From Halichondria panicea (Eukaryota; Porifera; Demospongiae; Suberitida; Halichondriidae), in the NCBI RefSeq assembly GCF_963675165.1, contig NC_087393.1, positions 4,283,502 through 4,347,501 of the forward strand: a DNA stretch of 64,000 bases, given 5' to 3'. Numbering within the stretch: the first letter of the stretch is position 1; every line of letters begins with the position of its first letter. Made by a program: the position numbers and the translations under genes. The notes beneath the pieces were generated by a model. That model saw nothing but the letters and a program-made list of their open reading frames with translations. It was not told the origin of the DNA and made no database searches. This document shows, in pieces, positions 1 to 64,000 of the stretch.

Positions 1-166
1 GGTTACTTTTCTCATTTCCCCCCTCTACTTCAAAATCCTGCATGACATGCACCCTGCTAGACTAGTATAGACTATCACAGGTATATAAACATGAAAACCC
101 ATATACTTCAAAATAGTAGGAACTACATATATTTAGTGTAAAAGCATGCATGCAGGCACACCCTAA

Positions 167-2086
167 CTATTGTGGAAAAAAAATATTTTGTGCATGTAGT
201 CTGTTCGTCAAATCCTCTTCATCCACAGCTGGTCTGCGACGGTTTCGATAGAGCCACACGACAATTGCAAATGCCAGTGATCCTAGAGCAGCAAGGATTG
301 TGAGAAAGACGTAAAACCATAAAATGTAGTCAGTGACTTTGTCTTTTTCTTGAGGATCAGTAAGGAGGAAGTAAAATACAGTGCTGGAGATGCCACCAGA
401 TACTCCAAAAATAAAATAGAACAGTCCAGTTAGAAGTCCTTTCATGGGGCTCTGGAGCTTGAGCATAAATGAATTCCAAACCTATACAGACAAAAAAAAA
501 CATTCAGCTATAAAGTAAATGTACTTTTCATGTTAAAACTTACAAGAGACAAAGGTAATAGTTTCTGCCACTGAAATTACAATAGCCGGCAGAAGGAGCC
601 ATTGCTGTCAATCTGCACAGTTGCTTGGAGGATTACAGCTATCAAAATCGCTATGAGGTTAAAAATTAGACCAATAGCTAACCTGAGTTTTAAGGACATG
701 CTCAAAAGAGGGAATAAAGGCAAGGCCACATGGTAGCCTCGATCCCAGGCCGAGTTTTCGCTTTTATAACGGTTAGGCGAACCCTAACTTTAGTTGTTCG
801 CCTAACCGTTATAAAAGCGAAAACTCGGCCTGGGATCGAGGCTAGGCCATATGGTTGAAGAATGGAATAAGTATAACAATCGTGATAGTATTAACCAAAT
901 CGTTGAGATAAGGAGCTATAATGTGGTAAAAGTCGCCAAGCTTCAATACATTTTTGTTTTCAAATTGTAATGAGAGCATCGAGGAAGCCTGTGAAAACAC
1001 AATATAATTTTATCTATTACAATATTCTAGCTGACTTACCCCACTATTAGATGCCAAATATCCCCCCAGAGAAAATATGAGAAACAGGATTTGATAGAAG
1101 GACTTCACATTTTCAACTTCTTCAGCCTCAAATATACCATCGAATTCCTTTTTTGCCAGTTCAATTCGAGGCTGTCTAGCTTCTCCGTAGCGAAATGTTC
1201 TCCTGTAAACGGGAGGGTGTCTTTTCACGGTTAAACTGTACCAACTGACATTAATGATTGTCTTGACAGGGTTTTCAGGTTGGGAATTCTTGAAGTACCA
1301 ATTATGCTTGAAAATATGCAGAAGTAGACTACAGACAATAGCACCAACAGCTATTAAAATAACGATTAGAGTCTTGTAATGTAAGTTGATTAGATCTTGA
1401 AGGGATGTGTAGTAGTAATGGCCCTCTTCAAAATCTAACTTTGGGACACCTTCTAGAAGTAAAAACACAGTGACTGCCAACAATGTACTGGCATTTCGAG
1501 TGAAATAATACCAAAAAAAGTAAGAGCTTATCTGGTCTGATGCGCAACCTTGTGGCAACTGGTCAACCCTAAAGGAAATAGCATTGACTTCAACGCATGC
1601 AGAACCAATAGCAATCAATAAAATGCATATGATGGGTAGAAATATCCGGCCAACTGATTCAGACACACTATCGATTATTGAAAGGTTAATACAAATGATG
1701 CCTAATGCAAAAGCAATTAGCCACAATCCAATCTTGATAACATTGTATCTTCCTCAAAAAGTATCAGCTAAAACACCAGCCAATGGATAAAAAAGACGAC
1801 CAAGAGAGTTGTACAAAAGCGAGTATAGAAAACTTCCCAATGCTTGATTGATTTCATCCTTAAAGAGGAGCTCTTGAATGATCTTGGTCGCACAATAAAA
1901 GGCAAAACTCTCAATAAAGTAAACAAACAATAACAAAAGCAATCCTTTTCCTCCAGGCAATGGACGCCTGGCACATGAAGCTCTACAGCGACCAAAAGTG
2001 GGACTGCTTACACTACTAAGTCTTGCGATAGGGGTTTGTAAGAGGGGTGACCCTTCTGTCAAATCCTTAGCTTTCCCACCACTCAT
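167..2086 (-). pseudogene. SLC15/POT-family peptide transporter-like, inactivated
   Basis: Resembles proton-coupled oligopeptide transporters (SLC15/PTR, major facilitator fold). Three exons are visible: about 2086-1040, 988-544 and 481-167, with donors GTAAGT and acceptors CACAG and TATAG. Recognisable parts are the N-terminal membrane segment LLLLLFVYFIESFAFYC, the segment YPLAGVLADTF, SYFFWYYFTRNAS, a YGEARQPRIELAKKEFDG loop, and a C-terminal membrane segment ending VVWLYRNRRR. Four lesions are seen. An in-frame TGA at 1754-1756 lies between ADTF and GRYNV. A 107-bp MITE sits in exon 2 (736-842). A 1-nt shift is needed near 600-606 to continue from LQATVQIDSN into WLLLPAIVISVAETITFVS. One extra C in a C run at 446-449 separates LEFIYAQAPEP from MKGLLTGLFYF. 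The first methionine is taken as MSGGKAKDL at 2086. Single lesions could be sequencing errors, but the MITE cannot, so a pseudogene or null allele is the best reading. Confidence in the family is good; the subfamily is not resolved. Confidence 0.85.
736..842. mobile_element. Palindromic MITE in a coding exon, TA target duplication
   Basis: Near-perfect foldback: the left arm starts GCCTCGATCCCAGGCCG and the right arm is its reverse complement, with a loop of only about 7 nt near 790. TA dinucleotides flank it at 734-735 and 843-844, as expected of Tc1/mariner-type insertion. Removing the element and one TA rejoins PFFNHMA with YHVALPLFPLL in one open frame of the transporter. The same terminal sequence recurs near 3300 and, inverted, near 60,047-60,064. 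Confidence 0.9.
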
Positions 2087-2194
2087 CTTCTGTGAGTCTG
2101 TTTCTGACTTGCTTTTCTTGAGTCCAATAGCAATATACAATATAGAGAGCTAGCTGAAAGAAACTAAACAAGTGGTAGATCTATAAAGTGGGTG

Positions 2195-2335
2195 GGGCTT
2201 TTGTGCATGCGATCTATTATCTATAGATCTCATGCCTCGGTGCGCATGCGCCGCGTACGCGTGTGTCTGTAGATTGCAGCTAGCTGCTCATAGATTTGCA
2301 AAAGAATGCTTTGTTTTCTCGAGATAATTTATGCC
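2195..2335. repeat. Dispersed repeat, left part (second copy at 42.9-43.1 kb)
   Basis: The stretch with CGGTGCGCATGCGC, GTGTCTGTAGA, TAGCTGCTCA and GATTTGCAAAA.AATGCTT recurs in the same order at about 42,940-43,115. Its continuation (TGGCATC.ATCGTTTTTAA and GGTGCTTTCATTAAT) is found at 3090-3235 here and 43,300-43,435 there. The LINE tail and pogo-like element between 2336 and 3062 therefore appear to have been inserted into an older repeat. Confidence 0.6.
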
Positions 2336-2689
2336 TACATATCGGCTGGTCCACGAGACTCATTAGCAAAGGGACTTGCAAGCTATGCCACTCCACTACT
2401 GAGGACATGATGCACTTCCTATTGGTCTGCCCAGCTCTCCAGAGTACCAGGGAAATGTTGCTATCAAGCCCCCCCCCCCTCATGCTGTCTGCCTACATCT
2501 CCTCTCCAAACCTGCTAATAAGCTACCTGCTCGGCACATCCTGGCTTGATGACCTCCCAACTCAAAAATACGCAGTGAATTACATAAGTACACGGGCTCA
2601 GAAAAGCCCGTGCAGACCTGATTATGCAATAATGACATAACCACCATGTTGCCAAACACTGGCAAGAAATACAAAGAAGAAGAAGACTA
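2336..2689 (+). mobile_element. 3' end of a non-LTR retrotransposon (LINE) reverse transcriptase
   Basis: The plus frame reads SKGTCKLCHSTTEDMMHFLL then VCPALQSTRE. This is the CX2C...HX4C zinc-knuckle-like tail found after the reverse transcriptase domain of many LINE ORF2 proteins (zf-RVT type). The frame ends at 2640, followed by an AAGAAGAAGAAG-rich 3' end at 2668-2686, typical of a LINE terminus. No reverse transcriptase catalytic motif is present, so this is a 5'-truncated, dead fragment. Confidence 0.7.
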
Positions 2690-3062
2690 CAGTAGAACCT
2701 CGATTATCCAGACACCTTGGTTCCAGACGCATGCCGGATAAGTGAATATGCCGGATAATCAAATAGATAAACCACGCCTTGATCCACCCACTTTATTGAT
2801 AAACGCATGGTTGTATGCGCACGGCATGCGCAGAAGATAAGCAGGCATGTCTCCATGGAAACAGCTACACCGCGCATGCGCATTTGAGGGACACGCCCAT
2901 TTTCTGAATTATTTAATCTGATTAAAAAGAAAACTGCCAAGCTGGATAATCGAGGTTCCGGATATAGTCTCATGAATCAGCCGCCGTTCTTTTGGAACCA
3001 CCAAAAGAACGGCGGCTGATTCATTCCGGATAATGGAGGGCCGGATAATGGGGGTTCTACTG
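2690..3062. mobile_element. pogo/Tigger-like MITE with nested palindrome
   Basis: Terminal inverted repeats CAGTAGAACCTCGATTATCC on the left and GGATAATGGGGGTTCTACTG on the right, each bordered by TA (2688-2689 and 3063-3064). These ends match the general pogo/Tigger type. There is no transposase frame. Near the right end (about 2965-3024) sits a second, near-perfect palindrome with arms ATGAATCAGCCGCCGTTC and its complement, probably a later insertion. A degenerate relative lies at 7415-7573. Confidence 0.75.
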
Positions 3063-3239
3063 TACTGCGGCAGTGCCATTAGTCAATTGGCATCGATCGT
3101 TTTTAACAACAATCATCATCACCCACTATTTGAGCTACCTATGCAGCAAAATCTATTAAATAGTAGCTTTATGTTATATTAGCTTTGGCACCTCACCAGG
3201 CATCGGCACCTGCGGTGCTTTCATTAATAGGTGTACTCC

Positions 3240-3330
3240 TCTTTTTTTGGTCTAGTCTCGTGGACCAGCCGATATCAGGGTCTGGGTTAGCCTCGATCCC
3301 AGGCCGCACTTCCCTGGGTCCGCAAGACTA
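3240..3330. repeat. Fragments of two inverted-repeat families
   Basis: The stretch at 3253-3274 (AGTCTCGTGGACCAGCCGAT) is the reverse complement of 2340-2362, so the two bracket the LINE and pogo-like elements. It is followed by TAGCCTCGATCCCAGGCCG, the terminal sequence of the MITE at 736-842, here without its partner arm. Confidence 0.5.
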
Positions 3331-3404
3331 TTTTTGGTCTGGGAGATAATAATGATAAAAATACAGTGGGCACTGATATAGGGCAATATGTAGCTATTTA
3401 GATC

Positions 3405-3740
3405 ATGTTTGCCATAAATACTGCAATTTGATTGGCTAAAGGAAGTGTTCTATCCAACTTAGAAAATCATGTACATACTTAGAAAATTATGTACTTACTT
3501 AGAAAATCATGTATTTCACTTAGAAAATCATGTAGCAAAGATTAGATAAGAACATTCAAATCTGATTGGCTAAATACTCAGGTTGCTATAATCTAAAATG
3601 CTTAGACACTGTTTAGGAAGTTTCCACATGATTTAGAAGTCCTCAGGGCTAGTAGAACCCTCACTGCGTTCGGGATACTACAACCAGCCCTTTGGGCTTC
3701 TAAATCATGTAGAAACTTCCTAAACAGTGTCTAACTATTA
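3405..3740. mobile_element. Foldback repeat family A, copy 1
   Basis: Arms TTAGACACTGTTTAGGAAGT near 3602 and ACTTCCTAAACAGTGTCTAA near 3715 form an inverted repeat around a GGGCTAGTAGAACCCTCACT core. Upstream is a short tandem of CTTAGAAAATCATGTA units. The same order of motifs (ATTGG.TAAAGGAAGTGTTCT, AACTTAGAAAATCATGTAC, GGGCTAGTAGAACCCTCACT, ACTTCCTAAAC.GTGTCTAA) recurs at 45,722-45,925. No coding potential is seen. Confidence 0.65.
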
Positions 3741-4324
3741 TGTAGACTATAATACTCGTCACCCCGTGCGTGAGCTTCATTGCACCGAAACCGTTTATCG
3801 GTACCGTATACCTTATTAATAGGGATACACAGGGTGCTAAAATTGAAGGATCCCGATTGAGAAGAGTCGCTAACAATAATTATAACGGACAATGTCATTG
3901 AAAGGTCATTGTCAATTAATGACCTTTCACCCCAAGTTAATTAAATACCCATTATTAGAATACTCTAAGGTAATAGCTATATTTATAACCTGCTGCAAAG
4001 GATATATATATAGCTAGATTCACACCTTGTATCGCAGAAGCAGAAGCCATGCAATAAGTAATAAGTAACCCAACAAATTCCTGTGGTCGACATACATGCA
4101 TGTATAAATGTACCAAGTTTTGATGGGGGGGTGCATTTAATCTCATAAAACTCATAAAACTTCATCCAACTCAGTCGTAATAAATTATTGCCACAATAAT
4201 AATCAGAGTGCTATAATGGCTACATGTTGCTATGCAAACACTATAAGTATAACATGTAGACAAGCTGAATATATCTATAAAATAAATTTGACTTCTATAT
4301 ATAAATTTAATGTCCACAGTAGAG
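3741..4324. other. Intergenic, no gene seen
   Basis: AT-rich DNA downstream of the USP22 stop. The only structure noted is a 29-bp perfect hairpin at 3900-3928 (arm GAAAGGTCATT). The short frames here have no recognisable protein content. Confidence 0.5.
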
Positions 4325-7300
4325 CTAACTGTATTCCAGCACTTTCTTGTGATAGAACAGAACATACCTGCAGTGGAAAAAGAGCCAAATCAACAAAATG
4401 TTGCAGTTCCAGAAATTAAATGGCTTCAGAGATTTGTCTATAATTACATGTATAAGAGTGAACAACATTCATTCACACTCACCCTTCACTGTTGAGCACT
4501 TCCTCGAGGCTAGCTTTAGTGATCCAGGCATCGTCACACTTAAACCACTGGTTCTGTTGCTGTCTGATATAGCAGGTGTAGTGTCCATTGTGCAGGGAGC
4601 CACTGTGGTTCACCACCGCAAACAGAGAGTACCTGGGGAGGGGAGGGGGTACAGCCATAGTAACAGTCGTGTCGTATAAAGTGTAGCATATTATTATTAA
4701 TATTAAACAGCCACAAATCGACAGTGTCTAGTGTATGCGCCAAATGCCTGTATACCTGTTGTCACAGCTAGAGGAGCTCCTAGCCATGAAGGGTGTCATG
4801 TCCAGCTCCAGGGCAAACTGAATGAAGTTGCAGATCTTCCTCGAGCAAAGCGAGTGCTCAAACCTCTACACATAACAAGAATAATTTATAGTTAAATACC
4901 TAAACACAATGTGCATGTATTTACACAGTGCATGTGCTAGCATAATAATGGCTGTAGAGAAAGGAACTTGTGCTCATGCTGTGAGGTCATAAGTTTTAGG
5001 TATATACAATACACATAATTATACATGTACATGTATAATTATAATGCTAGCTAGTGCAATGTAAGCAGATTTTTACCTTGAGGTGAAAACAGGCGACAAT
5101 AGGTAACTTCTTGACAGTAAGTCGTTTAGTGAATTGCTGCAATTAATACAAGAGAGTGCCATTAATTCGCAGTTAAAAGACAATTATGCAGCTAACTGAA
5201 TGTGACAATCACCTGATAGCTCCGACAGCGACTGCATTTGATCTTACACTCTAGACCCATGACCTCTGGCCTTGTGAATCTGGAGAGGGAAATTATACGA
5301 TAAGTGTATTAGCAGCTTAAACTTTTAGCTGTCACTACTACCATAGATTGAAAAGGAAGGGGATTGGAAACGACCAGGCCACCCTGTGTCAACAGGTGAA
5401 ACACTCCGCATTATGATTTCGCGCTCGCGAATATTTTAGTTTTTACTGTACTCGGGTTGTATTTCAACTGTTTCTAGCTATCCTATCCACTATCTATCAC
5501 TCAGAAGCTGGGAGGTACTCTAGAGAAGTAAGTTTACACCACTGACAAGCTCTAAGTCCCTTGTCTTTACTCTGTTTTTACTTTTGTTGAGTTTAGCTTG
5601 AAATACTCCATGTCAACTTTTCTCTTTCCCTGCTGTGAAGTCAAAACAGCAAAGGACATTGCTTGACTTGGTTATTATGTATCTAAGTGCTATATAGAAT
5701 GGTTTCATGCTATGGATAAGCTGTACTGTTCATAAACGTTTGCAGTATAGTCCTTCAAACTGTTTTAGTATACTTTTAGAGACACCACGGGCCTTGACCT
5801 CCCACGACTTCATAGTAAGAGCTGTTCCTTCTTGTATAGCATTTATTTGTTTAGTGATAGTGGCTGCGTTGCTTAGTCTACCTTTTAGAGCTAGATTCTC
5901 TTTACTTTTTAACATTAAAAGTGATCAATTTCACCATTTCTATGTATAACACATTGTATGGCAGCAAGACAGGTAATGAGCATGCTGACTATAAATATAA
6001 TCCTTTGTAGTTTTAGCCACATCCTATAACGCAGAGTGTTTCACGCAAACATTTTCGTTTCCAATCCCCTTCCTTTTCAATCTATGCTATTACAAAGTGC
6101 ATAAACTTCATGGGCATCCAGGAAAGTACCCCCTGCCCTCCATAGGGTAAACACACCTCTCTAGACAGCCGGAGAGGGTGGCGGGCACGCTCGAGAGGAG
6201 GGTCTCCCCTGAGGTGGTGGGAGGAGGCAAGAGTATCATTACACTTATGGATGATGACCTGCAAGCCAGTATATAGGGAAGCCATGCCTAACATGGATCT
6301 CTCACATAATACCCTATTATAATGCATACTATATATACCAGAATAGTCTATTAAAACGATAACTTCTATAATTATACAATACTTTGTCCTCTACCTGTAC
6401 TTCATTTGGAGACTATTCTATTGCAGTAGTCACCTCACACTACATATAATTACATTACGGTCTCATAACTCTACCATTGCTAACTACATCGACCCTGGTA
6501 ATAGCTTGGGTTGGCTACCAGCACCATTGACCGAATAACAGTCTACACAGTGTAATACTACCCATTGTCAGATTACAAATGCCTATAGACCAAAAATGTT
6601 TAGAGTGTATGTTTACAGTGCGTACGTACATGTACTCACCGCCGGCTTCCATGGAAGTACTTGATCTGTTAACGACGGTACTAGGAGCCAGGTCCAGAGA
6701 GATATCTCGGAATGGGTCTACAGTAGTAGATACTGCCCTACAATGGAGAATATCAAAACATGGATTGTGTAGCTCTTTGAGAGCTCCGAAAACACGATCA
6801 AAAATCTATGGGTTGGCTAAAATTCATCCTGCTAGACAAGCTTCTTTTATTGAAAATGGGTACATCTACCATAGTGTTAGTACTGTGAGCTTACTTGCAG
6901 CTTTGGCACGTGACATCAGATTGTAGCCTCCCGGCAAATGTCTGGTCCACTATACACCGACAGAGCCCAGGCCCGTTGGCTACGTTGGGTGTCTGGCCCC
7001 CCAGGTGGTGATGAAGGACGTCTAGTGCAGAGATGAAGAATTCGTGGGCGTCCTGCTGTTCGTAGCCGGCAAGGTGGCGGGCATGCGTCCATATAAGGTG
7101 GAGGAGCCTGTACGGGATGTGGGGGGTGCTCTGTCCAGAGTAGAACTGTGAGGGAGGGAGGGGTGGAATTTACTTTAATGAACCAAGTAATATTGAACTG
7201 TCAACAACCATTAAAACACTTGATCTGTATTGTTTGTATACAGAGGAGGTCCGACAGGCGCGGTGCAGCTCAAGCAATTAGCCTCTGATTACACTCAGCA

Positions 7301-9020
7301 AAACATACGACGTGGGCAGATAATTAATTGCTCAATCAGAGGCTAATTGCTTGAGCTGCACCACACCTGTCGTACCTCCTCTGGTTTGTATATGGACCAT
7401 ACGATTACTGACTAGATAAACTACGCCTTGATCCACCCAATAAACAGCGGTGCAAATTTAGTGTACTCGGCTTTTGCTGTCCATAATAACAGCCCATTTT
7501 CCGACAAAATTGCCAAGCCAGATAATTAAGGTTCTGGGTAATCGAGGTCCAAATAATCAAGGTTCTACTGTACTGTACCCTCAAAAGAAAAGTGAGATCT
7601 TTGTAAGTGATTATCTTATCTTAGTCTGTAGACCAAAACAGGAGTGCATGACCAAAAGCAAAGCAAAACTTGCAAAGCGTCAAATATTTATTATGCAAAC
7701 ATCCTTTATTACATCTCACCTGTTGGAAGAGGTTTCCCAGCTCACACACTACACACTGTGTCTGTGTGGGATCATTGAAGCATTTGTGACTGTCAGAGAG
7801 GAAGAAATCCCTCAGTACTGGAGTGTGGACAAGGGCTTGGAGGATAGAGTTCATAAAGCATGTGTTGCCAAGGTTATACAGTCCTCGGAGGCCTGAGTTT
7901 GTGTGTGTAGGAGGGAAGCATCGATATAAAGGCTTTGGAATGCGTTTCCCACTATTAACCTAGACCTATCTAAGTGAAAGTTTATAATTACTATTTGCTT
8001 GTAAAACATTTCATAATGAAAAGTAGTATTCAAAATAAGCATAATTATTGTACCGATTGTTGATCCAGGCTCAACTTTGCGTCTCTTTGGGTTTTGCTTG
8101 AGTAGGTCAATCTCGTCTTTAGTTGGTTCCCAGGCCACGTACATGACAGGTTGTCGGCTCACGTGATACTTTTTGTGAGCCAGCTGCTGTTCTAGCGAGT
8201 GGCTGATTTCGTCCAGAGCAGCATCGTACACGTAGTCCTTACACTTGAAGCAGTAGACAGTTCCGTAGTTGAGCTCAACAGCTGTGTGTGTGTGGTGAGG
8301 GGGTGTAAGGGGATGCATTCTTGTGTCGGAACAGAATTGGGGAACAAAGTTTTGCAAAGGTGGCCTTATTGAAGGGTTGTTTTGTACACAAACTATTCAT
8401 TTGGGAATGTGTATTTTTAAAACACGCACCATTCTGTACACGTACATGCATTTAAAGGCTGCCTTGCACGCGGTACATTAATGATAGAGTAGATAATACT
8501 CTTGATGATACGTACCTACTAGTACATTAGAACTGGAGTATGTAAAAGAAATACAAATATGCATCCTCTCTCTTTCTCACCAAAGATATGACCTGTGTTC
8601 TTGGTGTGCACTTGCATGTGATTGTCAGGTGACATGCAACCAAAGTAGACGCACGACAGACACGTGTGAAGCCGTGCAGTGAAGCAGTGACACACATTGC
8701 AAACACAAGACTTCGACTGTGTGTGTGTGTGGGAATGGTAAGTATAAAATATAGGCATAGGAACACGCTATAAGTAAAGGAATGGCTCAAAGGCAAAATC
8801 ATATCGAGAATTACCACATCCTGTTACAAATTGAAACCCTTGATTGAAAAGCAAGCTTTTACAACGAGCTGAAAGCTCACACACTGAAGAGACTAACCTT
8901 GAGCTTTCTTGCTTCAGGTGTAGGCTTTACCAGGTACTGGTAGATAATACGGTAGGACTGAACACCATTGTTTTTCTTGAACTCGTCGAAGTGGGAGCAT
9001 CCTTTAGCCAGCTCAGACAT
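4325..9020 (-). CDS. USP22: USP22-type ubiquitin hydrolase (SAGA deubiquitinase module)
   Basis: Complete model of 496 aa in 12 exons: 9020-8898, 8716-8581, 8281-8054, 7892-7720, 7145-6895, 6737-6640, 6208-6157, 5279-5213, 5136-5077, 4865-4756, 4632-4483, 4367-4325; phase closes at every junction. The N-terminal ZnF-UBP (about residues 8-130) has Cys/His pairs such as [20 protein letters not shown] and [14 protein letters not shown]. The peptidase C19 domain follows [18 protein letters not shown]: nucleophile Cys174 in [36 protein letters not shown], general-base His450 in [12 protein letters not shown], and D466/D467. It ends [13 protein letters not shown]. In the family this enzyme removes ubiquitin from histones H2A/H2B within SAGA in the nucleus. 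The expected DPFWDISLDL reads [10 protein letters not shown] here. The first Met ([14 protein letters not shown]) is chosen because it leads directly into the family's GCSH start. Two transposon-like insertions lie in its introns. Confidence 0.95.
5342..6086. mobile_element. Non-autonomous DNA transposon, 745 bp, in a USP22 intron
   Basis: Perfect terminal inverted repeats of about 30 bp: left CATAGATTGAAAAGGAAGGG, right its reverse complement ending CAATCTATG at 6086. Sub-terminal GTGAAACACTCCGC near 5396 and GCAGAGTGTTTCAC near 6032 extend the inverted structure. The interior has no frame with transposase features. It lies in the intron between the exons at 6157-6208 and 5213-5279, so it should not affect the protein. 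Confidence 0.8.
7241..7383. mobile_element. Foldback MITE family B, 9-bp target duplication
   Basis: Inverted ends CAGAGGAGGTCCGACAGG and CCTGTCGTACCTCCTCTG, with the arms continuing through GCAGCTCAAGCAATTAGCC. Both sides carry GTTTGTATA (7232-7240 and 7384-7392), a 9-bp direct repeat. Relatives are at 52,624-52,757 and 56,843-56,975. A 9-bp duplication points to a Mutator-like rather than a TA-targeting transposase; an 8-bp hAT event with one chance match is the alternative. It lies in a USP22 intron. Confidence 0.8.
7415..7573. mobile_element. Degenerate pogo/Tigger-like MITE remnant
   Basis: Shares GATAAAC.ACGCCTTGATCCA with 2766-2786 and ends with GG.TAATC.AGGT and CAAGGTTCTACTGTA, like the right terminus of the element at 2690-3062. 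The left terminus is not clear. Confidence 0.55.
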
Positions 9021-9403
9021 ATTGAAGAGGTCAGTAGTCCCTCTGGTGATATGTCTGGCTTGCGAGACTAGTATGTTAGTCAGGAGCGCATGGATATGGA
9101 TATCGAAAGCTAAAGCTAGCTAGCTAGGACTGGTACACAGCAGATGGCAAAAACTAAGGGAAGGATCATCAAAACAAGACTTTGTAAATAATTCACCCAC
9201 GCATTCACCCTGTATAAACTGGAAAGTGATCGTCATTGTTAAAAGTAGACGTTTAGAAGTACTATCATGCAGGCCCCCTATAGTACCACAGGGGGAAACC
9301 CACAGACACTCAGCAAGCATTAATAATACATGTAGTATCAATGTGAAGCTTTTGACTACAGTATATACAACACAAACATAAAACATAGCTTTAGTTATAA
9401 AAG
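9021..9403. other. Intergenic between USP22 start and NUBP1 stop
   Basis: 383 bp separate the NUBP1 stop from the USP22 start codon. The stretch must hold the USP22 promoter and NUBP1 3' end; no clear TATA box or other site was recognised. Confidence 0.5.
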
Positions 9404-12400
9404 TTATCTTTCAACATCCACAGTTCTATCTGAGCTTGTTGTGGGAGAACTTCCAGTACAAGCGTCAATGATCTCTGCAAAAAAGAGCAGACAAAAATAA
9501 ATATGTAAAAGCCACACAATCACAATTGGCAAAAGAGCAAATCACTACCCTAAGGTGTACAATAAAGATAGTAGAGTGCTTTACGTACTCTGAATGATCT
9601 CCTGGTAGGCCGTAGCTGCTGGAGAGTCTGGTACTTCACTCAGGAAGGACTTGCCCCGATCACAACACCAGCCAATCCGAGGATCGAGGGGTAATTTGCC
9701 GAGGAAGGGCACACCCATATCAGCCGCCATCTTGATTGCACCCCCCGTTGTTGGAGGGAATATCTGAGACTCGTGCTGAGTGGGAAAACAGGACATTAGT
9801 AAACATTAGTAACAGATGTGTGTATTGTGCTTTGCAGCTCACTTGGAAGTTTGAGGCAAAATTAATTATAAATTACTACTTGAGATAAGTGTGTTTACAC
9901 AGGTAGACCATAGCACCCACTCATAAAAGACACTATCTCAAGTACTAGTTGATTGCAGAAAGCAAGTACGATTTCTTAGGTTCAACAGGCATCTTTAAAT
10001 GGAGCAGAACAAATATTTTACATTTTTTGGATGTAAGTTCATATAAGCAAAGAGACCTTAAACCACAGCTAATACAACCTCATCCAACTAAGAAAACTTA
10101 CTTTGCACTTGGGGCACACGAAACCACTCATATTCTCCACAACTCCAATCACAGGCAGACCCACTTTTTTACAAAAGTTTAATTCTTTCCTTACATCCAT
10201 CAGTGACACCTCTTGTGGCGTTGTTATAACAACAGCCCCATCGACGTGTGTACTGCTCAGGTATTGGACGATCGACAGGTGCTCGTCTGACGTCCCAGGG
10301 GGTGTGTCCACTATGAGATAGTCCACCTCCCCCCAGTCAACATCTCTCAGAAACTGCTTTATCATACCTAGAGCATGGGTAAAATCTCGTAAAATATTAC
10401 GGACCCTGAAAGTTACATGTTAGCTCTGAAAAAGGCTCATTAAAACATCCACTTACGTACATCCCACGTTTGTTTCATAAAATAGAAAAGTTGGGCCCAA
10501 AACAACCTAGCTCTGAACCAAGCACACCATACTGCCTAGTGTTCAGGTATCTTACAATGGCTTGGAAATTGGACGTTCTAATTGAGTCACGGAACCTTCG
10601 AAATTTACGTTCAGTAAAATTAATAGTACCCATTACATAGCCCACGCGGTAAATTTGGGCCAGAAAGAACTGCTGATATTAACAATAATATCAAGGAACT
10701 ATTAAAAAATGCATCGTGAATTGGATGATTGATGCTCTTATCTCTAGGGATGATCCTTAGTATCACGTTGGAAAAGGTAACACAGGTCAATATGGTCTAA
10801 AGTCGACCAATTGTAAGGTTATCTCTTTAATCCTAAGAACAATAGAACTGAAAGTGAGGAGCAAAGAAATCACTTATAAAACTCTTATAAAGGGCAGCCC
10901 CATGGTTGGTCTGGCCATGACTGTCAATAGGTGAAACAATAGCTTTTGTTTGTGGTAGTAGCTAAGCAAACAGTGACCATGAGGAACTTACTACAGTTAT
11001 CAAAGCTACTATCATTGCATCCTGGTTACACTACTAACCTACACCACCAGGTGTGGGAATTCATGGGAACTGGCCCACACAATAATTACCCACTATACTG
11101 CCCACCATTTTTTTTAGGTCCTCTCCATATGACAGCTTCATCAGGGCTTGAGAGGAGAAACCCCACTGACATCACACACAGGTTATCATCAACATACTGA
11201 GTGGAAAGAGTGCATGGGACACAGCATGGGACACATGGGACACAGATGAATGAGTGTTTGACATCAGTTATTGAGTTAACAACAAAATCTACCTACTAGC
11301 GTAACACTAACAATAATTATGTGGAGCAATAGCCAACCATAAGGGTTATACTGATCAATAATTCAGAGCCTTAATTACCAGAGCGTTGGGATCTAACCAT
11401 CCATAAAGGACCCAAGAGCATAGCCTACACACACACACACTCACCACAGGGGACCATCCTGACCCGCTCTGATGCACCTGCTCCCCTTCCACTCCCATCA
11501 CCTTGGGGATGGACGGCCCGCATATGTCTATGTCCAACACACCAACCTGTGGAACATATAAACAGAAGAATCGCCATTAAATCATAGCCTGCATTGAAAA
11601 GAACCTATATACTCTTCCACAGAGCACAGTAATGGAAAAATTCAACTTAAAAGTGCACTCAAACCCACACATTTTGGCACTTAAATATGTATAAGCCGCC
11701 AGCTATTTCTTGAGAACCAGCTATTCCTTGAGAACCAGCTATTCCTTGAGAACCGCAGTGAATTGAGTAGGAGAGCATTGACACAATTCCATCCAGATGT
11801 CCTCACACCCAACACACAATGATAGACAAGCTGTTGATAACAACCACCAATCAACACTTGCAATTCTAGTAAGTTAATGAGTCTGTTGCTTCTGTTGCTG
11901 CAGTCCTTATCTGCCACTCAAGTGTAACCACTCTATTGCAACTGAAAGGCTTTGATGTGGCCATAAACTAAGAGCAGATACAAAGATTGTCTGGGTAACT
12001 ACAATCTAGGTATTCTAAAATGCACAAAAATAGCTATGCCTACATTATATTGCAAGAATAAATAGCTTGGAGGGTTTGTTTCATTTGGCGCCAATGACTG
12101 ACTAGATTGGTGCCTTTATTAGACTTTTTACAGTATCCCTGCTATCAGGAGCACATAAAGAAAAGGAGCATCTAACTGTGTTGAAGAGCTGCTGTTGTTC
12201 AAGTGGTTTGACCAAAATTCATGGTAATTGTGAAAGATGTGAAATCATTACCACTTATATAATGCAGAGTAGTAACGAGAAAGTACCCTAACCGCGGTGT
12301 TACCTCGAGGTACACGCTATGATAACAAAGGTTTGGCCCCCCTGGCCTTATCGTGCGTGCACAGTATCTGCCACACACGTGTCAATGGCCAAAGTTTTGC

Positions 12401-13458
12401 GAAAGACTCGTCAAACTCTTTGCCTCCCACCCTCCCATTCAATAATTTATAATGGTTATACAGTAGACCTAACAACCTTTTCCATCCAACGATGCAGTTG
12501 GAGGGGCTAATGAGGGCCCCTAACACTTAAGTGCTTAATGCTAATCACGGGGCCCCTCTCTCAGTACTTCCCCCAAAATTACTGCAATCACGTGACCTCC
12601 AACCTCTAGCACAACAGAGAAGAAGGGGCACGTGACCTCTACGTAGACCCAATACTGCCAAAATATAACTATCCTCGCACCAGATGTGACGCCTTCGCTA
12701 ATACCGCAATCTGTAAAACCATAGTTAGAGAAATGTTCATCTCTGTGTGTTTGTCAGTTTAATTTGTACCACACCACTTTAATAGACGCCAGGTATTTTG
12801 AGTAACTGTAGGGAGTTAGATGCTCCTTCGATCCTGATACTATGTAAGGCTGACAACCATCACACACACCCCACTAAAGTACCACACCCACCTGTCGGTT
12901 CTCATCAGCGGCCAGACCGTAAGCAAGGTGAGCAGTGAAGGTGCTCTTGCCTACTCCGCCCTTCCCTGACAGCACCAGGATCTTATGCTTCACCAACGCC
13001 ATGCGAGCCTTCACGTCCTCAATGGCTGCACGAAACATTATTTTGTTCAAATGAATAGATGATGCCTATTTCTTTTAAAGTGAGTTTGGTCAAACATGTA
13101 CATGTAATCAGTACATGTAATCATAACCTACATGACTGGACGTATGATGATTGTGTACTATTGAACGCTTATACTAGGAATGGGCTAGGGTACCTGGATC
13201 TGGGCCTTTGGGGAGGGTGGAACACACGCCCTTGTTAGGACAGCCTTGACAGGCGTCCGCATTGCCTGCTTGGTCACTCTGGGTGCCGGGACAACCTGTA
13301 CCAGATCAGAGGGGGTTCGGAAAATAATTATTAAGTGAAACACCCACTTTGGAAGGCAAACCTACTTGGTTACTGGTATTCAATCTACATACAATTAGTC
13401 CATAACAGACAATGATTTGTTGCATACTTTCAGGAGCATCCTCAGGCTTATCAGACAT
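9404..13458 (-). CDS. NUBP1: NUBP1/Nbp35 cytosolic Fe-S cluster scaffold ATPase
   Basis: Complete 327-aa model in 8 exons: 13458-13428, 13295-13194, 13025-12892, 11546-11445, 11196-11106, 10367-10102, 9775-9589, 9474-9404, all phase-consistent. The N-terminal Fe-S site has Cys12, Cys26, Cys29 and Cys35 ([18 protein letters not shown], then PNKGVC). The deviant Walker [10 protein letters not shown] is at 65-73. Other family blocks are [70 protein letters not shown] and [14 protein letters not shown]. Cys238/Cys241 of that last CPKC motif bind the bridging cluster that joins subunits. In the family, NUBP1 works with NUBP2 to assemble 4Fe-4S clusters for cytosolic and nuclear proteins. Length is close to other NUBP1 proteins. 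The gene starts 210 bp from the divergent zinc-finger gene. The longest intron (13,193 side aside) is 11,547-12,891, with no recognised element inside. Confidence 0.96.
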
Positions 13459-13668
13459 CGTTTTCTTCAGGACACAGTAAACACGTACTTCTCCACGTGT
13501 TGAATTGCAACGATCCCCGCCCATGTATGACGCAATGACCGCACGGTAGTAATTTTACGCTAATTTGATTTGTGCATCTTTTCAGTAATAAAATAGTAGT
13601 ACCTAAAACAACTGCGCCTTGCTCTGAGGGATAGCGGCGCTGTTTGTCTGGTGCAGAGCCGCTGGGAC
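13459..13668. promoter_or_regulatory. Putative bidirectional promoter, NUBP1 / zinc-finger gene
   Basis: Only 210 bp separate the divergent start codons of NUBP1 (13458, minus) and the zinc-finger gene (13669, plus). No TATA box is placed convincingly for either. The stretch near the plus gene contains a GCGCC...GGCGCT inverted pair (about 13,612-13,640). The regulatory role is inferred from gene geometry. Confidence 0.6.
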
Positions 13669-16600
13669 ATGGAGGCTCAGTTTGATGTACTGCTGAATCG
13701 CAGCATTCCAGAGAAGAGAAGTATTGCTGCACAGCATGCAGCCAAAAGTCATATTTCTCCATCGCACACTGGCCGTCATGGATTGAATGCAAGGTAATTG
13801 TGGTCTCTTGTTTATTGCACAAATGCAAAACATGTAAATAGTGTTATGCATGTCTACACCCAATCATGCAAAATACATGCATAGATCTAGGCTGGCCTAT
13901 TACATGCTAAAACAAAGGATGTTTTGTCTTTGATCCCATTAATTTTAATACAACTCCTTTTAATTTCACACAGTGCACAGAAGCAGCAGATCATTGTACC
14001 CTCTTGCAGTACTGGTAGCTTCAAGGCATCCGATAGTTCCAGTACCGTCAAGAAAAATCTTGCACCCATTGCTGTTGTGCTCTCGAAAGACCAGCGAGTA
14101 TCTACCAAATCAAAACTTTTACTCTCACCACCACTCCTTTTTCTCTCCAATGGCAAAAATAAGAAAGGAAACACCAGCAGCAATGCAAAAAGCAAGACAC
14201 AACATGCACAAAGACCACCAAATCTGTATGCTAAAACGACAACCACACATTTTGGTAAGAAAGAAGCTCGAAGAGGTGACAGAGACAGCAGTGTTGAAGC
14301 TGAAGACAGCTTGGGCACTCTGTTGAGTAAGCATTTTGAGACAGACACTAGTGAAGATAACGTTCGTTCTCCAAACTCTGTGATTGCAAATAGACGGATT
14401 TTACATGAGAAAGCACGTATACGTCACATTTGCAGTGTGTGCAATAGAGAGTGCCCCAGCAAGCACAAACTAAGAAGACACCTATCTACCCATACCGAGG
14501 ACAGGCCATTCGCATGTGAAGCTTGTGGAAAATCCTTCAAATGGATAGGATACTTACAAAAGCATGTCAGGCAACAACATTCCAACTGCATTGATTGTGA
14601 GTATAATTTGCATGCATGAGGTGCATGCAATAATAATTATTTGCACACACTATCCCCACCTGGTATATTATGGGTTTGTAATTGTGGTAATTATGAAGTC
14701 TTTTCTTTATTTGCTAAGTACATGGCCAGGTCACATATGTTCTTAGTGAATGCTTATTCAGAGCTTGTTAGCACCTGTATTAGTGACTTTAATGCGTTGA
14801 TACTTAATTAAAGACAATAAATACACACACACAGTGTCTCCAACTAGCCCATTGATGACGCCATCTTCTGCACAGTCTCATGTGACCCCCGATACACCAA
14901 TATTCTCTGCTTCCCCCTCCCCCCCTCATATCTTTATTCACCAAAAGCGTCATAAAAAACGCAAATCAAAAACAAAACAAAGTAAATCTTCTCGGAACAG
15001 ATTGTTTAGTGAAGCGTTGATAGCAAGTTGCTCTAGTTACCCTCGACATCGGAAAAAGACTAAATCTTTATCAGTGGAAGTTACAAGCTCAGTGTTGTAT
15101 GAGTCTGAGTCTTCACAACACAGTAAGAAGAATGGAACAGTAGACTCACTTATTGTCTCAATTCCAAGATTTCCTAAGGCCAGCAGTGTTGGGGTTGATA
15201 TGGAGAGTGAAGAATCGCCACTAGAAAAGGATGCAATTGATTTAACAATGGACACCATCAACGTATCCTCTAGAATAGGGCAAAATGAACTGGCTCCAAA
15301 TTTTTCGAATGCAGTGAATGCAATAATGGCTGAACCAGTACCTTCGAATTTCATTCAAGGGAACAGAACTGCAAGCATGAATTCATCTTCTGGAATGGGT
15401 ACATGCAAAGTAATTTTATGTAGTTATTGTCTCATTGCAAATGCTTTTGTGGTATTATTGTGGTAATAGCAGTTCCCATTCAAGGTCCCCCCAGTTGACA
15501 TTGTTGCTATGCCTACAATCTAGCACCTTCACATTACAAAGATCTTTTGTTCGTTGGGTCACCCCACCAGAGCAACAATTGTGGCTAAATTTGCAGTGAT
15601 TCAACAATGCAATGTGGCCTGAAACTGTTTGCTTAGCACATTATATCAGACTGATAATTGCTATTGTTTCTTTGTGCAGGTGCAGGATTTAGTAAAGATT
15701 ATCTGTACAGTTTCCCCTTAAACTCCACATCCAACAACAACTCCGATTCACTTTTGGTTCAAGACTACGGCCACAGTCAGTTACTAAACCCAGGCACTCA
15801 GAATTCCTACTCTCCTGGACTGTTGCAGCAGCCTAATTTATCCACTCAATCTGAATCTACTCCAATTGACATGTCCACTTCTGTTCAACCAAAGGTCTCA
15901 ATGGATTATTCTTTGCAGCAGGAGGCTCAATCCAACACAGGTAAGGTGTACTTAGTTGTGTATAGTTAAGTTACCATCTTAATTACCATACCATATAGCG
16001 GGTAATTTTTGTGGGGTAAAACATTCGTTATTTTCGTGGGCAAGCTGGCCTCCACGAAATGTTAACGTAGGCGTGGCTTATTGGAACGTATAAATGCAGT
16101 GTAGGCAACGAAACTAAACGAAATTTTTACTCAAAACCACTGTTTTTCGAGTTGAACAAATTTTTACCCCACAAAAATTACCTGCTATATGGTATTGATT
16201 AATTAAGTCGGGTGGAAAATTACAAAAAATATGGTTCTTAAAAAAGACAACAAGCCTAGGGCGAGATGCAGAGCGTGAAGTTTTTGTGGTTACGCCCACA
16301 AGGATATGGGAAATCCCCATTTCTGTACTAATAACTGCAGCGATCAGTGTAGATTGAAGCAAGCCACTGCTTCTGTTCGTTCTAGAGTAGACTGCACAAG
16401 TATTGACATTACTAGAATAGGTGACTGTAAATGACTGTAGAGCTAAACATAAATTTTAACACTCCGCGCAAAAAGGGGGTTCCTTTATTCCCTTGGATCT
16501 CCCCCTGCATGATCCGCCACTGAGTACAAAATACTTGTATTCACTATCAACATTTTATGCTTGTATTCACACAGATTCTGCTCAAAGCCGACTTTCCCTT

Positions 16601-19543
16601 TCCAATTCCTCCATGCAACCTCCTGACCTAATTGCAATGTCATCTCAATTCGATCAGATCGGCTCAGATCTGCAATTTGAACAGCAGCTAAACGACATGA
16701 TGGATTTCAACTATTCCGATCCGCTACAAAATCAATACTCAATGTACAACAATCAAGTTTTCGATGGTGATGCCTTACCGGTATTGGATGACATCGGAAT
16801 GCCTGGATTAGATTACATACCATCGTCTGGACTAGGTGCTCTTGATAATTTCATGGCATCACCGTCATATTTAGACATGCAGCAAGCTCGACATCTTTTG
16901 TACGAGAACTCTCAACAAATGCAACGAATTTTAAGGAGCTATCAATCCCTCCAAAACACGTTACTGCGGGTGACGGCAGGAAATATCTTATCATCTGGAT
17001 CTAGTTTCAATGGACTTTTAGACGACCAGGGATTGGTAAACAATCCACTCCAGCAGCCTAATCTGAATTCTGTGCCGATAAACCAACAAAATCAACAACT
17101 GCTCATGAATAACATTCAGCAGCAAACTCTTGTTGATCAAGTGCCTCAATCAGGTAGTCAGATAACTAAATTACAAAGTAACATGAATCAACCTCAAGTT
17201 CAAATGCAGGATTATTTATCTCAACCTCCAATAAATCGATCTTCCAATCAAATAATCCAGGATCAGGCCAATCAACTACCAAATCAGCAACAGCTTCAAC
17301 TAAATCAATCGCAAGAAACAGATAGTACTGCGCCATTGCTGCAGAATCTAATTTCCCATTCTCACACCAATCAAATGCAGCCACAAAACGTAATAACACA
17401 CCATTCTACACAGCAAAAAGATGACTTGCTTCAAGAGCTACAGAGTATGACGACAACAACAAGCCAATCACCCATCAAAACAACAGCAATGGACATTTTC
17501 GATAACCCCACTTGCGAACCAGATGACCTATTAACTCCTATCATCAGAGAAGATTATCAAGAAATAGACTATTCCCCGTCACAAACCACTTGTGAACTAG
17601 ATGACCTATTAACTCCTACCATCAGAGAAGAAATAGACTATTCCCCATCGTCAGTTGAGATATTTGCTCGATTAGACAATGATTCCAATTTCGATGTTGG
17701 TATACAGTGTGAGCTAGGTCCGGAAACACTTGTAGCTCTTATCGAAGAAGAAGCGCAAGAAGAATACTTGGAACCAAATGCGGATCCTCCATCTACTTTG
17801 TCGTCAAATGTTCTGGCCAATTTACTTGTGAATGGCCCATCTACTTTGCTTGCAAAAAGTTCACCAAGTTTACTTCCAAAAAGTTCGGCTCTTCCCGTTG
17901 CAAGTGCCCCCCCTGTCTTACTTTCAAGAGTACCGCCTACCTTACAAACAATTTCTACAACTGACATGCTTGCAACTTTGCAAACTCTCCCTGTTATGAG
18001 TTCTGGCGCTAAGAAACCCACCATTTTTCTAACCAATGCACAAATTTTAAGCAGTCCAGTATTCACACGATCCACAGGAACTGAGACTTCGAAAGTCGAT
18101 CGTATGGTTAACAAATATCGCTGTGAAATAGAGGGCTGTACGAAAGCGTATCTACACCGGAAAGACCTCACCCGACATATGAAGATTCGACACGGTGCGT
18201 ATGTGCAACCGAAAATGCTGAAACCAATTGCTGTGGAAACAGCGGAGAAACCATATATATGCCCTATAGTGTCTTGTGGACGATCATATCATCACATGAG
18301 GGATTTACGCCGACATCAGCGAAACTGTCACAGTGAGAACTCTAAAACAGAAGATAGTAATGGTATCAGATTGGATCATACGAAAGAGTACAGCTTGTAC
18401 GGTAAAATTCAGCTTCGTTTTCCTTGCGACTTTCCTGGGTGCGTTCGTTCCTATGTGCATAAGAAAGATCTGATTCGTCACAAGAGACTGTACCATAAGG
18501 ACTTGTCCTGTAAACCGAGTGTTCCTATTCGCCTACCTTATTCTGACACAGATTTACGACAAATGAAAAAAACACGACAAAATACTATCGGTTCTTCTTG
18601 CAACTCTTTTTCGAGTACTAGCACTGATACCACTGGTGTTCTGAGTCCAGATGTCCTTATGTCTACTCTCAATAGCGACGTTTTTCTTAGTCTCGGTGTA
18701 GTACCACCTCTGATCGAACAGAGCGGGGACACACACGATTTTACTGGGAACTCAAACACTGCACAACTTCTAACACTCATTCAGAATCTGACATCATCGA
18801 ATGCTCAGCAAGTTGAAGAAGTGCCCTACCCTAAGCTATCGGCACCTATTACTGTACCAAATGTGACTGGCTGTTTTCTCAACGAGCCAATATCCTCAAG
18901 CAAGCCCCAAGGGGGTTCTTCCTGTGAAACACTGAAGTATGTGTTGTCGAAGCCCAATAAAGCTTCCACCACCCAATCAGAGATTGTGCAGGCTCAAAAA
19001 GCAAATGAAACGTTTTTCGAATCGCCAACCAGTGACATCAGTTCTATTCTTGACTTCTCTGCAAAAGATCTTGTGGACTCTTTGAAGCCACAAACACTGA
19101 AAGTAGGAGAAACTAAACGATCACCCGACACCTTAGCTAACCTTGCAGTAGAAGCTCTTTCTAGGTCTGCAAGTGAGCTCTCCTGTATGCTGGTGACGAC
19201 CGTCCCCAGTCCTACTCCCTCCAGTGCTAGCCTCATTACAACTCCCGAATTCAGCATGCAATCAATGCCGACTATTGAAAATATGATTGATCCCGAATTT
19301 GAAATTACAACCCCAGAATCCAGCATGCAATCATCAATGCCAAATATGATTGACCCCGAATTTGATGCTTTATCAAGCCCGTTTGAACGATTTTCACCCG
19401 CGGCCGATGTCCAGCTCGACGATGGGAAAACATTGGTAGATCTAGATGCAGTACTGGAAATTGGACTGGCAAACAAAGCATTTGCTGAACTTTCCAAGAA
19501 CTTGCCCTCAACTGATTCAGAGTGTTCTATTCTCATTGCCTAA
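13669..19543 (+). CDS. Large Gln-rich C2H2 zinc-finger protein
   Basis: 1513-aa model in 5 exons: 13669-13793, 13974-14596, 14835-15398, 15680-15940, 16575-19543, phase-consistent. Two classical C2H2 fingers lie at about residues 190-245 (CSVCNRECPSKHKLRRHLST and CEACGKSFKWIGYLQKHVRQ). A Gln/Asn-rich region around residues 530-830 has runs such as NQQNQQLLMNNIQQQ and QLPNQQQLQLNQSQE. An acidic module is repeated in tandem (CEPDDLLTPIIRED and CELDDLLTPTIREE, each followed by EIDYSPS). Three further fingers with CX4C spacing sit at about 1038-1166 (CEIEGCTKAYLHRKDLTRH, CPIVSCGRSYHHMRDLRRH, CDFPGCVRSYVHKKDLIRH). Ser/Thr-rich tails follow. The layout suggests a nuclear DNA-binding regulator, but no named orthologue was recognised and no target is known. 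Exon 1 is supported by its ATG, donor and phase only. The gene is divergent from NUBP1 and convergent with SENP (131 bp between stops). Confidence 0.85.
15989..16194. mobile_element. Foldback MITE family C, copy 1
   Basis: Ends TACCATATAGCGGGTAATTT and AAATTACCTGCTATATGGTA, with arms continuing into GTGGGGTAAAA/TTTTTACCCCAC. Inside are AACGTAGGCGTGGCTTA and GAACGTATAAATGCAGTGTA, also found in the copy at 29,625-29,820. It lies in intron 4 of the zinc-finger gene. TA at each end may be the target duplication. Confidence 0.8.
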
Positions 19544-19674
19544 TCTGTACGTCAGTCACTAAACATTTTTTCGTAGTATATTATTGCAGAGAGTTTAATT
19601 TTTTTATACTTTGTTTGTAATTGTTTGTTTGACAAAATAGTATATAATTATTGAAAAAACGAATGAAAAAAAGT

Positions 19675-19873
19675 TCACAATAGTGTAGGATGTAACTGCT
19701 CATATTTCAACTGTTTAATCATTAATAACCTAAACTGGTACATGTGTTTATGAGAGAATGGGATCTTGCCGGAATAGGACTTTGAAGACGGTCTCAGTTT
19801 GGTACTGCACAGCCAGCGGGCAAACTGACAAGCAAACACTCCACAGTCACTAATATTATTTTGTCGGGGGACA

Positions 19874-19932
<59 letters not shown>

Positions 19933-20404
19933 CGTGTGTGTGTGTGAGTGAGTACATGTATAATTAGGGATATAATTACGCAACAGGTGTATATACATTG
20001 GTAAAGAGGGTCAAGGTAAAAATTAAATTTCACCTATATAGCGTTAAAATAGAGCATTTTTTGAGCGGGCATAACTTTAATCAGTCTGGAACCCATGGGT
20101 TCCTGTTGGAGAGGAGCTTTGCAAATGAATCAAAATAGTTGCTCAAATTATAACAAGAAGCATTAATCAAGTAAGCTGGAAGACAAGTTGAAGGAGTACT
20201 TTCGCTTGAGAGTTTTGTATGATTTTCTGAAAGTTAGAGAGAGGCCATTCAGAAACATTTTTCCGAAAATGGGAAATTATGGCCTGTTTCAATTCAATTT
20301 TGCATACCATCTGAATGAGCTCTGTCTCAAGCTTTCATAAAAATGTGGACCATCAGAACTCTAGCTACAAAACTGACTATAGTAATTCAAAATGAAGGGG
20401 ATGT

Positions 20405-20493
<89 letters not shown>

Positions 20494-23063
20494 AAAGTAC
20501 ATGTTAAAAGCGTAATGCAACAAGTGTACATTGGTAAAGAGGGTCAATGTCAAAAAATTCATTTCAGAATCACTGACTGAGTCAAACAGACACAGTTGAA
20601 GGCAGAGGAAATGGCCAGATAATGTGTTACGAGCTTTAGGGGGAGGGGGGGGGATTTTACCTCTGGAAAGTAGACCCTCCAGTGTTTAACATGTCTTGTC
20701 CTCTTCTCAAGACCACATCTCACCAGAAACCGCTTCAACCTCTGTAGGAGGAAGCAAATTGCATAACACATTTCTCGGAGTTCAATTTACCTTTAGACAC
20801 GAGATATTCTTGCCTCCCATAGAGTCGAAGTAAGCAATGCTCTGCAATGAAGAATCATAAGCAAGAGTAAAATGTAGGGTAGAAATTGTGTATGGACTGG
20901 AGCAAAATGAACAAACACGCATTAGCTTGACTACAAAAACAATAATTGGATAGTTACTCGGATTGGGTAATAAGATCCATGACAAGTGATTGAGAGAGCC
21001 ATGTATGTCAACCCTTCAAAAGTAATACTGTGTACGGTATGTGATACTTATACATTACGTAATAGTACAATTCAACGCTATAGTAATTACATTCTTTAGT
21101 ATTAATAAAGTACAGTATGTACACGGCTACGATATGCACTCACCTTGTTTCTAAAGTCGACAGCTGCCAGACACCAATGACAGCCGAGGTGGACAGGCAC
21201 TAACAAGAGTCTCAGTCGGTGCATATCCACCTTCCTTAGCCATCTCTCCACACCGGCATAGCCAGCTGAACGAAGCTTGGTGTAGAAAAAGGTGCTTGTG
21301 GCGTGGACTCTGACCTTAGAGCCTTTAGCACTCGGAGGAGGGTTGTAGAATTTCATGAGCAGCTTCATAAACGCATTTATAACCTGTTGGATTGATTGGT
21401 TGGACATTATGAGCTGGGAATATGAACAATATTTTCAAAGGTCAATATTATGAACTGCTCTTGTATCTTTAAACAGCGTCTGAAGAGCATTAGAACAAGA
21501 TCATGTATTTTTAAAAACCTTTTTATAAGACTAGAAATAAGCTCATGTCCTTTAAATGGGGTCAACGTAACATGATTAGAAAAAGCTCTTACTTTTCTAA
21601 CATTGATTAAACATGCTATTGTGCTTAAACATGAACAAGCTCTTGAATGATTAATTTGCTCTTGTAGCATTTTTAAATGTACAATGCAGTACACAAACTC
21701 TTCACTGCACCTGATCATTGAGCCATTGAGAAGGTTTCAGAGTGTCCAAGTCAGCTTGAGTCAGAACAATCCCACAGCAAGTGACGACTGCAACCTGATT
21801 GGTTAACACCAGTGCTGCACCACCCTCCCTCTTCACACCCCCTTTCCCCTCCACCACCTTCACAATAACAACATCATCATTGCTATCACAAGATTCATCA
21901 ATCACAATTCCTTCGTCTAAAGTAAGGTCCAGTAGCTGAGGAGGAGAAGGGGTACGTTCATCACCAAGAGGAGCTTCTCTTGAACATACCAGAGATAGCA
22001 CTCCTGAAGAACTTTGATTCGATATGACAGGGCTACAATATTCAATTGTCGAGGGTTGACTACTGAGGGCATTCGCTGAGTCAGCCAATTGAGATAGTCT
22101 GTGACGCATGGAGGATAGTCCAGGTAGAGGCGACTTGCAGATTTCAAGAATACATTCTTCATCATCAGTCTCTTCAACACTGTCGACAGAGCTGCCACAA
22201 ATCAAAACAGGTGAGGTCGTAGAAGCATGGTAACCAGAGTCCACTGTTGTCAATTTTGAGAGCAAATCATTTTTTGTTCCCATAGGCGTTACCATGGTAT
22301 TGGCACTGCCTAAATGTCTCGGAGTAGTTCGTTCATTAGGCTCAATTATCATACAGTCATCAGAACGATCTGCGTTCAATTCCACGACATCTTGGGTACA
22401 ACTCGTTCCACTTGAGTGTTCAGTGAAGCAGACAATCTGGTTACCCCTCGACAAGCCGTTAATGTCCGTACCGGGTAATAAGAGTTGCTCGGACGTGAGT
22501 GCAGGGATTCCAGACCACAGTGAAGAGGACGGCACAGAATACACTTTGTTGCCATCACTTAGACACTTTCTGTGGGAATATGTAATAGAGTGAAGGATAA
22601 TAATTATATCACTTACTTCAGATGCTGGGAGTAAAGGAAATGGAAGACAGTGGAGTTGTCCTTGCCATTTCTCACCTACAGTGATGAAGGTGAATGTTAT
22701 TCTGTGCTCTGATACAAGTATATATATAGTCTACATACCTCCTTCCACTGAGATGACGGAAAACATGGCTTCATGGTGATGTACGTATAGGCACTCTGTA
22801 CTGTACTGAGCATGAGGCTTGTACAGAGCTTTTAGTTCAGCTGAGGACACAACCACGTGGAGTTGAGCCAGTCTTCTAAAAGTGGGCGGAGGCTATAAAC
22901 TGTGAGCAGAGCAAATTGTGATTTTAGACAGTCTTTCTAGTTCTGTATACGTAGTCAGCTAGCTAGCTAGCTAGAGCAAGGACAGGAAGATTAGTACAGC
23001 TTCTGAAAGACTAAATCAATGTCTAACTCACTTGGAAAGTGAATTTAAGTCGCATTTCAGCAT
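19675..23063 (-). CDS. SENP/Ulp1-family SUMO protease
   Basis: Complete 551-aa model in 8 exons: 23063-23032, 22875-22739, 22675-22617, 22565-21711, 21383-21144, 20841-20791, 20741-20661, 19875-19675. The C48 protease domain has every catalytic element: LKPSQWLNDQ entry, His430 in VPVHLGCHWCL, Asp447 in YFDSMGG, Gln490 in VPRQNN and Cys496 in ISDCGVFACQFA. It cleaves SUMO precursors or SUMO conjugates in related animals; the closest resemblance is to the SENP1/2/5 group. Residues about 75-360 are poorly conserved and acidic; DDVVIVKVVE looks like a SUMO-interacting motif. Exon 1 (MLKCDLNSLSK) was chosen because it is the only nearby ATG frame giving the phase needed by exon 2. The exon 4 acceptor uses AAAG four bases beyond a stronger CACAG, required by frame and so less certain. 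The last acceptor lies at the edge of a CA microsatellite. Confidence 0.92.
19876..20034. repeat. TG microsatellite plus flank, duplicated unit 1
   Basis: A (TG)n tract of about 70 bp is followed by GTACATGT and GCAACAGGTGTATATACATT then GGTAAAGAGGGTCAA. The same tract and flank recur at 20,409-20,570, so about 85 bp of flank were duplicated with the microsatellite. The lower edge of this tract supplies the polypyrimidine-free CA...CACAG acceptor of the last SENP exon. Confidence 0.8.
20409..20570. repeat. TG microsatellite plus flank, duplicated unit 2
   Basis: (TG)n with a few GC interruptions, then GTACATGT, GCAACAAGTGTACATT and GGTAAAGAGGGTCAA, matching the unit at 19,876-20,034. It lies within the last SENP intron. 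Confidence 0.8.
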
Positions 23064-23130
23064 TGAAGTGAGGGCCAGGGACCTGGACATCTAGCTAGCT
23101 GGTGGTGAGCACTGCAAGACCAATAAAGAG
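23064..23130. promoter_or_regulatory. Very short putative bidirectional promoter, SENP / LRRK
   Basis: Only 67 bp separate the divergent start codons of SENP (23063, minus) and LRRK (23131, plus). With so little room, the core promoters and 5' UTRs must overlap, or one gene has an upstream non-coding exon on the other side of its neighbour. A CTAGCTAGCTGG-like tract lies inside. Function is inferred from geometry. Confidence 0.6.
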
Positions 23131-26100
23131 ATGTCTGCCCGAGAGGGTCAGCATGAGATTGGCTACAGCCACAGTGCCAGTCGCAGTTCCTCCACCACAT
23201 GCTCAGGGCTCAGCACAAGCTACACTTACAACGACCCCTCTGTAAGTCCACTCATGATCAGATCAGTCTGCTAGCCCTCTGAGCCAAGCGATACAGTAGA
23301 CCAAAAATTTATCGTGCAATAGCTACCATTACTGCATATAGTTTGCATCAAACTGTGAAAACACTGTAAATTGTGAGAATTTAACCACATCAGAGAGTTC
23401 ACATAACCACTTCAAAGCTAGTTGATTACACCCTATCTGTGCATTGTAGAGTCACTTATTCCGAGCCCACCCCTCACCTCACACACACACACACCCTCAC
23501 CCCTCACACACACCCTGCACACACACACACCCTCACCCCTCACACACCCCGCACAGTCCCCGAAACTGGTGAGGGCCACGCACTACCTGAGTGAGCTAGT
23601 TGGGAACTACGACACTGAGAAACTGTGCAGGGCGTGTCTGGAGCTGGCGGCACTCATCCGGGAAGGTACGGCCTCAGGGCAATCTACCAAGATGATAAAT
23701 ATTTATAGCCAGAACATTTCCCAGATATATACATTATTTACTATTTTACGCACATTATTTTGATACCTATCTGATCACAAATTGAAAGTGAATCAATTCA
23801 ATATCAGATGATTAATTATAGCCCGTGTCCCAAGAGTATTGATATCACCTTTTATAAGTAGTATTGTATTACACTGTGTAATAATTATTGATAGCATTGT
23901 TCTCACTGTGTCCATATTCTCACTCGTTCATACAGCTGATCGAGACACTCTCCACATGCTGTCGGAGAAAGATATAGTCGGTTTGGTTGTCAAGGTGATG
24001 GAGTCCTTACCGTCCCACTCTTCTGCACAGCAGGTCACTAATGCTCACCCACCATGTTCACTGTTCTTATCTACAAGATCTGTTTGGCTGTACATACACT
24101 CCACGTCTATCTATATCTTAAGTATTCCATTCACGCTAGCCCCACACACACACACACACACTAGCCTCCCCCACCACCACACACACACACTAGTCCCCCC
24201 CCCCCATACACACACACACAGGCTGGATGTGAGGTTCTGCTTTCCTGCAATTTGCAGGTTGAGTTGAGATCCAGTATTGAGGACAGAAATGCCTACCAGT
24301 AAGGACTGGTTACTAGGCAAAGCTTGCAAACACTGAAAGTCGATATGCACACACACACATGTGACACCATAAGCAGCATGACATTAACCTTTTTATTGAT
24401 TAATCATTCAACTTGATAGGCTGCTCCTCTATGTATAGCAGGTTCCAAATTAGTCGGTGTGGTTGTCACCGTATTTTTAGTATTCAAATTAAGCAAAGAC
24501 TAGAATATCCCTTAACTTGTGATTAGTCACCATTGATCGTCGTCCCATTTTACCCATTATAAAGTCTCACCATTGTATGCCCCTCCCCCCTCTGTCCCCT
24601 AGGTGTGTTTTGGCGGCCATGAAGAGTCACCCAGGAGATGTGGCTCTACTGAGACGGGCAGTACCGGCTCTGGCTTCTATCGCTGAATCAGGTGAGAGAT
24701 CGCCTCAGGCAGAAAGTCATTAAATACGTAGGAGTAGCCCCTCCAAAAGCTGCTTGGTCTTTCCTATTTTGAGGCGTACATGTAGCTGTAATTTACAGGA
24801 GTCCATTAATGTAATGAACATGTAGCTATAGGCCTTGTGTATCTCAATAGGAAATGCATTTCCCCGTGTTCACACTGAGAAAAGAAATGCTGACAAATGG
24901 AGGTGGCTGCATTAATTGTCTGCTTCATCAGCAAATGAATACAGTTAATGAATACAGTTGACTGGTCAGAAATCACCAGCTTACGTACAATGTACATTCA
25001 TTGCATACCTCTGTGTACATGTAGTTCTACCACCATTACTGTGTGCCTTGAACCATGCAAGGGAACCTCTTTCACTTCCTAGTGTAACCACCCCACCATT
25101 ACTGTGTGCCTTGAACCGAGGGAACCTCTTTCACTTCCTAGTGTAACCACCACCATTACTGTGTGCCTTGAACCGAGGGAACCTCTTTCACTTCCTAGTG
25201 TAACCACCACCATTACTGTGTGCCTTGAACCGAGGGAACCTCTTTCACTTCCTAGTGTAACCACCCCACCATTACTGTGTGCCTTGAACCGAGGGAACCT
25301 CTTTCACTTCCTAGTGTAACCACCACCATATTACTGTGTGCCTTGAACCTCTTTCACTTCCTAGTGTAACCACCCCATCATTACTGTGTGCCTTGAACCG
25401 AGGGAACCTCTTTCACTTCCTAGTGTAACCACCACCATATTACTGTGTGCCTTGAACTTCTTTCACTTCCTAGTGTAACCACCCCACCATTACTGTGTGC
25501 CTTGAACTTCTTTCACTTCCTAGTGTAACCACCACCATTACTGTGTGCCTTGAACCGAGGGAACCTCTTTCACTTCCTAGTGTAACCACCACCATATTAC
25601 TGTGTGCCTTGAACCTCTTTCACTTCCTAGTGTAACCACCACCATATTACTGTGTGCCTTGAACTTCTTTCACTTCCTAGTGTAACCACCCCACCATTAC
25701 TGTGTGCCTTGAACCGAGGGAACTTCTTTCACTTCCTAGTGTAACCACCCCACCATTACTGTGTGCCTTGAACCGAGGGAACTTCTTTCACTTCCTAGTG
25801 TAACCACCCCACCATTACTGTGTGCCTTGAACCGAGGGAACCTCTTTCACTTCCTAGTGTAACCACCACCTAATGCTTCCCTATATACGAATGCTGCACA
25901 TGTACTACTCTACCAGTGCTTAGCTGTAACCCCCCCATACTACATAATAGTTAGATCATGGGCATGAGGCATCTATTACATGGCAAGCTGTTAGTCTCAG
26001 CTCTCTAACACAACTTGCTAGCTATAATGTTCTTAGCTGCCCCCTTCCTCTAAAAGAGCCAAAAAATCAAACCCAAAATTCTTAATTGTCAACTATCCAC

Positions 26101-29100
26101 ATCATTCGTAAGTGTATCCGAGTTAATGACATGAATTCTGCTTTCCTCTCCTTGTCTTTTTCAATCCTCAATCTCAACACGCAAATGACATGTACGTGGT
26201 AAACTAGGTAGTACCAACCACCACTCACCAGTACACATCCCTCCCCCCACACCCCCCCCACCCCCCCCACACACACACACATCCCTCCTTGCACACACAC
26301 ACACACACATCCCTCCCCGCACACACACCCCACCCCCCACATACACACACCCCACCCTCTTGTGCAGCTCTCAGTGACACTGGCCTCAAGGAGAGCAAGG
26401 CGTACAGCTGCGTCCTTAAAGTGATGAGTCAGCACAAGGAGGAGCCTATTATTCAGAGTGCAGGACTCAAGGCTCTCTCAAACCTCCTCAGAAATGGTGA
26501 GCAAAGACTTTCCATTGCTCCTATTAACTATGTTTTGTGGCCATGCAACATCCATTTTGTTTAGCCTCTCTACTAAGACTACATAATTACGAATTGAAAG
26601 CTGTGTGTATAAACCCTGACCCTTTACCCCCCCTCCAGACCAGTACGCAGTGTCCAACATGGCTCGTCAGGGAGAGCACATATTTGTGATGGAGGCACTC
26701 ACCATGCACTCCAGTATTCCTGACGTGGTTGCCTACGGTTTTCAGACCCTGCAGATTATCGCTAGGTGTGTAGGCAATATAAGCTGTTCCATTGTCAGCC
26801 TTTGCTGTCATGTAATAATGAATATTTGAATATTTTTAAATCTAGTTTCAAAACTGCTTGCTTAATTATAATTCTTGTATGGAATTACCTATTAATAGTG
26901 TATTTCCCACCCTTAGCAACGATAGTGGTATGAGCATTCTCCTGGAGGCGACGGACATTCTTGTGCTACTCATGGACCAGCTGCAAAAGTTTGCTGACAA
27001 TGAAATGGTTGTCGCGGCAGCCAGCGGTCTCATCAATATACTGACAGCTGCAGGTATATAAAGATAACATAAACATAAAATATAAACGTAAACGTAGCAG
27101 ATTAGCACAGCAGGTTGGGGCACAAATCGATTATGAAAATGTGGGCTTTTATATTTATGTTTATACGTAGGTTACCTGCTTATATGTGTGACCACAAATA
27201 GACAATAATGTTATTGTACATCAGTAAAAAGTGCTCTCTCTGTACCGTGCTATGCAAGTCACTGTAGCAGATGCTCTAGTTGTGTGAGAAAGGTCACTCT
27301 CACACAATGTGTTGATTGTCTCCGTGCTTGTCCTTTCAGAAGCTGATGCAGAAGCAGATGTTTTGACACTTACAGACATTGTTTCCATGGAGTCTATTTC
27401 CTCCAAGGCGTCTAGTCAGTCACAGTTCAGCAGTCAGGTGAATTAACTGCATTGTATTAAAGCCTCTACTGTACTGCTAAGCGGGGCATTTTCAATAGTG
27501 CTGTATAAACCACTCAGTAAATAATTTCATATGCCAAATGTTCATGCAGCTCAACAATGGTGACATTAGTATGATAATTATAACTACGATTACCTGCTTC
27601 ATGTACATGAATGACGAGTAATGATAGTATTGCCCCGCCCCCTTGTGTAGATGGTCCAGCTGGGCGTCCTGCACCTGCTGACAGAGCTACTGGAGAAGTA
27701 CACGGAGGTACCTGAGATACAAGTTCACGTGTTCTCCTCCATCGAACACATCTGTGTGCTACCAGAGATTGACGTAAGTGGCATTAATTATTTTGAAGCA
27801 ACAACTGACCATCTGTAATTTTGATGCATTTACACGTTTCGTTTCTTTCAATGTCTGTCATAGCACTCGATCAGTACAGTACGTACATTATGTTAGAGTT
27901 GTCTACATGTGCATGTGCATGTACATGTGTCTTCTGGCGGATGTTAGAGCAAGCTGTATCATTAAAAGCAACATTTCAATTAGTGAAACTATAAGAACTT
28001 TGCTTCCAGACATACTTAGTAGAATTCACCTTGCAATAGTCATGGTGGTTTAGTTATTTCCATGCTTTCTTTTACTTCCAGACATATCCCCCCTCCCACC
28101 TTTTAAATTCTGATACATCGACGAAAGCCTCCCGACCAATCCCATTACCATGTTTCTCACTTAGTCCACTTAGTCTTGTTCCTAGCCCAACTTTTCTCTT
28201 GTGTTGGATTCTTAGCTATCTCTTTATACTCGACTACTATAGCTGTTCCATTCACTATTTACATTCACTTCACTCTCTGAACATGTGGCTGACTCTTGTC
28301 ACCTGACGTGCACGAGATATAATTATTTGTACATAGGAAAATGATAAATTAATGGTGACGTAAGTATAGCAATAATACACTTCTATTGCAACGTTAGATC
28401 AAAAATAAGTATTTTTCTCTTTCCGTTCAGCCTGGGAACGAGGCTAATGTCCCTAACCCCTCCCTCCCCTTATATAGGTATCAGAGCCCCTCATGAAGCA
28501 ATGGCTGTACCTGCTCAACGATGCGTTTCAGAACCATGGCCAGGAGGCGACCATGATGGAGGCGGGCTGTCGCTGTCTGGCTAGGATGCTAGAGCTCAAC
28601 CCCAACCTTCACACTAGCATAGGACCAAATACGGAACAGTAAGTGATCATTTAGTAAGTAAAGCAATGCCGGAATGCACCAGGTGCGATCTCACAGTCAG
28701 TCTAAAAACAGATTAGTAGAGCAATATAATTATATGCAACTAACAAAACTTAAAAAGTGATCCGAGAATATGTTTTGTTTCTAGTCAAGCACAAAATCCA
28801 CTACACAATGAACACTTGGTAAAGGTCGTTTTTGACAATCTCAAACAATGTCCTGGGGGCACGCCTCCTACATGGCTAGTTTGTGGAATAACTAAAGTCA
28901 TGCAATTGTGTTAATTATAGTAATGTATGTGTTCATTCAGGATCCCGCTCCAAACCTTTGTCTGGTTGACTCTCCTGGGGCAGTCCCATCAACCCAACCC
29001 TGCTGTCTTCAAGGCTGTTACCATGGCGCTTTTCTTCCTTGTCGAGGATGATGGTAAGTTGGACATACGTACGTATTAGCTAATATCTATTTACAAAAAT

Positions 29101-32100
29101 GTAGAACTACCGTAGCTACTGTGCAGAAATTAATCATTTTAAACTCAAGCCTTTTCAAATTTAGCAAGCAAAATTCTCCAATCCACAAATCCTCCTTCCC
29201 CAAAGTACATAGCTGTGTGTATAAGCTCTTGTATATGTTTTACTGCATCTTTCTCTTCTCCCGCTCAGAGTATCTTCAGCAGCTGTTTCTGGAGAAGGGG
29301 GCGTGTGAGGCCACGGTTGAATGCATGAGGGAGTATCTACACGAGGAGACGAGGAACAACTCATGCGTAGAGTATGGCTGTAGGGCGCTTAGAGCTCTCC
29401 TGAGATTCCAGTAAGCCTCGGGGCTATAACTACAATTAGCTGCATTATTATACATTACCTAATAGCTAAAAGTGGCCGCCAAAGATCTCTCCAAAATGCC
29501 TTGAGAAAAACAGGCAATATTTTTTGTATCTGTCATAGATTTGGACTAGTCACAGATATTGATTTGATCTATATATAAGCATGCCATGTAATAGATCCTT
29601 TAAGAGCTACTAAATTAATGTATATACCGTATAGCGGGTAATTTCGTGGGCAAGCTGACCTCCACTTTTAACGTAGGCGTGGCTTACCGGAACGTATGAA
29701 TGCAGTGTAGGTAATGAGACTATGCAGGTAATGAGACTAAACAAAATTTTTACTCACGAAAATCACCGTTTTCGAGTTGAACGAATTTTTTACCCCACGA
29801 AAATTACCCGCTATACGGTACATGAAGTTAAAAATCTGTTACGTTATACCAGCTGTCAAAGATGGTTCCCGAAAAATGTCTTTGCTAGTTTATAAGAGAC
29901 TTTGTTTCTGTGCAGGAACGGTGACGAGTATAAGAACCACATGGTAACCATAGGGATAGTAGGAGACCTGAGTCGGATCCTCGAAGACTTTGGGAGTGAC
30001 CCTGAGGTCATCACGGAGGTGTTCTGTGTCATTGCCTGTCTAGCAGATCTCGGTGAGCATTGCAGCCACACTAACTGTTACATAATAAGTCAGAGAAAAA
30101 GACTTGTTGGAATCATCCGGTTGAGTGGTATAATGAATTAATACTTTCTGATCACATATTTTACCCTCCAGGTTAGTTACTGGAACCATAAATGTCTATG
30201 TGTTCAAAGTTACTATGGCTTACTCATATACGTATTGCCCCCCCCCCCCCAGACAATTTCCAGACAGCTGTGCTCCAGTGTGAGCCTCTATGTAAGCTGG
30301 CCCTGAGTGTAGTCGACAGACACACCTCCCACGAGATCTTGGTGGAGAGTACACTCGAGGTCCTCATACTGCTCTCCCAGAATGGTCAGTCACATGACAG
30401 TCACATGGTCTGTGCGACTAGTAGCTACGTAGTATTATGTGCATTTGGGTCACATGATGTTTTTCATTGCGTACAGAGAAACTGGTGTCCCTGCTCCATG
30501 AATATGAAGTGCTGGGTATGGTTGTGGCTGTCATGAGAAAACATTTGGTGTCCCCTGGTGAGTGGGTGTGTGTGAGGGGGTGGAGTGTGTAGAATAATCG
30601 ATAATTTCGAGTGAAGCGAAGTTATGTTTGGGTCCTATCGAGATTTTCCGTGGCAGTGGTGGTGGTTGACGTCGAGGCAAAAGGAGCTCTACCTATGGAC
30701 TTCTGGTGAACATGTAGGCTTCGATACTGGCGTGGAGTCTTGAGATGCTGAGGGACGTCGGCTCACAGTCTTAGACCTCAGAAACAGCCAGGAGTGGCTA
30801 AAGCGGAGCCTGAACGGGGTCAAACTTAAATCTAGCTTTCTTGTGTGTCGACCATTAGACGTCTTTACCAGATTGAATGCACATAGACCTAGCTTTCTTA
30901 TGTGATGATTAATTAGGTGTAGATTTACTTTGATATTTTGATTTACTGAGCGAGGATTTATTGCATTTAATGTACCCCTAGTTAATACATAGAATATACA
31001 TGTATATAAATTTAACCTTGCACATGTATGCATAATTATACATAGAAGGCAATTTACTGAATTATTTAGCATGGCTGACACAATTTTTTTAGTGGTATAT
31101 TGCGCAATACTCTGTATGAAGCTGTTTTCCATTCTCTACTTCATCCCTAAGTGAGACCACTCCCCCTGTAGCCATCCAGTGCAAGGGATGTCTGTTGATT
31201 CGTCTTCTCTCCGATGCTAAGTACTTCCTCTCAAGGCATCTGTGTACGACCGTTGCCAACGTTGCCATTGACGCCCTCTCCAGGAAGACCGACCCTAACG
31301 TCCAAACTGAGGTAGGGGGATTGTACGAGGAGAGTTAAAACTTCCTAGTATATATGAGTGGTCAGTTACTGGCTTACTATCGCCGCATAATAATAGACAC
31401 TTATTCAGACACATTTACACAAAGTAACAACCAAAATTGGCTGCATGTATGTATAGCAGTAAAATTGTATTAATTTGCAATCTGCAGCTGTAGCATGCAC
31501 GGCTTGAAAGAAGGATGTAGCCTCGCATTATTCCTTTGCCCCCCCCCCATACACTGCCCACACACACACCCACACACAGGCTCTGGCTTGCATCTACACG
31601 CTGTGTGAGTGTTCCATGAAAATGTCTAAAGCCCTGGTCGAGGGAGACGTCCACCTCCTTCTCTTCACCCTCCTTTATAGAGATCCCGAGAAAAATGGAC
31701 CATCTCGTAACCTTAGCAATGTAACAGATATTGGCACAGTAATTGAGGAGGACGAGAAAGACAGTAAGTGACATAATACAAGTAGTGTACGTACATGTAA
31801 ATAGGCCAGCTGTACTACATGTAATTAAACTTTTAATTACCAGAAAACGTTTTCAAACACTCCATTTTTGCCAAATACATTATCTAACTTAGTGCACTAC
31901 TGCCAGGGATGTATATGCATTGTACATAATAATGAGACTGAATCTAATGTTCACGCCCCTTACCCTGCAGTCATTTTCCAGATCGGAACTGATATCATTT
32001 ACACTCTGAGTTGCGTCCGAGACTTCAAACAGCAGATGCTCACCACCGCCATCCAAGATGGAATGTTGGAGGTGGGTGTGTGGGTGTATGCGTGGGTGGG

Positions 32101-35100
32101 TGTGCGTGGGTGGGTGTGTGTGCGTGGGTGCGTGTATTCTAACCCCGAAATACTTAAATCACAATGTTCCCGAAAATGTTTTATCCAATTCTCATAGTAT
32201 AGGTTCAACCTCCCTGAAAAATGTTCTTCCTTTGAGAGCCTTCCCACATAATTGTGGCACTTATTATTTTAGTCAACATACAGTATATACATGTATATGT
32301 ACTTACCTCTCCAGGGAGTGAAAGTGTTGATTGAGATAGGAGCGGACGTGAATCACGCTGAAGATACAGACACACCCATTTGTCTGGCCGTCCAATCTAA
32401 GAACAAGCAAATGGTAGAGTTCTTGCTACAAAATGGCGTTAACAATGTTCACAAGGCTCTAGCCATCTCGCGAGAGATGAAGTTGGACGAGATCACGGGG
32501 CTGTTATTAGAACACATTGGGTTGGATCGCAATGGAGACGTGGTTAACCTGAGTGGACTGGAACTGAAGGTTGTTAAACCCACCTGGATTCTGCCATCAT
32601 TAGGTAACTAAACGTACATACACGTACCTATAGTTATAGCATAATTGCTACAGTGTACATGTTGCTGACAAGTTCCTAGCGCAACTTTAACTACCATCGG
32701 GAACGAAACTTAATTAAAGCAGAAAGTTATCTTTCTAATTATTGGCCGTTTTTCGGTTGCTTGACGCACTTACAAGTAGGAGATACCATGTAATGGACTC
32801 TTTTATAGAGGTCGTTTGTCACTATACGTGTATTTGTTAACCAGGATTATTAACTCCATGTACATGTGCCCTCAGGTGTCAAGTACAGTCCAGTGCAGAC
32901 AAGACACAGACGGAACAAAAGTCTGGGAAAACTGAACGAGATGCTCAAACACCGGCAAAGTATAGACCTGGGAAAGTCTCCTTTTGCACCGGGATCGACA
33001 CTCGCGCTCTCTTCCGGTACTACAATGGAATCGGTGACACGGTCAAAGTTTTTTAGGACAGCACGGTATGGAAGAAGTAGTCGAATAACTCCCCCACCAT
33101 CTGGAATGGGAAAAGACAGAATTGAAAATGGGAATGAGATAGATGGAATCGAAATGCAATCTGAACAGCGTTACAGGGACAGTCCAGATCGGGACACTGA
33201 TAAGAAGGCTAAGAAAGTGTCTACTTTTCGTCGTAAACTAATATTGAACTTTGGGAGGTCTCGTAGTCAGACCCCTAACAGTGACGATAGCAGACAGTCA
33301 AGCGGGGATCACTCTAAATCTAAACTTAGAAATTTGCTTTCTAGACGCTCAAAAACACCCGAAACCACTTCGGATAGGATGCCAGAAAAGAAAACCCCCG
33401 AAATGCCTACTACACCCACACGTCCGAAATCCGACAGAGTTCGAAGGTCAGGTGTTTCGGTCGTACAAATGTCAGAGGGTGGTCTGGGTGATTATGAGCC
33501 GTCATTGAGTCCAATTAAAGGCACACCTACTCACAAAGCCACGAGGAGGCCACCATCATTACAAGAAGGAGTAGAAGAACCCGATTCTGGGTTTGGTATG
33601 AACACAAATCAAACAGAAGCTACGATTATCAAACCATCCTCGCCAACAACTCCAGATCACGTAGAAGGCTTACCAATGTTTAGTAAGAAAGCTACATTAG
33701 GGAGAAGAGGTACAGTCACTGGTGTAGAAATGTCGAGGCTTCCCTTCAGCAATGTTGGTGGGCATATAAATAGGCGAGAGTCTTTAGAAGAAGATGCTAA
33801 AAAAAACCAGGAGTTTTTCCTAAGTCCTTCTCAACTGCTTCGTCAACTCAAGAAGCAAAGAGGGCAACGAAAAAAGAAAGTGTCGACTTCAGTCTTTTAC
33901 ACACAGCTAGATTCTATCCCACCTATAGTTACCATGCCTGGTAATGCGTCTACGGAAGGCGACGAGTCGTCCAAACTCAGCCCCTTTTCAATGTCTAGAA
34001 GCACTGAGGATGAAAGTATGTGCATATCTCAAGACTCGGCTTTTTTGGCCTCGAAGGAACTGGACGCATCGGCTAGCACAGAACATAGTATTACACCAAC
34101 AAGCAGTGATCAGCTGAGTTTTGTGGATTCATCGTTTCAACGCAGTAGCACAAGTAGTATTTATTCAAGGGATTCACGGGATGAAGTTGATTTTGGGACG
34201 ATTTCAGAAAAAGATGCAAAAACGCTTGTCCCAACTAGAAAGTTGATTAAATCTCTCGATCTTTCGTCTAATTTGTTGACGGGTCTGCAAGAGCTATGGG
34301 AAGAGCTTGGTTCAAGCTATGTGGTACAGCGACTCAAAGGACTTAGGAAACTGGACCTGAAACAGAATCAAATTAAGAAGCTCCCCAAAGAGCTTATGCA
34401 AGTATGTGCATTTTGTAAGGTAGTATAGTTATAATGCCAACATTCAGTCCCTTCATGGTTTTTAATAGTAATACGTACATGTATGTATTTACGTACCATG
34501 GCCTATTATCAAGAAGAGTACATAAAGGAAGTATTGAACTTACTATACGAGTCTGTTAATTCACCTGTATAACAATGAATATTAGTGTTTGGTTCAGGAA
34601 GACATTAATAATAATGATGTGTGTCTCTCCCGTGTCTGTAGGAGTTAAAGGATCTGTCCTCACTCAATGCCAGCTGCAACACCTTTACTGTCTTCCCGAT
34701 GGAGGCGGTGCTCAGCCAAAAACTCACGACACTCGACCTCTCAGCTAACCAGGTGAAATACATGACACTATATATAGCTGCATGTTTTGTTTCCTCTTAA
34801 TTTTTGATGTCAGTATATAGCTCTCCCACGCTCATTATTAAACTCAGTGTTTGTACAGTTTACGTATTTTTAGTTGATGCTCTGCTTACGTATATGTATA
34901 CAGTGGCGTAGGAAGCACGGGTGCTCAGGGTGCTGGAGCACCCCCTTATCTCAAGCTACCTTACCTACTTGCTCCATGAAGTTCAGAACAGCTAGCTAGC
35001 TTGATACAGCAGCTAGCTAGCTAGTATATAGTAGTCGAGCTAGTAGCTAATAGTTACTGAGCTAGCTATACTAGCATAGTTACGTACACAGTACAAAGGT

Positions 35101-38100
35101 CAGCTAGAATTTATAATCATGTAGAATTAATTATTTTGGCAAATTTTGATACTGTACCAAATTTGCTCAGTCCGGGAATGTAGAGTGCCCAAATTTTTCG
35201 GGGGCAAGCCCCCGGACCCCCAGATATGTCATTGGCCTCTGGCCACCTCAGCACCCCCTTACAAAAACATCTTCCTATACTCCTCTGATATATATATTAT
35301 ATATATATATATATATTATATATATAATGATAGATAAAAAGTAATTGTGTGTTGTGCACAGAATGTACGCATGTGCATTGACACTTTATATTCCATATAC
35401 AGATTTCCACCATGTCCCAACTTCCCCACCTCCCAAACCTACTTCGTCTCAACCTCTCGAACAACCAACTCGATGAGTTTCCTATAACTGTCTCACTCGA
35501 CCGAAACCAACCACTACTGCCTCACCTACGATATCTGAACCTACAGAGCAATCACATCTCCTCCATTGCCGACATAAATACCAAGCTAGAGGACTTAGAG
35601 GAGCTGATCATCTCGAAGAATAAGATTTCGAGACTCCCGGACAGATTTCTGGCTAATCTAACTTCTCTAAAGGTCCTAGATGTGTCAAGGAATGAAGAGC
35701 TTGGTGAGTAATTCATTACATGCAGTGACATGCTGTGAGACATGCTTGTTCAATTTTGACCCTCCCCCCTCCCTCCCCCTCCCCCTCCCTCCTTCGGTTG
35801 ATATCTGCACATGATAGGGCCGGTACCCTCTTAGGCCAAACAATGGGTTTTATGAATGTTGGCCTACATGCACAGTCTAAATGCACAGTGTACGTACAAC
35901 AACCTTGCATCCTGCTATATGTTGTATAGAGGGCAAAAAAGTGACGGATTATTCTCAGTGTTATTTTAATGTGTTATTTGCACAACAGTACAATATGTTA
36001 GCAAACTGATTTGTTTCTCTCGCGCAGTTCACATTGCTGGCGAGATTGCTCAGGATTTAGTGAACCTCACAACACTCAAAGTGGCCCACAATAACCTTGC
36101 CATGTTCGAGGCTGACTTCCACAACTTCATCACCACTGCACCAGTGTGAGTAGCATGCAAGCGACATGCTGTTACATATACTACATGCATGTACTGTATT
36201 CAAGGCCAATAGCATACACGTAACTTGAGTACAATTGAATGATGCATTGGGTAGTTTTTTAATTTGAGAGGCGTGTCTAATTAATACACGACTGTACATG
36301 TACATGTAGATCTAACGTAGCCACCACAGGCTTTAATGTACGTAGTTTTTTTGGAAAATATTTGACGTTGCATTTCTAATGAGGTAAAGTCCAAGAAAGA
36401 CTTCAGAAATAATTTAAGCCGTGCTTTGTAAGAGCTATCTTTTGAATGACCATAATCATAACTTAATGGAGTACAGATCAAGTGACTAATGCCAGCTTCC
36501 TTCCCCACCCCCTGACAGTATACAGAGTGTGGATGCCACTGAGAATGGGCTGACGTCCCTCCCACCCCCCTACGCCTGGAAATCACGGGCAGTGAGAGAT
36601 ATAAGAATGACAGGTAACAGACTCACTAGGCTGGACCTCTCTGATGCTGGCAAGTTCTGGCCTCACATGGAGTGCCTTTATTTGGGTGACAACAAACTAA
36701 AAGAGGCAAGTCTTTTCATACATGACATTGTAATGTTTATGTTGGTAGGTACGTACATACTGTGATACGTACATGTATGTAGCCCCAGCTTTATACGTAC
36801 CCTTAAAATGTGCATAAAAACTTATACCGTATAGCGGGAAATTTTCGTGAGGTGCAAAATTTTGCGTTTTTTGAGGGTAGAGCAGTTAACGCAAATTTAA
36901 ACTGGGATAAACTCCCACGCACCAGTATTTCACATGCAAAGCTATTGGTGGGTGTGGTTTCCTGGCATTGAAACGCGAATATTAGAACCCACGAAAACTT
37001 CTGCGGAGGGCTTTGGAGCCAAATAGCAAAAATTTGCACCCGTGAAAGTTTCCCGCTATGGTCTCTGCTTGCTGTTTATAAGGCTAGACCAAGTATGCAA
37101 TTTATTGATGTTCTCTTTGTTGCTCATGTACGTATGTAGATTCCCAAGGAGATTGGCCGTCTCTCATCCCTTAGTTGCCTTGACATCAGTCACAATCGAG
37201 ACATTAGGCAGCTGCCCAACGAGATGGGCAACTTGGAGTATCTCTTTATGGTGGGTGTGTTATGGTGCATGTTTGAGGGTGGATACTGGAGAATGGTATG
37301 CTCGAAAATTTACAGCATTATGTAGTGCAGTCCCTGAGGGTGTACACATTACAGCCAGCATTGTTTGTGGCGACTGGTTGTATATGTGCGAGCCTTGTAT
37401 TGTCCATGTGTGCACGTACGCAATAATTATATATACATGTCCTGTATAAAGTATGTATACAGTATGAATGTTAGTCTGAAAACTTCATGGAATTTAACAC
37501 ACAATTCTTTCCAGCTCAATCTGCAAGGGTTGAAGAATCTGTCCCTCGATCCCAGTCTCCAGAATGGCCCCACCAAAGCTATCATCAACTATCTCAAGTC
37601 GCGTTACACTCGCAGCGTTCCTTACTACCACATGAAGCTAATGATAATCGGCGCTGCAGCTAAAGGAAAGACAACCCTTCTCACTCAACTAGTGTCCGAC
37701 AAACCGATACAGCCCTCGAAAGAAAAGGGTGCAGCTGTACAATCGGAGAAAAATATGGCAACACTTGGAGTTAGTGTGAGGCAGTGGAGCTACCCGTACC
37801 GGCCAGGTGGCCATGGCAATACAGTCAACTATCACATCAATTGCTGGGACTTTGCCGGACAGAAGGAGTTCTATAGCACGCATCAGTGCTTCTTGTCACA
37901 GCGGTCACTCTATGTGGTGAGTACATGATCATGGTTGAATGTACGTCGTATTAAACTACGATTAGAGTGAGGTCGTGGGATTTCTTAATTATAAATTGGA
38001 TGTAGGATCATTATACCCCACGGCTACTGTATTGTCAGTGAATAACTATGTACATGTATAAATATATGCACTACATGTACATTCAATGTGCTTTTGAGGT

Positions 38101-41100
38101 GCAAACCAAGCATGCACTGTATATAATTACTATACTGCTCTCTGTTTGCAGCTGGTATACAACCTAGCTCAGGGTGAGAGCGAGCTTCAACATTTGTTAC
38201 CGTGGCTACTCAATGTCCAGGCTCGTGCCCCTTCCTCCCCTGTCATCATTGTGGGCACCCATATTGACAAGTGAGTGCCCCCTCTACCTGTTTAACTTTG
38301 ACTCATTTTTGTTTCAGTAGTTACGGCTTTAGTTGATTTTGTTGATAAAAACTGTGACAATAATGTAACACTACTTGCATGATGTTTGTTTTATGCAGAT
38401 TGTCACAGGAAGAGTTTGATCAACGTCGAATCATGATGAGGGATAAGATTCGAGATATGATAAAGAAACCTGGTTTTCCTGGAGATATTTACTTCGGAGA
38501 GGTCAGCTGCTTCGATGATAGGCTGGTCTCGGGCCTACGCAAGAAGATCAGGATGCTTATTGATGGGTGCGTACCTTTATTCAGTGTTGTATACCTTACA
38601 AAGTGTGGTATCACTTGAGTACTACATAATTATATCATCACTTAAACATACATACATATTTGGTCTTATTATTACTTGAATACATACATACACATGTATC
38701 TCATCACTTGAATACATACATACACATGTACTTGAATACATGTACATACTTTCCATCACTTTAATACATGTACCGTACTCTACCGAGATTACGCCCACCC
38801 TAATTGCATGCTACAAAGCAGCTACAGGTGTGATGGGCTTAATTTCGAAAACAGCAGTTTGTCTCGAAATTAAGCCCACCCAGGTGTTTGCCTCGAAATT
38901 ACGCCCACTCATTAAGAAACTAGGTCTTTTCTGTCTACGTGTGAGGCCTGCTAGCTCTTAAAATACAATAAATACAGCAATATGCAACATGGTATTGCAT
39001 AGGTAACTATAGCTAGGTATAAAGAAAGTATACAAGTCAAGATTCTGCATCAGAAGGCTGTTACAAGTCAAGATTCTGCATCAGAAGGCTGTCAGAGTCT
39101 TTAACAGAGATTCAGAGAAGATTGTCCTGTATCTCTTATACTTGCAAATATAGCTAGGACCTAGCTATAGCTAGCTATATATATCCAGCTTACACAAGAA
39201 ACTGCTAAACCTTTTCTAGTCTTGACAACTACTCAATGCACTTCCTGGTGGGCGTATTCTCGAGGCAAATTAACCTATGCAAGAACTTTCACTTAAAGTG
39301 GGGGTGGGCGTAATTTCGGATGTGGGCGTAATCTCGGTAGAGTACGGTACATACTTTCCATCACTTGAATACATACACTTGAATGCATACAATTTGAATA
39401 CTGTACATATCATCACTTGAACACATACATGCCATCACTTATCATCACTTGAATATAATTATGTACGTAGTTTGTCAGTGTAAGACATGCACAAAGTGTT
39501 TAGTGTACAGTTAATTATACGTACATACGTATGTAATGTACATGTATAGAACTCGTAGACTGAGACGTACCATTCCAACAGTACCTACTATCAATGCTGG
39601 ACAAGGACAATACTGCTAGTTTAATTGTATTGTGGAAAATGCATGTAACATTGTTTCCATGGCTCTGCAACTGTGCGGTCACTGAATGTAGGCAGCCCAT
39701 AATTTATGTCACAATAATGCTTCCAAAACTCATTCTAAAATCAGTTAAATATACCTATCTTGACAAAATGAAATCATCTATAGTGCCTATCTTAAAACAA
39801 CAATTTCCTGGGGGGGGGGGGCATGCACATTGAGACCCTCCTCTTCGCAGCATTTTCTAAATGAACAGTTGATTCATACTGTTACGTATATTCTACTGGC
39901 TTAATTAGTAATTATTATAACATCAGTGCATGCATGCAGGTGGCAATGATATTAGTAATGTTATCACCACAGGGCCAAGCTGAGAGGGCAGAAGATCATG
40001 GGAGGAATGGTGCCCTCCAATTATTTGGTAAGTGATATATATCCCTGACATTAAGTATCATACTCTGGCGTAAGTAGCCCATTTCTCAGATTGAGCACAC
40101 GTTATACTTAGGCATTTCTTTGCTAACTCAGTGTACATCACAATTAATAAAGGCTTCTAAGAAGTATATACGCATTTTACTTTGCTTCACTATTGGCCTT
40201 CCTCCTGTACAATAAATTTAATTGTTATAATTATGTGTAGGGCGTTAACTGGCTATGAATTATTATCGCAATACTTATTACTTACACATATTGATAATGT
40301 CACAGTCGCCTATAAAGAATGTGTGATGACCATGCATTTACACGTACGAACCTAGCTATATATACATTGCGCACGGAAAGGTATACTTATTATAGCTATA
40401 CGTATAGTGTAGCTATTTTTTTAGCTATCTTAAACAATGATCATGGAGAGCGAAAAGATAGACCAGTATAGACCAACTACGACTGTAAGAGTGCTGGAAT
40501 TCGTGTCACTGCTGGTGGCTACTGTACTGGTAGTGGTAATGTTTATCTTAAGCATTTTATCAAACTTTCCACATATTGGGGTCGGATTTAAGAACGGAAC
40601 GACGGAAGTCTCTGATATTTTCTACACTCAACTCACCCCTGCTGGATGGATCTTCAAGATATGGGGACTCGTGTACACATGGCAAGTCATCTGGATTATC
40701 TATGGCTGGTCCTTTGTCTTCAGACCTGCGACTCCACGGGCAATCTCATTTGTTACTTACATCTTGTACTCGATTGGGCAGCTCTGCAATATAGCCTGGA
40801 CTTATCTCTGGGGAAATTTGTATACTGCAGCCTCTTTTGGTGTTGCAGTTGTACTTTCCCTCATATTATACTCCACTCTGGTTGCACAGGCCATTCACCT
40901 CTACAGGGAAACACCTGCTCTCTCCTCTACAAAGAAGTTCAAGATCGATTTGTACCTCACCCGAATTATTGTGTTGAACAGTATAGCGATATATATCGCT
41001 TGGGTTGCTATAGCTACTGAACTGAATTTTGTGATTCTTCTGGTTTACTATTGTGGTGTTGATGACACTACAGCTGTTACTATTGACCTGGCATGTCTCC

Positions 41101-44100
41101 TCATCGTAATAATTGTCTATTTTATTCTGGAAAACACTCTTTTTGATAGATTTGCACGCTTTGTGTTCATCTTTTATCCATCATTAATCTGGGCTTTCAC
41201 TGGTATAGTGTCAGCACATTGGGGAGTGGAAGAGGACAATCGAAACCCGATCTTTACTCTCGTGTTGCTGGTGTTGTGCATAGTGCTGTTCATTGTCAGG
41301 ATCATTCTATGGATTGTCTTTGCATTTGTACGTCCTCTGGCTGTCCCAAAAACTAAACCACCTCTTAGGGATTTTATTTGCATCATTTGTACGTACTCTG
41401 GCTGTTCCAAAAACTAAAACTACTGTGAACTTTTCATACACATTCCCTTGAATTATCTTATGCTACTGTGACAGCTATAGCTAGTGCATGTATTATATTC
41501 AATGAACGACCAGAACTGCATCTTTATAAGCATTAAGAGTGTTTTAAAAGTTATGCAGTCCCTTCCATGCTATATTGTACGTCGCGTAGCATGATTTGGT
41601 AAGGGTGGTCGTTAATAAAACACATAGCATAAGAATCCTCGAATACAGGAAACTCGCCCTCTTGCTTGTGCCTGTATATTTCATAAAACACTCAGTCAAC
41701 AAATTGTTATGTATTTATCCAGGCCTGGCCTTTTGTAACCGTGCGGAAAGTGACAAAAAGACAGAATAAAAAATTAAAACTCAATTATTCATTCTTTCCA
41801 TATCCACTGTGGATATGGAAAGAAATGTACTCTGTATTGCTTTTTCGGGGTGCCAGGAAGCTTGACACTTCCTGTTGAGTGTTCCAACGTTCCATGTCGG
41901 TCCAGTCTGCCGTATATTATTGTGTTGCAGTTCAAATTGAAAATGTTTACTCCACTTCTTCAATTGTTAGTCCACCACTGCTGTTGTGTCGCCACTGTCT
42001 GCAGGGCCACCTGAATACAATCCACTCCACTCCACAAAACTTCATTCTTCTTTTGTAGTGTTGCAGTCAGGTTAGGTTGTCTGTTTTTTCCAGTATCTCA
42101 ACAAGTTCTACTAAATTTCTATACTGTCGCCTTTCATTGTTTGAAGACGTCTTTCACTCTCAACTGCATGCATGCCGCTCCAGCTCACATAAATTCAATT
42201 CTGTTACAGTTTTTGTAACCACGCCTCGCGCATAAATCAAGTTAGATAAACCACACTCATTCGTAGAATATGCATCTTATCATAGACACATAATTATTCT
42301 ATATACTCGTATATATAGTTTGTATACATATGCCCACTTATTTTCTGACCTCGTGCAGCCATATAATTCTGTCTGCATGATGCTTCATTAGTCACCCCCC
42401 CTGCACTATACTATGCTCCCACACATGCTTGTACTTAGCTTGTACTGATGTAAACATAGCACTTTTACCTGATAGAGCTAGCAGTTGCACACACAATCCA
42501 CACACAGGAATTATGCTACGGCATATGTACCTGAGAGCTCCTATTCAATAAATCTGTTTGCATGTGCACTTGATGTCATTTTTGAAGTGACGTGTAAGGT
42601 TAGTACCTGTGTTACATGCCTTCCAATTATTAAGTAATTAACATTGTAAGTACCATACACTGACGTAAGTGGCCCAACTTTCAGATTGTGCACACATTAT
42701 GCTTTTGGCACGTTATAATAATTATACACACTTGAGAAAGGCTGTAACCATTTTGAGGATCCACATTTTGTGCTTGTGACACTTTAATTGGCCTCCCTAT
42801 AGTACGTATATAGTATAAGGTTTTCTGTGTTCATTGCTACGTGTATAGGGTTAATTGCTAGAAAACCAATGGCCCTGTGTATTAATTGTTGTGCTTGGTC
42901 TGGCCATGATAATTCACACCATATAAATCTGGTCTTTTATTATGCATCGGTGCGCATGCGCAAGCGAGGTATACAGTAGTGTGTTTGTGTGTCTGTGTGT
43001 CTGTGTAGACTGCTATGTAGCTGCTCAAGGATCAATGGAGTGCAAGTAAGAGTTTCTATAGGCTTCTAGTCATGGATTTGAATTCGTGGATTTGCAAAAT
43101 AATGCTTCGTTCTCAAGTTACGTATGCTTAGTTTTGTACTTGGAATGCCATTGCAGCCTCTTCAGAAGAGTGCGTAGCAAAATTAACTTGTTCACCGAGT
43201 GTTGCTACTCTACTTAGTAGTTAGCTCTGCACTAAAACGCTAGCTATTGGTAACTGCAAGAGTGAGAAGAGAGCTGCACGGCTCCGCTGATGCTGAACTT
43301 TTGGCATCAATCGTTTTTAATAACAATCAGTCGACTCTTTACAATAAAACAAAAATGCTCATCATAATGTGTGTATTTAGTAGTTTTGGCACCTCCACCG
43401 AGGCATCAGCACCCGCGGTGCTTTCATTAATTATCGCAATAGTTAATACTTGCACATCATGTCACAGTCAAGCTGTACAAAGAAGGCGTGAAATATTTAG
43501 ATGACCACATATACGAACCTATAGCTATATATATATACAGTGCAATATAGCTATATCTGTATTTGTGCCGGCACTATAATAGCAAGACTAATCATGGAGA
43601 GTAAAAAGATAGACCAGTATAGACCAACTACGACTGTAAGAGTGCTGGAATTCGTGTCACTGCTGGTGGCTACACTACTAGTAGTGGTAATGTTAATCTT
43701 CAGCATTTTATCAAACTTTCCACATATTGGGGTCGGATTTAAGAACGGAACGAAAGAAGTCTCTGATATTTTCTACACTCAACTCACCCCTGCTGGATGG
43801 ACCTTCACGATATGGGGACTCGTGTACACATGGCAAGTCATCTGGATTATCTATGGCTGGTCCTTTGTCTTCAGACCTGCGACTCCACGGGCAATCTCAT
43901 TTGTTACTTACATCTTGTACTCGATTGGGCAGCTCTGCAATATAGCCTGGACTTATCTCTGGGGAAATTTGTATACTGCAGCCTCTTTTGGTGTTGCAGT
44001 TGCGTTTTCCCTCATATTATGCGCTAGTCTTGTTGCACAGGCCATTCACCTCTACAGAGAAACACCTGCTCTCTCCTCTACAAAGAAGTTCAAGATTGAT

Positions 44101-47100
44101 TTTTACATCGCACGAATTGTCGTGTTGAACAGTATAGCTATATATGTACTTTGGGTTGCTATAGCGTCTGAACTGAATTTTGTGATTCTTCTGGTTTACT
44201 ATTATGGTGTTGATGACACTACAGCTGTTACTATTGACTTGGCATGTCTCCTCATCATAATCATCTCCTATTTTATTCTGGAAAACACATTTTTCGACAG
44301 ATTCGCACGATTTATATTTATTGTGTATCCAGTGTTTATATGGGCTTTCTCTGGTATAGTATCAGCACATTGGGGAGTGGAAGAGGACAATCGAAACCCG
44401 ATCTTTACTCTCGTGTTGCTGGTGTTGTGCATAGTGCTGTTCATTGTCAGGATCATTCTATGGATTGTCTATGCATTTGTACGTCCTCTGGCTGTCCCAA
44501 AAACTAGTTTGGGGGATTTGTTTTGCAGCATCTGTTTAAAAAAATGATATTTGAATTAGCTTGCTATATATAGCTATAGCCAGTGTACAATTATCATAAT
44601 GTTTTATTGTGAGTGGACAAATGCATGTAGAACTGCACCGTTATAAGCATTTTCTCTTGTTTAAACCGTTGTCTAGAGCATCATATTAATTATCACCTAT
44701 TTTCTGACCTCATGCAGCCATGGTTCTGTCTTACACTGCATCTGTAATTAATTGTCCTAATAACATATGTACATGTCAGTGTATGTATAGAGGGGTTTAT
44801 GACAATAAACCTCCCGACCACAAGGGCGTAGGTCGAGGGATGGGTGTGGTTTACTGTCATAAACCCCGAGGCACTACATGTGCATTAACTGATATATATA
44901 TATGTCCCATTTGATTGATTGATTGGTTGCTATGCATCCAGCCTATATATAAGCTTGCATGGCTACCACACAGCCCTGAGGTGCCAGTTAAAACGAGTGT
45001 AAAGCCCCGAGGCCAAGGATGCTTTGCGTTGCCATAAATTCAAATGTATAGTGGACCATAAGTGCTATAATTACACCCACTGGAATGAACAATGCTTGCT
45101 ACGTAATAAGCTACCTTACCATGGATACTAACAGTCTCAAAAACTTTTGAAAACAAACGACAAAGCTTGTGCGTATAGCTTTTAGCCAGTGCTAAGCTTC
45201 TAGCTCTACGCACTAACTTATCCATGTCCAAACAGTGAGCCCCACCCTTTCTCCAGCCTTCCTGGTGTTTGGTATAGTTTATGAGGAATGCGGAGTTTAT
45301 GGTATAGTTAAACCCCATGCAGTTGCTATGATACAGACCCCAAGTGGGGTAATATCACACTTATACGTCACCACTATCATTGGTCAACAGCTGTACGATA
45401 CATAGAAAAATAACATAGAGTCCCAAGCATGCACATACAGCTTTCAAGGATTTTTCAAGTTTCATTTTTGTAAGCAATCAGAAAGGAGCCATGCATTCTT
45501 GACGGTATACTAAGACTACAAAGCAACAGCAGAAACACGGACGCTGCCCGCTACTGTGGTTACATACTACGCCTTGGAGTAACCATGGTAGCTAGCTAGC
45601 AGAGGATATTATGGATATCCTCCTCGTATATATATATATATAGGTATGGTACATCGTATACTTATTTTCAGTCACTGTGCGGCGTACAAAATGAGATGCA
45701 CGAGGGAAAGTTGCCTGCATTTAGTCATAAATACTGCAAGCTGATTGGTTAAAGGAAGTGTTCTATCCAACTTAGAAAATCATGTACTTTCTTAGAAAGT
45801 ATGGGCTAGTAGAACCCTCACTATAATATGTTCGGTATAATTATACTATAATTAATACAACCAGCCCTTTGGGCTTCTACATGATTTAGAAACTTCCTAA
45901 ACCGTGTCTAATTATTATGTATAATAAAGCGTAAAACACATGGATTCTCATCTCGGATCAATTAAATCATGCCCCGAAGGCTATACGCGATCGTGTAATC
46001 TACAGTAATACAGAAGGGACTGTGATAACTTTTATTACACCTTTGTTGCCTTGACAACGTGAAAAAAATATTATAATCGACATGCATGCAGAGCTTATTA
46101 TTATAATGTCTCACAGCTATCTTGGAAATGTCTCACACATCACACAGCTGGCATGCAATCTTAGATGTTGGGACAGCCAGAGGACGTACAAATGCAAAGA
46201 CAATCCATAGAATGATCCTGACAATGAACAGCACTACGCACAACACCAGCAACACGAGAGTAAAGATCGGGTTTCGATTGTCCTCTTCCACTCCCCAATG
46301 TGCTGACAATGCACCAGAGAAAGCCCATATGAATAACGGATACACGATAAACACAAATCGTGCAAATCTATCCAAAATCGTGTTCTCCAGAATAAAATAG
46401 ACAATGATAGCAACAAGGAGAATGGACAGGCCAACAGTACTAGCCGTGGTAGCATCAACACCACCATAGTAGACAAGAAGAATGACGAAGTTCAGTTGAG
46501 TAGCTGTAGTAACCCAAGCGGCATATATAGCTACGCTGTTTAAAACAATAATTCGACTGAGGTATAGATCAATCTTAAACTTCTTTGTAGAGGAGAGAGC
46601 AGGTGTTTCTCTGTAGAGGTGAATGGCCTGTGCAATCACAGTGGCATATAGAGATATGCTACACAGAGCTATGATTCCAAATGCTACTTCAGGGTACAAA
46701 TTACCCCATAAGTAGATCCATATGAGATTACAAATGTTCGCGAATCCATAAAATATGTAAGTAACGAATGAGATTGCCTGTGGTGTTGCAGGTCTGAAGA
46801 CAAATGACCAGCCATAAATAATCCAGAGGACTTGAGCGGTGTATATTATTCCCCATATCGTGAAGGTCCATCCAGCAGGGGTGATTTGAGTGTAGTAGAT
46901 ATCAGAGATAGCTCCAGTGGTGTTTTTGAATCCAGCCCCTTCAACATTCGAGAGTGAGCTTGCAAGAAGTGCAACTCCCAGGATGATTGTAGTCAGTAGT
47001 AGAAAGATAAATTCCAGCACTCTGTAGGTCTGGGTCGGCTTATATTGAGAAACGTTTTCATTCTCAATACTACCTTTCTCACTCTCTATAACATTCTCCA

Positions 47101-50100
47101 TAATAGCAAGAGTACTCTGTGATAATAGCTTTCTCTGTAAACAGTGGATAGTTTGTATGTTTGTTACAAAAGCAGTTACCTAGCAATGCAATACAAGTAA
47201 AAAGCTTGTAGTAGATCTATAGCCTCAGGGGAGCTGTTCAATCTGGTTGCATAGCAATAACTTGCAGGTTAATAGGTAAAGGGTCATTAAACGAGATTGT
47301 CACATTCCAGTGCAATACACACAGCATGCATGGGAGCTGTTCAATCTGGTTGCATAGCAATAACAATAACTGGCAGGTTAATAGGTAAAGGGTCATTAAA
47401 CGAGATTGTCACATTCCAGTGCAATACACACAGTATGCATGCAGTGCAGTGTGAGGCTTCTGATTTCTGTATTAATTTTAATAAGAGAACAATAATTAAT
47501 TTTGTGATCCAGAACTCGGGCAACACACAGTGTCTATGCTTACCATCACAACCAACTATAAAAGGACCCTCCCGGGCCAGATACTATTCAATCTAGGATG
47601 CAGACTGCAAAAAGAACAAGACTATGCCAGATTTTGCAGCCGTCAAAAAGCTAGTTGAGCAACACGTCGACTCCTACAGATGCTCTTGATCCAAGTGCGT
47701 TTACCATTCGACGTCCCTTACTGGAGTTGCAAGCTCTTCTTGGATAAATGTATCTAAACCACACCCATGCATGGACCCATGGAACTTGCTTAGCCATCTT
47801 GTTGGAGAGCAGTTTCCGTGTTTCTGCCGTTGCTTTGATTCTTATTTACGAATTTTAAGACGAGAAGACTCCATTGAGCTTCACTGGAGGCTTATAACCG
47901 TTAAGCGTGGCGGCTCTTTTCTCTTTGCTTACTGAAAAAACAAAAAAAAAACAACAACAAAACTTGAAAACAGTGCGGCCTGGGCCTGTATGATATTTTT
48001 CTATGTATCCTACAGCTGTTGACCAATGTGAGTGGTGACGTAAGTGTGGTATAAACACTGGATAATTATTATACTCCTGCATGCATTCCTAAAAATTATT
48101 TTGTGGACCATGCATGCTGTATCCCATGCACTGTCTGAAGCCAATCCAATAATTATCATGTTATGTATACTATAACACAAACTCATAGAAATTGGACATA
48201 CTCACAGAAAGAACTCTGAGCAGTGATTACTACACTACAAGTAGCACTGGCTCACAAAACACTTCTTGTATTTGACTATACTAGCTGATGATTTAATGCA
48301 TTCAACATGCATAGCTATCTAGCTGTTGGAATTTTTATTGTCTCACCGGCACACTGAGCTATATCTTAGTTTCGGTACAGCCAGAGGACGTACAAATGCA
48401 AAGACAATCCATAGAATGATCCTGACAATGAACAGCACTATGCACAACACCAACAACACGACAGTAAAGATCGGGTTTCGATTGTCCTCTTCCACTCCCC
48501 AATGTGCTGACACTGCACCAGTAAAAGCCCATATGAATAACGGATACACGACGAACACAAATCGTGCGAATCTATCCAAAATCGTATTCTCCAGAATAAA
48601 ATAGACGATGATGACCACGAGAAGAATGGACAGGCCAACAGTACTAGCCGTGGTAGCATCAACACCACCATAGTAAACCAGAAGAATGACAAAGTTCAGT
48701 TGAGTAGCTACAGTAAGCCAAGAAGCATATATAGCTAAGCTGTTCAACACGATAATTCGAGTGAGGTACAAATCGATCTTGAACTTCTTTGTAGAGGAGA
48801 GAGCAGGTGTTTCTCTGTATAGATGAATGGCCTGTGCAACCAGAGTGGCGTATAGAGATATTCCACACAGAACTATCAATCCAAAGGCAACTTGAGCGTA
48901 CAAATTACCCCATAAGTAGACCCATATAATGTTACAAAGATTTGCAAATCCATAAAATATGTAGGTAACAAACGAGATTGCCCGTGGTGTTGCAGGTCTG
49001 AAGACAAAAGACCAGCCATAGACAATCCAGATGACTTGGGCGGTGTATATGACTCCCCATACAGAAAATGTCCATCCAGCAGGAGTGATCTCTGTGTAGT
49101 AGATATCAGAAACCTCTCCTGTTCCATTCCTGAATCCAGCCCCTTCAACATTGGAGAGTATGCTTGTAAGAAATGTGAGCCCCAGGATGATTGTAGTCAG
49201 TAGTAGAAAGATGAATTCCAGCACTCTGTAGGTCAGGGTCGGCCTATATGGAGAAACCTTCTCACTCTCCATAGCTTTCTTTGTGAACAGGTGGCTAGTT
49301 GTTTCTGTGGCACTTAATTGTCTAATTGTGCTATAATGGTGAGAATGTGTATCTGTATAGTCATTGCATACAATACATTCCATGTAGTGATGTCCACTGG
49401 TGCATGCATGGGCTTCTTTTTATTGATTATGTAATATTTGATTTCGATCTTTTGTGCCTGTAAGACACTTTGTACCATCAATTGGGTTGTTATAGGCTTA
49501 TACATGTCAGCGTAATTGGATCCTCTCTAATATACATATTGGGAAGATGTATCCTAGCTGTGGTAATATATACCCCTGATTGTGTAACATGTAAGAGGTG
49601 TCCTTGTTTCAGAGAGTCCACATTATGGTGATTCCATGCAATGTTACACTTATTAAAGTACTATTATTTATTTCTTAAATTTCCAATGTATGTACGTGTT
49701 GATACCATAGGAGTCCAGATGAATAATTTATGCTAACACAAATTCAGAAATAGAACAAAAATAGAACTGGTATACGTTGCTATGCTATTGGAACTCTGAG
49801 CACTGAGCACTGATTCAATATGTTCTAATCATGAAGTCACAGGAGGAAGATTGAGACCAAATATAAACTACAGCAAGCACTGGCACATAGAACACAATTA
49901 TGTATTCAGCCTACTACATATGTTTCTCTCACATAGCTATCTTAGATTTTGGAAGTTAATGTCTCACACAACAATCTTAGGTTTTGGGACAACCAGAGGA
50001 CGTACAAATGCAAAGACAATCCATAGAATGATCCTGACAATGAACAGCACTATGCACAACACCAGCAACACGAGAGTAAAGATCGGGTTTTGATTGTCCT

Positions 50101-53100
50101 TTTCCACTCCCCAATGTGCTGACACTATACCAGTGAAAGCCCATATGAGTAACGGTAACACAACGAACACAAATCGTGTGAATCTGTCCAAAATCGTGTT
50201 CTCTAGAATAAAATAGATGATGATGACAACGAGGAGAATCGACAAGCCAACAGTACCAGCTGTAGTAGGATCAACACCACCATAGTTAACCAGAACAATG
50301 ACAAAGTTCAGTTGAGTAGCTGCAGTAAGCCAAGAAGCATATATAGCTACGCTGTTCAAAACAATAATCCGAGTGAGGTACAAATCGATCTTGAACTTCT
50401 TTGTAGAGGAGAGTGCAGGTGTTTCTCTGTAGAGGTGAATGGCCTGTGCAATCAGTGGCGTATAGAGATATACCACACAGAGCTATAAAGGCAAAGGCAA
50501 CTTGAGGGTACAAATTACCCCATGAGTAGGTCCATACAATACTACAAAGGTTTGCAAATCCATAAAATATGTAGGTAACAAACGAGATTGCCCGCGGTGT
50601 TGCAGGTCTGAAGACAAAAGACCAACCATAGACAATCCAGAGGACTTGAGCGGTGTATATGACTCCCCATACAGAAAATGTCCATCCAGCAGGAGTGATT
50701 TGTGTGTTGTAGCTATCAGAAACCTCTCCTGTTCTATTCATGAATCCAGCCCCTTCAATATTAGAGAGTAGGCCTGTAAGAAGTGTGAGCCCCAGGATGA
50801 TTAGTAAAACCAGTAGGTTTTACATAGGATTGGCAGTGGGTTTGCCCGTGTTTAGTAATATTTCAATTATTTTGACTCATGTTCAAACTGTTCTATCTCT
50901 GCAGGGAAAGGCCACATCAAGAAACTGGCTGAACAGATAGTTTATTTAGCCTTTTCTCTCTTTGTATCTCTCATTTCATAATCCATAAACATTTTAATGA
51001 ATGAATATTTTTATTTTAAAAATTGCACTATTTCGACGTTTCACCGCTCTTTGTCTGACTGACTAAGTAAGTAAGTGAGTAAGTAAGTAAGTTTCTTGCC
51101 CAGCATTTACTCCAAGTACAGCCATCTCCAGGACATTCTGCACAGGGTTTCCAAACGACTACAACCTGGATTACAAAGCGCTTCTTCAGATTTGCGATTG
51201 CTTCCACGAGGCAGATGACCTCTCAGTCTCTATTTCTCTTACCTAGACAATTCCGCCATCTTTAATGACTCAGCCAATAATAATAGATAGGCGTGGCTAA
51301 TAAACCGTGCGCCTAAAATCAGTGCAGCAGTGCTTTTCCAGAGCCTGAGGTGTTCCTTTTCTTCACACTGTTCAGCTCTAGCTCCCTTTCTCTGACAGGC
51401 ATACTATATGCACTGGCTAGATATCATGCTCTTAAAATGGCTGTCATTTAATACTGATTCGCAAATTCAACATAATTATCAAGCAATAAATTATTACTCT
51501 AATTATTATTATTAGTCCAGAGATATTCGAGAAGATATCTGATTAGTCCTGTCTTCTCTTCTTGTACTGCCTCTTGACGTTCCACTTATGCATGTCATGA
51601 TACGTAAACTGTACTGAAAAAGAAAGGGAATCCGACTAGAAAAACATTTGCAATGTGAAAAATTGCTAGGATTGGCCAGGGGAACCACAAAAAAGCGTGG
51701 GAACAAGAAATCAGACGAGAGCATAACTCCAATCCGTTACAACGTCATGAACATGTACGATACATAGTATATTAAATAATAGACTGTGTTCCAGATCCAC
51801 CTATCAGCTTCCATCCACCACATCATTCACCAGTACGGTCCGTGCATGTTACTACGCATGGATGGACTGTGTGTACCTGTGCTCAACACTGCATGTATTA
51901 GGAACATCAATTCATCACAAATCATCATGATTATGTGCCCCACATTCTAAAATGGATGTATAATAAATATATATAGGGATTGGTCATCACTCCACCAGTA
52001 AAAATTGCGTGGCATATTGGCTGGGAAAACATGGGAAAACTACCAGTATACATGTGATTGACGTTGTAACGGATTGGAGTTATGCTCTCGTCTGATTTCT
52101 TGTTCCCACGCTTTTTTGTGGTTCCCCTGGCCAATCCTAGCAATTTTTCACATTGCAAATGTTTTTCTAGTCGGATTGTAGTCAGTAGTAGAAAGATGAA
52201 TTCCAGCACTCTGTAGGTCAGGGTCGGCCTATATGGAGAAACCTTCACACTCTCCATAATATAGCTTTCTTTGTGAACAGGTGGCTAGTTGTTTCTGTGA
52301 CACTTAATTGTCTGATTGTGCTATAATGGTGAGAATGTGTAAGCCTATATCAGTCATTGGGTATGGTCCACTGAGCATGGGCTTCTTTTTGTTGATTATG
52401 TAATTTTTGTCAACTTTGAATCTACTTAAAAAGCACTGAGATAGTTGCAAATTAAAAATATGCTGACATGTATATAAACACACAAGTAAGCCTAACAACC
52501 CAATGATGGCTGTACAAAGTGTCTTTATACAGCACAAAAGGTGTTGCTATAGGAAACACTGAAATTGGACATGCATGCAACTGCCGAGGTCACTGATAGT
52601 TATATAATAATGATATTCACACCCAGAGGAGGTACGACACAAGTACCTCGATTAGGCTTGGCCACGTGCAAAATTTAACGTTAAAGTTATTGTTGCATAT
52701 GACTAATTAACTCAATTTTTAGCCTAATCAAGGTAGGCTCGTGTCGGACCTCCTCTGAGTCACACCGCTAAGCTACAAAGCTTAGTTAGAACTCTATACT
52801 TGTCACAGTATTGTGATTAATGGCTGTTATTGTGTGATATTCAACCTATTAGGGAAAAGATGTGTCCTGTGGCAATATTATTATAATATTATGTTCTAAT
52901 TTATCGGACAGCAAAAAATGCTTATTTTGGAAATTGTCCGGGTATAATTGGAACAGATCTTTATAGAGCACTGAAGTGTCCGGAATAATAACGACTGAAT
53001 AGTTGCACTAGCTATATGAAACTAGCTAAATTAATCCTCAAAGCTATATATCTTGCTGGCTATATTAAAAGCTACTTTATCTCAAGTTTTCAAGGTATGT

Positions 53101-56100
53101 CCAGATATTTAGAACAAATGTAAAAGAAGTACCAGAGTGTCCGCTGTATTAGAACAACGAAAATTGCCCAAAAAAGTGTATGGGGTAAAAAGTGTTGAAG
53201 ATATACGGTAGATTGAATCCCCTGATTATATAATACACGTAAAAGGTATCCTTGTTTCAGAGAGTCCATATTTTGGGGGTTCCGTACAATGTTACACTTA
53301 AAGTACTATGATTCCTTTCAATGTGTTGAGCACTAGTTGGGCGGAGCCCGACCGTCCCTGACGGGAGGTAGGGTTTCAAGCTTATCTGGGATTTGTCTTT
53401 GCTGCAACTATAGTGCAGCTCAATCAGATTGCAGCATTTCTAATGTGGTCAGTGTCACGGCTGGTTGACTTTAGAATAATAATATTCATAGCTTATTCAT
53501 AGCTGCTATCACATCCAGCAAGACAAATCCAAATCCTGACATAGGCTTGAAACCCGACCAACTAGCAGTGCACCAGAGAGAGCCTAGGTGAATGTATAAT
53601 AATTTATGCTAACACAAATTCATAAAAACGAGGAATAGAATAGAACTGGTTGCTATAGAACTCTGAGCACTGGTTCTAATCATGAAGCCACAGAAGGAAA
53701 TAAATTAAATTGGTGAATATAATAAACTACAAGCAACTGGCACACAACATTATTCAGCCAATTATGCTGTTTAAAACTATACTACCTATAGGGATTGGAA
53801 GTTATTGTTTCTCTCACATAGCTATTTTAGATTTTGGAAGTTAATGTCTCACACAACAATCTTGGGTTTTGGTACAGCCAGAGGACGTACAAATGCAAAG
53901 ACAATCCATAGAATGATCCTGACAATGAACAGCACTATGCACAACACCAGCAACACGAGAGTAAAGATTGGATTTCGATTGTCCTCTTCTACTCCCCAAT
54001 GTGCTGACACTGCACCAGTAAAAGCCCATATGAATAACGGATACACGACGAACACAAATCGTGCGAATCTATCCAAAATCGTATTCTCCAGAATAAAATA
54101 GACAATGATGACCACAAGAAGAATGGACAGGCCAACAGTACTAGCCGTGGTAGCATCAACACCACCATAGTAAACCAGAAGAATGATAAAGTTTATTTGA
54201 GTAGCTACAGTAAGCCAAGAAGCATATATAGCTATACTGTTCAACACAATAATTCGACTGAGGTATAGATCGATTTTGAACTTCTTTGTAGAGGAGAGAG
54301 CAGGTGTTTCTCTGTATAGATGAATGGCCTGTGCAATCACAGTGGCGTATAGAGATATGCCACACAGAACTATCAATCCAAAGGCAACTTGAGCGTACAA
54401 ATTACCCCATAAGTAGACCCATGTGATAGTACAAAGGTTTGCAAATCCATAAAAGATGTAAGTAACAAACGAGATTGCCCGTGGTGTTGCAGGTCTGAAG
54501 ACAAAAGACCAACCATAGACAATCCAGAGGACTTGAGCGGTGTATATGACTCCCCATACAGCAAATGTCCATGCAGCAGGAGTGATTTGTGTGTAGTAGA
54601 TATCAGAAACGTCTCCTGTTCCATTCCTGAATCCAGCCCCTTCAACATTGGAGAGTATGCTTGTAAGAAATGTGACTCCCAAGATGATTGTAGTCAGTAG
54701 TAGAAAGATGAATTCCAGCACTCTGTAGGTCAGGGTTGGCCTATATGGAGAAACTTTCTCACTCTCCATAATAGCTTTACTGTGAGCTGGTGGCTGTGAC
54801 ACTTGTCTGATTTGTACTAGAATGTGGCATGTATAGCAATTGGGTACATTCCATGTGGTGATGAATGTCATGGGATGTCATGATATGCATGCACTTCTCT
54901 TTGTTGATTATGTAATTTAGATTCAGTCTATCAGTTATATAATTTCTTTACCCCATCTCCAATTACAGTGTTTCCTAGCAACATGACCTTTTGTGCCTGT
55001 AAGACACCTTGTACAGCCATCAATTGGTGTTGTTAGGCTTGCTAGTGTTATACTTTGTACCATCAATTGGGTTGTTATAGGCTTATACATGTCAGCGTAA
55101 TTGGATCCTCTGTAATATACATATTGGGAAGATGTATCCTAGCTGTGGTAATAATATATACCCCTGAATATGTAACATGTAAGAGGTGTCCTTGTTTCAG
55201 AGAGTCCACATTATGGTGATTCCATGCAATGTTACACGTATTAAAGTACTATTATTTATTTCTTAAATTTCCAATGTATGTACGTGTTGATACCATAGGA
55301 GTCCAGATGAATAATTTATGCTAACACAAATTCAGAAATAGAACAAAAATAGAACTGGTATACGTTGCTATGCTATTGGAACTCTGAGCACTGAGCACTG
55401 ATTCAATATGTTCTAATCATGAAGTCACAGGAGGAAGATTGAGACCAAATATAAACTACAGCAAGCACTGGCACATAGAACACAATTATGTATTCAGCCT
55501 ACTACATATGTTTCTCTCACATAGCTATCTTAGATTTTGGAAGTTAGTTAATGTCTCACACAACAATCTTAGGTTTTGGGACAACCAGAGGACGTACAAA
55601 TGCAAAGACAATCCATAGAATGATCCTGACAATGAACAGCACTATGCACAACACCAGCAACACGAGAGTAAAGATCGGGTTTTGATTGTCCTTTTCCACT
55701 CCCCAATGTGCTGACACTATACCAGTGAAAGCCCATATGAGTAACGGGTACACGACGAACACAAATCGTGCGAATCTGTCCAAAATCGTGTTCTCTAGAA
55801 TAAAATAGATGATGATGACAACGAGGAGAATCGACAAGCCAACAGTACCAGCTGTAGTAGGATCAACACCACCATAGTTAACCAGAACAATGACAAAGTT
55901 CAGTTGAGTAGCTGCAGTAAGCCAAGAAGCATATATAGCTACGCTGTTCAGAACAATAATCCGAGTGAGGTACAAATCGATCTTGAACTTCTTTGTAGAG
56001 GAGAGAGCAGGTGTTTCTCTGTAGAGGTGAATGGCCTGTGCAATCACAGTGGCGTATAGAGATATACCACACAGAGCTATAAAGGCAAAGGCAACTTGAG

Positions 56101-59100
56101 GGTACAAATTACCCCATGTGTAGGTCCATACAATACTACAAAGATTTGCAAATCCATAAAATATGTAGGTAACAAACGAGATTGCCCGCGGTGTTGCAGG
56201 TCTGAAGACAAAAGACCAACCATAGACAATCCAGATGACTTGGGCGGTATATATGACTCCCCATACAGCAAATGTCCATGCAGCAGGACCGATCTGTGTG
56301 TTGTAGCTATCAGAAACCTCTCCTGTTATATTCATGAATCCAGCCCCTTCAATATTAGAGAGTAGGCCTGTAAGAAGTGTGAGCCCCAGGATGATTGTAG
56401 TCAGTAGTAGAAAGATGAATTCCAGCACTCTGTAGGTCAGGGTCGGCCTATATGGAGAAACCTTCACACTCTCCATAATATAGCTTTCTTTGTGAACAGG
56501 TGGCTAGTTGTTTCTGTGACACTTAATTGTCTGATTGTGCTATAATGGTGAGAATGTGTAAGCCTATATCAGTCATTGGGTGTGGTCCACTGAGCATGGG
56601 CTTCTTTTTGTTGATTATGTAATTTTTGTCAACTTTGAATCAAATTAAAAAGCACTGAGATAGTTGCAAATTAAAAATATGCTGACATGTATATAAACAC
56701 ACAAGTAAGCCTAACAACCCAATGATGGCTGTACAAAGTGTCTTTATACAGCACAAAAGGTGTTGCTATAGGAAACACTGAAATTGGACATGCATGCAAC
56801 TGCCGAGGTCACTGATAGTTATATAATAATGATATTCACACCCAGAGGAGGTACGACACAAGTACCTCGATTAGGCTTGGCCACGTGCAAAATTTAACGT
56901 TAAGTTATTGTTGCATATGACTAATTAACTCAATTTTTAGCCTAATCAAGGTAGGCTCGTGTCGGACCTCCTCTGAGTCACACCACTAAGCTACAAAGCT
57001 TATAGTTAGAACTCTATACTTGTCACGGTATTGTGATTAATGGCTGTTATTGTGTGATATTCAACCTATTAGGGAAAAGATGTGTCCTGTGGCAATATTA
57101 TTATTATGTTCTAATTTATCGGACAGCAAAAAATGCTTATTTTGGAAATTGTCCGGGTATAATTGGAACAGATCTTTATAGAGCACTGAAGTGTCCAGAA
57201 TAATAACGACTGAATAGTTGCACTAGCTATATGAAACTAATCCTCAAAGCTATATATCTTGCTGGCTATATTAAAAGCTACTTTATCTCAAGTTTTCAAG
57301 GTATGTCCAGATATTTAGAACAAATGTAAAAGAAGTACCAGAGTGTCCGCTGTATTAGAACAACGAAAATTGCCCAAAAAAGTGTATGGGGTAAAATTGT
57401 TGAAGATATACGGTAGATTGAATCCCCTGATTATATAATACATGTAAAAGGTGTCCTTGTTTCAGAGAGTCCATATTTTGGGGGTTCCATACAATGTTAC
57501 ACTTAAAGTACTATGATTCCTTTCAATGTGTTGAGCACTAGTTGGGCAGAGCCCGACCGTCCCTGACGGGAGGTAGGGTTTCAAGCTTATCTGGGATTTG
57601 TCTTTGCTGCAACTATAGTTGCAGCTCAATCAGATTGCAGCATTTCTAATGTGGTCAGTGTCACGGCTGGTTGCACAACCGCAAGCAAGGTAAAGTTATA
57701 GTAAAATTGGTTAACACCCACTTTATAATAATAATATTCATAGCTTATTCATAGCTGCTATCACATCCAGCAAGACAAATCCAAATCCTGACATAGGCTT
57801 GAAACCCGACCAACTAGCAGTGCACCAGAGAGAGCCTAGGTGAATGTATAATAATTTATGCTAACATAAATTCATAAAAACGAGGAATAGAATAGAACTG
57901 GTTGCTATAGAACTCTGAGCACTGGTTCTAATCATGAAGCCACAGAAGGAAATTAATTAAATTATAATAAACTACAAGCAACTGACACACAACATTATTC
58001 AGCCAATTATGCTGTTTACTACCTAGGGATTGGAAGTTATTGTTTCTCTCACATAGCTATCTTAGATTTTGGAAGTTAATGTCTCACACAACAATCTTAG
58101 GTTTTGGTACAGCCAGAGGACGTACAAATGCAAAGACAATCCATAGAATGATCCTGACAATGAACAGCACTATGCACAATACCAGCAACACGAGAGTAAA
58201 GATTGGATTTCGATTGTCCTCTTCTACTCCCCAATGTGCTGACACTGCACCAGTAAAAGCCCATATGAATAACGGATACACGATGAACACAAATCGTGCG
58301 AATCTATCCAAAATTGTATTCTCCAGAATAAAATAGACAATGATGACCACAAGGAGAATGGACAGGCCAACAGTACCAGCCGTGATAGCATCAACACCAC
58401 CATAGTAAACAAGAAGAATGACAAAGTTTATTTGAGTAGCTACAGTAAGCCAAGAAGCATATATAGCTATACTGTTCAACACAATAATTCGACTGAGGTA
58501 TAGATCGATCTTGAACTTCTTTGTAGAGGAGAGAGCAGGTGTTTCTCTGTATAGATGAATGGCCTGTGCAACCAGAGTGGCGTATAGAGATATTCCACAC
58601 AGAACTATCAATCCAAAGGCAACTTGAGCGTACAAATTACCCCATAAGTAGACCCATGTGATAGTACAAAGGTTTGCAAATCCATAAAAGATGTAAGTAA
58701 CAAATGAGATTGCCCGTGGTGTTGCAGGTCTGAAGACAAAAGACCAACCATAGACAATCCAGAGGACTTGAGCGGTATATATGACTCCCCATACAGCAAA
58801 TGTCCATGCAGCAGGAGTGATTTGTGTGTAGTAGATATCAGAAACCTCTCCTGTTCCATTCCTGAATCCAGCCCCTTCAACATTGGAGAGTATGCTTGTA
58901 AGAAATGTGACTCCCAAGATAATTGTAGTCAGTAGTAGAAAGATAAATTCCAGCACTCTGTAGGTCATGGTCGGCCTATACGGAGAAACTTTCTCACTCT
59001 CCATAATATAGCTTTCTCTATGAACAGGTGGCTAGCTATTTCTGTTGTCTGATTGTGCTATAAGACCAAGCAAAGTCAATTTGTAGTTTCTCAAGCTATT

Positions 59101-62100
59101 ATTTGTAAAATAGCAAGCCATTGAGGCATTTGTTATGATATTCATAGAATTTTAATTGAAAACACACCCCTAACTTCCTCAATAAGCGGAAGTGCATAAT
59201 TTTCACTAATTAATTTTAGTCATAATTATATTCATGACCAAAAATCCATAAAAATGTATCCTTTTCTTTTCTTTTAGTGCCTTTAATTTGAGGTCACGTG
59301 ATATTTATGTAAAGCTGCCAATTTCCAAGCGTGAGGGCCTAAGAAACTACAAATTGACTTTGCATGGCCTACAGAGTTTTTCAGGTTGCTTGCAAAAGTT
59401 GAATTGTGGAAATTTGACTCACGTGATGTTTCGCTCACGTGCCTTAGCCTTATAAGTCAAAATTAAAGTGGGCGGGGGAGTACAGGCATTGTGACCAGCT
59501 AGCCTCCTTCACAAGGCCTCAAAAAGGAGGCCTGCTACTGACTGTTTGCGCATGCGCAAAATTATATCCCCGTAATGTTTCCATTAAACTGATATTTTAC
59601 CCGAAAAATATCCTGAATAACATATACACACAAAGAACACTACATACACAGAGCTATATAGCTAGCTAGCTAGAGACAGAGCTGTACGTTCGGTTACAGC
59701 ATGCTATTTCTTCTGATAGAGTCTACATGTAGACTTTCACCAAGGTTAGTGTCAGATGGGCGTGGCCTGTCCATATAGGCTATTGTCAGCCTTCCCTCCA
59801 TTCAGACGATTGCCATCCACACTGTTGCAGGCTGTGAGTTCTTTGTTAACATAGCAGGCTAAGGGTAGCTATTAGAATGCTATCACACGGGCTAGAAACC
59901 TTCTTCTCCACTTTCTTCAATCCACTTCCGTTGTGACGTCATGGTTTTACTGAGCATTATACAATGATATCCTGAGTCCCCAGTTTCTGGGGATTATGTG
60001 GCGCATGCGCAAACAGTCGATACCAGGCCCTCTCTTCGAGGAAGAGCGGCCTGGGATCGAGGCTATGTGACCAGCTAGCTAGCTGAACAACACACATTCA
60101 AAGCTTTGTACTAGACTTTAAGTTGCTAAACCCTCAGAGAAGAAGTGAGTGGGATCTTAGATCTGTAGTGTAGTATTACTTGCTGGAGAGCATAATTCTC
60201 CAGCATACATACAATTCTTTAATGCTGGAGAAATCCTATATGCTCTCCAACAAAATTTAATATATGCTGCAATCCTGTAGGCTGGCTCCCAATTCTTCTG
60301 TTTTACTGCTGAGTTGAGTCTTTTCATCTTTAAAAAGTCTAGACGAACCTGTATGATTTTGACAAAACATACTGCACAGCATTACAGTGTCAGATTATCA
60401 CTCTTCATTTGTATAAACACTCTAAAATTGTGCTGTTTTTTGCTATTATTTCTCCCCCACCCACTCTTATAAGCTAATTAAGGCTAAGGCACGTGAGCAA
60501 AACATCACTTGAGTTAAATTTCCACAATTAATCGTTGCAAGCAACCTGAAAAACTCTGTAATAGTAAGAATGTATTGGGTATACATTCCAGGTGATGTCC
60601 ACTGATGCATGGGCTTCTTTCTTTTTGTTGATTATGTAATTTTTATACTAGCAGTTCATGCAGTTCCTAATTTTCTATAGCAACACGACCTTTTGTAAAA
60701 CACTTTGTATAACCATCAATTGGGTTGTTAAGCTTGCTTGTGTGCTTATACATGTCAGCAAAATTGAAATTTGCACCATCTCTAATACTATTGGGAAGAA
60801 GATGTGTCCTGTGGCATAGATTGAATCCCCTGATTATACACATAAGAGGTGTCCTTTTTTAAGAGAGTCCATGTTTTGTGGGTTCTACGCAATGTTTCAC
60901 TATGATTCCTTTCTTAACTCTCCAATGTATTGAAGTGCACAAGAGAGAACCTAGATGAATGTATAATCATTTATGCTAACACAACTTCATAAAAATGATA
61001 TTAATAACTGGTTGCTATAGAACTCTGAGCACTGATTTCAATGTTCTATTCATGACTACAAGTACTGGCACACAGAACACAATTATATGCATAACTACAT
61101 TGTTTCTCTCACATAGCTATCTTAGATTTTGGAAGTTAATGTCTCACACAACAATCTTAGGTTTTGGGACAGCCAGAGGACGTACAAATGCAAAGACAAT
61201 CCATAGAATGATCCTGACAATGAACAGCACTATGCATAACACCAACAACACGACAGTAAAGATTGGGTTTCGATTGTCCTCTTCCACTCCCCAATGTGCT
61301 GATACTATACCAGAGAAAGCCCATATGAATAACGGGTACACGACAAACACAAATCGTGCGAATCTGTCCAAAATCGTGTTCTCTAGAATAAAATAGACGA
61401 TGATGACCACAAGAAGAATGGACAGGCCAACAGTACCAGCCGTGGTAGCATCAACACCACCATAGTAGATAAGAAGAATGACGAAGTTCAGTTGAGTAGC
61501 TGCAGTAAGCCAACAAGCATATATAGCTACGCTGTTCAAAACAATAATTCGACTGAGGTACAAATCAATCTTGAACTTCTTTGTAGAGGAGAGAGCAGGT
61601 GTTTCCCTGTAGAGGTGAATGGCCTGTGCAATCACAGTGGCATATAGAAGTATGCCAAACAGGGCTATAAATCCAAAGGCAACTTGAGCATACAAATTAC
61701 CCCATAAGTAGATCCATGTGATATTACAAAGGTTTGCAAATCCATAAAAGATGTAAGTAACAAACGAGATTGCCCGTGGTGTTGCAGGTCTGAAGACAAA
61801 AGACCAACCATAGACAATCCAGAGGACTTGAGCGGTATATATGACTCCCCATACAGCAAATGTCCATCCAGCAGGAGTGATTTGTGTGTAGAAGATATCA
61901 GAGATTTCTTGCGTTCCATTTCTGAATCCAGCCCCTTCAACATTGGAGAGTATGTTTGTAAGAAATGTGACTCCCAGGATGATTGTAGTCAGTAGTAGAA
62001 AGATGAATTCCAGCACTCTGTAGGTCAGAGTCGGCCTATATGGAGAAACCTTCTCACTCTCCATAATGTTAGTAGCTTTCTTTGTGAACAGGTGGCTAGT

Positions 62101-63981
62101 CGTTTCTGATAGTTGTATGAGTGGTTATTTGTGTCCCACACTCGTTTGGCTTAGTGCTAATAGCTCTAAGCTAGAATGTGCATTTAAATAAAATACTCGT
62201 TGAGTACATTCCATGTGCTGTTGTCCAGACTACCTTGCATTGAATAAGGCACTGATGCATGTGCTGCTTTTTGTTTATTATGTAATCTTTATTACTTATT
62301 ACATAATTCATGGCCTTTTGAGTTGTTAGGCTTGCTTGTGTTATACATGTCAGCAAAATGTTGGCTACATGATCTAGGAATTTGCACCATGGGAATAAGG
62401 TGTTGATAACATGGTTGTCACAAGAATTAGGTAAACAGTTTGCTCATGAATATTCATGATTTTCTTATAATGATTTTTGTAAGTGCCATGATAAAAGTTT
62501 GAAGCACATAAATGATATGCATCAATCTGTATGACAAGTATCAGTCTTTAAAAGATTTTCTAGTGGAAGCTCTGAGCGATCATCAAGTTATTAGAATCAA
62601 CACTAACTAGTAGTCGTTTTAAACTTCCAAAAATACTTCTAGCTGTGTGTTTTTGCTCTTATATGATGCTTCTTGCTTCTTACTATTCTGGAGGGCGGAT
62701 CGAAGCGGTTTTTTCTTTCCAGGCCAAGAAACTCTAATACGTAGACTAACTCTACTTAAAATGGTGGTCAGAGCCTAGTTGGGCGTGGCCCGACCGTCCC
62801 TGACGGGAGGTCGGGTTACAAGCTTATCTGGGATTTGTCCTGCTGCATTATGTAACACTGCTATGAATATTGTTATTCTCAAGTAGGTGTTAACTGACTT
62901 GATGACGTGTAGACCACAGCATACACTGCATGCGGTTTCGTAACTAGATGCAAACGGAAGTGTAACTAAGCACATGAAAAATGCTTCAATCTGATAGGGC
63001 GCCACTATAGTGGCGCTAGAACAAATCCCAGATAGGCTTGCAACCCGACCTCCCGTCAGGGACGGTTCAGCCATGCCCAACTAGTCAGAGCCAAGGAAAA
63101 CAGCCTCTGTGAGCTTTCAGTACCAAATATCTCTTCGACCCGCCCTGCATATAGTGAAGCTACAGTAGGCTATACCTAAGCTAACTAGTAAAAATGTCTA
63201 TTCGAGCCATGAAATGACTACTGCGTTTCAGCTGGACTTCTAGCTCATTCTAGCTGCTCACGATCACTAGATCTAGCTCATGATTAATTAATGAGCAAAC
63301 AAACAGTTTATCTTAACTGCAATGGCAATCTTTGACATCTTTAATTGACTTCTGTACTGTAAACACGAGTTAAAAGCCTATAGAAGCTGTTTGTTGCCGT
63401 TACATTGTAACTGTTGGGCAGTTACAGCTGGAATAGACGTACAAACACACACACAGTCAGCTAAACCATATTCCTCGTACGGCTACGCCTCGAAGGGATA
63501 CATTGTATTCAATGAAACATTCATACGTATACGTAATTGATCCTATATTACTGCATGCTCGTGCTTGCTTAACCACCCCTCCCTGTACAGGCTCATGTAT
63601 TGATCCTATTACTGCATGCTCGTGCTTGCTTAACCACCCCTCCCTGTACAGGCTCATGTATTGATCCTATTGCTGCATGCTCGTGCTTGCTTAACCACCC
63701 CTCCCTGTACAGGCTCATGTATTGATCCTATATCACTGCATGCTCGTGCTTGCTTAACCACCCCTCCCTGTACAGGCTCATGTATTTATCCTATTGCTGC
63801 ATGCTCGTGCTTGCTTAACCACCCCCTCCCTGTACAGGCTCTGGAGGACCTCATACAGAGGGAGAAGAAGAGACTGGAACGCAGCAGGAGCAAGTTCCCC
63901 GTGCTACAGGCCAGCAGACTCAGGGAGCTCATGGACGAGAGTCGACTCAGCCAGAAGATGGACAGAACTGAGATTGAGAGA
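23131..63981 (+). CDS. LRRK: LRRK-type Roco protein (ARM-ANK-LRR-Roc-COR), 3' end outside window
   Basis: 31 exons, 1940 residues in view. Exons start at 23131, 23557, 23936, 24222, 24603, 26368, 26639, 26917, 27340, 27651, 28478, 28941, 29269, 29916, 30253, 30477, 31172, 31580, 31971, 32315, 32876, 34642, 35403, 36028, 36519, 37140, 37515, 38152, 38399, 39973 and 63838; phase closes throughout. Residues 1-760 form armadillo-like helices (for example SAGLKALSNLLRN). About 764-859 are ankyrin-like (VLIEIGADVNHAEDTDTPIC). About 860-1300 are Ser/Arg-rich and probably disordered. LRRs run to about 1644 (LDLSSNLLTGL, LNLSNNQLDEFP). The Roc GTPase has P-loop GAAAKGKT at 1690-1697, switch II WDFAGQKEFYSTH and the G4-like VGTHID. 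The COR start VPSNYL continues after the long intron as ALEDLIQREKKRLERSRSKF. The ARM N-terminus points to the LRRK2 rather than LRRK1 type. The kinase domain would lie beyond the right edge. In animals such proteins are GTP-regulated kinases of vesicle and cytoskeletal signalling. Confidence 0.93.
25027..25870. repeat. Minisatellite, about 15 units of 45-60 bp, in LRRK intron 5
   Basis: Units share CCATTACTGTGTGCCTTGAA, an optional CCGAGGGAAC, then CTCTTTCACTTCCTAGTGTA and ACCACC. Length variants come from losing the CCGAGGGAAC part or gaining a TA in CCATATTACTG. Each unit carries a pyrimidine stretch ending in TAG, an acceptor-like string, inside an intron between exons at 24,603 and 26,368. 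Confidence 0.92.
26220..26355. repeat. CA/CCCCAC-rich low-complexity tract
   Basis: Simple CACACA and CCCCCCAC runs directly before the LRRK exon at 26,368, forming part of its pyrimidine-rich acceptor region. Similar tracts precede the exons at 23,557, 24,222 and 31,580. Confidence 0.8.
29625..29820. mobile_element. Foldback MITE family C, copy 2
   Basis: Ends TACCGTATAGCGGGTAATTT and AAATTACCCGCTATACGGTA, arms continuing to CGTGGG and TACCCCACGA. Internal AACGTAGGCGTGGCTTA and GAACGTATGAATGCAGTGTA match copy 1. It lies in an LRRK intron. A small internal duplication (GGTAATGAGACTA) is present. Confidence 0.85.
34901..35287. mobile_element. Non-autonomous transposon remnant with CAGTGGCGTAGGAAG end
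   Basis: The left end CAGTGGCGTAGGAAGCACGG is of a type common among hAT-like elements. The right end CTTCCTATACTCCTCTG is an imperfect complement. Sub-terminal GGGTGCTGGAGCACCCCC and CAGCACCCCCTTAC agree. No transposase frame is seen. It lies in the LRRK intron between the LRR exons at 34,642 and 35,403. Confidence 0.55.
36706..37139 (+). other. GC-AG intron in LRRK
   Basis: The LRR frame ...DNKLKE must join IPKEIGRLSS..., which places the 5' splice site at GAG|GCAAGT (36,706) and the acceptor at TATGTAG (37,137-37,139). GCAAGT after AG is the consensus of the minor GC-AG class. No GT donor in the vicinity keeps the frame. The intron carries the family C-like MITE at 36,825-37,062. Confidence 0.8.
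36825..37062. mobile_element. Foldback MITE, family C-like, diverged
   Basis: Left end TACCGTATAGCGGGAAATTT, right end AAGTTTCCCGCTATGGT. Arms continue with CGTGAGGTGCAAAATTTTGC and GCAAAAATTTGCACCCGTG. The terminal motif is shared with copies at 15,989 and 29,625 but the interior differs, so this may be a related subfamily. Confidence 0.75.
38640..39460. repeat. Tandem TACATACA/ATCACTTGAA satellite split by a MITE
   Basis: Irregular units with CACTTGAATACATACATACA occupy 38,640-38,769 and resume at 39,351-39,455. The break is the inverted-repeat element at 38,770-39,350: left end GTACCGTACTCTACCGAGAT, right end its complement ending GAGTACGGTAC, arms including ACGCCCACCC and GGTGGGCGTAA. 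TACTTTCCATCACTT lies on both sides. Inside the element a 33-bp unit (TACAAGTCAAGATTCTGCAT...) is present twice near 39,029-39,094. Confidence 0.75.
40437..41417 (+). CDS. Multi-pass membrane protein, intronic array copy 1 (possible TspO/MBR relative)
   Basis: Single-exon gene of 326 aa (324 from the second Met at 40,443, MESEKIDQ, which matches the other copies). About eight membrane segments are apparent. A Trp-rich block LTPAGWIFKIWGLVYTWQ is followed by VIWIIYGWSFVFRPATPRAI. Family-invariant stretches RETPALSSTKKFKIDLYL and AHWGVEEDNRNPIFT are present. PAGWTF..WG.IY resembles Trp-rich TspO/MBR-like proteins, but overall similarity is not proven and no substrate can be named. The C-terminus is unusual: DNA coding for FVRPLAVPKTK is partly duplicated just downstream, giving the tail ICIICTYSGCSKN from the out-of-frame repeat. 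It lies inside the 23.8-kb LRRK intron, same strand as LRRK. Confidence 0.85.
   Translation: MIMESEKIDQYRPTTTVRVLEFVSLLVATVLVVVMFILSILSNFPHIGVGFKNGTTEVSDIFYTQLTPAGWIFKIWGLVYTWQVIWIIYGWSFVFRPATPRAISFVTYILYSIGQLCNIAWTYLWGNLYTAASFGVAVVLSLILYSTLVAQAIHLYRETPALSSTKKFKIDLYLTRIIVLNSIAIYIAWVAIATELNFVILLVYYCGVDDTTAVTIDLACLLIVIIVYFILENTLFDRFARFVFIFYPSLIWAFTGIVSAHWGVEEDNRNPIFTLVLLVLCIVLFIVRIILWIVFAFVRPLAVPKTKPPLRDFICIICTYSGCSKN
41418..42929. other. Gap in the array, no gene seen
   Basis: AT-rich spacer between array copies 1 and 2. A 29-bp perfect hairpin (arm CTTTCCATATCCAC) lies at about 41,796-41,824. No open frame resembles a known protein. Confidence 0.5.
42930..43440. repeat. Dispersed repeat, uninterrupted copy
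   Basis: Contains CGGTGCGCATGCGC, GTGTCTGTGTAGACTGC, GGATTTGCAAAATAATGCTT, TGGCATCAATCGTTTTTAA and CGGTGCTTTCATTAAT, in the same order as at 2195-3236. There the element is interrupted by a LINE tail and a pogo-like MITE. Confidence 0.6.
43594..44547 (+). CDS. Multi-pass membrane protein, intronic array copy 2
   Basis: Single-exon gene; 317 aa from MESKKIDQYRP, the start matching the family (the frame is open upstream to 43,540). Very close to copy 1: identical RPTTTVRVLEFVSLLVAT, SNFPHIGVGFKNGT and TYLWGNLYTAASFGVAV, so 1 and 2 are a recent tandem pair. About eight membrane segments, the LTPAGWTFTIWGLVYTWQ block, RETPALSSTKKFKID and AHWGVEEDNRNPIFT are all intact. FKNGT is a possible N-glycosylation site in the first loop. 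The C-terminus SLGDLFCSICLKK differs from copy 1. Plus strand, within the LRRK intron. Confidence 0.85.
   Translation: MESKKIDQYRPTTTVRVLEFVSLLVATLLVVVMLIFSILSNFPHIGVGFKNGTKEVSDIFYTQLTPAGWTFTIWGLVYTWQVIWIIYGWSFVFRPATPRAISFVTYILYSIGQLCNIAWTYLWGNLYTAASFGVAVAFSLILCASLVAQAIHLYRETPALSSTKKFKIDFYIARIVVLNSIAIYVLWVAIASELNFVILLVYYYGVDDTTAVTIDLACLLIIIISYFILENTFFDRFARFIFIVYPVFIWAFSGIVSAHWGVEEDNRNPIFTLVLLVLCIVLFIVRIILWIVYAFVRPLAVPKTSLGDLFCSICLKK
44548..46132. other. Gap between convergent array copies 2 and 3
   Basis: No gene recognised. Holds an inverted repeat at about 44,792-44,866 (GGGGTTTATGACA and TGTCATAAACCCC) and foldback family A copy 2 at 45,722-45,925. This is where the array changes orientation. 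Confidence 0.5.
45722..45925. mobile_element. Foldback repeat family A, copy 2
   Basis: CATAAATACTGCAAGCTGAT, AAAGGAAGTGTTCTATCCAA, GGGCTAGTAGAACCCTCACT, AACCAGCCCTTTGGGCTTCT and AACTTCCTAAACCGTGTCTA occur in the same order as in 3405-3740, with a shorter left part and an AT-rich expansion in the loop. Confidence 0.65.
46133..47101 (-). CDS. Multi-pass membrane protein, intronic array copy 3
   Basis: Single-exon gene of 322 aa. The N-terminus is longer and more divergent than other copies (MENVIESEKGSIENENVSQY), then joins the family at YRVLEFIFLLLTTIILG. The ITPAGWTFTIWGIIYTAQ block, RETPALSSTKKFKIDLYL, ENTILDRFARFVFIVYP and AHWGVEEDNRNPIFT are intact. About eight membrane segments. The C-terminus TSKIACQLCDV is unlike the PKPKIVV end of copies 5-9. 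It is the most distinct minus-strand copy and probably the oldest of them. Antisense to LRRK, within its intron. Confidence 0.85.
   Translation of the reverse strand: MENVIESEKGSIENENVSQYKPTQTYRVLEFIFLLLTTIILGVALLASSLSNVEGAGFKNTTGAISDIYYTQITPAGWTFTIWGIIYTAQVLWIIYGWSFVFRPATPQAISFVTYIFYGFANICNLIWIYLWGNLYPEVAFGIIALCSISLYATVIAQAIHLYRETPALSSTKKFKIDLYLSRIIVLNSVAIYAAWVTTATQLNFVILLVYYGGVDATTASTVGLSILLVAIIVYFILENTILDRFARFVFIVYPLFIWAFSGALSAHWGVEEDNRNPIFTLVLLVLCVVLFIVRIILWIVFAFVRPLAVPTSKIACQLCDV
47102..48342. other. Gap between array copies 3 and 4, with a tandem duplication
   Basis: A 103-109-bp unit is present twice in tandem (47,231-47,333 and 47,334-47,442), containing GAGCTGTTCAATCTGGTTGC and GTCATTAAACGAGATTGTCA. 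No gene is recognised in the remainder. Confidence 0.7.
48343..49272 (-). CDS. Multi-pass membrane protein, intronic array copy 4
   Basis: Single-exon gene; start taken at MESEKVSPYRP (49,272, 309 aa) because all copies share it, although the frame is open to 49,383. Family blocks ITPAGWTFSVWGVIYTAQ, RETPALSSTKKFKIDLYL, ENTILDRFARFVFVVYP and AHWGVEEDNRNPIFT are intact. FRNGT is a possible N-glycosylation site. The C-terminus PKLRYSSVCR differs from copies 5-9. The leader upstream (GAAACAACTAGCCACCTGTT) is shared with copies 5, 7, 8 and 9 and suggests common 5' regulatory DNA. Antisense to LRRK. Confidence 0.85.
   Translation of the reverse strand: MESEKVSPYRPTLTYRVLEFIFLLLTTIILGLTFLTSILSNVEGAGFRNGTGEVSDIYYTEITPAGWTFSVWGVIYTAQVIWIVYGWSFVFRPATPRAISFVTYIFYGFANLCNIIWVYLWGNLYAQVAFGLIVLCGISLYATLVAQAIHLYRETPALSSTKKFKIDLYLTRIIVLNSLAIYASWLTVATQLNFVILLVYYGGVDATTASTVGLSILLVVIIVYFILENTILDRFARFVFVVYPLFIWAFTGAVSAHWGVEEDNRNPIFTVVLLVLCIVLFIVRIILWIVFAFVRPLAVPKLRYSSVCR
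49964..52257 (-). pseudogene. Intronic array copy 5, broken by deletion and 1.37-kb insertion
   Basis: Nearly identical to copy 7 (55,556-56,476). Reading from 52,257, MESVKVSPYRPTLTYRVLEF runs to LLLTTI and then enters foreign DNA at 52,173. The gene resumes at about 50,802 and continues through MNRTGEVSDSYNTQ and ITPAGWTFSVWGVIYTAQ. Near 50,455 the sequence CAATCAGTGGCG replaces CAATCACAGTGGCG of the intact copies, a 2-bp loss that shifts the frame. The remainder is open in the other frame to 49,964 (PKPKIVV). The single-exon gene is therefore disrupted twice. It is the only dead copy of the nine. Confidence 0.92.
50803..52173. mobile_element. 1.37-kb insertion in array copy 5, containing a long foldback
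   Basis: The gene sequence breaks after AGGATGATT at 50,802 and resumes at GATTGTAGTCAG (52,174), so GATT is at both edges as a short duplication or microhomology. The right half (about 51,630-52,177) is a foldback: arms of about 120 bp starting AATCCGACTAGAAAAACATT, with a loop near 51,760-52,050. The left part holds a GTAAAACC...GGTTTTAC hairpin at the edge and a run of AAGT repeats near 51,065-51,095. No transposase frame is recognised; the whole may be composite. Confidence 0.75.
52624..52757. mobile_element. Foldback MITE family B, copy 2
   Basis: Ends CAGAGGAGGTACGACACAAG and CTCGTGTCGGACCTCCTCTG. Flanks ATTCACACC (52,615-52,623) and AGTCACACC (52,758-52,766) agree at 8 of 9 positions, supporting the 9-bp target duplication seen for the copy at 7241. 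Confidence 0.8.
53334..53564. mobile_element. Foldback MITE family D, copy 1 (degenerate)
   Basis: Starts TAGTTGGGCGGAGCCCGACC and ends AGGCTTGAAACCCGACCAAC then TA. Arms include AAGCTTATCTGGGATTTGTC. A better preserved copy with an exact target duplication is at 62,776-63,083. Confidence 0.75.
53849..54769 (-). CDS. Multi-pass membrane protein, intronic array copy 6
   Basis: Single-exon gene of 306 aa from MESEKVSPYRPTLTYRVLEF (54,769); the frame is open upstream to 54,871, but the shared start is preferred. Differs from most copies in ITPAAWTFAVWGVIYTAQ (PAAW for PAGW), as does copy 8, its partner in the duplication. About eight membrane segments, RETPALSSTKKFKIDLYL, AHWGVEEDNRNPIFT and the PKPKIVV end are intact. 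The 5' leader differs from copies 4, 5, 7, 8 and 9 just upstream of the start. Antisense to LRRK. Confidence 0.87.
   Translation of the reverse strand: MESEKVSPYRPTLTYRVLEFIFLLLTTIILGVTFLTSILSNVEGAGFRNGTGDVSDIYYTQITPAAWTFAVWGVIYTAQVLWIVYGWSFVFRPATPRAISFVTYIFYGFANLCTITWVYLWGNLYAQVAFGLIVLCGISLYATVIAQAIHLYRETPALSSTKKFKIDLYLSRIIVLNSIAIYASWLTVATQINFIILLVYYGGVDATTASTVGLSILLVVIIVYFILENTILDRFARFVFVVYPLFIWAFTGAVSAHWGVEEDNRNPIFTLVLLVLCIVLFIVRIILWIVFAFVRPLAVPKPKIVV
54770..55555. other. Spacer between array copies 6 and 7
   Basis: The right part (from about 55,050) repeats 49,458-49,960, marking the left boundary of duplication block B. No gene recognised. Confidence 0.6.
55556..56476 (-). CDS. Multi-pass membrane protein, intronic array copy 7
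   Basis: Single-exon gene of 306 aa starting MESVKVSPYRPTLTYRVLEF. It is the intact partner of dead copy 5, sharing MESVKV, FMN.TGEVSDSYNTQI, VNYGGVDPTTAGTVGLS, GVEKDNQNPIFT and FVRPLVVPKPKIVV. These substitutions (EKDNQN for EEDNRN, SYNTQ for IYYTQ) set the 5/7 pair apart from the rest. The Trp block reads IGPAAWTFAVWGVIYTAQ. About eight membrane segments. Antisense to LRRK. Confidence 0.87.
   Translation of the reverse strand: MESVKVSPYRPTLTYRVLEFIFLLLTTIILGLTLLTGLLSNIEGAGFMNITGEVSDSYNTQIGPAAWTFAVWGVIYTAQVIWIVYGWSFVFRPATPRAISFVTYIFYGFANLCSIVWTYTWGNLYPQVAFAFIALCGISLYATVIAQAIHLYRETPALSSTKKFKIDLYLTRIIVLNSVAIYASWLTAATQLNFVIVLVNYGGVDPTTAGTVGLSILLVVIIIYFILENTILDRFARFVFVVYPLLIWAFTGIVSAHWGVEKDNQNPIFTLVLLVLCIVLFIVRIILWIVFAFVRPLVVPKPKIVV
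56843..56975. mobile_element. Foldback MITE family B, copy 3 (by segmental duplication)
   Basis: Same ends and flanks as the copy at 52,624-52,757, with one base fewer in the interior. It was copied with block B rather than inserted independently. Confidence 0.8.
57539..57816. mobile_element. Foldback MITE family D, copy 2 (by segmental duplication)
   Basis: Same as 53,334-53,564 but longer by about 47 bp; TAGTTGGGCAGAGCCCGACC on the left and AAACCCGACCAACTA on the right. The block A copy probably lost the internal stretch. Confidence 0.7.
58084..59004 (-). CDS. Multi-pass membrane protein, intronic array copy 8
   Basis: Single-exon gene of 306 aa starting MESEKVSPYRPTMTYRVLEF. Nearly identical to copy 6, its duplication partner, including ITPAAWTFAVWGVIYTAQ and the LCTITWVYLWGNLYAQVAFG segment; differs at a few positions (VDAITAG, FVFIVYP). 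First membrane segment at about residues 18-40, Trp block at 60-78, charged RETPALSSTKKFKIDLYL loop at about 150-167, conserved AHWGVEEDNRNPIFT near 255-270, last membrane segment before PLAVPKPKIVV. All blocks intact. Antisense to LRRK. Confidence 0.87.
   Translation of the reverse strand: MESEKVSPYRPTMTYRVLEFIFLLLTTIILGVTFLTSILSNVEGAGFRNGTGEVSDIYYTQITPAAWTFAVWGVIYTAQVLWIVYGWSFVFRPATPRAISFVTYIFYGFANLCTITWVYLWGNLYAQVAFGLIVLCGISLYATLVAQAIHLYRETPALSSTKKFKIDLYLSRIIVLNSIAIYASWLTVATQINFVILLVYYGGVDAITAGTVGLSILLVVIIVYFILENTILDRFARFVFIVYPLFIWAFTGAVSAHWGVEEDNRNPIFTLVLLVLCIVLFIVRIILWIVFAFVRPLAVPKPKIVV
59061..59371. mobile_element. MITE with GACCAAGCAAAGTCAATTTG-type ends
   Basis: Left AGACCAAGCAAAGTCAATTT then GTAGTTTCTC; right AAGAAACTACAAATTGACTT then TGCATGGCC is the inverted counterpart. 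TA borders each side. No coding content. Confidence 0.7.
59370..60560. mobile_element. 1.2-kb non-autonomous transposon with 90-bp inverted ends and nested foldbacks
   Basis: The left arm TACAGAGTTTTTCAGGTTGC... runs to about 59,456; the right arm is the complement from about 60,468 to CTCTGTA at 60,560 (for example GCACGTGAGCAAAACATCAC). Inside is a second inverted pair (GACTGTTTGCGCATGCGC near 59,541 and its complement near 60,001). A copy of the CGGCCTGGGATCGAGGC terminal sequence of the MITE at 736-842 lies near 60,047. It looks like serial insertion. No transposase frame was recognised. Confidence 0.65.
60561..61143. other. Spacer downstream of array copy 9, no gene seen
   Basis: AT-rich flank sharing motifs with the other copies' 3' flanks (AGAGAGTCCA, TTTCTCTCACATAGCTATCT, TTAGATTTTGGAAGTTAATG). 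Confidence 0.5.
61144..62064 (-). CDS. Multi-pass membrane protein, intronic array copy 9
   Basis: Single-exon gene of 306 aa starting MESEKVSPYRPTLTYRVLEF. Carries ITPAGWTFAVWGVIYTAQ, RETPALSSTKKFKIDLYL, ENTILDRFARFVFVVYP, AHWGVEEDNRNPIFT and PKPKIVV. It has its own features: FRNGTQEISDIFYTQ, FGFIALFGILLYATV and AIYACWLTAATQLNFVILLI. About eight membrane segments. It is closest to the right end of the array and lies about 1.8 kb before the next LRRK exon. Antisense to LRRK. Confidence 0.87.
   Translation of the reverse strand: MESEKVSPYRPTLTYRVLEFIFLLLTTIILGVTFLTNILSNVEGAGFRNGTQEISDIFYTQITPAGWTFAVWGVIYTAQVLWIVYGWSFVFRPATPRAISFVTYIFYGFANLCNITWIYLWGNLYAQVAFGFIALFGILLYATVIAQAIHLYRETPALSSTKKFKIDLYLSRIIVLNSVAIYACWLTAATQLNFVILLIYYGGVDATTAGTVGLSILLVVIIVYFILENTILDRFARFVFVVYPLFIWAFSGIVSAHWGVEEDNRNPIFTVVLLVLCIVLFIVRIILWIVFAFVRPLAVPKPKIVV
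62065..62775. other. Spacer upstream of array copy 9, no gene seen
   Basis: The first 40 bp contain the shared leader (GTTCACAAAGAAAGCTA on the minus strand). The rest is AT-rich without recognised content. Confidence 0.5.
62776..63083. mobile_element. Foldback MITE family D, best-preserved copy with 9-bp target duplication
   Basis: Ends TAGTTGGGCGTGGCCCGACC and its near complement ending CATGCCCAACTA. Arms continue through GTCCCTGACGGGAGGTCGGG and AAGCTTATCTGGGATTTGT. GTCAGAGCC flanks both sides exactly (62,767-62,775 and 63,084-63,092). No coding potential. Confidence 0.88.
63537..63837. repeat. Minisatellite of 5 units, each with a splice-acceptor sequence
   Basis: Five units of 60-64 bp: TGATCCTAT..., CTGCATGCTCGTGCTTGCTT, AACCACCCCTCCCTGTACAG and GCTCATGTAT. 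The fifth unit ends CCCTGTACAG|GCTCTGGAGG, the true acceptor and exon start at 63,838. Units 1-4 carry the same pyrimidine tract and CAG followed by GCT, as decoy acceptors. Confidence 0.92.
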
Positions 63982-64000
63982 GTAAGCTATCATAACTGGT

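Follow-up and report, generated by a model that had tools for sequence, protein, structure and literature searches.

The LRRK Gene and Its Long Intron

The window analyzed here is a 64-kb stretch of contig C17 (4,283,502–4,347,501), and 131 Mb of genome sequence was searched alongside it; positions refer to the window unless a contig is named. Its right-hand part carries an LRRK gene on the forward strand, modeled with 23 exons and 22 introns (36,028–70,334), the final part being taken from the sequence beyond the window. The spliced model is stop-free over 1,062 aa, and human LRRK2 residues 1175–2171 match model residues 13–1041 in a single stretch (E 7.5e-203). Seven modeled exons (36,028–40,027, +) encode the end of the LRRs and Roc, with a Pfam profile match to Roc (PF08477) at 37,635–37,925. 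The next exon (63,838–63,981, +; ALEDLIQREKK..) contains the start of COR and includes an in-frame ATG, and the remainder of COR, the kinase, and further exons follow beyond the window. The COR-A match at C17:4347730–4347858 reaches 33.2 bits against a cut-off of 35.3, probably because a single exon alone was matched. LRR, Roc, COR, and kinase thus occur in one chain that is collinear with LRRK2, which places the gene among the LRRK (ROCO) kinases, and what we take to be the P-loop (GAAAKGKT) and the YRDLKP and DYG motifs are present in the model.

Between the last exon of the Roc part (39,973–40,027, +), which ends in ..VPSNYL, and the COR exon lies a GT–AG intron of 23,810 bp (40,028–63,837, +), compared with 100–1,406 bp (median 261) in the other 21 of the 22 modeled introns. 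Both of its splice sites, the donor ..PSNYL|gtaagt at 40,027/40,028 and the acceptor tacag|GCTCTGGAGGAC at 63,837/63,838, follow the canonical pattern and agree in phase, and the LRRK2 alignment is unbroken through the ..VPSNYL|ALEDLIQ.. junction, which falls at V1528|E1529 by our own count on the alignment. The proposal of the initial annotation that these two exons join in phase across one intron is therefore borne out by canonical sites, a common phase, and a single-stretch match to LRRK2. The modeled intron at 36,706–37,139 has a GC–AG donor, AAAGAG|gcaagt.

The distance from Roc to the nearest same-strand COR-A match is 26.3 kb at LRRK versus 213–1,845 bp for 12 other Roc matches, a weak comparison because 10 of the 12 other pairs fall inside one open frame. 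Two ROCO paralogues have a frame that is open across the position judged homologous by eye (..PASYLVLED.. and, on the reverse strand, ..PRSYQELQS..) and thus seem to have no intron there. The genome contains a large ROCO expansion, with at least 60 COR-A matches, many of them in open frames of ~600–1,700 aa, and equal-scoring COR-A repeats occur on C10 (4289778, 4392395, and 4436983). Upstream of LRRK, an open frame of 1,027 aa at 16,460–19,543 contains motifs which we take to be of the C2H2 zinc-finger type, and a further C2H2-like frame is located at 13,891–14,619.

The Nested Gene Copies

The long intron harbors eight intact single-exon ORFs of 306–324 aa, two in sense and six in antisense orientation to the host, together with a ninth, broken antisense copy. 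The sense copies are S1 (40,443–41,417, +; 324 aa, or 326 aa from an ATG at 40,437) and S2 (43,594–44,547, +; 317 aa). The intact antisense copies are A1 (46,133–47,101, −; 322 aa), A2 (48,343–49,272, −; 309 aa, or 346 aa from an upstream ATG at 49,383), A4 (53,849–54,769, −), A5 (55,556–56,476, −), A6 (58,084–59,004, −), and A7 (61,144–62,064, −), the last four encoding 306 aa each. Protein identity among the eight intact copies is 66–97%. Several paralogues are thus located between two consecutive host exons, which makes the array a nested cluster of the GMC/Flo-2 kind. The count of nine copies given at the outset stands insofar as nine were found, although one of them (A3) is dead and eight are intact; the division into two sense (S1 and S2) and seven antisense copies (A1–A7) is correct, and the description as one single-exon family of ~8 TM agrees with the single-exon ORFs and with a modeled copy that has eight long helices. 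At its tail (41,328–41,417), S1 repeats its own 3′ coding end imperfectly, with starts at 41,328 and 41,389, 61 nt apart, and this repeat alters the C-terminus of S1 relative to S2. No Rfam match was obtained within 40,000–64,000, and TATA and poly(A) words near the copies were not clearly above background.

The A3 pseudogene (49,964–52,258, −) consists of a body with a frame change (49,964–50,806) and an N-terminal piece (52,174–52,258), split by the insertion of a uniform, high-copy mobile element of ~1.37–1.4 kb (50,807–52,173). Of 128 matches to this element listed genome-wide, 41, the window copy included, span 1,110–1,367 of the 1,367 query positions at 95–100% identity; at least 40 other long matches are thus found elsewhere at 95–99% identity, a lower bound, as scoring covered 40 of 1,056 candidate places. 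The ends ATTAGTAAAACC.. and ..CTAGTCGG are common to the window copy and six further copies, and no clear target-site duplication was detected around these seven. The element carries internal inverted repeats at its positions 823–951 and 1243–1367.

Family Members Outside the Intron

Protein searches of the genome, one starting from a nested copy and another from the most divergent copy, returned the identical 13 genes, all on C17; a weak match on C14 (E 0.157) was left out of this count. Nine of the 13 are in the LRRK intron, and the other four are clustered at C17 3,595,820–3,602,312, 0.7 Mb away, so the family is not confined to the intron as was originally claimed. The four outside copies are single-exon as well. 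The absence of introns from the nested copies is consequently no proof of retrocopying, and a retrocopy origin is not supported as such. Two outside copies are fused head to tail into one intronless frame of 671 aa (C17, minus strand; 3800–5815 of the extracted piece), which, to judge by its length and make-up, might encode a 16-TM protein. From a reading of the ORFs, the outside cluster looks to be flanked on one side by the initial coding exon of an RNA-binding-protein gene and on the other by a second gene. With these neighbors, no coding intron seems to enclose it, and an intron in a 5′ UTR would be compatible with its position.

A tree of the animal copies with eight prokaryote sequences, the root of which is uncertain, places the eight intact nested copies on one side of a branch (support 93/93), with the four outside copies beyond it. 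Of the animal copies, the outside copy C2d diverges first (87/78 for the rest), and the outside cluster therefore looks older; both values are under the usual mark of 95, and the prokaryote branches are long. The tree thus suggests that the outside copies are the older branches. The outside cluster could conversely have been derived from nested copies, given that the key branches fall below the usual mark and that the prokaryote branches are long.

Relationship of the Encoded Proteins to TspO/MBR

As judged from the comparisons below, the family appears to be an 8-TM relative of the long “tryptophan-rich sensory proteins” of bacteria, with a distant relationship to TspO/MBR. Direct comparisons with libraries were unproductive: none of six window proteins matched TspO_MBR (PF03073) at E ≤ 1 in a Pfam scan, and nothing significant was obtained with Pfam for these six, with NCBIfam for four, or with PHROGs for three. 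Matches to CofH_C (E 0.0095 and 0.14, under its cut-off, over 30 residues) and a weak match to an antiporter model (E 0.53) were rejected. A phmmer search of one copy against PDB sequences gave no match at E ≤ 1, and the first scans with a family alignment yielded no confirmed relative among 65 pattern matches in prokaryote genomes and 47 in viral contigs.

The connection emerged through the divergent outside copy C2d. A tblastn search of plasmids with C2d matched a Thermus protein (WP_143587263.1), a long “tryptophan-rich sensory protein”, at 27.6% identity and E 2e-7, among 41 records at E ≤ 1, of which 28 were from Thermus and many were weak. With the Thermus protein as reference, at least 555 of 593 matches from a second scan of prokaryote genomes were confirmed, and 80 were kept. 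A single profile–profile comparison of the animal family with 28 prokaryote proteins aligned 211 columns at E 6.5e-25. In a joint alignment of 52 members (45 bacterial or archaeal, seven from the window), 20 matched TspO_MBR at E ≤ 0.01 (best 4.8e-9), the match list leaving the matching members unnamed. A cyanobacterial relative matched TspO_MBR over residues 40–169, under the curated cut-off. Homology with TspO/MBR is thus found via intermediates.

The structure model built from the joint alignment (pLDDT 82.6, pTM 0.80) contains eight long helices, predicted at residues 13–40, 66–91, 101–123, 126–153, 164–200, 206–230, 242–257, and 268–294; a model from the eight window sequences alone (pLDDT 41.2) was set aside. 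A Foldseek search of the former against the PDB returned 95 matches at E ≤ 10, none significant (best E 0.93), and TspO was absent among the best 50 of these 95. The nested family shares the motif PAGxxFxxWGxIY with the Thermus protein and TspO/MBR, whereas it differs from the latter in size, the Pfam model having 145 positions and the nested proteins 306–324 aa, one of which was modeled with eight long helices. By analogy with what has been proposed for TspO, and from family membership only, the likely role of these proteins is the binding or moving of small hydrophobic molecules. With the array, a branch of long TspO-like membrane proteins comes into view in animals for which none of the library models used has a name. 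Ordinary TspO/MBR matches, distinct from the long family, occur in neighboring pieces at C5:4315330–4319722, and the genes concerned apparently contain introns.

Selection, Duplication, and Probable Gene Conversion

Pairwise comparison of the eight intact nested copies gave dN/dS ratios of 0.19–0.50 throughout (28 pairs), which indicates purifying selection and hence that the copies are functional now or were until recently; the ratios lend indirect support to expression of the nested genes. Silent divergence among them is uneven. The growth of the family in place, as the initial annotation had it, is supported by the tandem copies and by a two-gene block duplication, in which the left half with A3 and A4 (49,467–54,795) is 96–98% identical, insertion aside, to the right half with A5 and A6 (55,052–59,033); the two pieces of the block are 97.7% and 96.2% identical.

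Near the 3′ end of the ORFs, the two orientations become nearly alike. Nucleotide identity between sense and antisense copies is 69% in alignment columns 16–149, 78% in 150–267, and 95% in 268–331. The last part corresponds to a candidate conversion tract of 51 codons (64 alignment columns) at 41,196–41,348 (+) in S1, with equivalents at 44,347–44,499 in S2 and in every intact antisense copy. Exact runs common to sense and antisense copies reach 98 nt. In codons for equal amino acids, 20 silent fixed differences between the two groups occur in 136 codons before column 268 and none in 42 after it (Fisher p 0.0045). The local tree of the first part of the ORFs unites S1 and S2 at 1.000, whereas from column 268 on S2 groups with A7 (0.886) and S1 adjoins A5. 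A permutation test of run lengths gave p ≤ 0.05 for eight of the 12 sense–antisense pairs at all polymorphic sites (three after Bonferroni correction) and for six of the 12 at silent sites (two after correction); support for conversion is thus not uniform across the pairs.

Gene conversion between inverted copies would be the simplest reading of this apparent 51-codon homogenization. The rise could alternatively stem from selection acting on the sequence itself, be it at the protein, RNA, or DNA level, an explanation that we consider unlikely. It would fit the presence of the rise in all eight intact copies and the silent polymorphisms common to the sense and antisense groups, which number seven before column 268 and zero after it; conversion could leave such common polymorphisms, and their lack in the stretch counts against it. 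However, nested and outside copies are 56%, 58%, and 55% identical in the same three parts, so general constraint fails to explain the sense–antisense rise. The outside copies are just 55% identical to the nested ones in nucleotides and 52% in protein across the stretch, they vary among themselves there as elsewhere (90% versus 91–92%), and the local tree changes at the stretch, all of which argues against selection as the cause.

The flanks of the copies are consistent with conversion, which we prefer, and leave room for another origin of their pattern. Over the adjoining 300 nt, identity is 47–53% for S1/S2 (upstream, 53%), for A1/A7, and, on the upstream side, for A6/A7 and A4/A6, which is no better than the 50% of one shuffled control. 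Conserved flanks were found for A3/A5 (99–100%), A4/A6 downstream (98%), A6/A7 downstream (78%), and A2/A4 upstream (71%). This pattern fits conversion limited to the ORFs, yet it also fits the independent placement of ORF-sized copies.

The Repeated 3′ Splice Site and Possible Interplay at the RNA Level

The 3′ end of the intron carries an array of five tandem ~61-bp copies of the host 3′ splice site (63,536–63,841, +). Each cassette comprises a branch-point-like CTTAAC, a pyrimidine tract, and TACAG|GCTC, with a spacing of 61–63 bp. No exact upstream copy was found within 500 nt of the other 21 LRRK acceptors, and a DNA search of the genome by a method that skips simple repeats found the array once. 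Use of an upstream acceptor (first exon base at 63,776, 63,713, 63,652, or 63,591) would add 62, 125, 186, or 247 nt, of which solely 186 is in frame and would insert 62 stop-free residues. The array may be a by-product of minisatellite formation, or it may serve the splicing of the long intron. With its repeated acceptor, the locus would allow giant-intron splicing to be tested directly in a gene with otherwise short modeled introns.

In S1, 308 of 975 nt belong to runs, 21 nt or longer, that are perfectly complementary to an antisense copy; in S2, the figure is 326 of 954 nt. Such perfect complementarity makes double-stranded RNA physically possible, and the antisense copies would also collide with host transcription. 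That they interfere with, or are silenced by, the transcription of the host, as the initial annotation suggested, stays a conjecture. One could envisage a coupled system in which LRRK transcription yields paired sense and antisense RNA for the control of the family by siRNA or antisense, cross-strand conversion keeps the runs perfect, and the acceptor array secures or regulates splicing; as a whole, we see only a slim chance for such coupling. Sense and antisense copies within one transcription unit provide internal controls for the effects of host transcription on either strand.

Continuity of the Host Gene

The array might separate two genes if LRRK transcription stopped within the first sense copies and the COR–kinase half had a promoter of its own. 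Words that could end host transcripts (AATAAA or ATTAAA) do occur within 400 nt downstream of the sense copies, three for S1 and one for S2. However, the chance rate of these words here is 0.57 per 400 nt, and canonical splice sites of a single phase have been kept at both ends of the intron, so that we hold two genes to be very improbable. The least credible alternative, that an assembly error joined halves of LRRK from different loci through the array, draws on the ability of tandem and inverted copies, some of them 97–99% identical, to confuse assembly, a fault by which the exact number of nested copies could be wrong, but it is opposed by halves that fit together on LRRK2 with residue precision and a common intron phase, a fit hardly expected of a chance join, and by the location of the array in a 5.74-Mb contig, in a window without Ns.

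Proposed History of the Array

With considerable confidence, we favor a functional LRRK gene with one long intron, in which a single-exon 8-TM TspO-related gene settled once and multiplied. The founder would most likely have come from the small and seemingly older outside cluster, 0.7 Mb away on this chromosome, and would have entered the LRRK intron a single time. The family would then have grown there by tandem and inverted duplication, the latest step being the copying of the two-gene block A3+A4 to A5+A6, while conversion between copies, those on opposite strands included, may have held parts of the ORFs alike. Eight copies have stayed open and evolved under purifying selection, and A3 was killed, with the mobile element as one of its lesions. 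A separate promoter presumably drives each copy, and splicing of the host transcript would remove the whole array. The locus shows cleanly, in a natural setting, how a gene family can expand inside an intron, and its 24 kb let one read off a dead copy, the most recent block duplication, a candidate conversion tract, and a likely source cluster outside.

Comparison with Known Nested Clusters

Gene families nested in a single intron are known, the human KRTAP10 genes in TSPEAR being one case of nesting. The closest counterpart is found in insects, where 10–12 GMC oxidoreductase genes occupy one large intron of Flo-2, almost all of them antisense to the host; in Drosophila, the second intron of Flo-2 (83.2 kb) contains 12 of these genes, and the host is transcribed in the opposite direction (PMC1891103). 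Tandem duplication was proposed for the cluster, relatives are found elsewhere, in some insects on the same chromosome, and the genes encode enzymes, can have introns, share 27–69% protein identity in the fly, and have kept their order across insects (PMC1891103). The two systems are alike in having a family in one intron, mostly antisense, that is proposed to have grown by duplication and has further members elsewhere, partly on the same chromosome. By contrast, the LRRK-nested copies are closer to each other (66–97% in protein), single-exon, and divided into two sense and seven antisense copies with apparent cross-strand conversion.

Several membrane-protein paralogues in one host intron, as in LRRK, are likewise described for the TipE/Teh cluster in the last intron of CG18675, where in Drosophila four members are accompanied by one gene from a different family; its expression is documented, and the cluster is said to have escaped nesting in the silk moth and the flour beetle (PMC3240667). 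Intronic genes are frequent in sponges and ctenophores, single-exon ones among them, with 2,432 nested genes (12.4% of genes) in Aphrocallistes vastus and, in Hormiphora, 2,357 spread over 1,654 host genes; the descriptions excerpted from these reports mention no family of nine copies within a single intron (PMC10282587, PMC8527503). The initial annotation had called the arrangement unusual; the insect clusters in Flo-2 and CG18675, which show the same arrangement, and the share of nested genes in one sponge speak against this view. Among the top-ranked matches of a limited literature search, no paper on this locus or on LRRK-nested genes was found. A gene family nested in one intron has a clear precedent. 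To our knowledge, what is less usual here is the mixed orientation with apparent cross-strand conversion, a likely source cluster within reach, and the five-fold acceptor. The last of these, a host 3′ splice site repeated five times in tandem, is the new detail that this locus adds to the known nested clusters.
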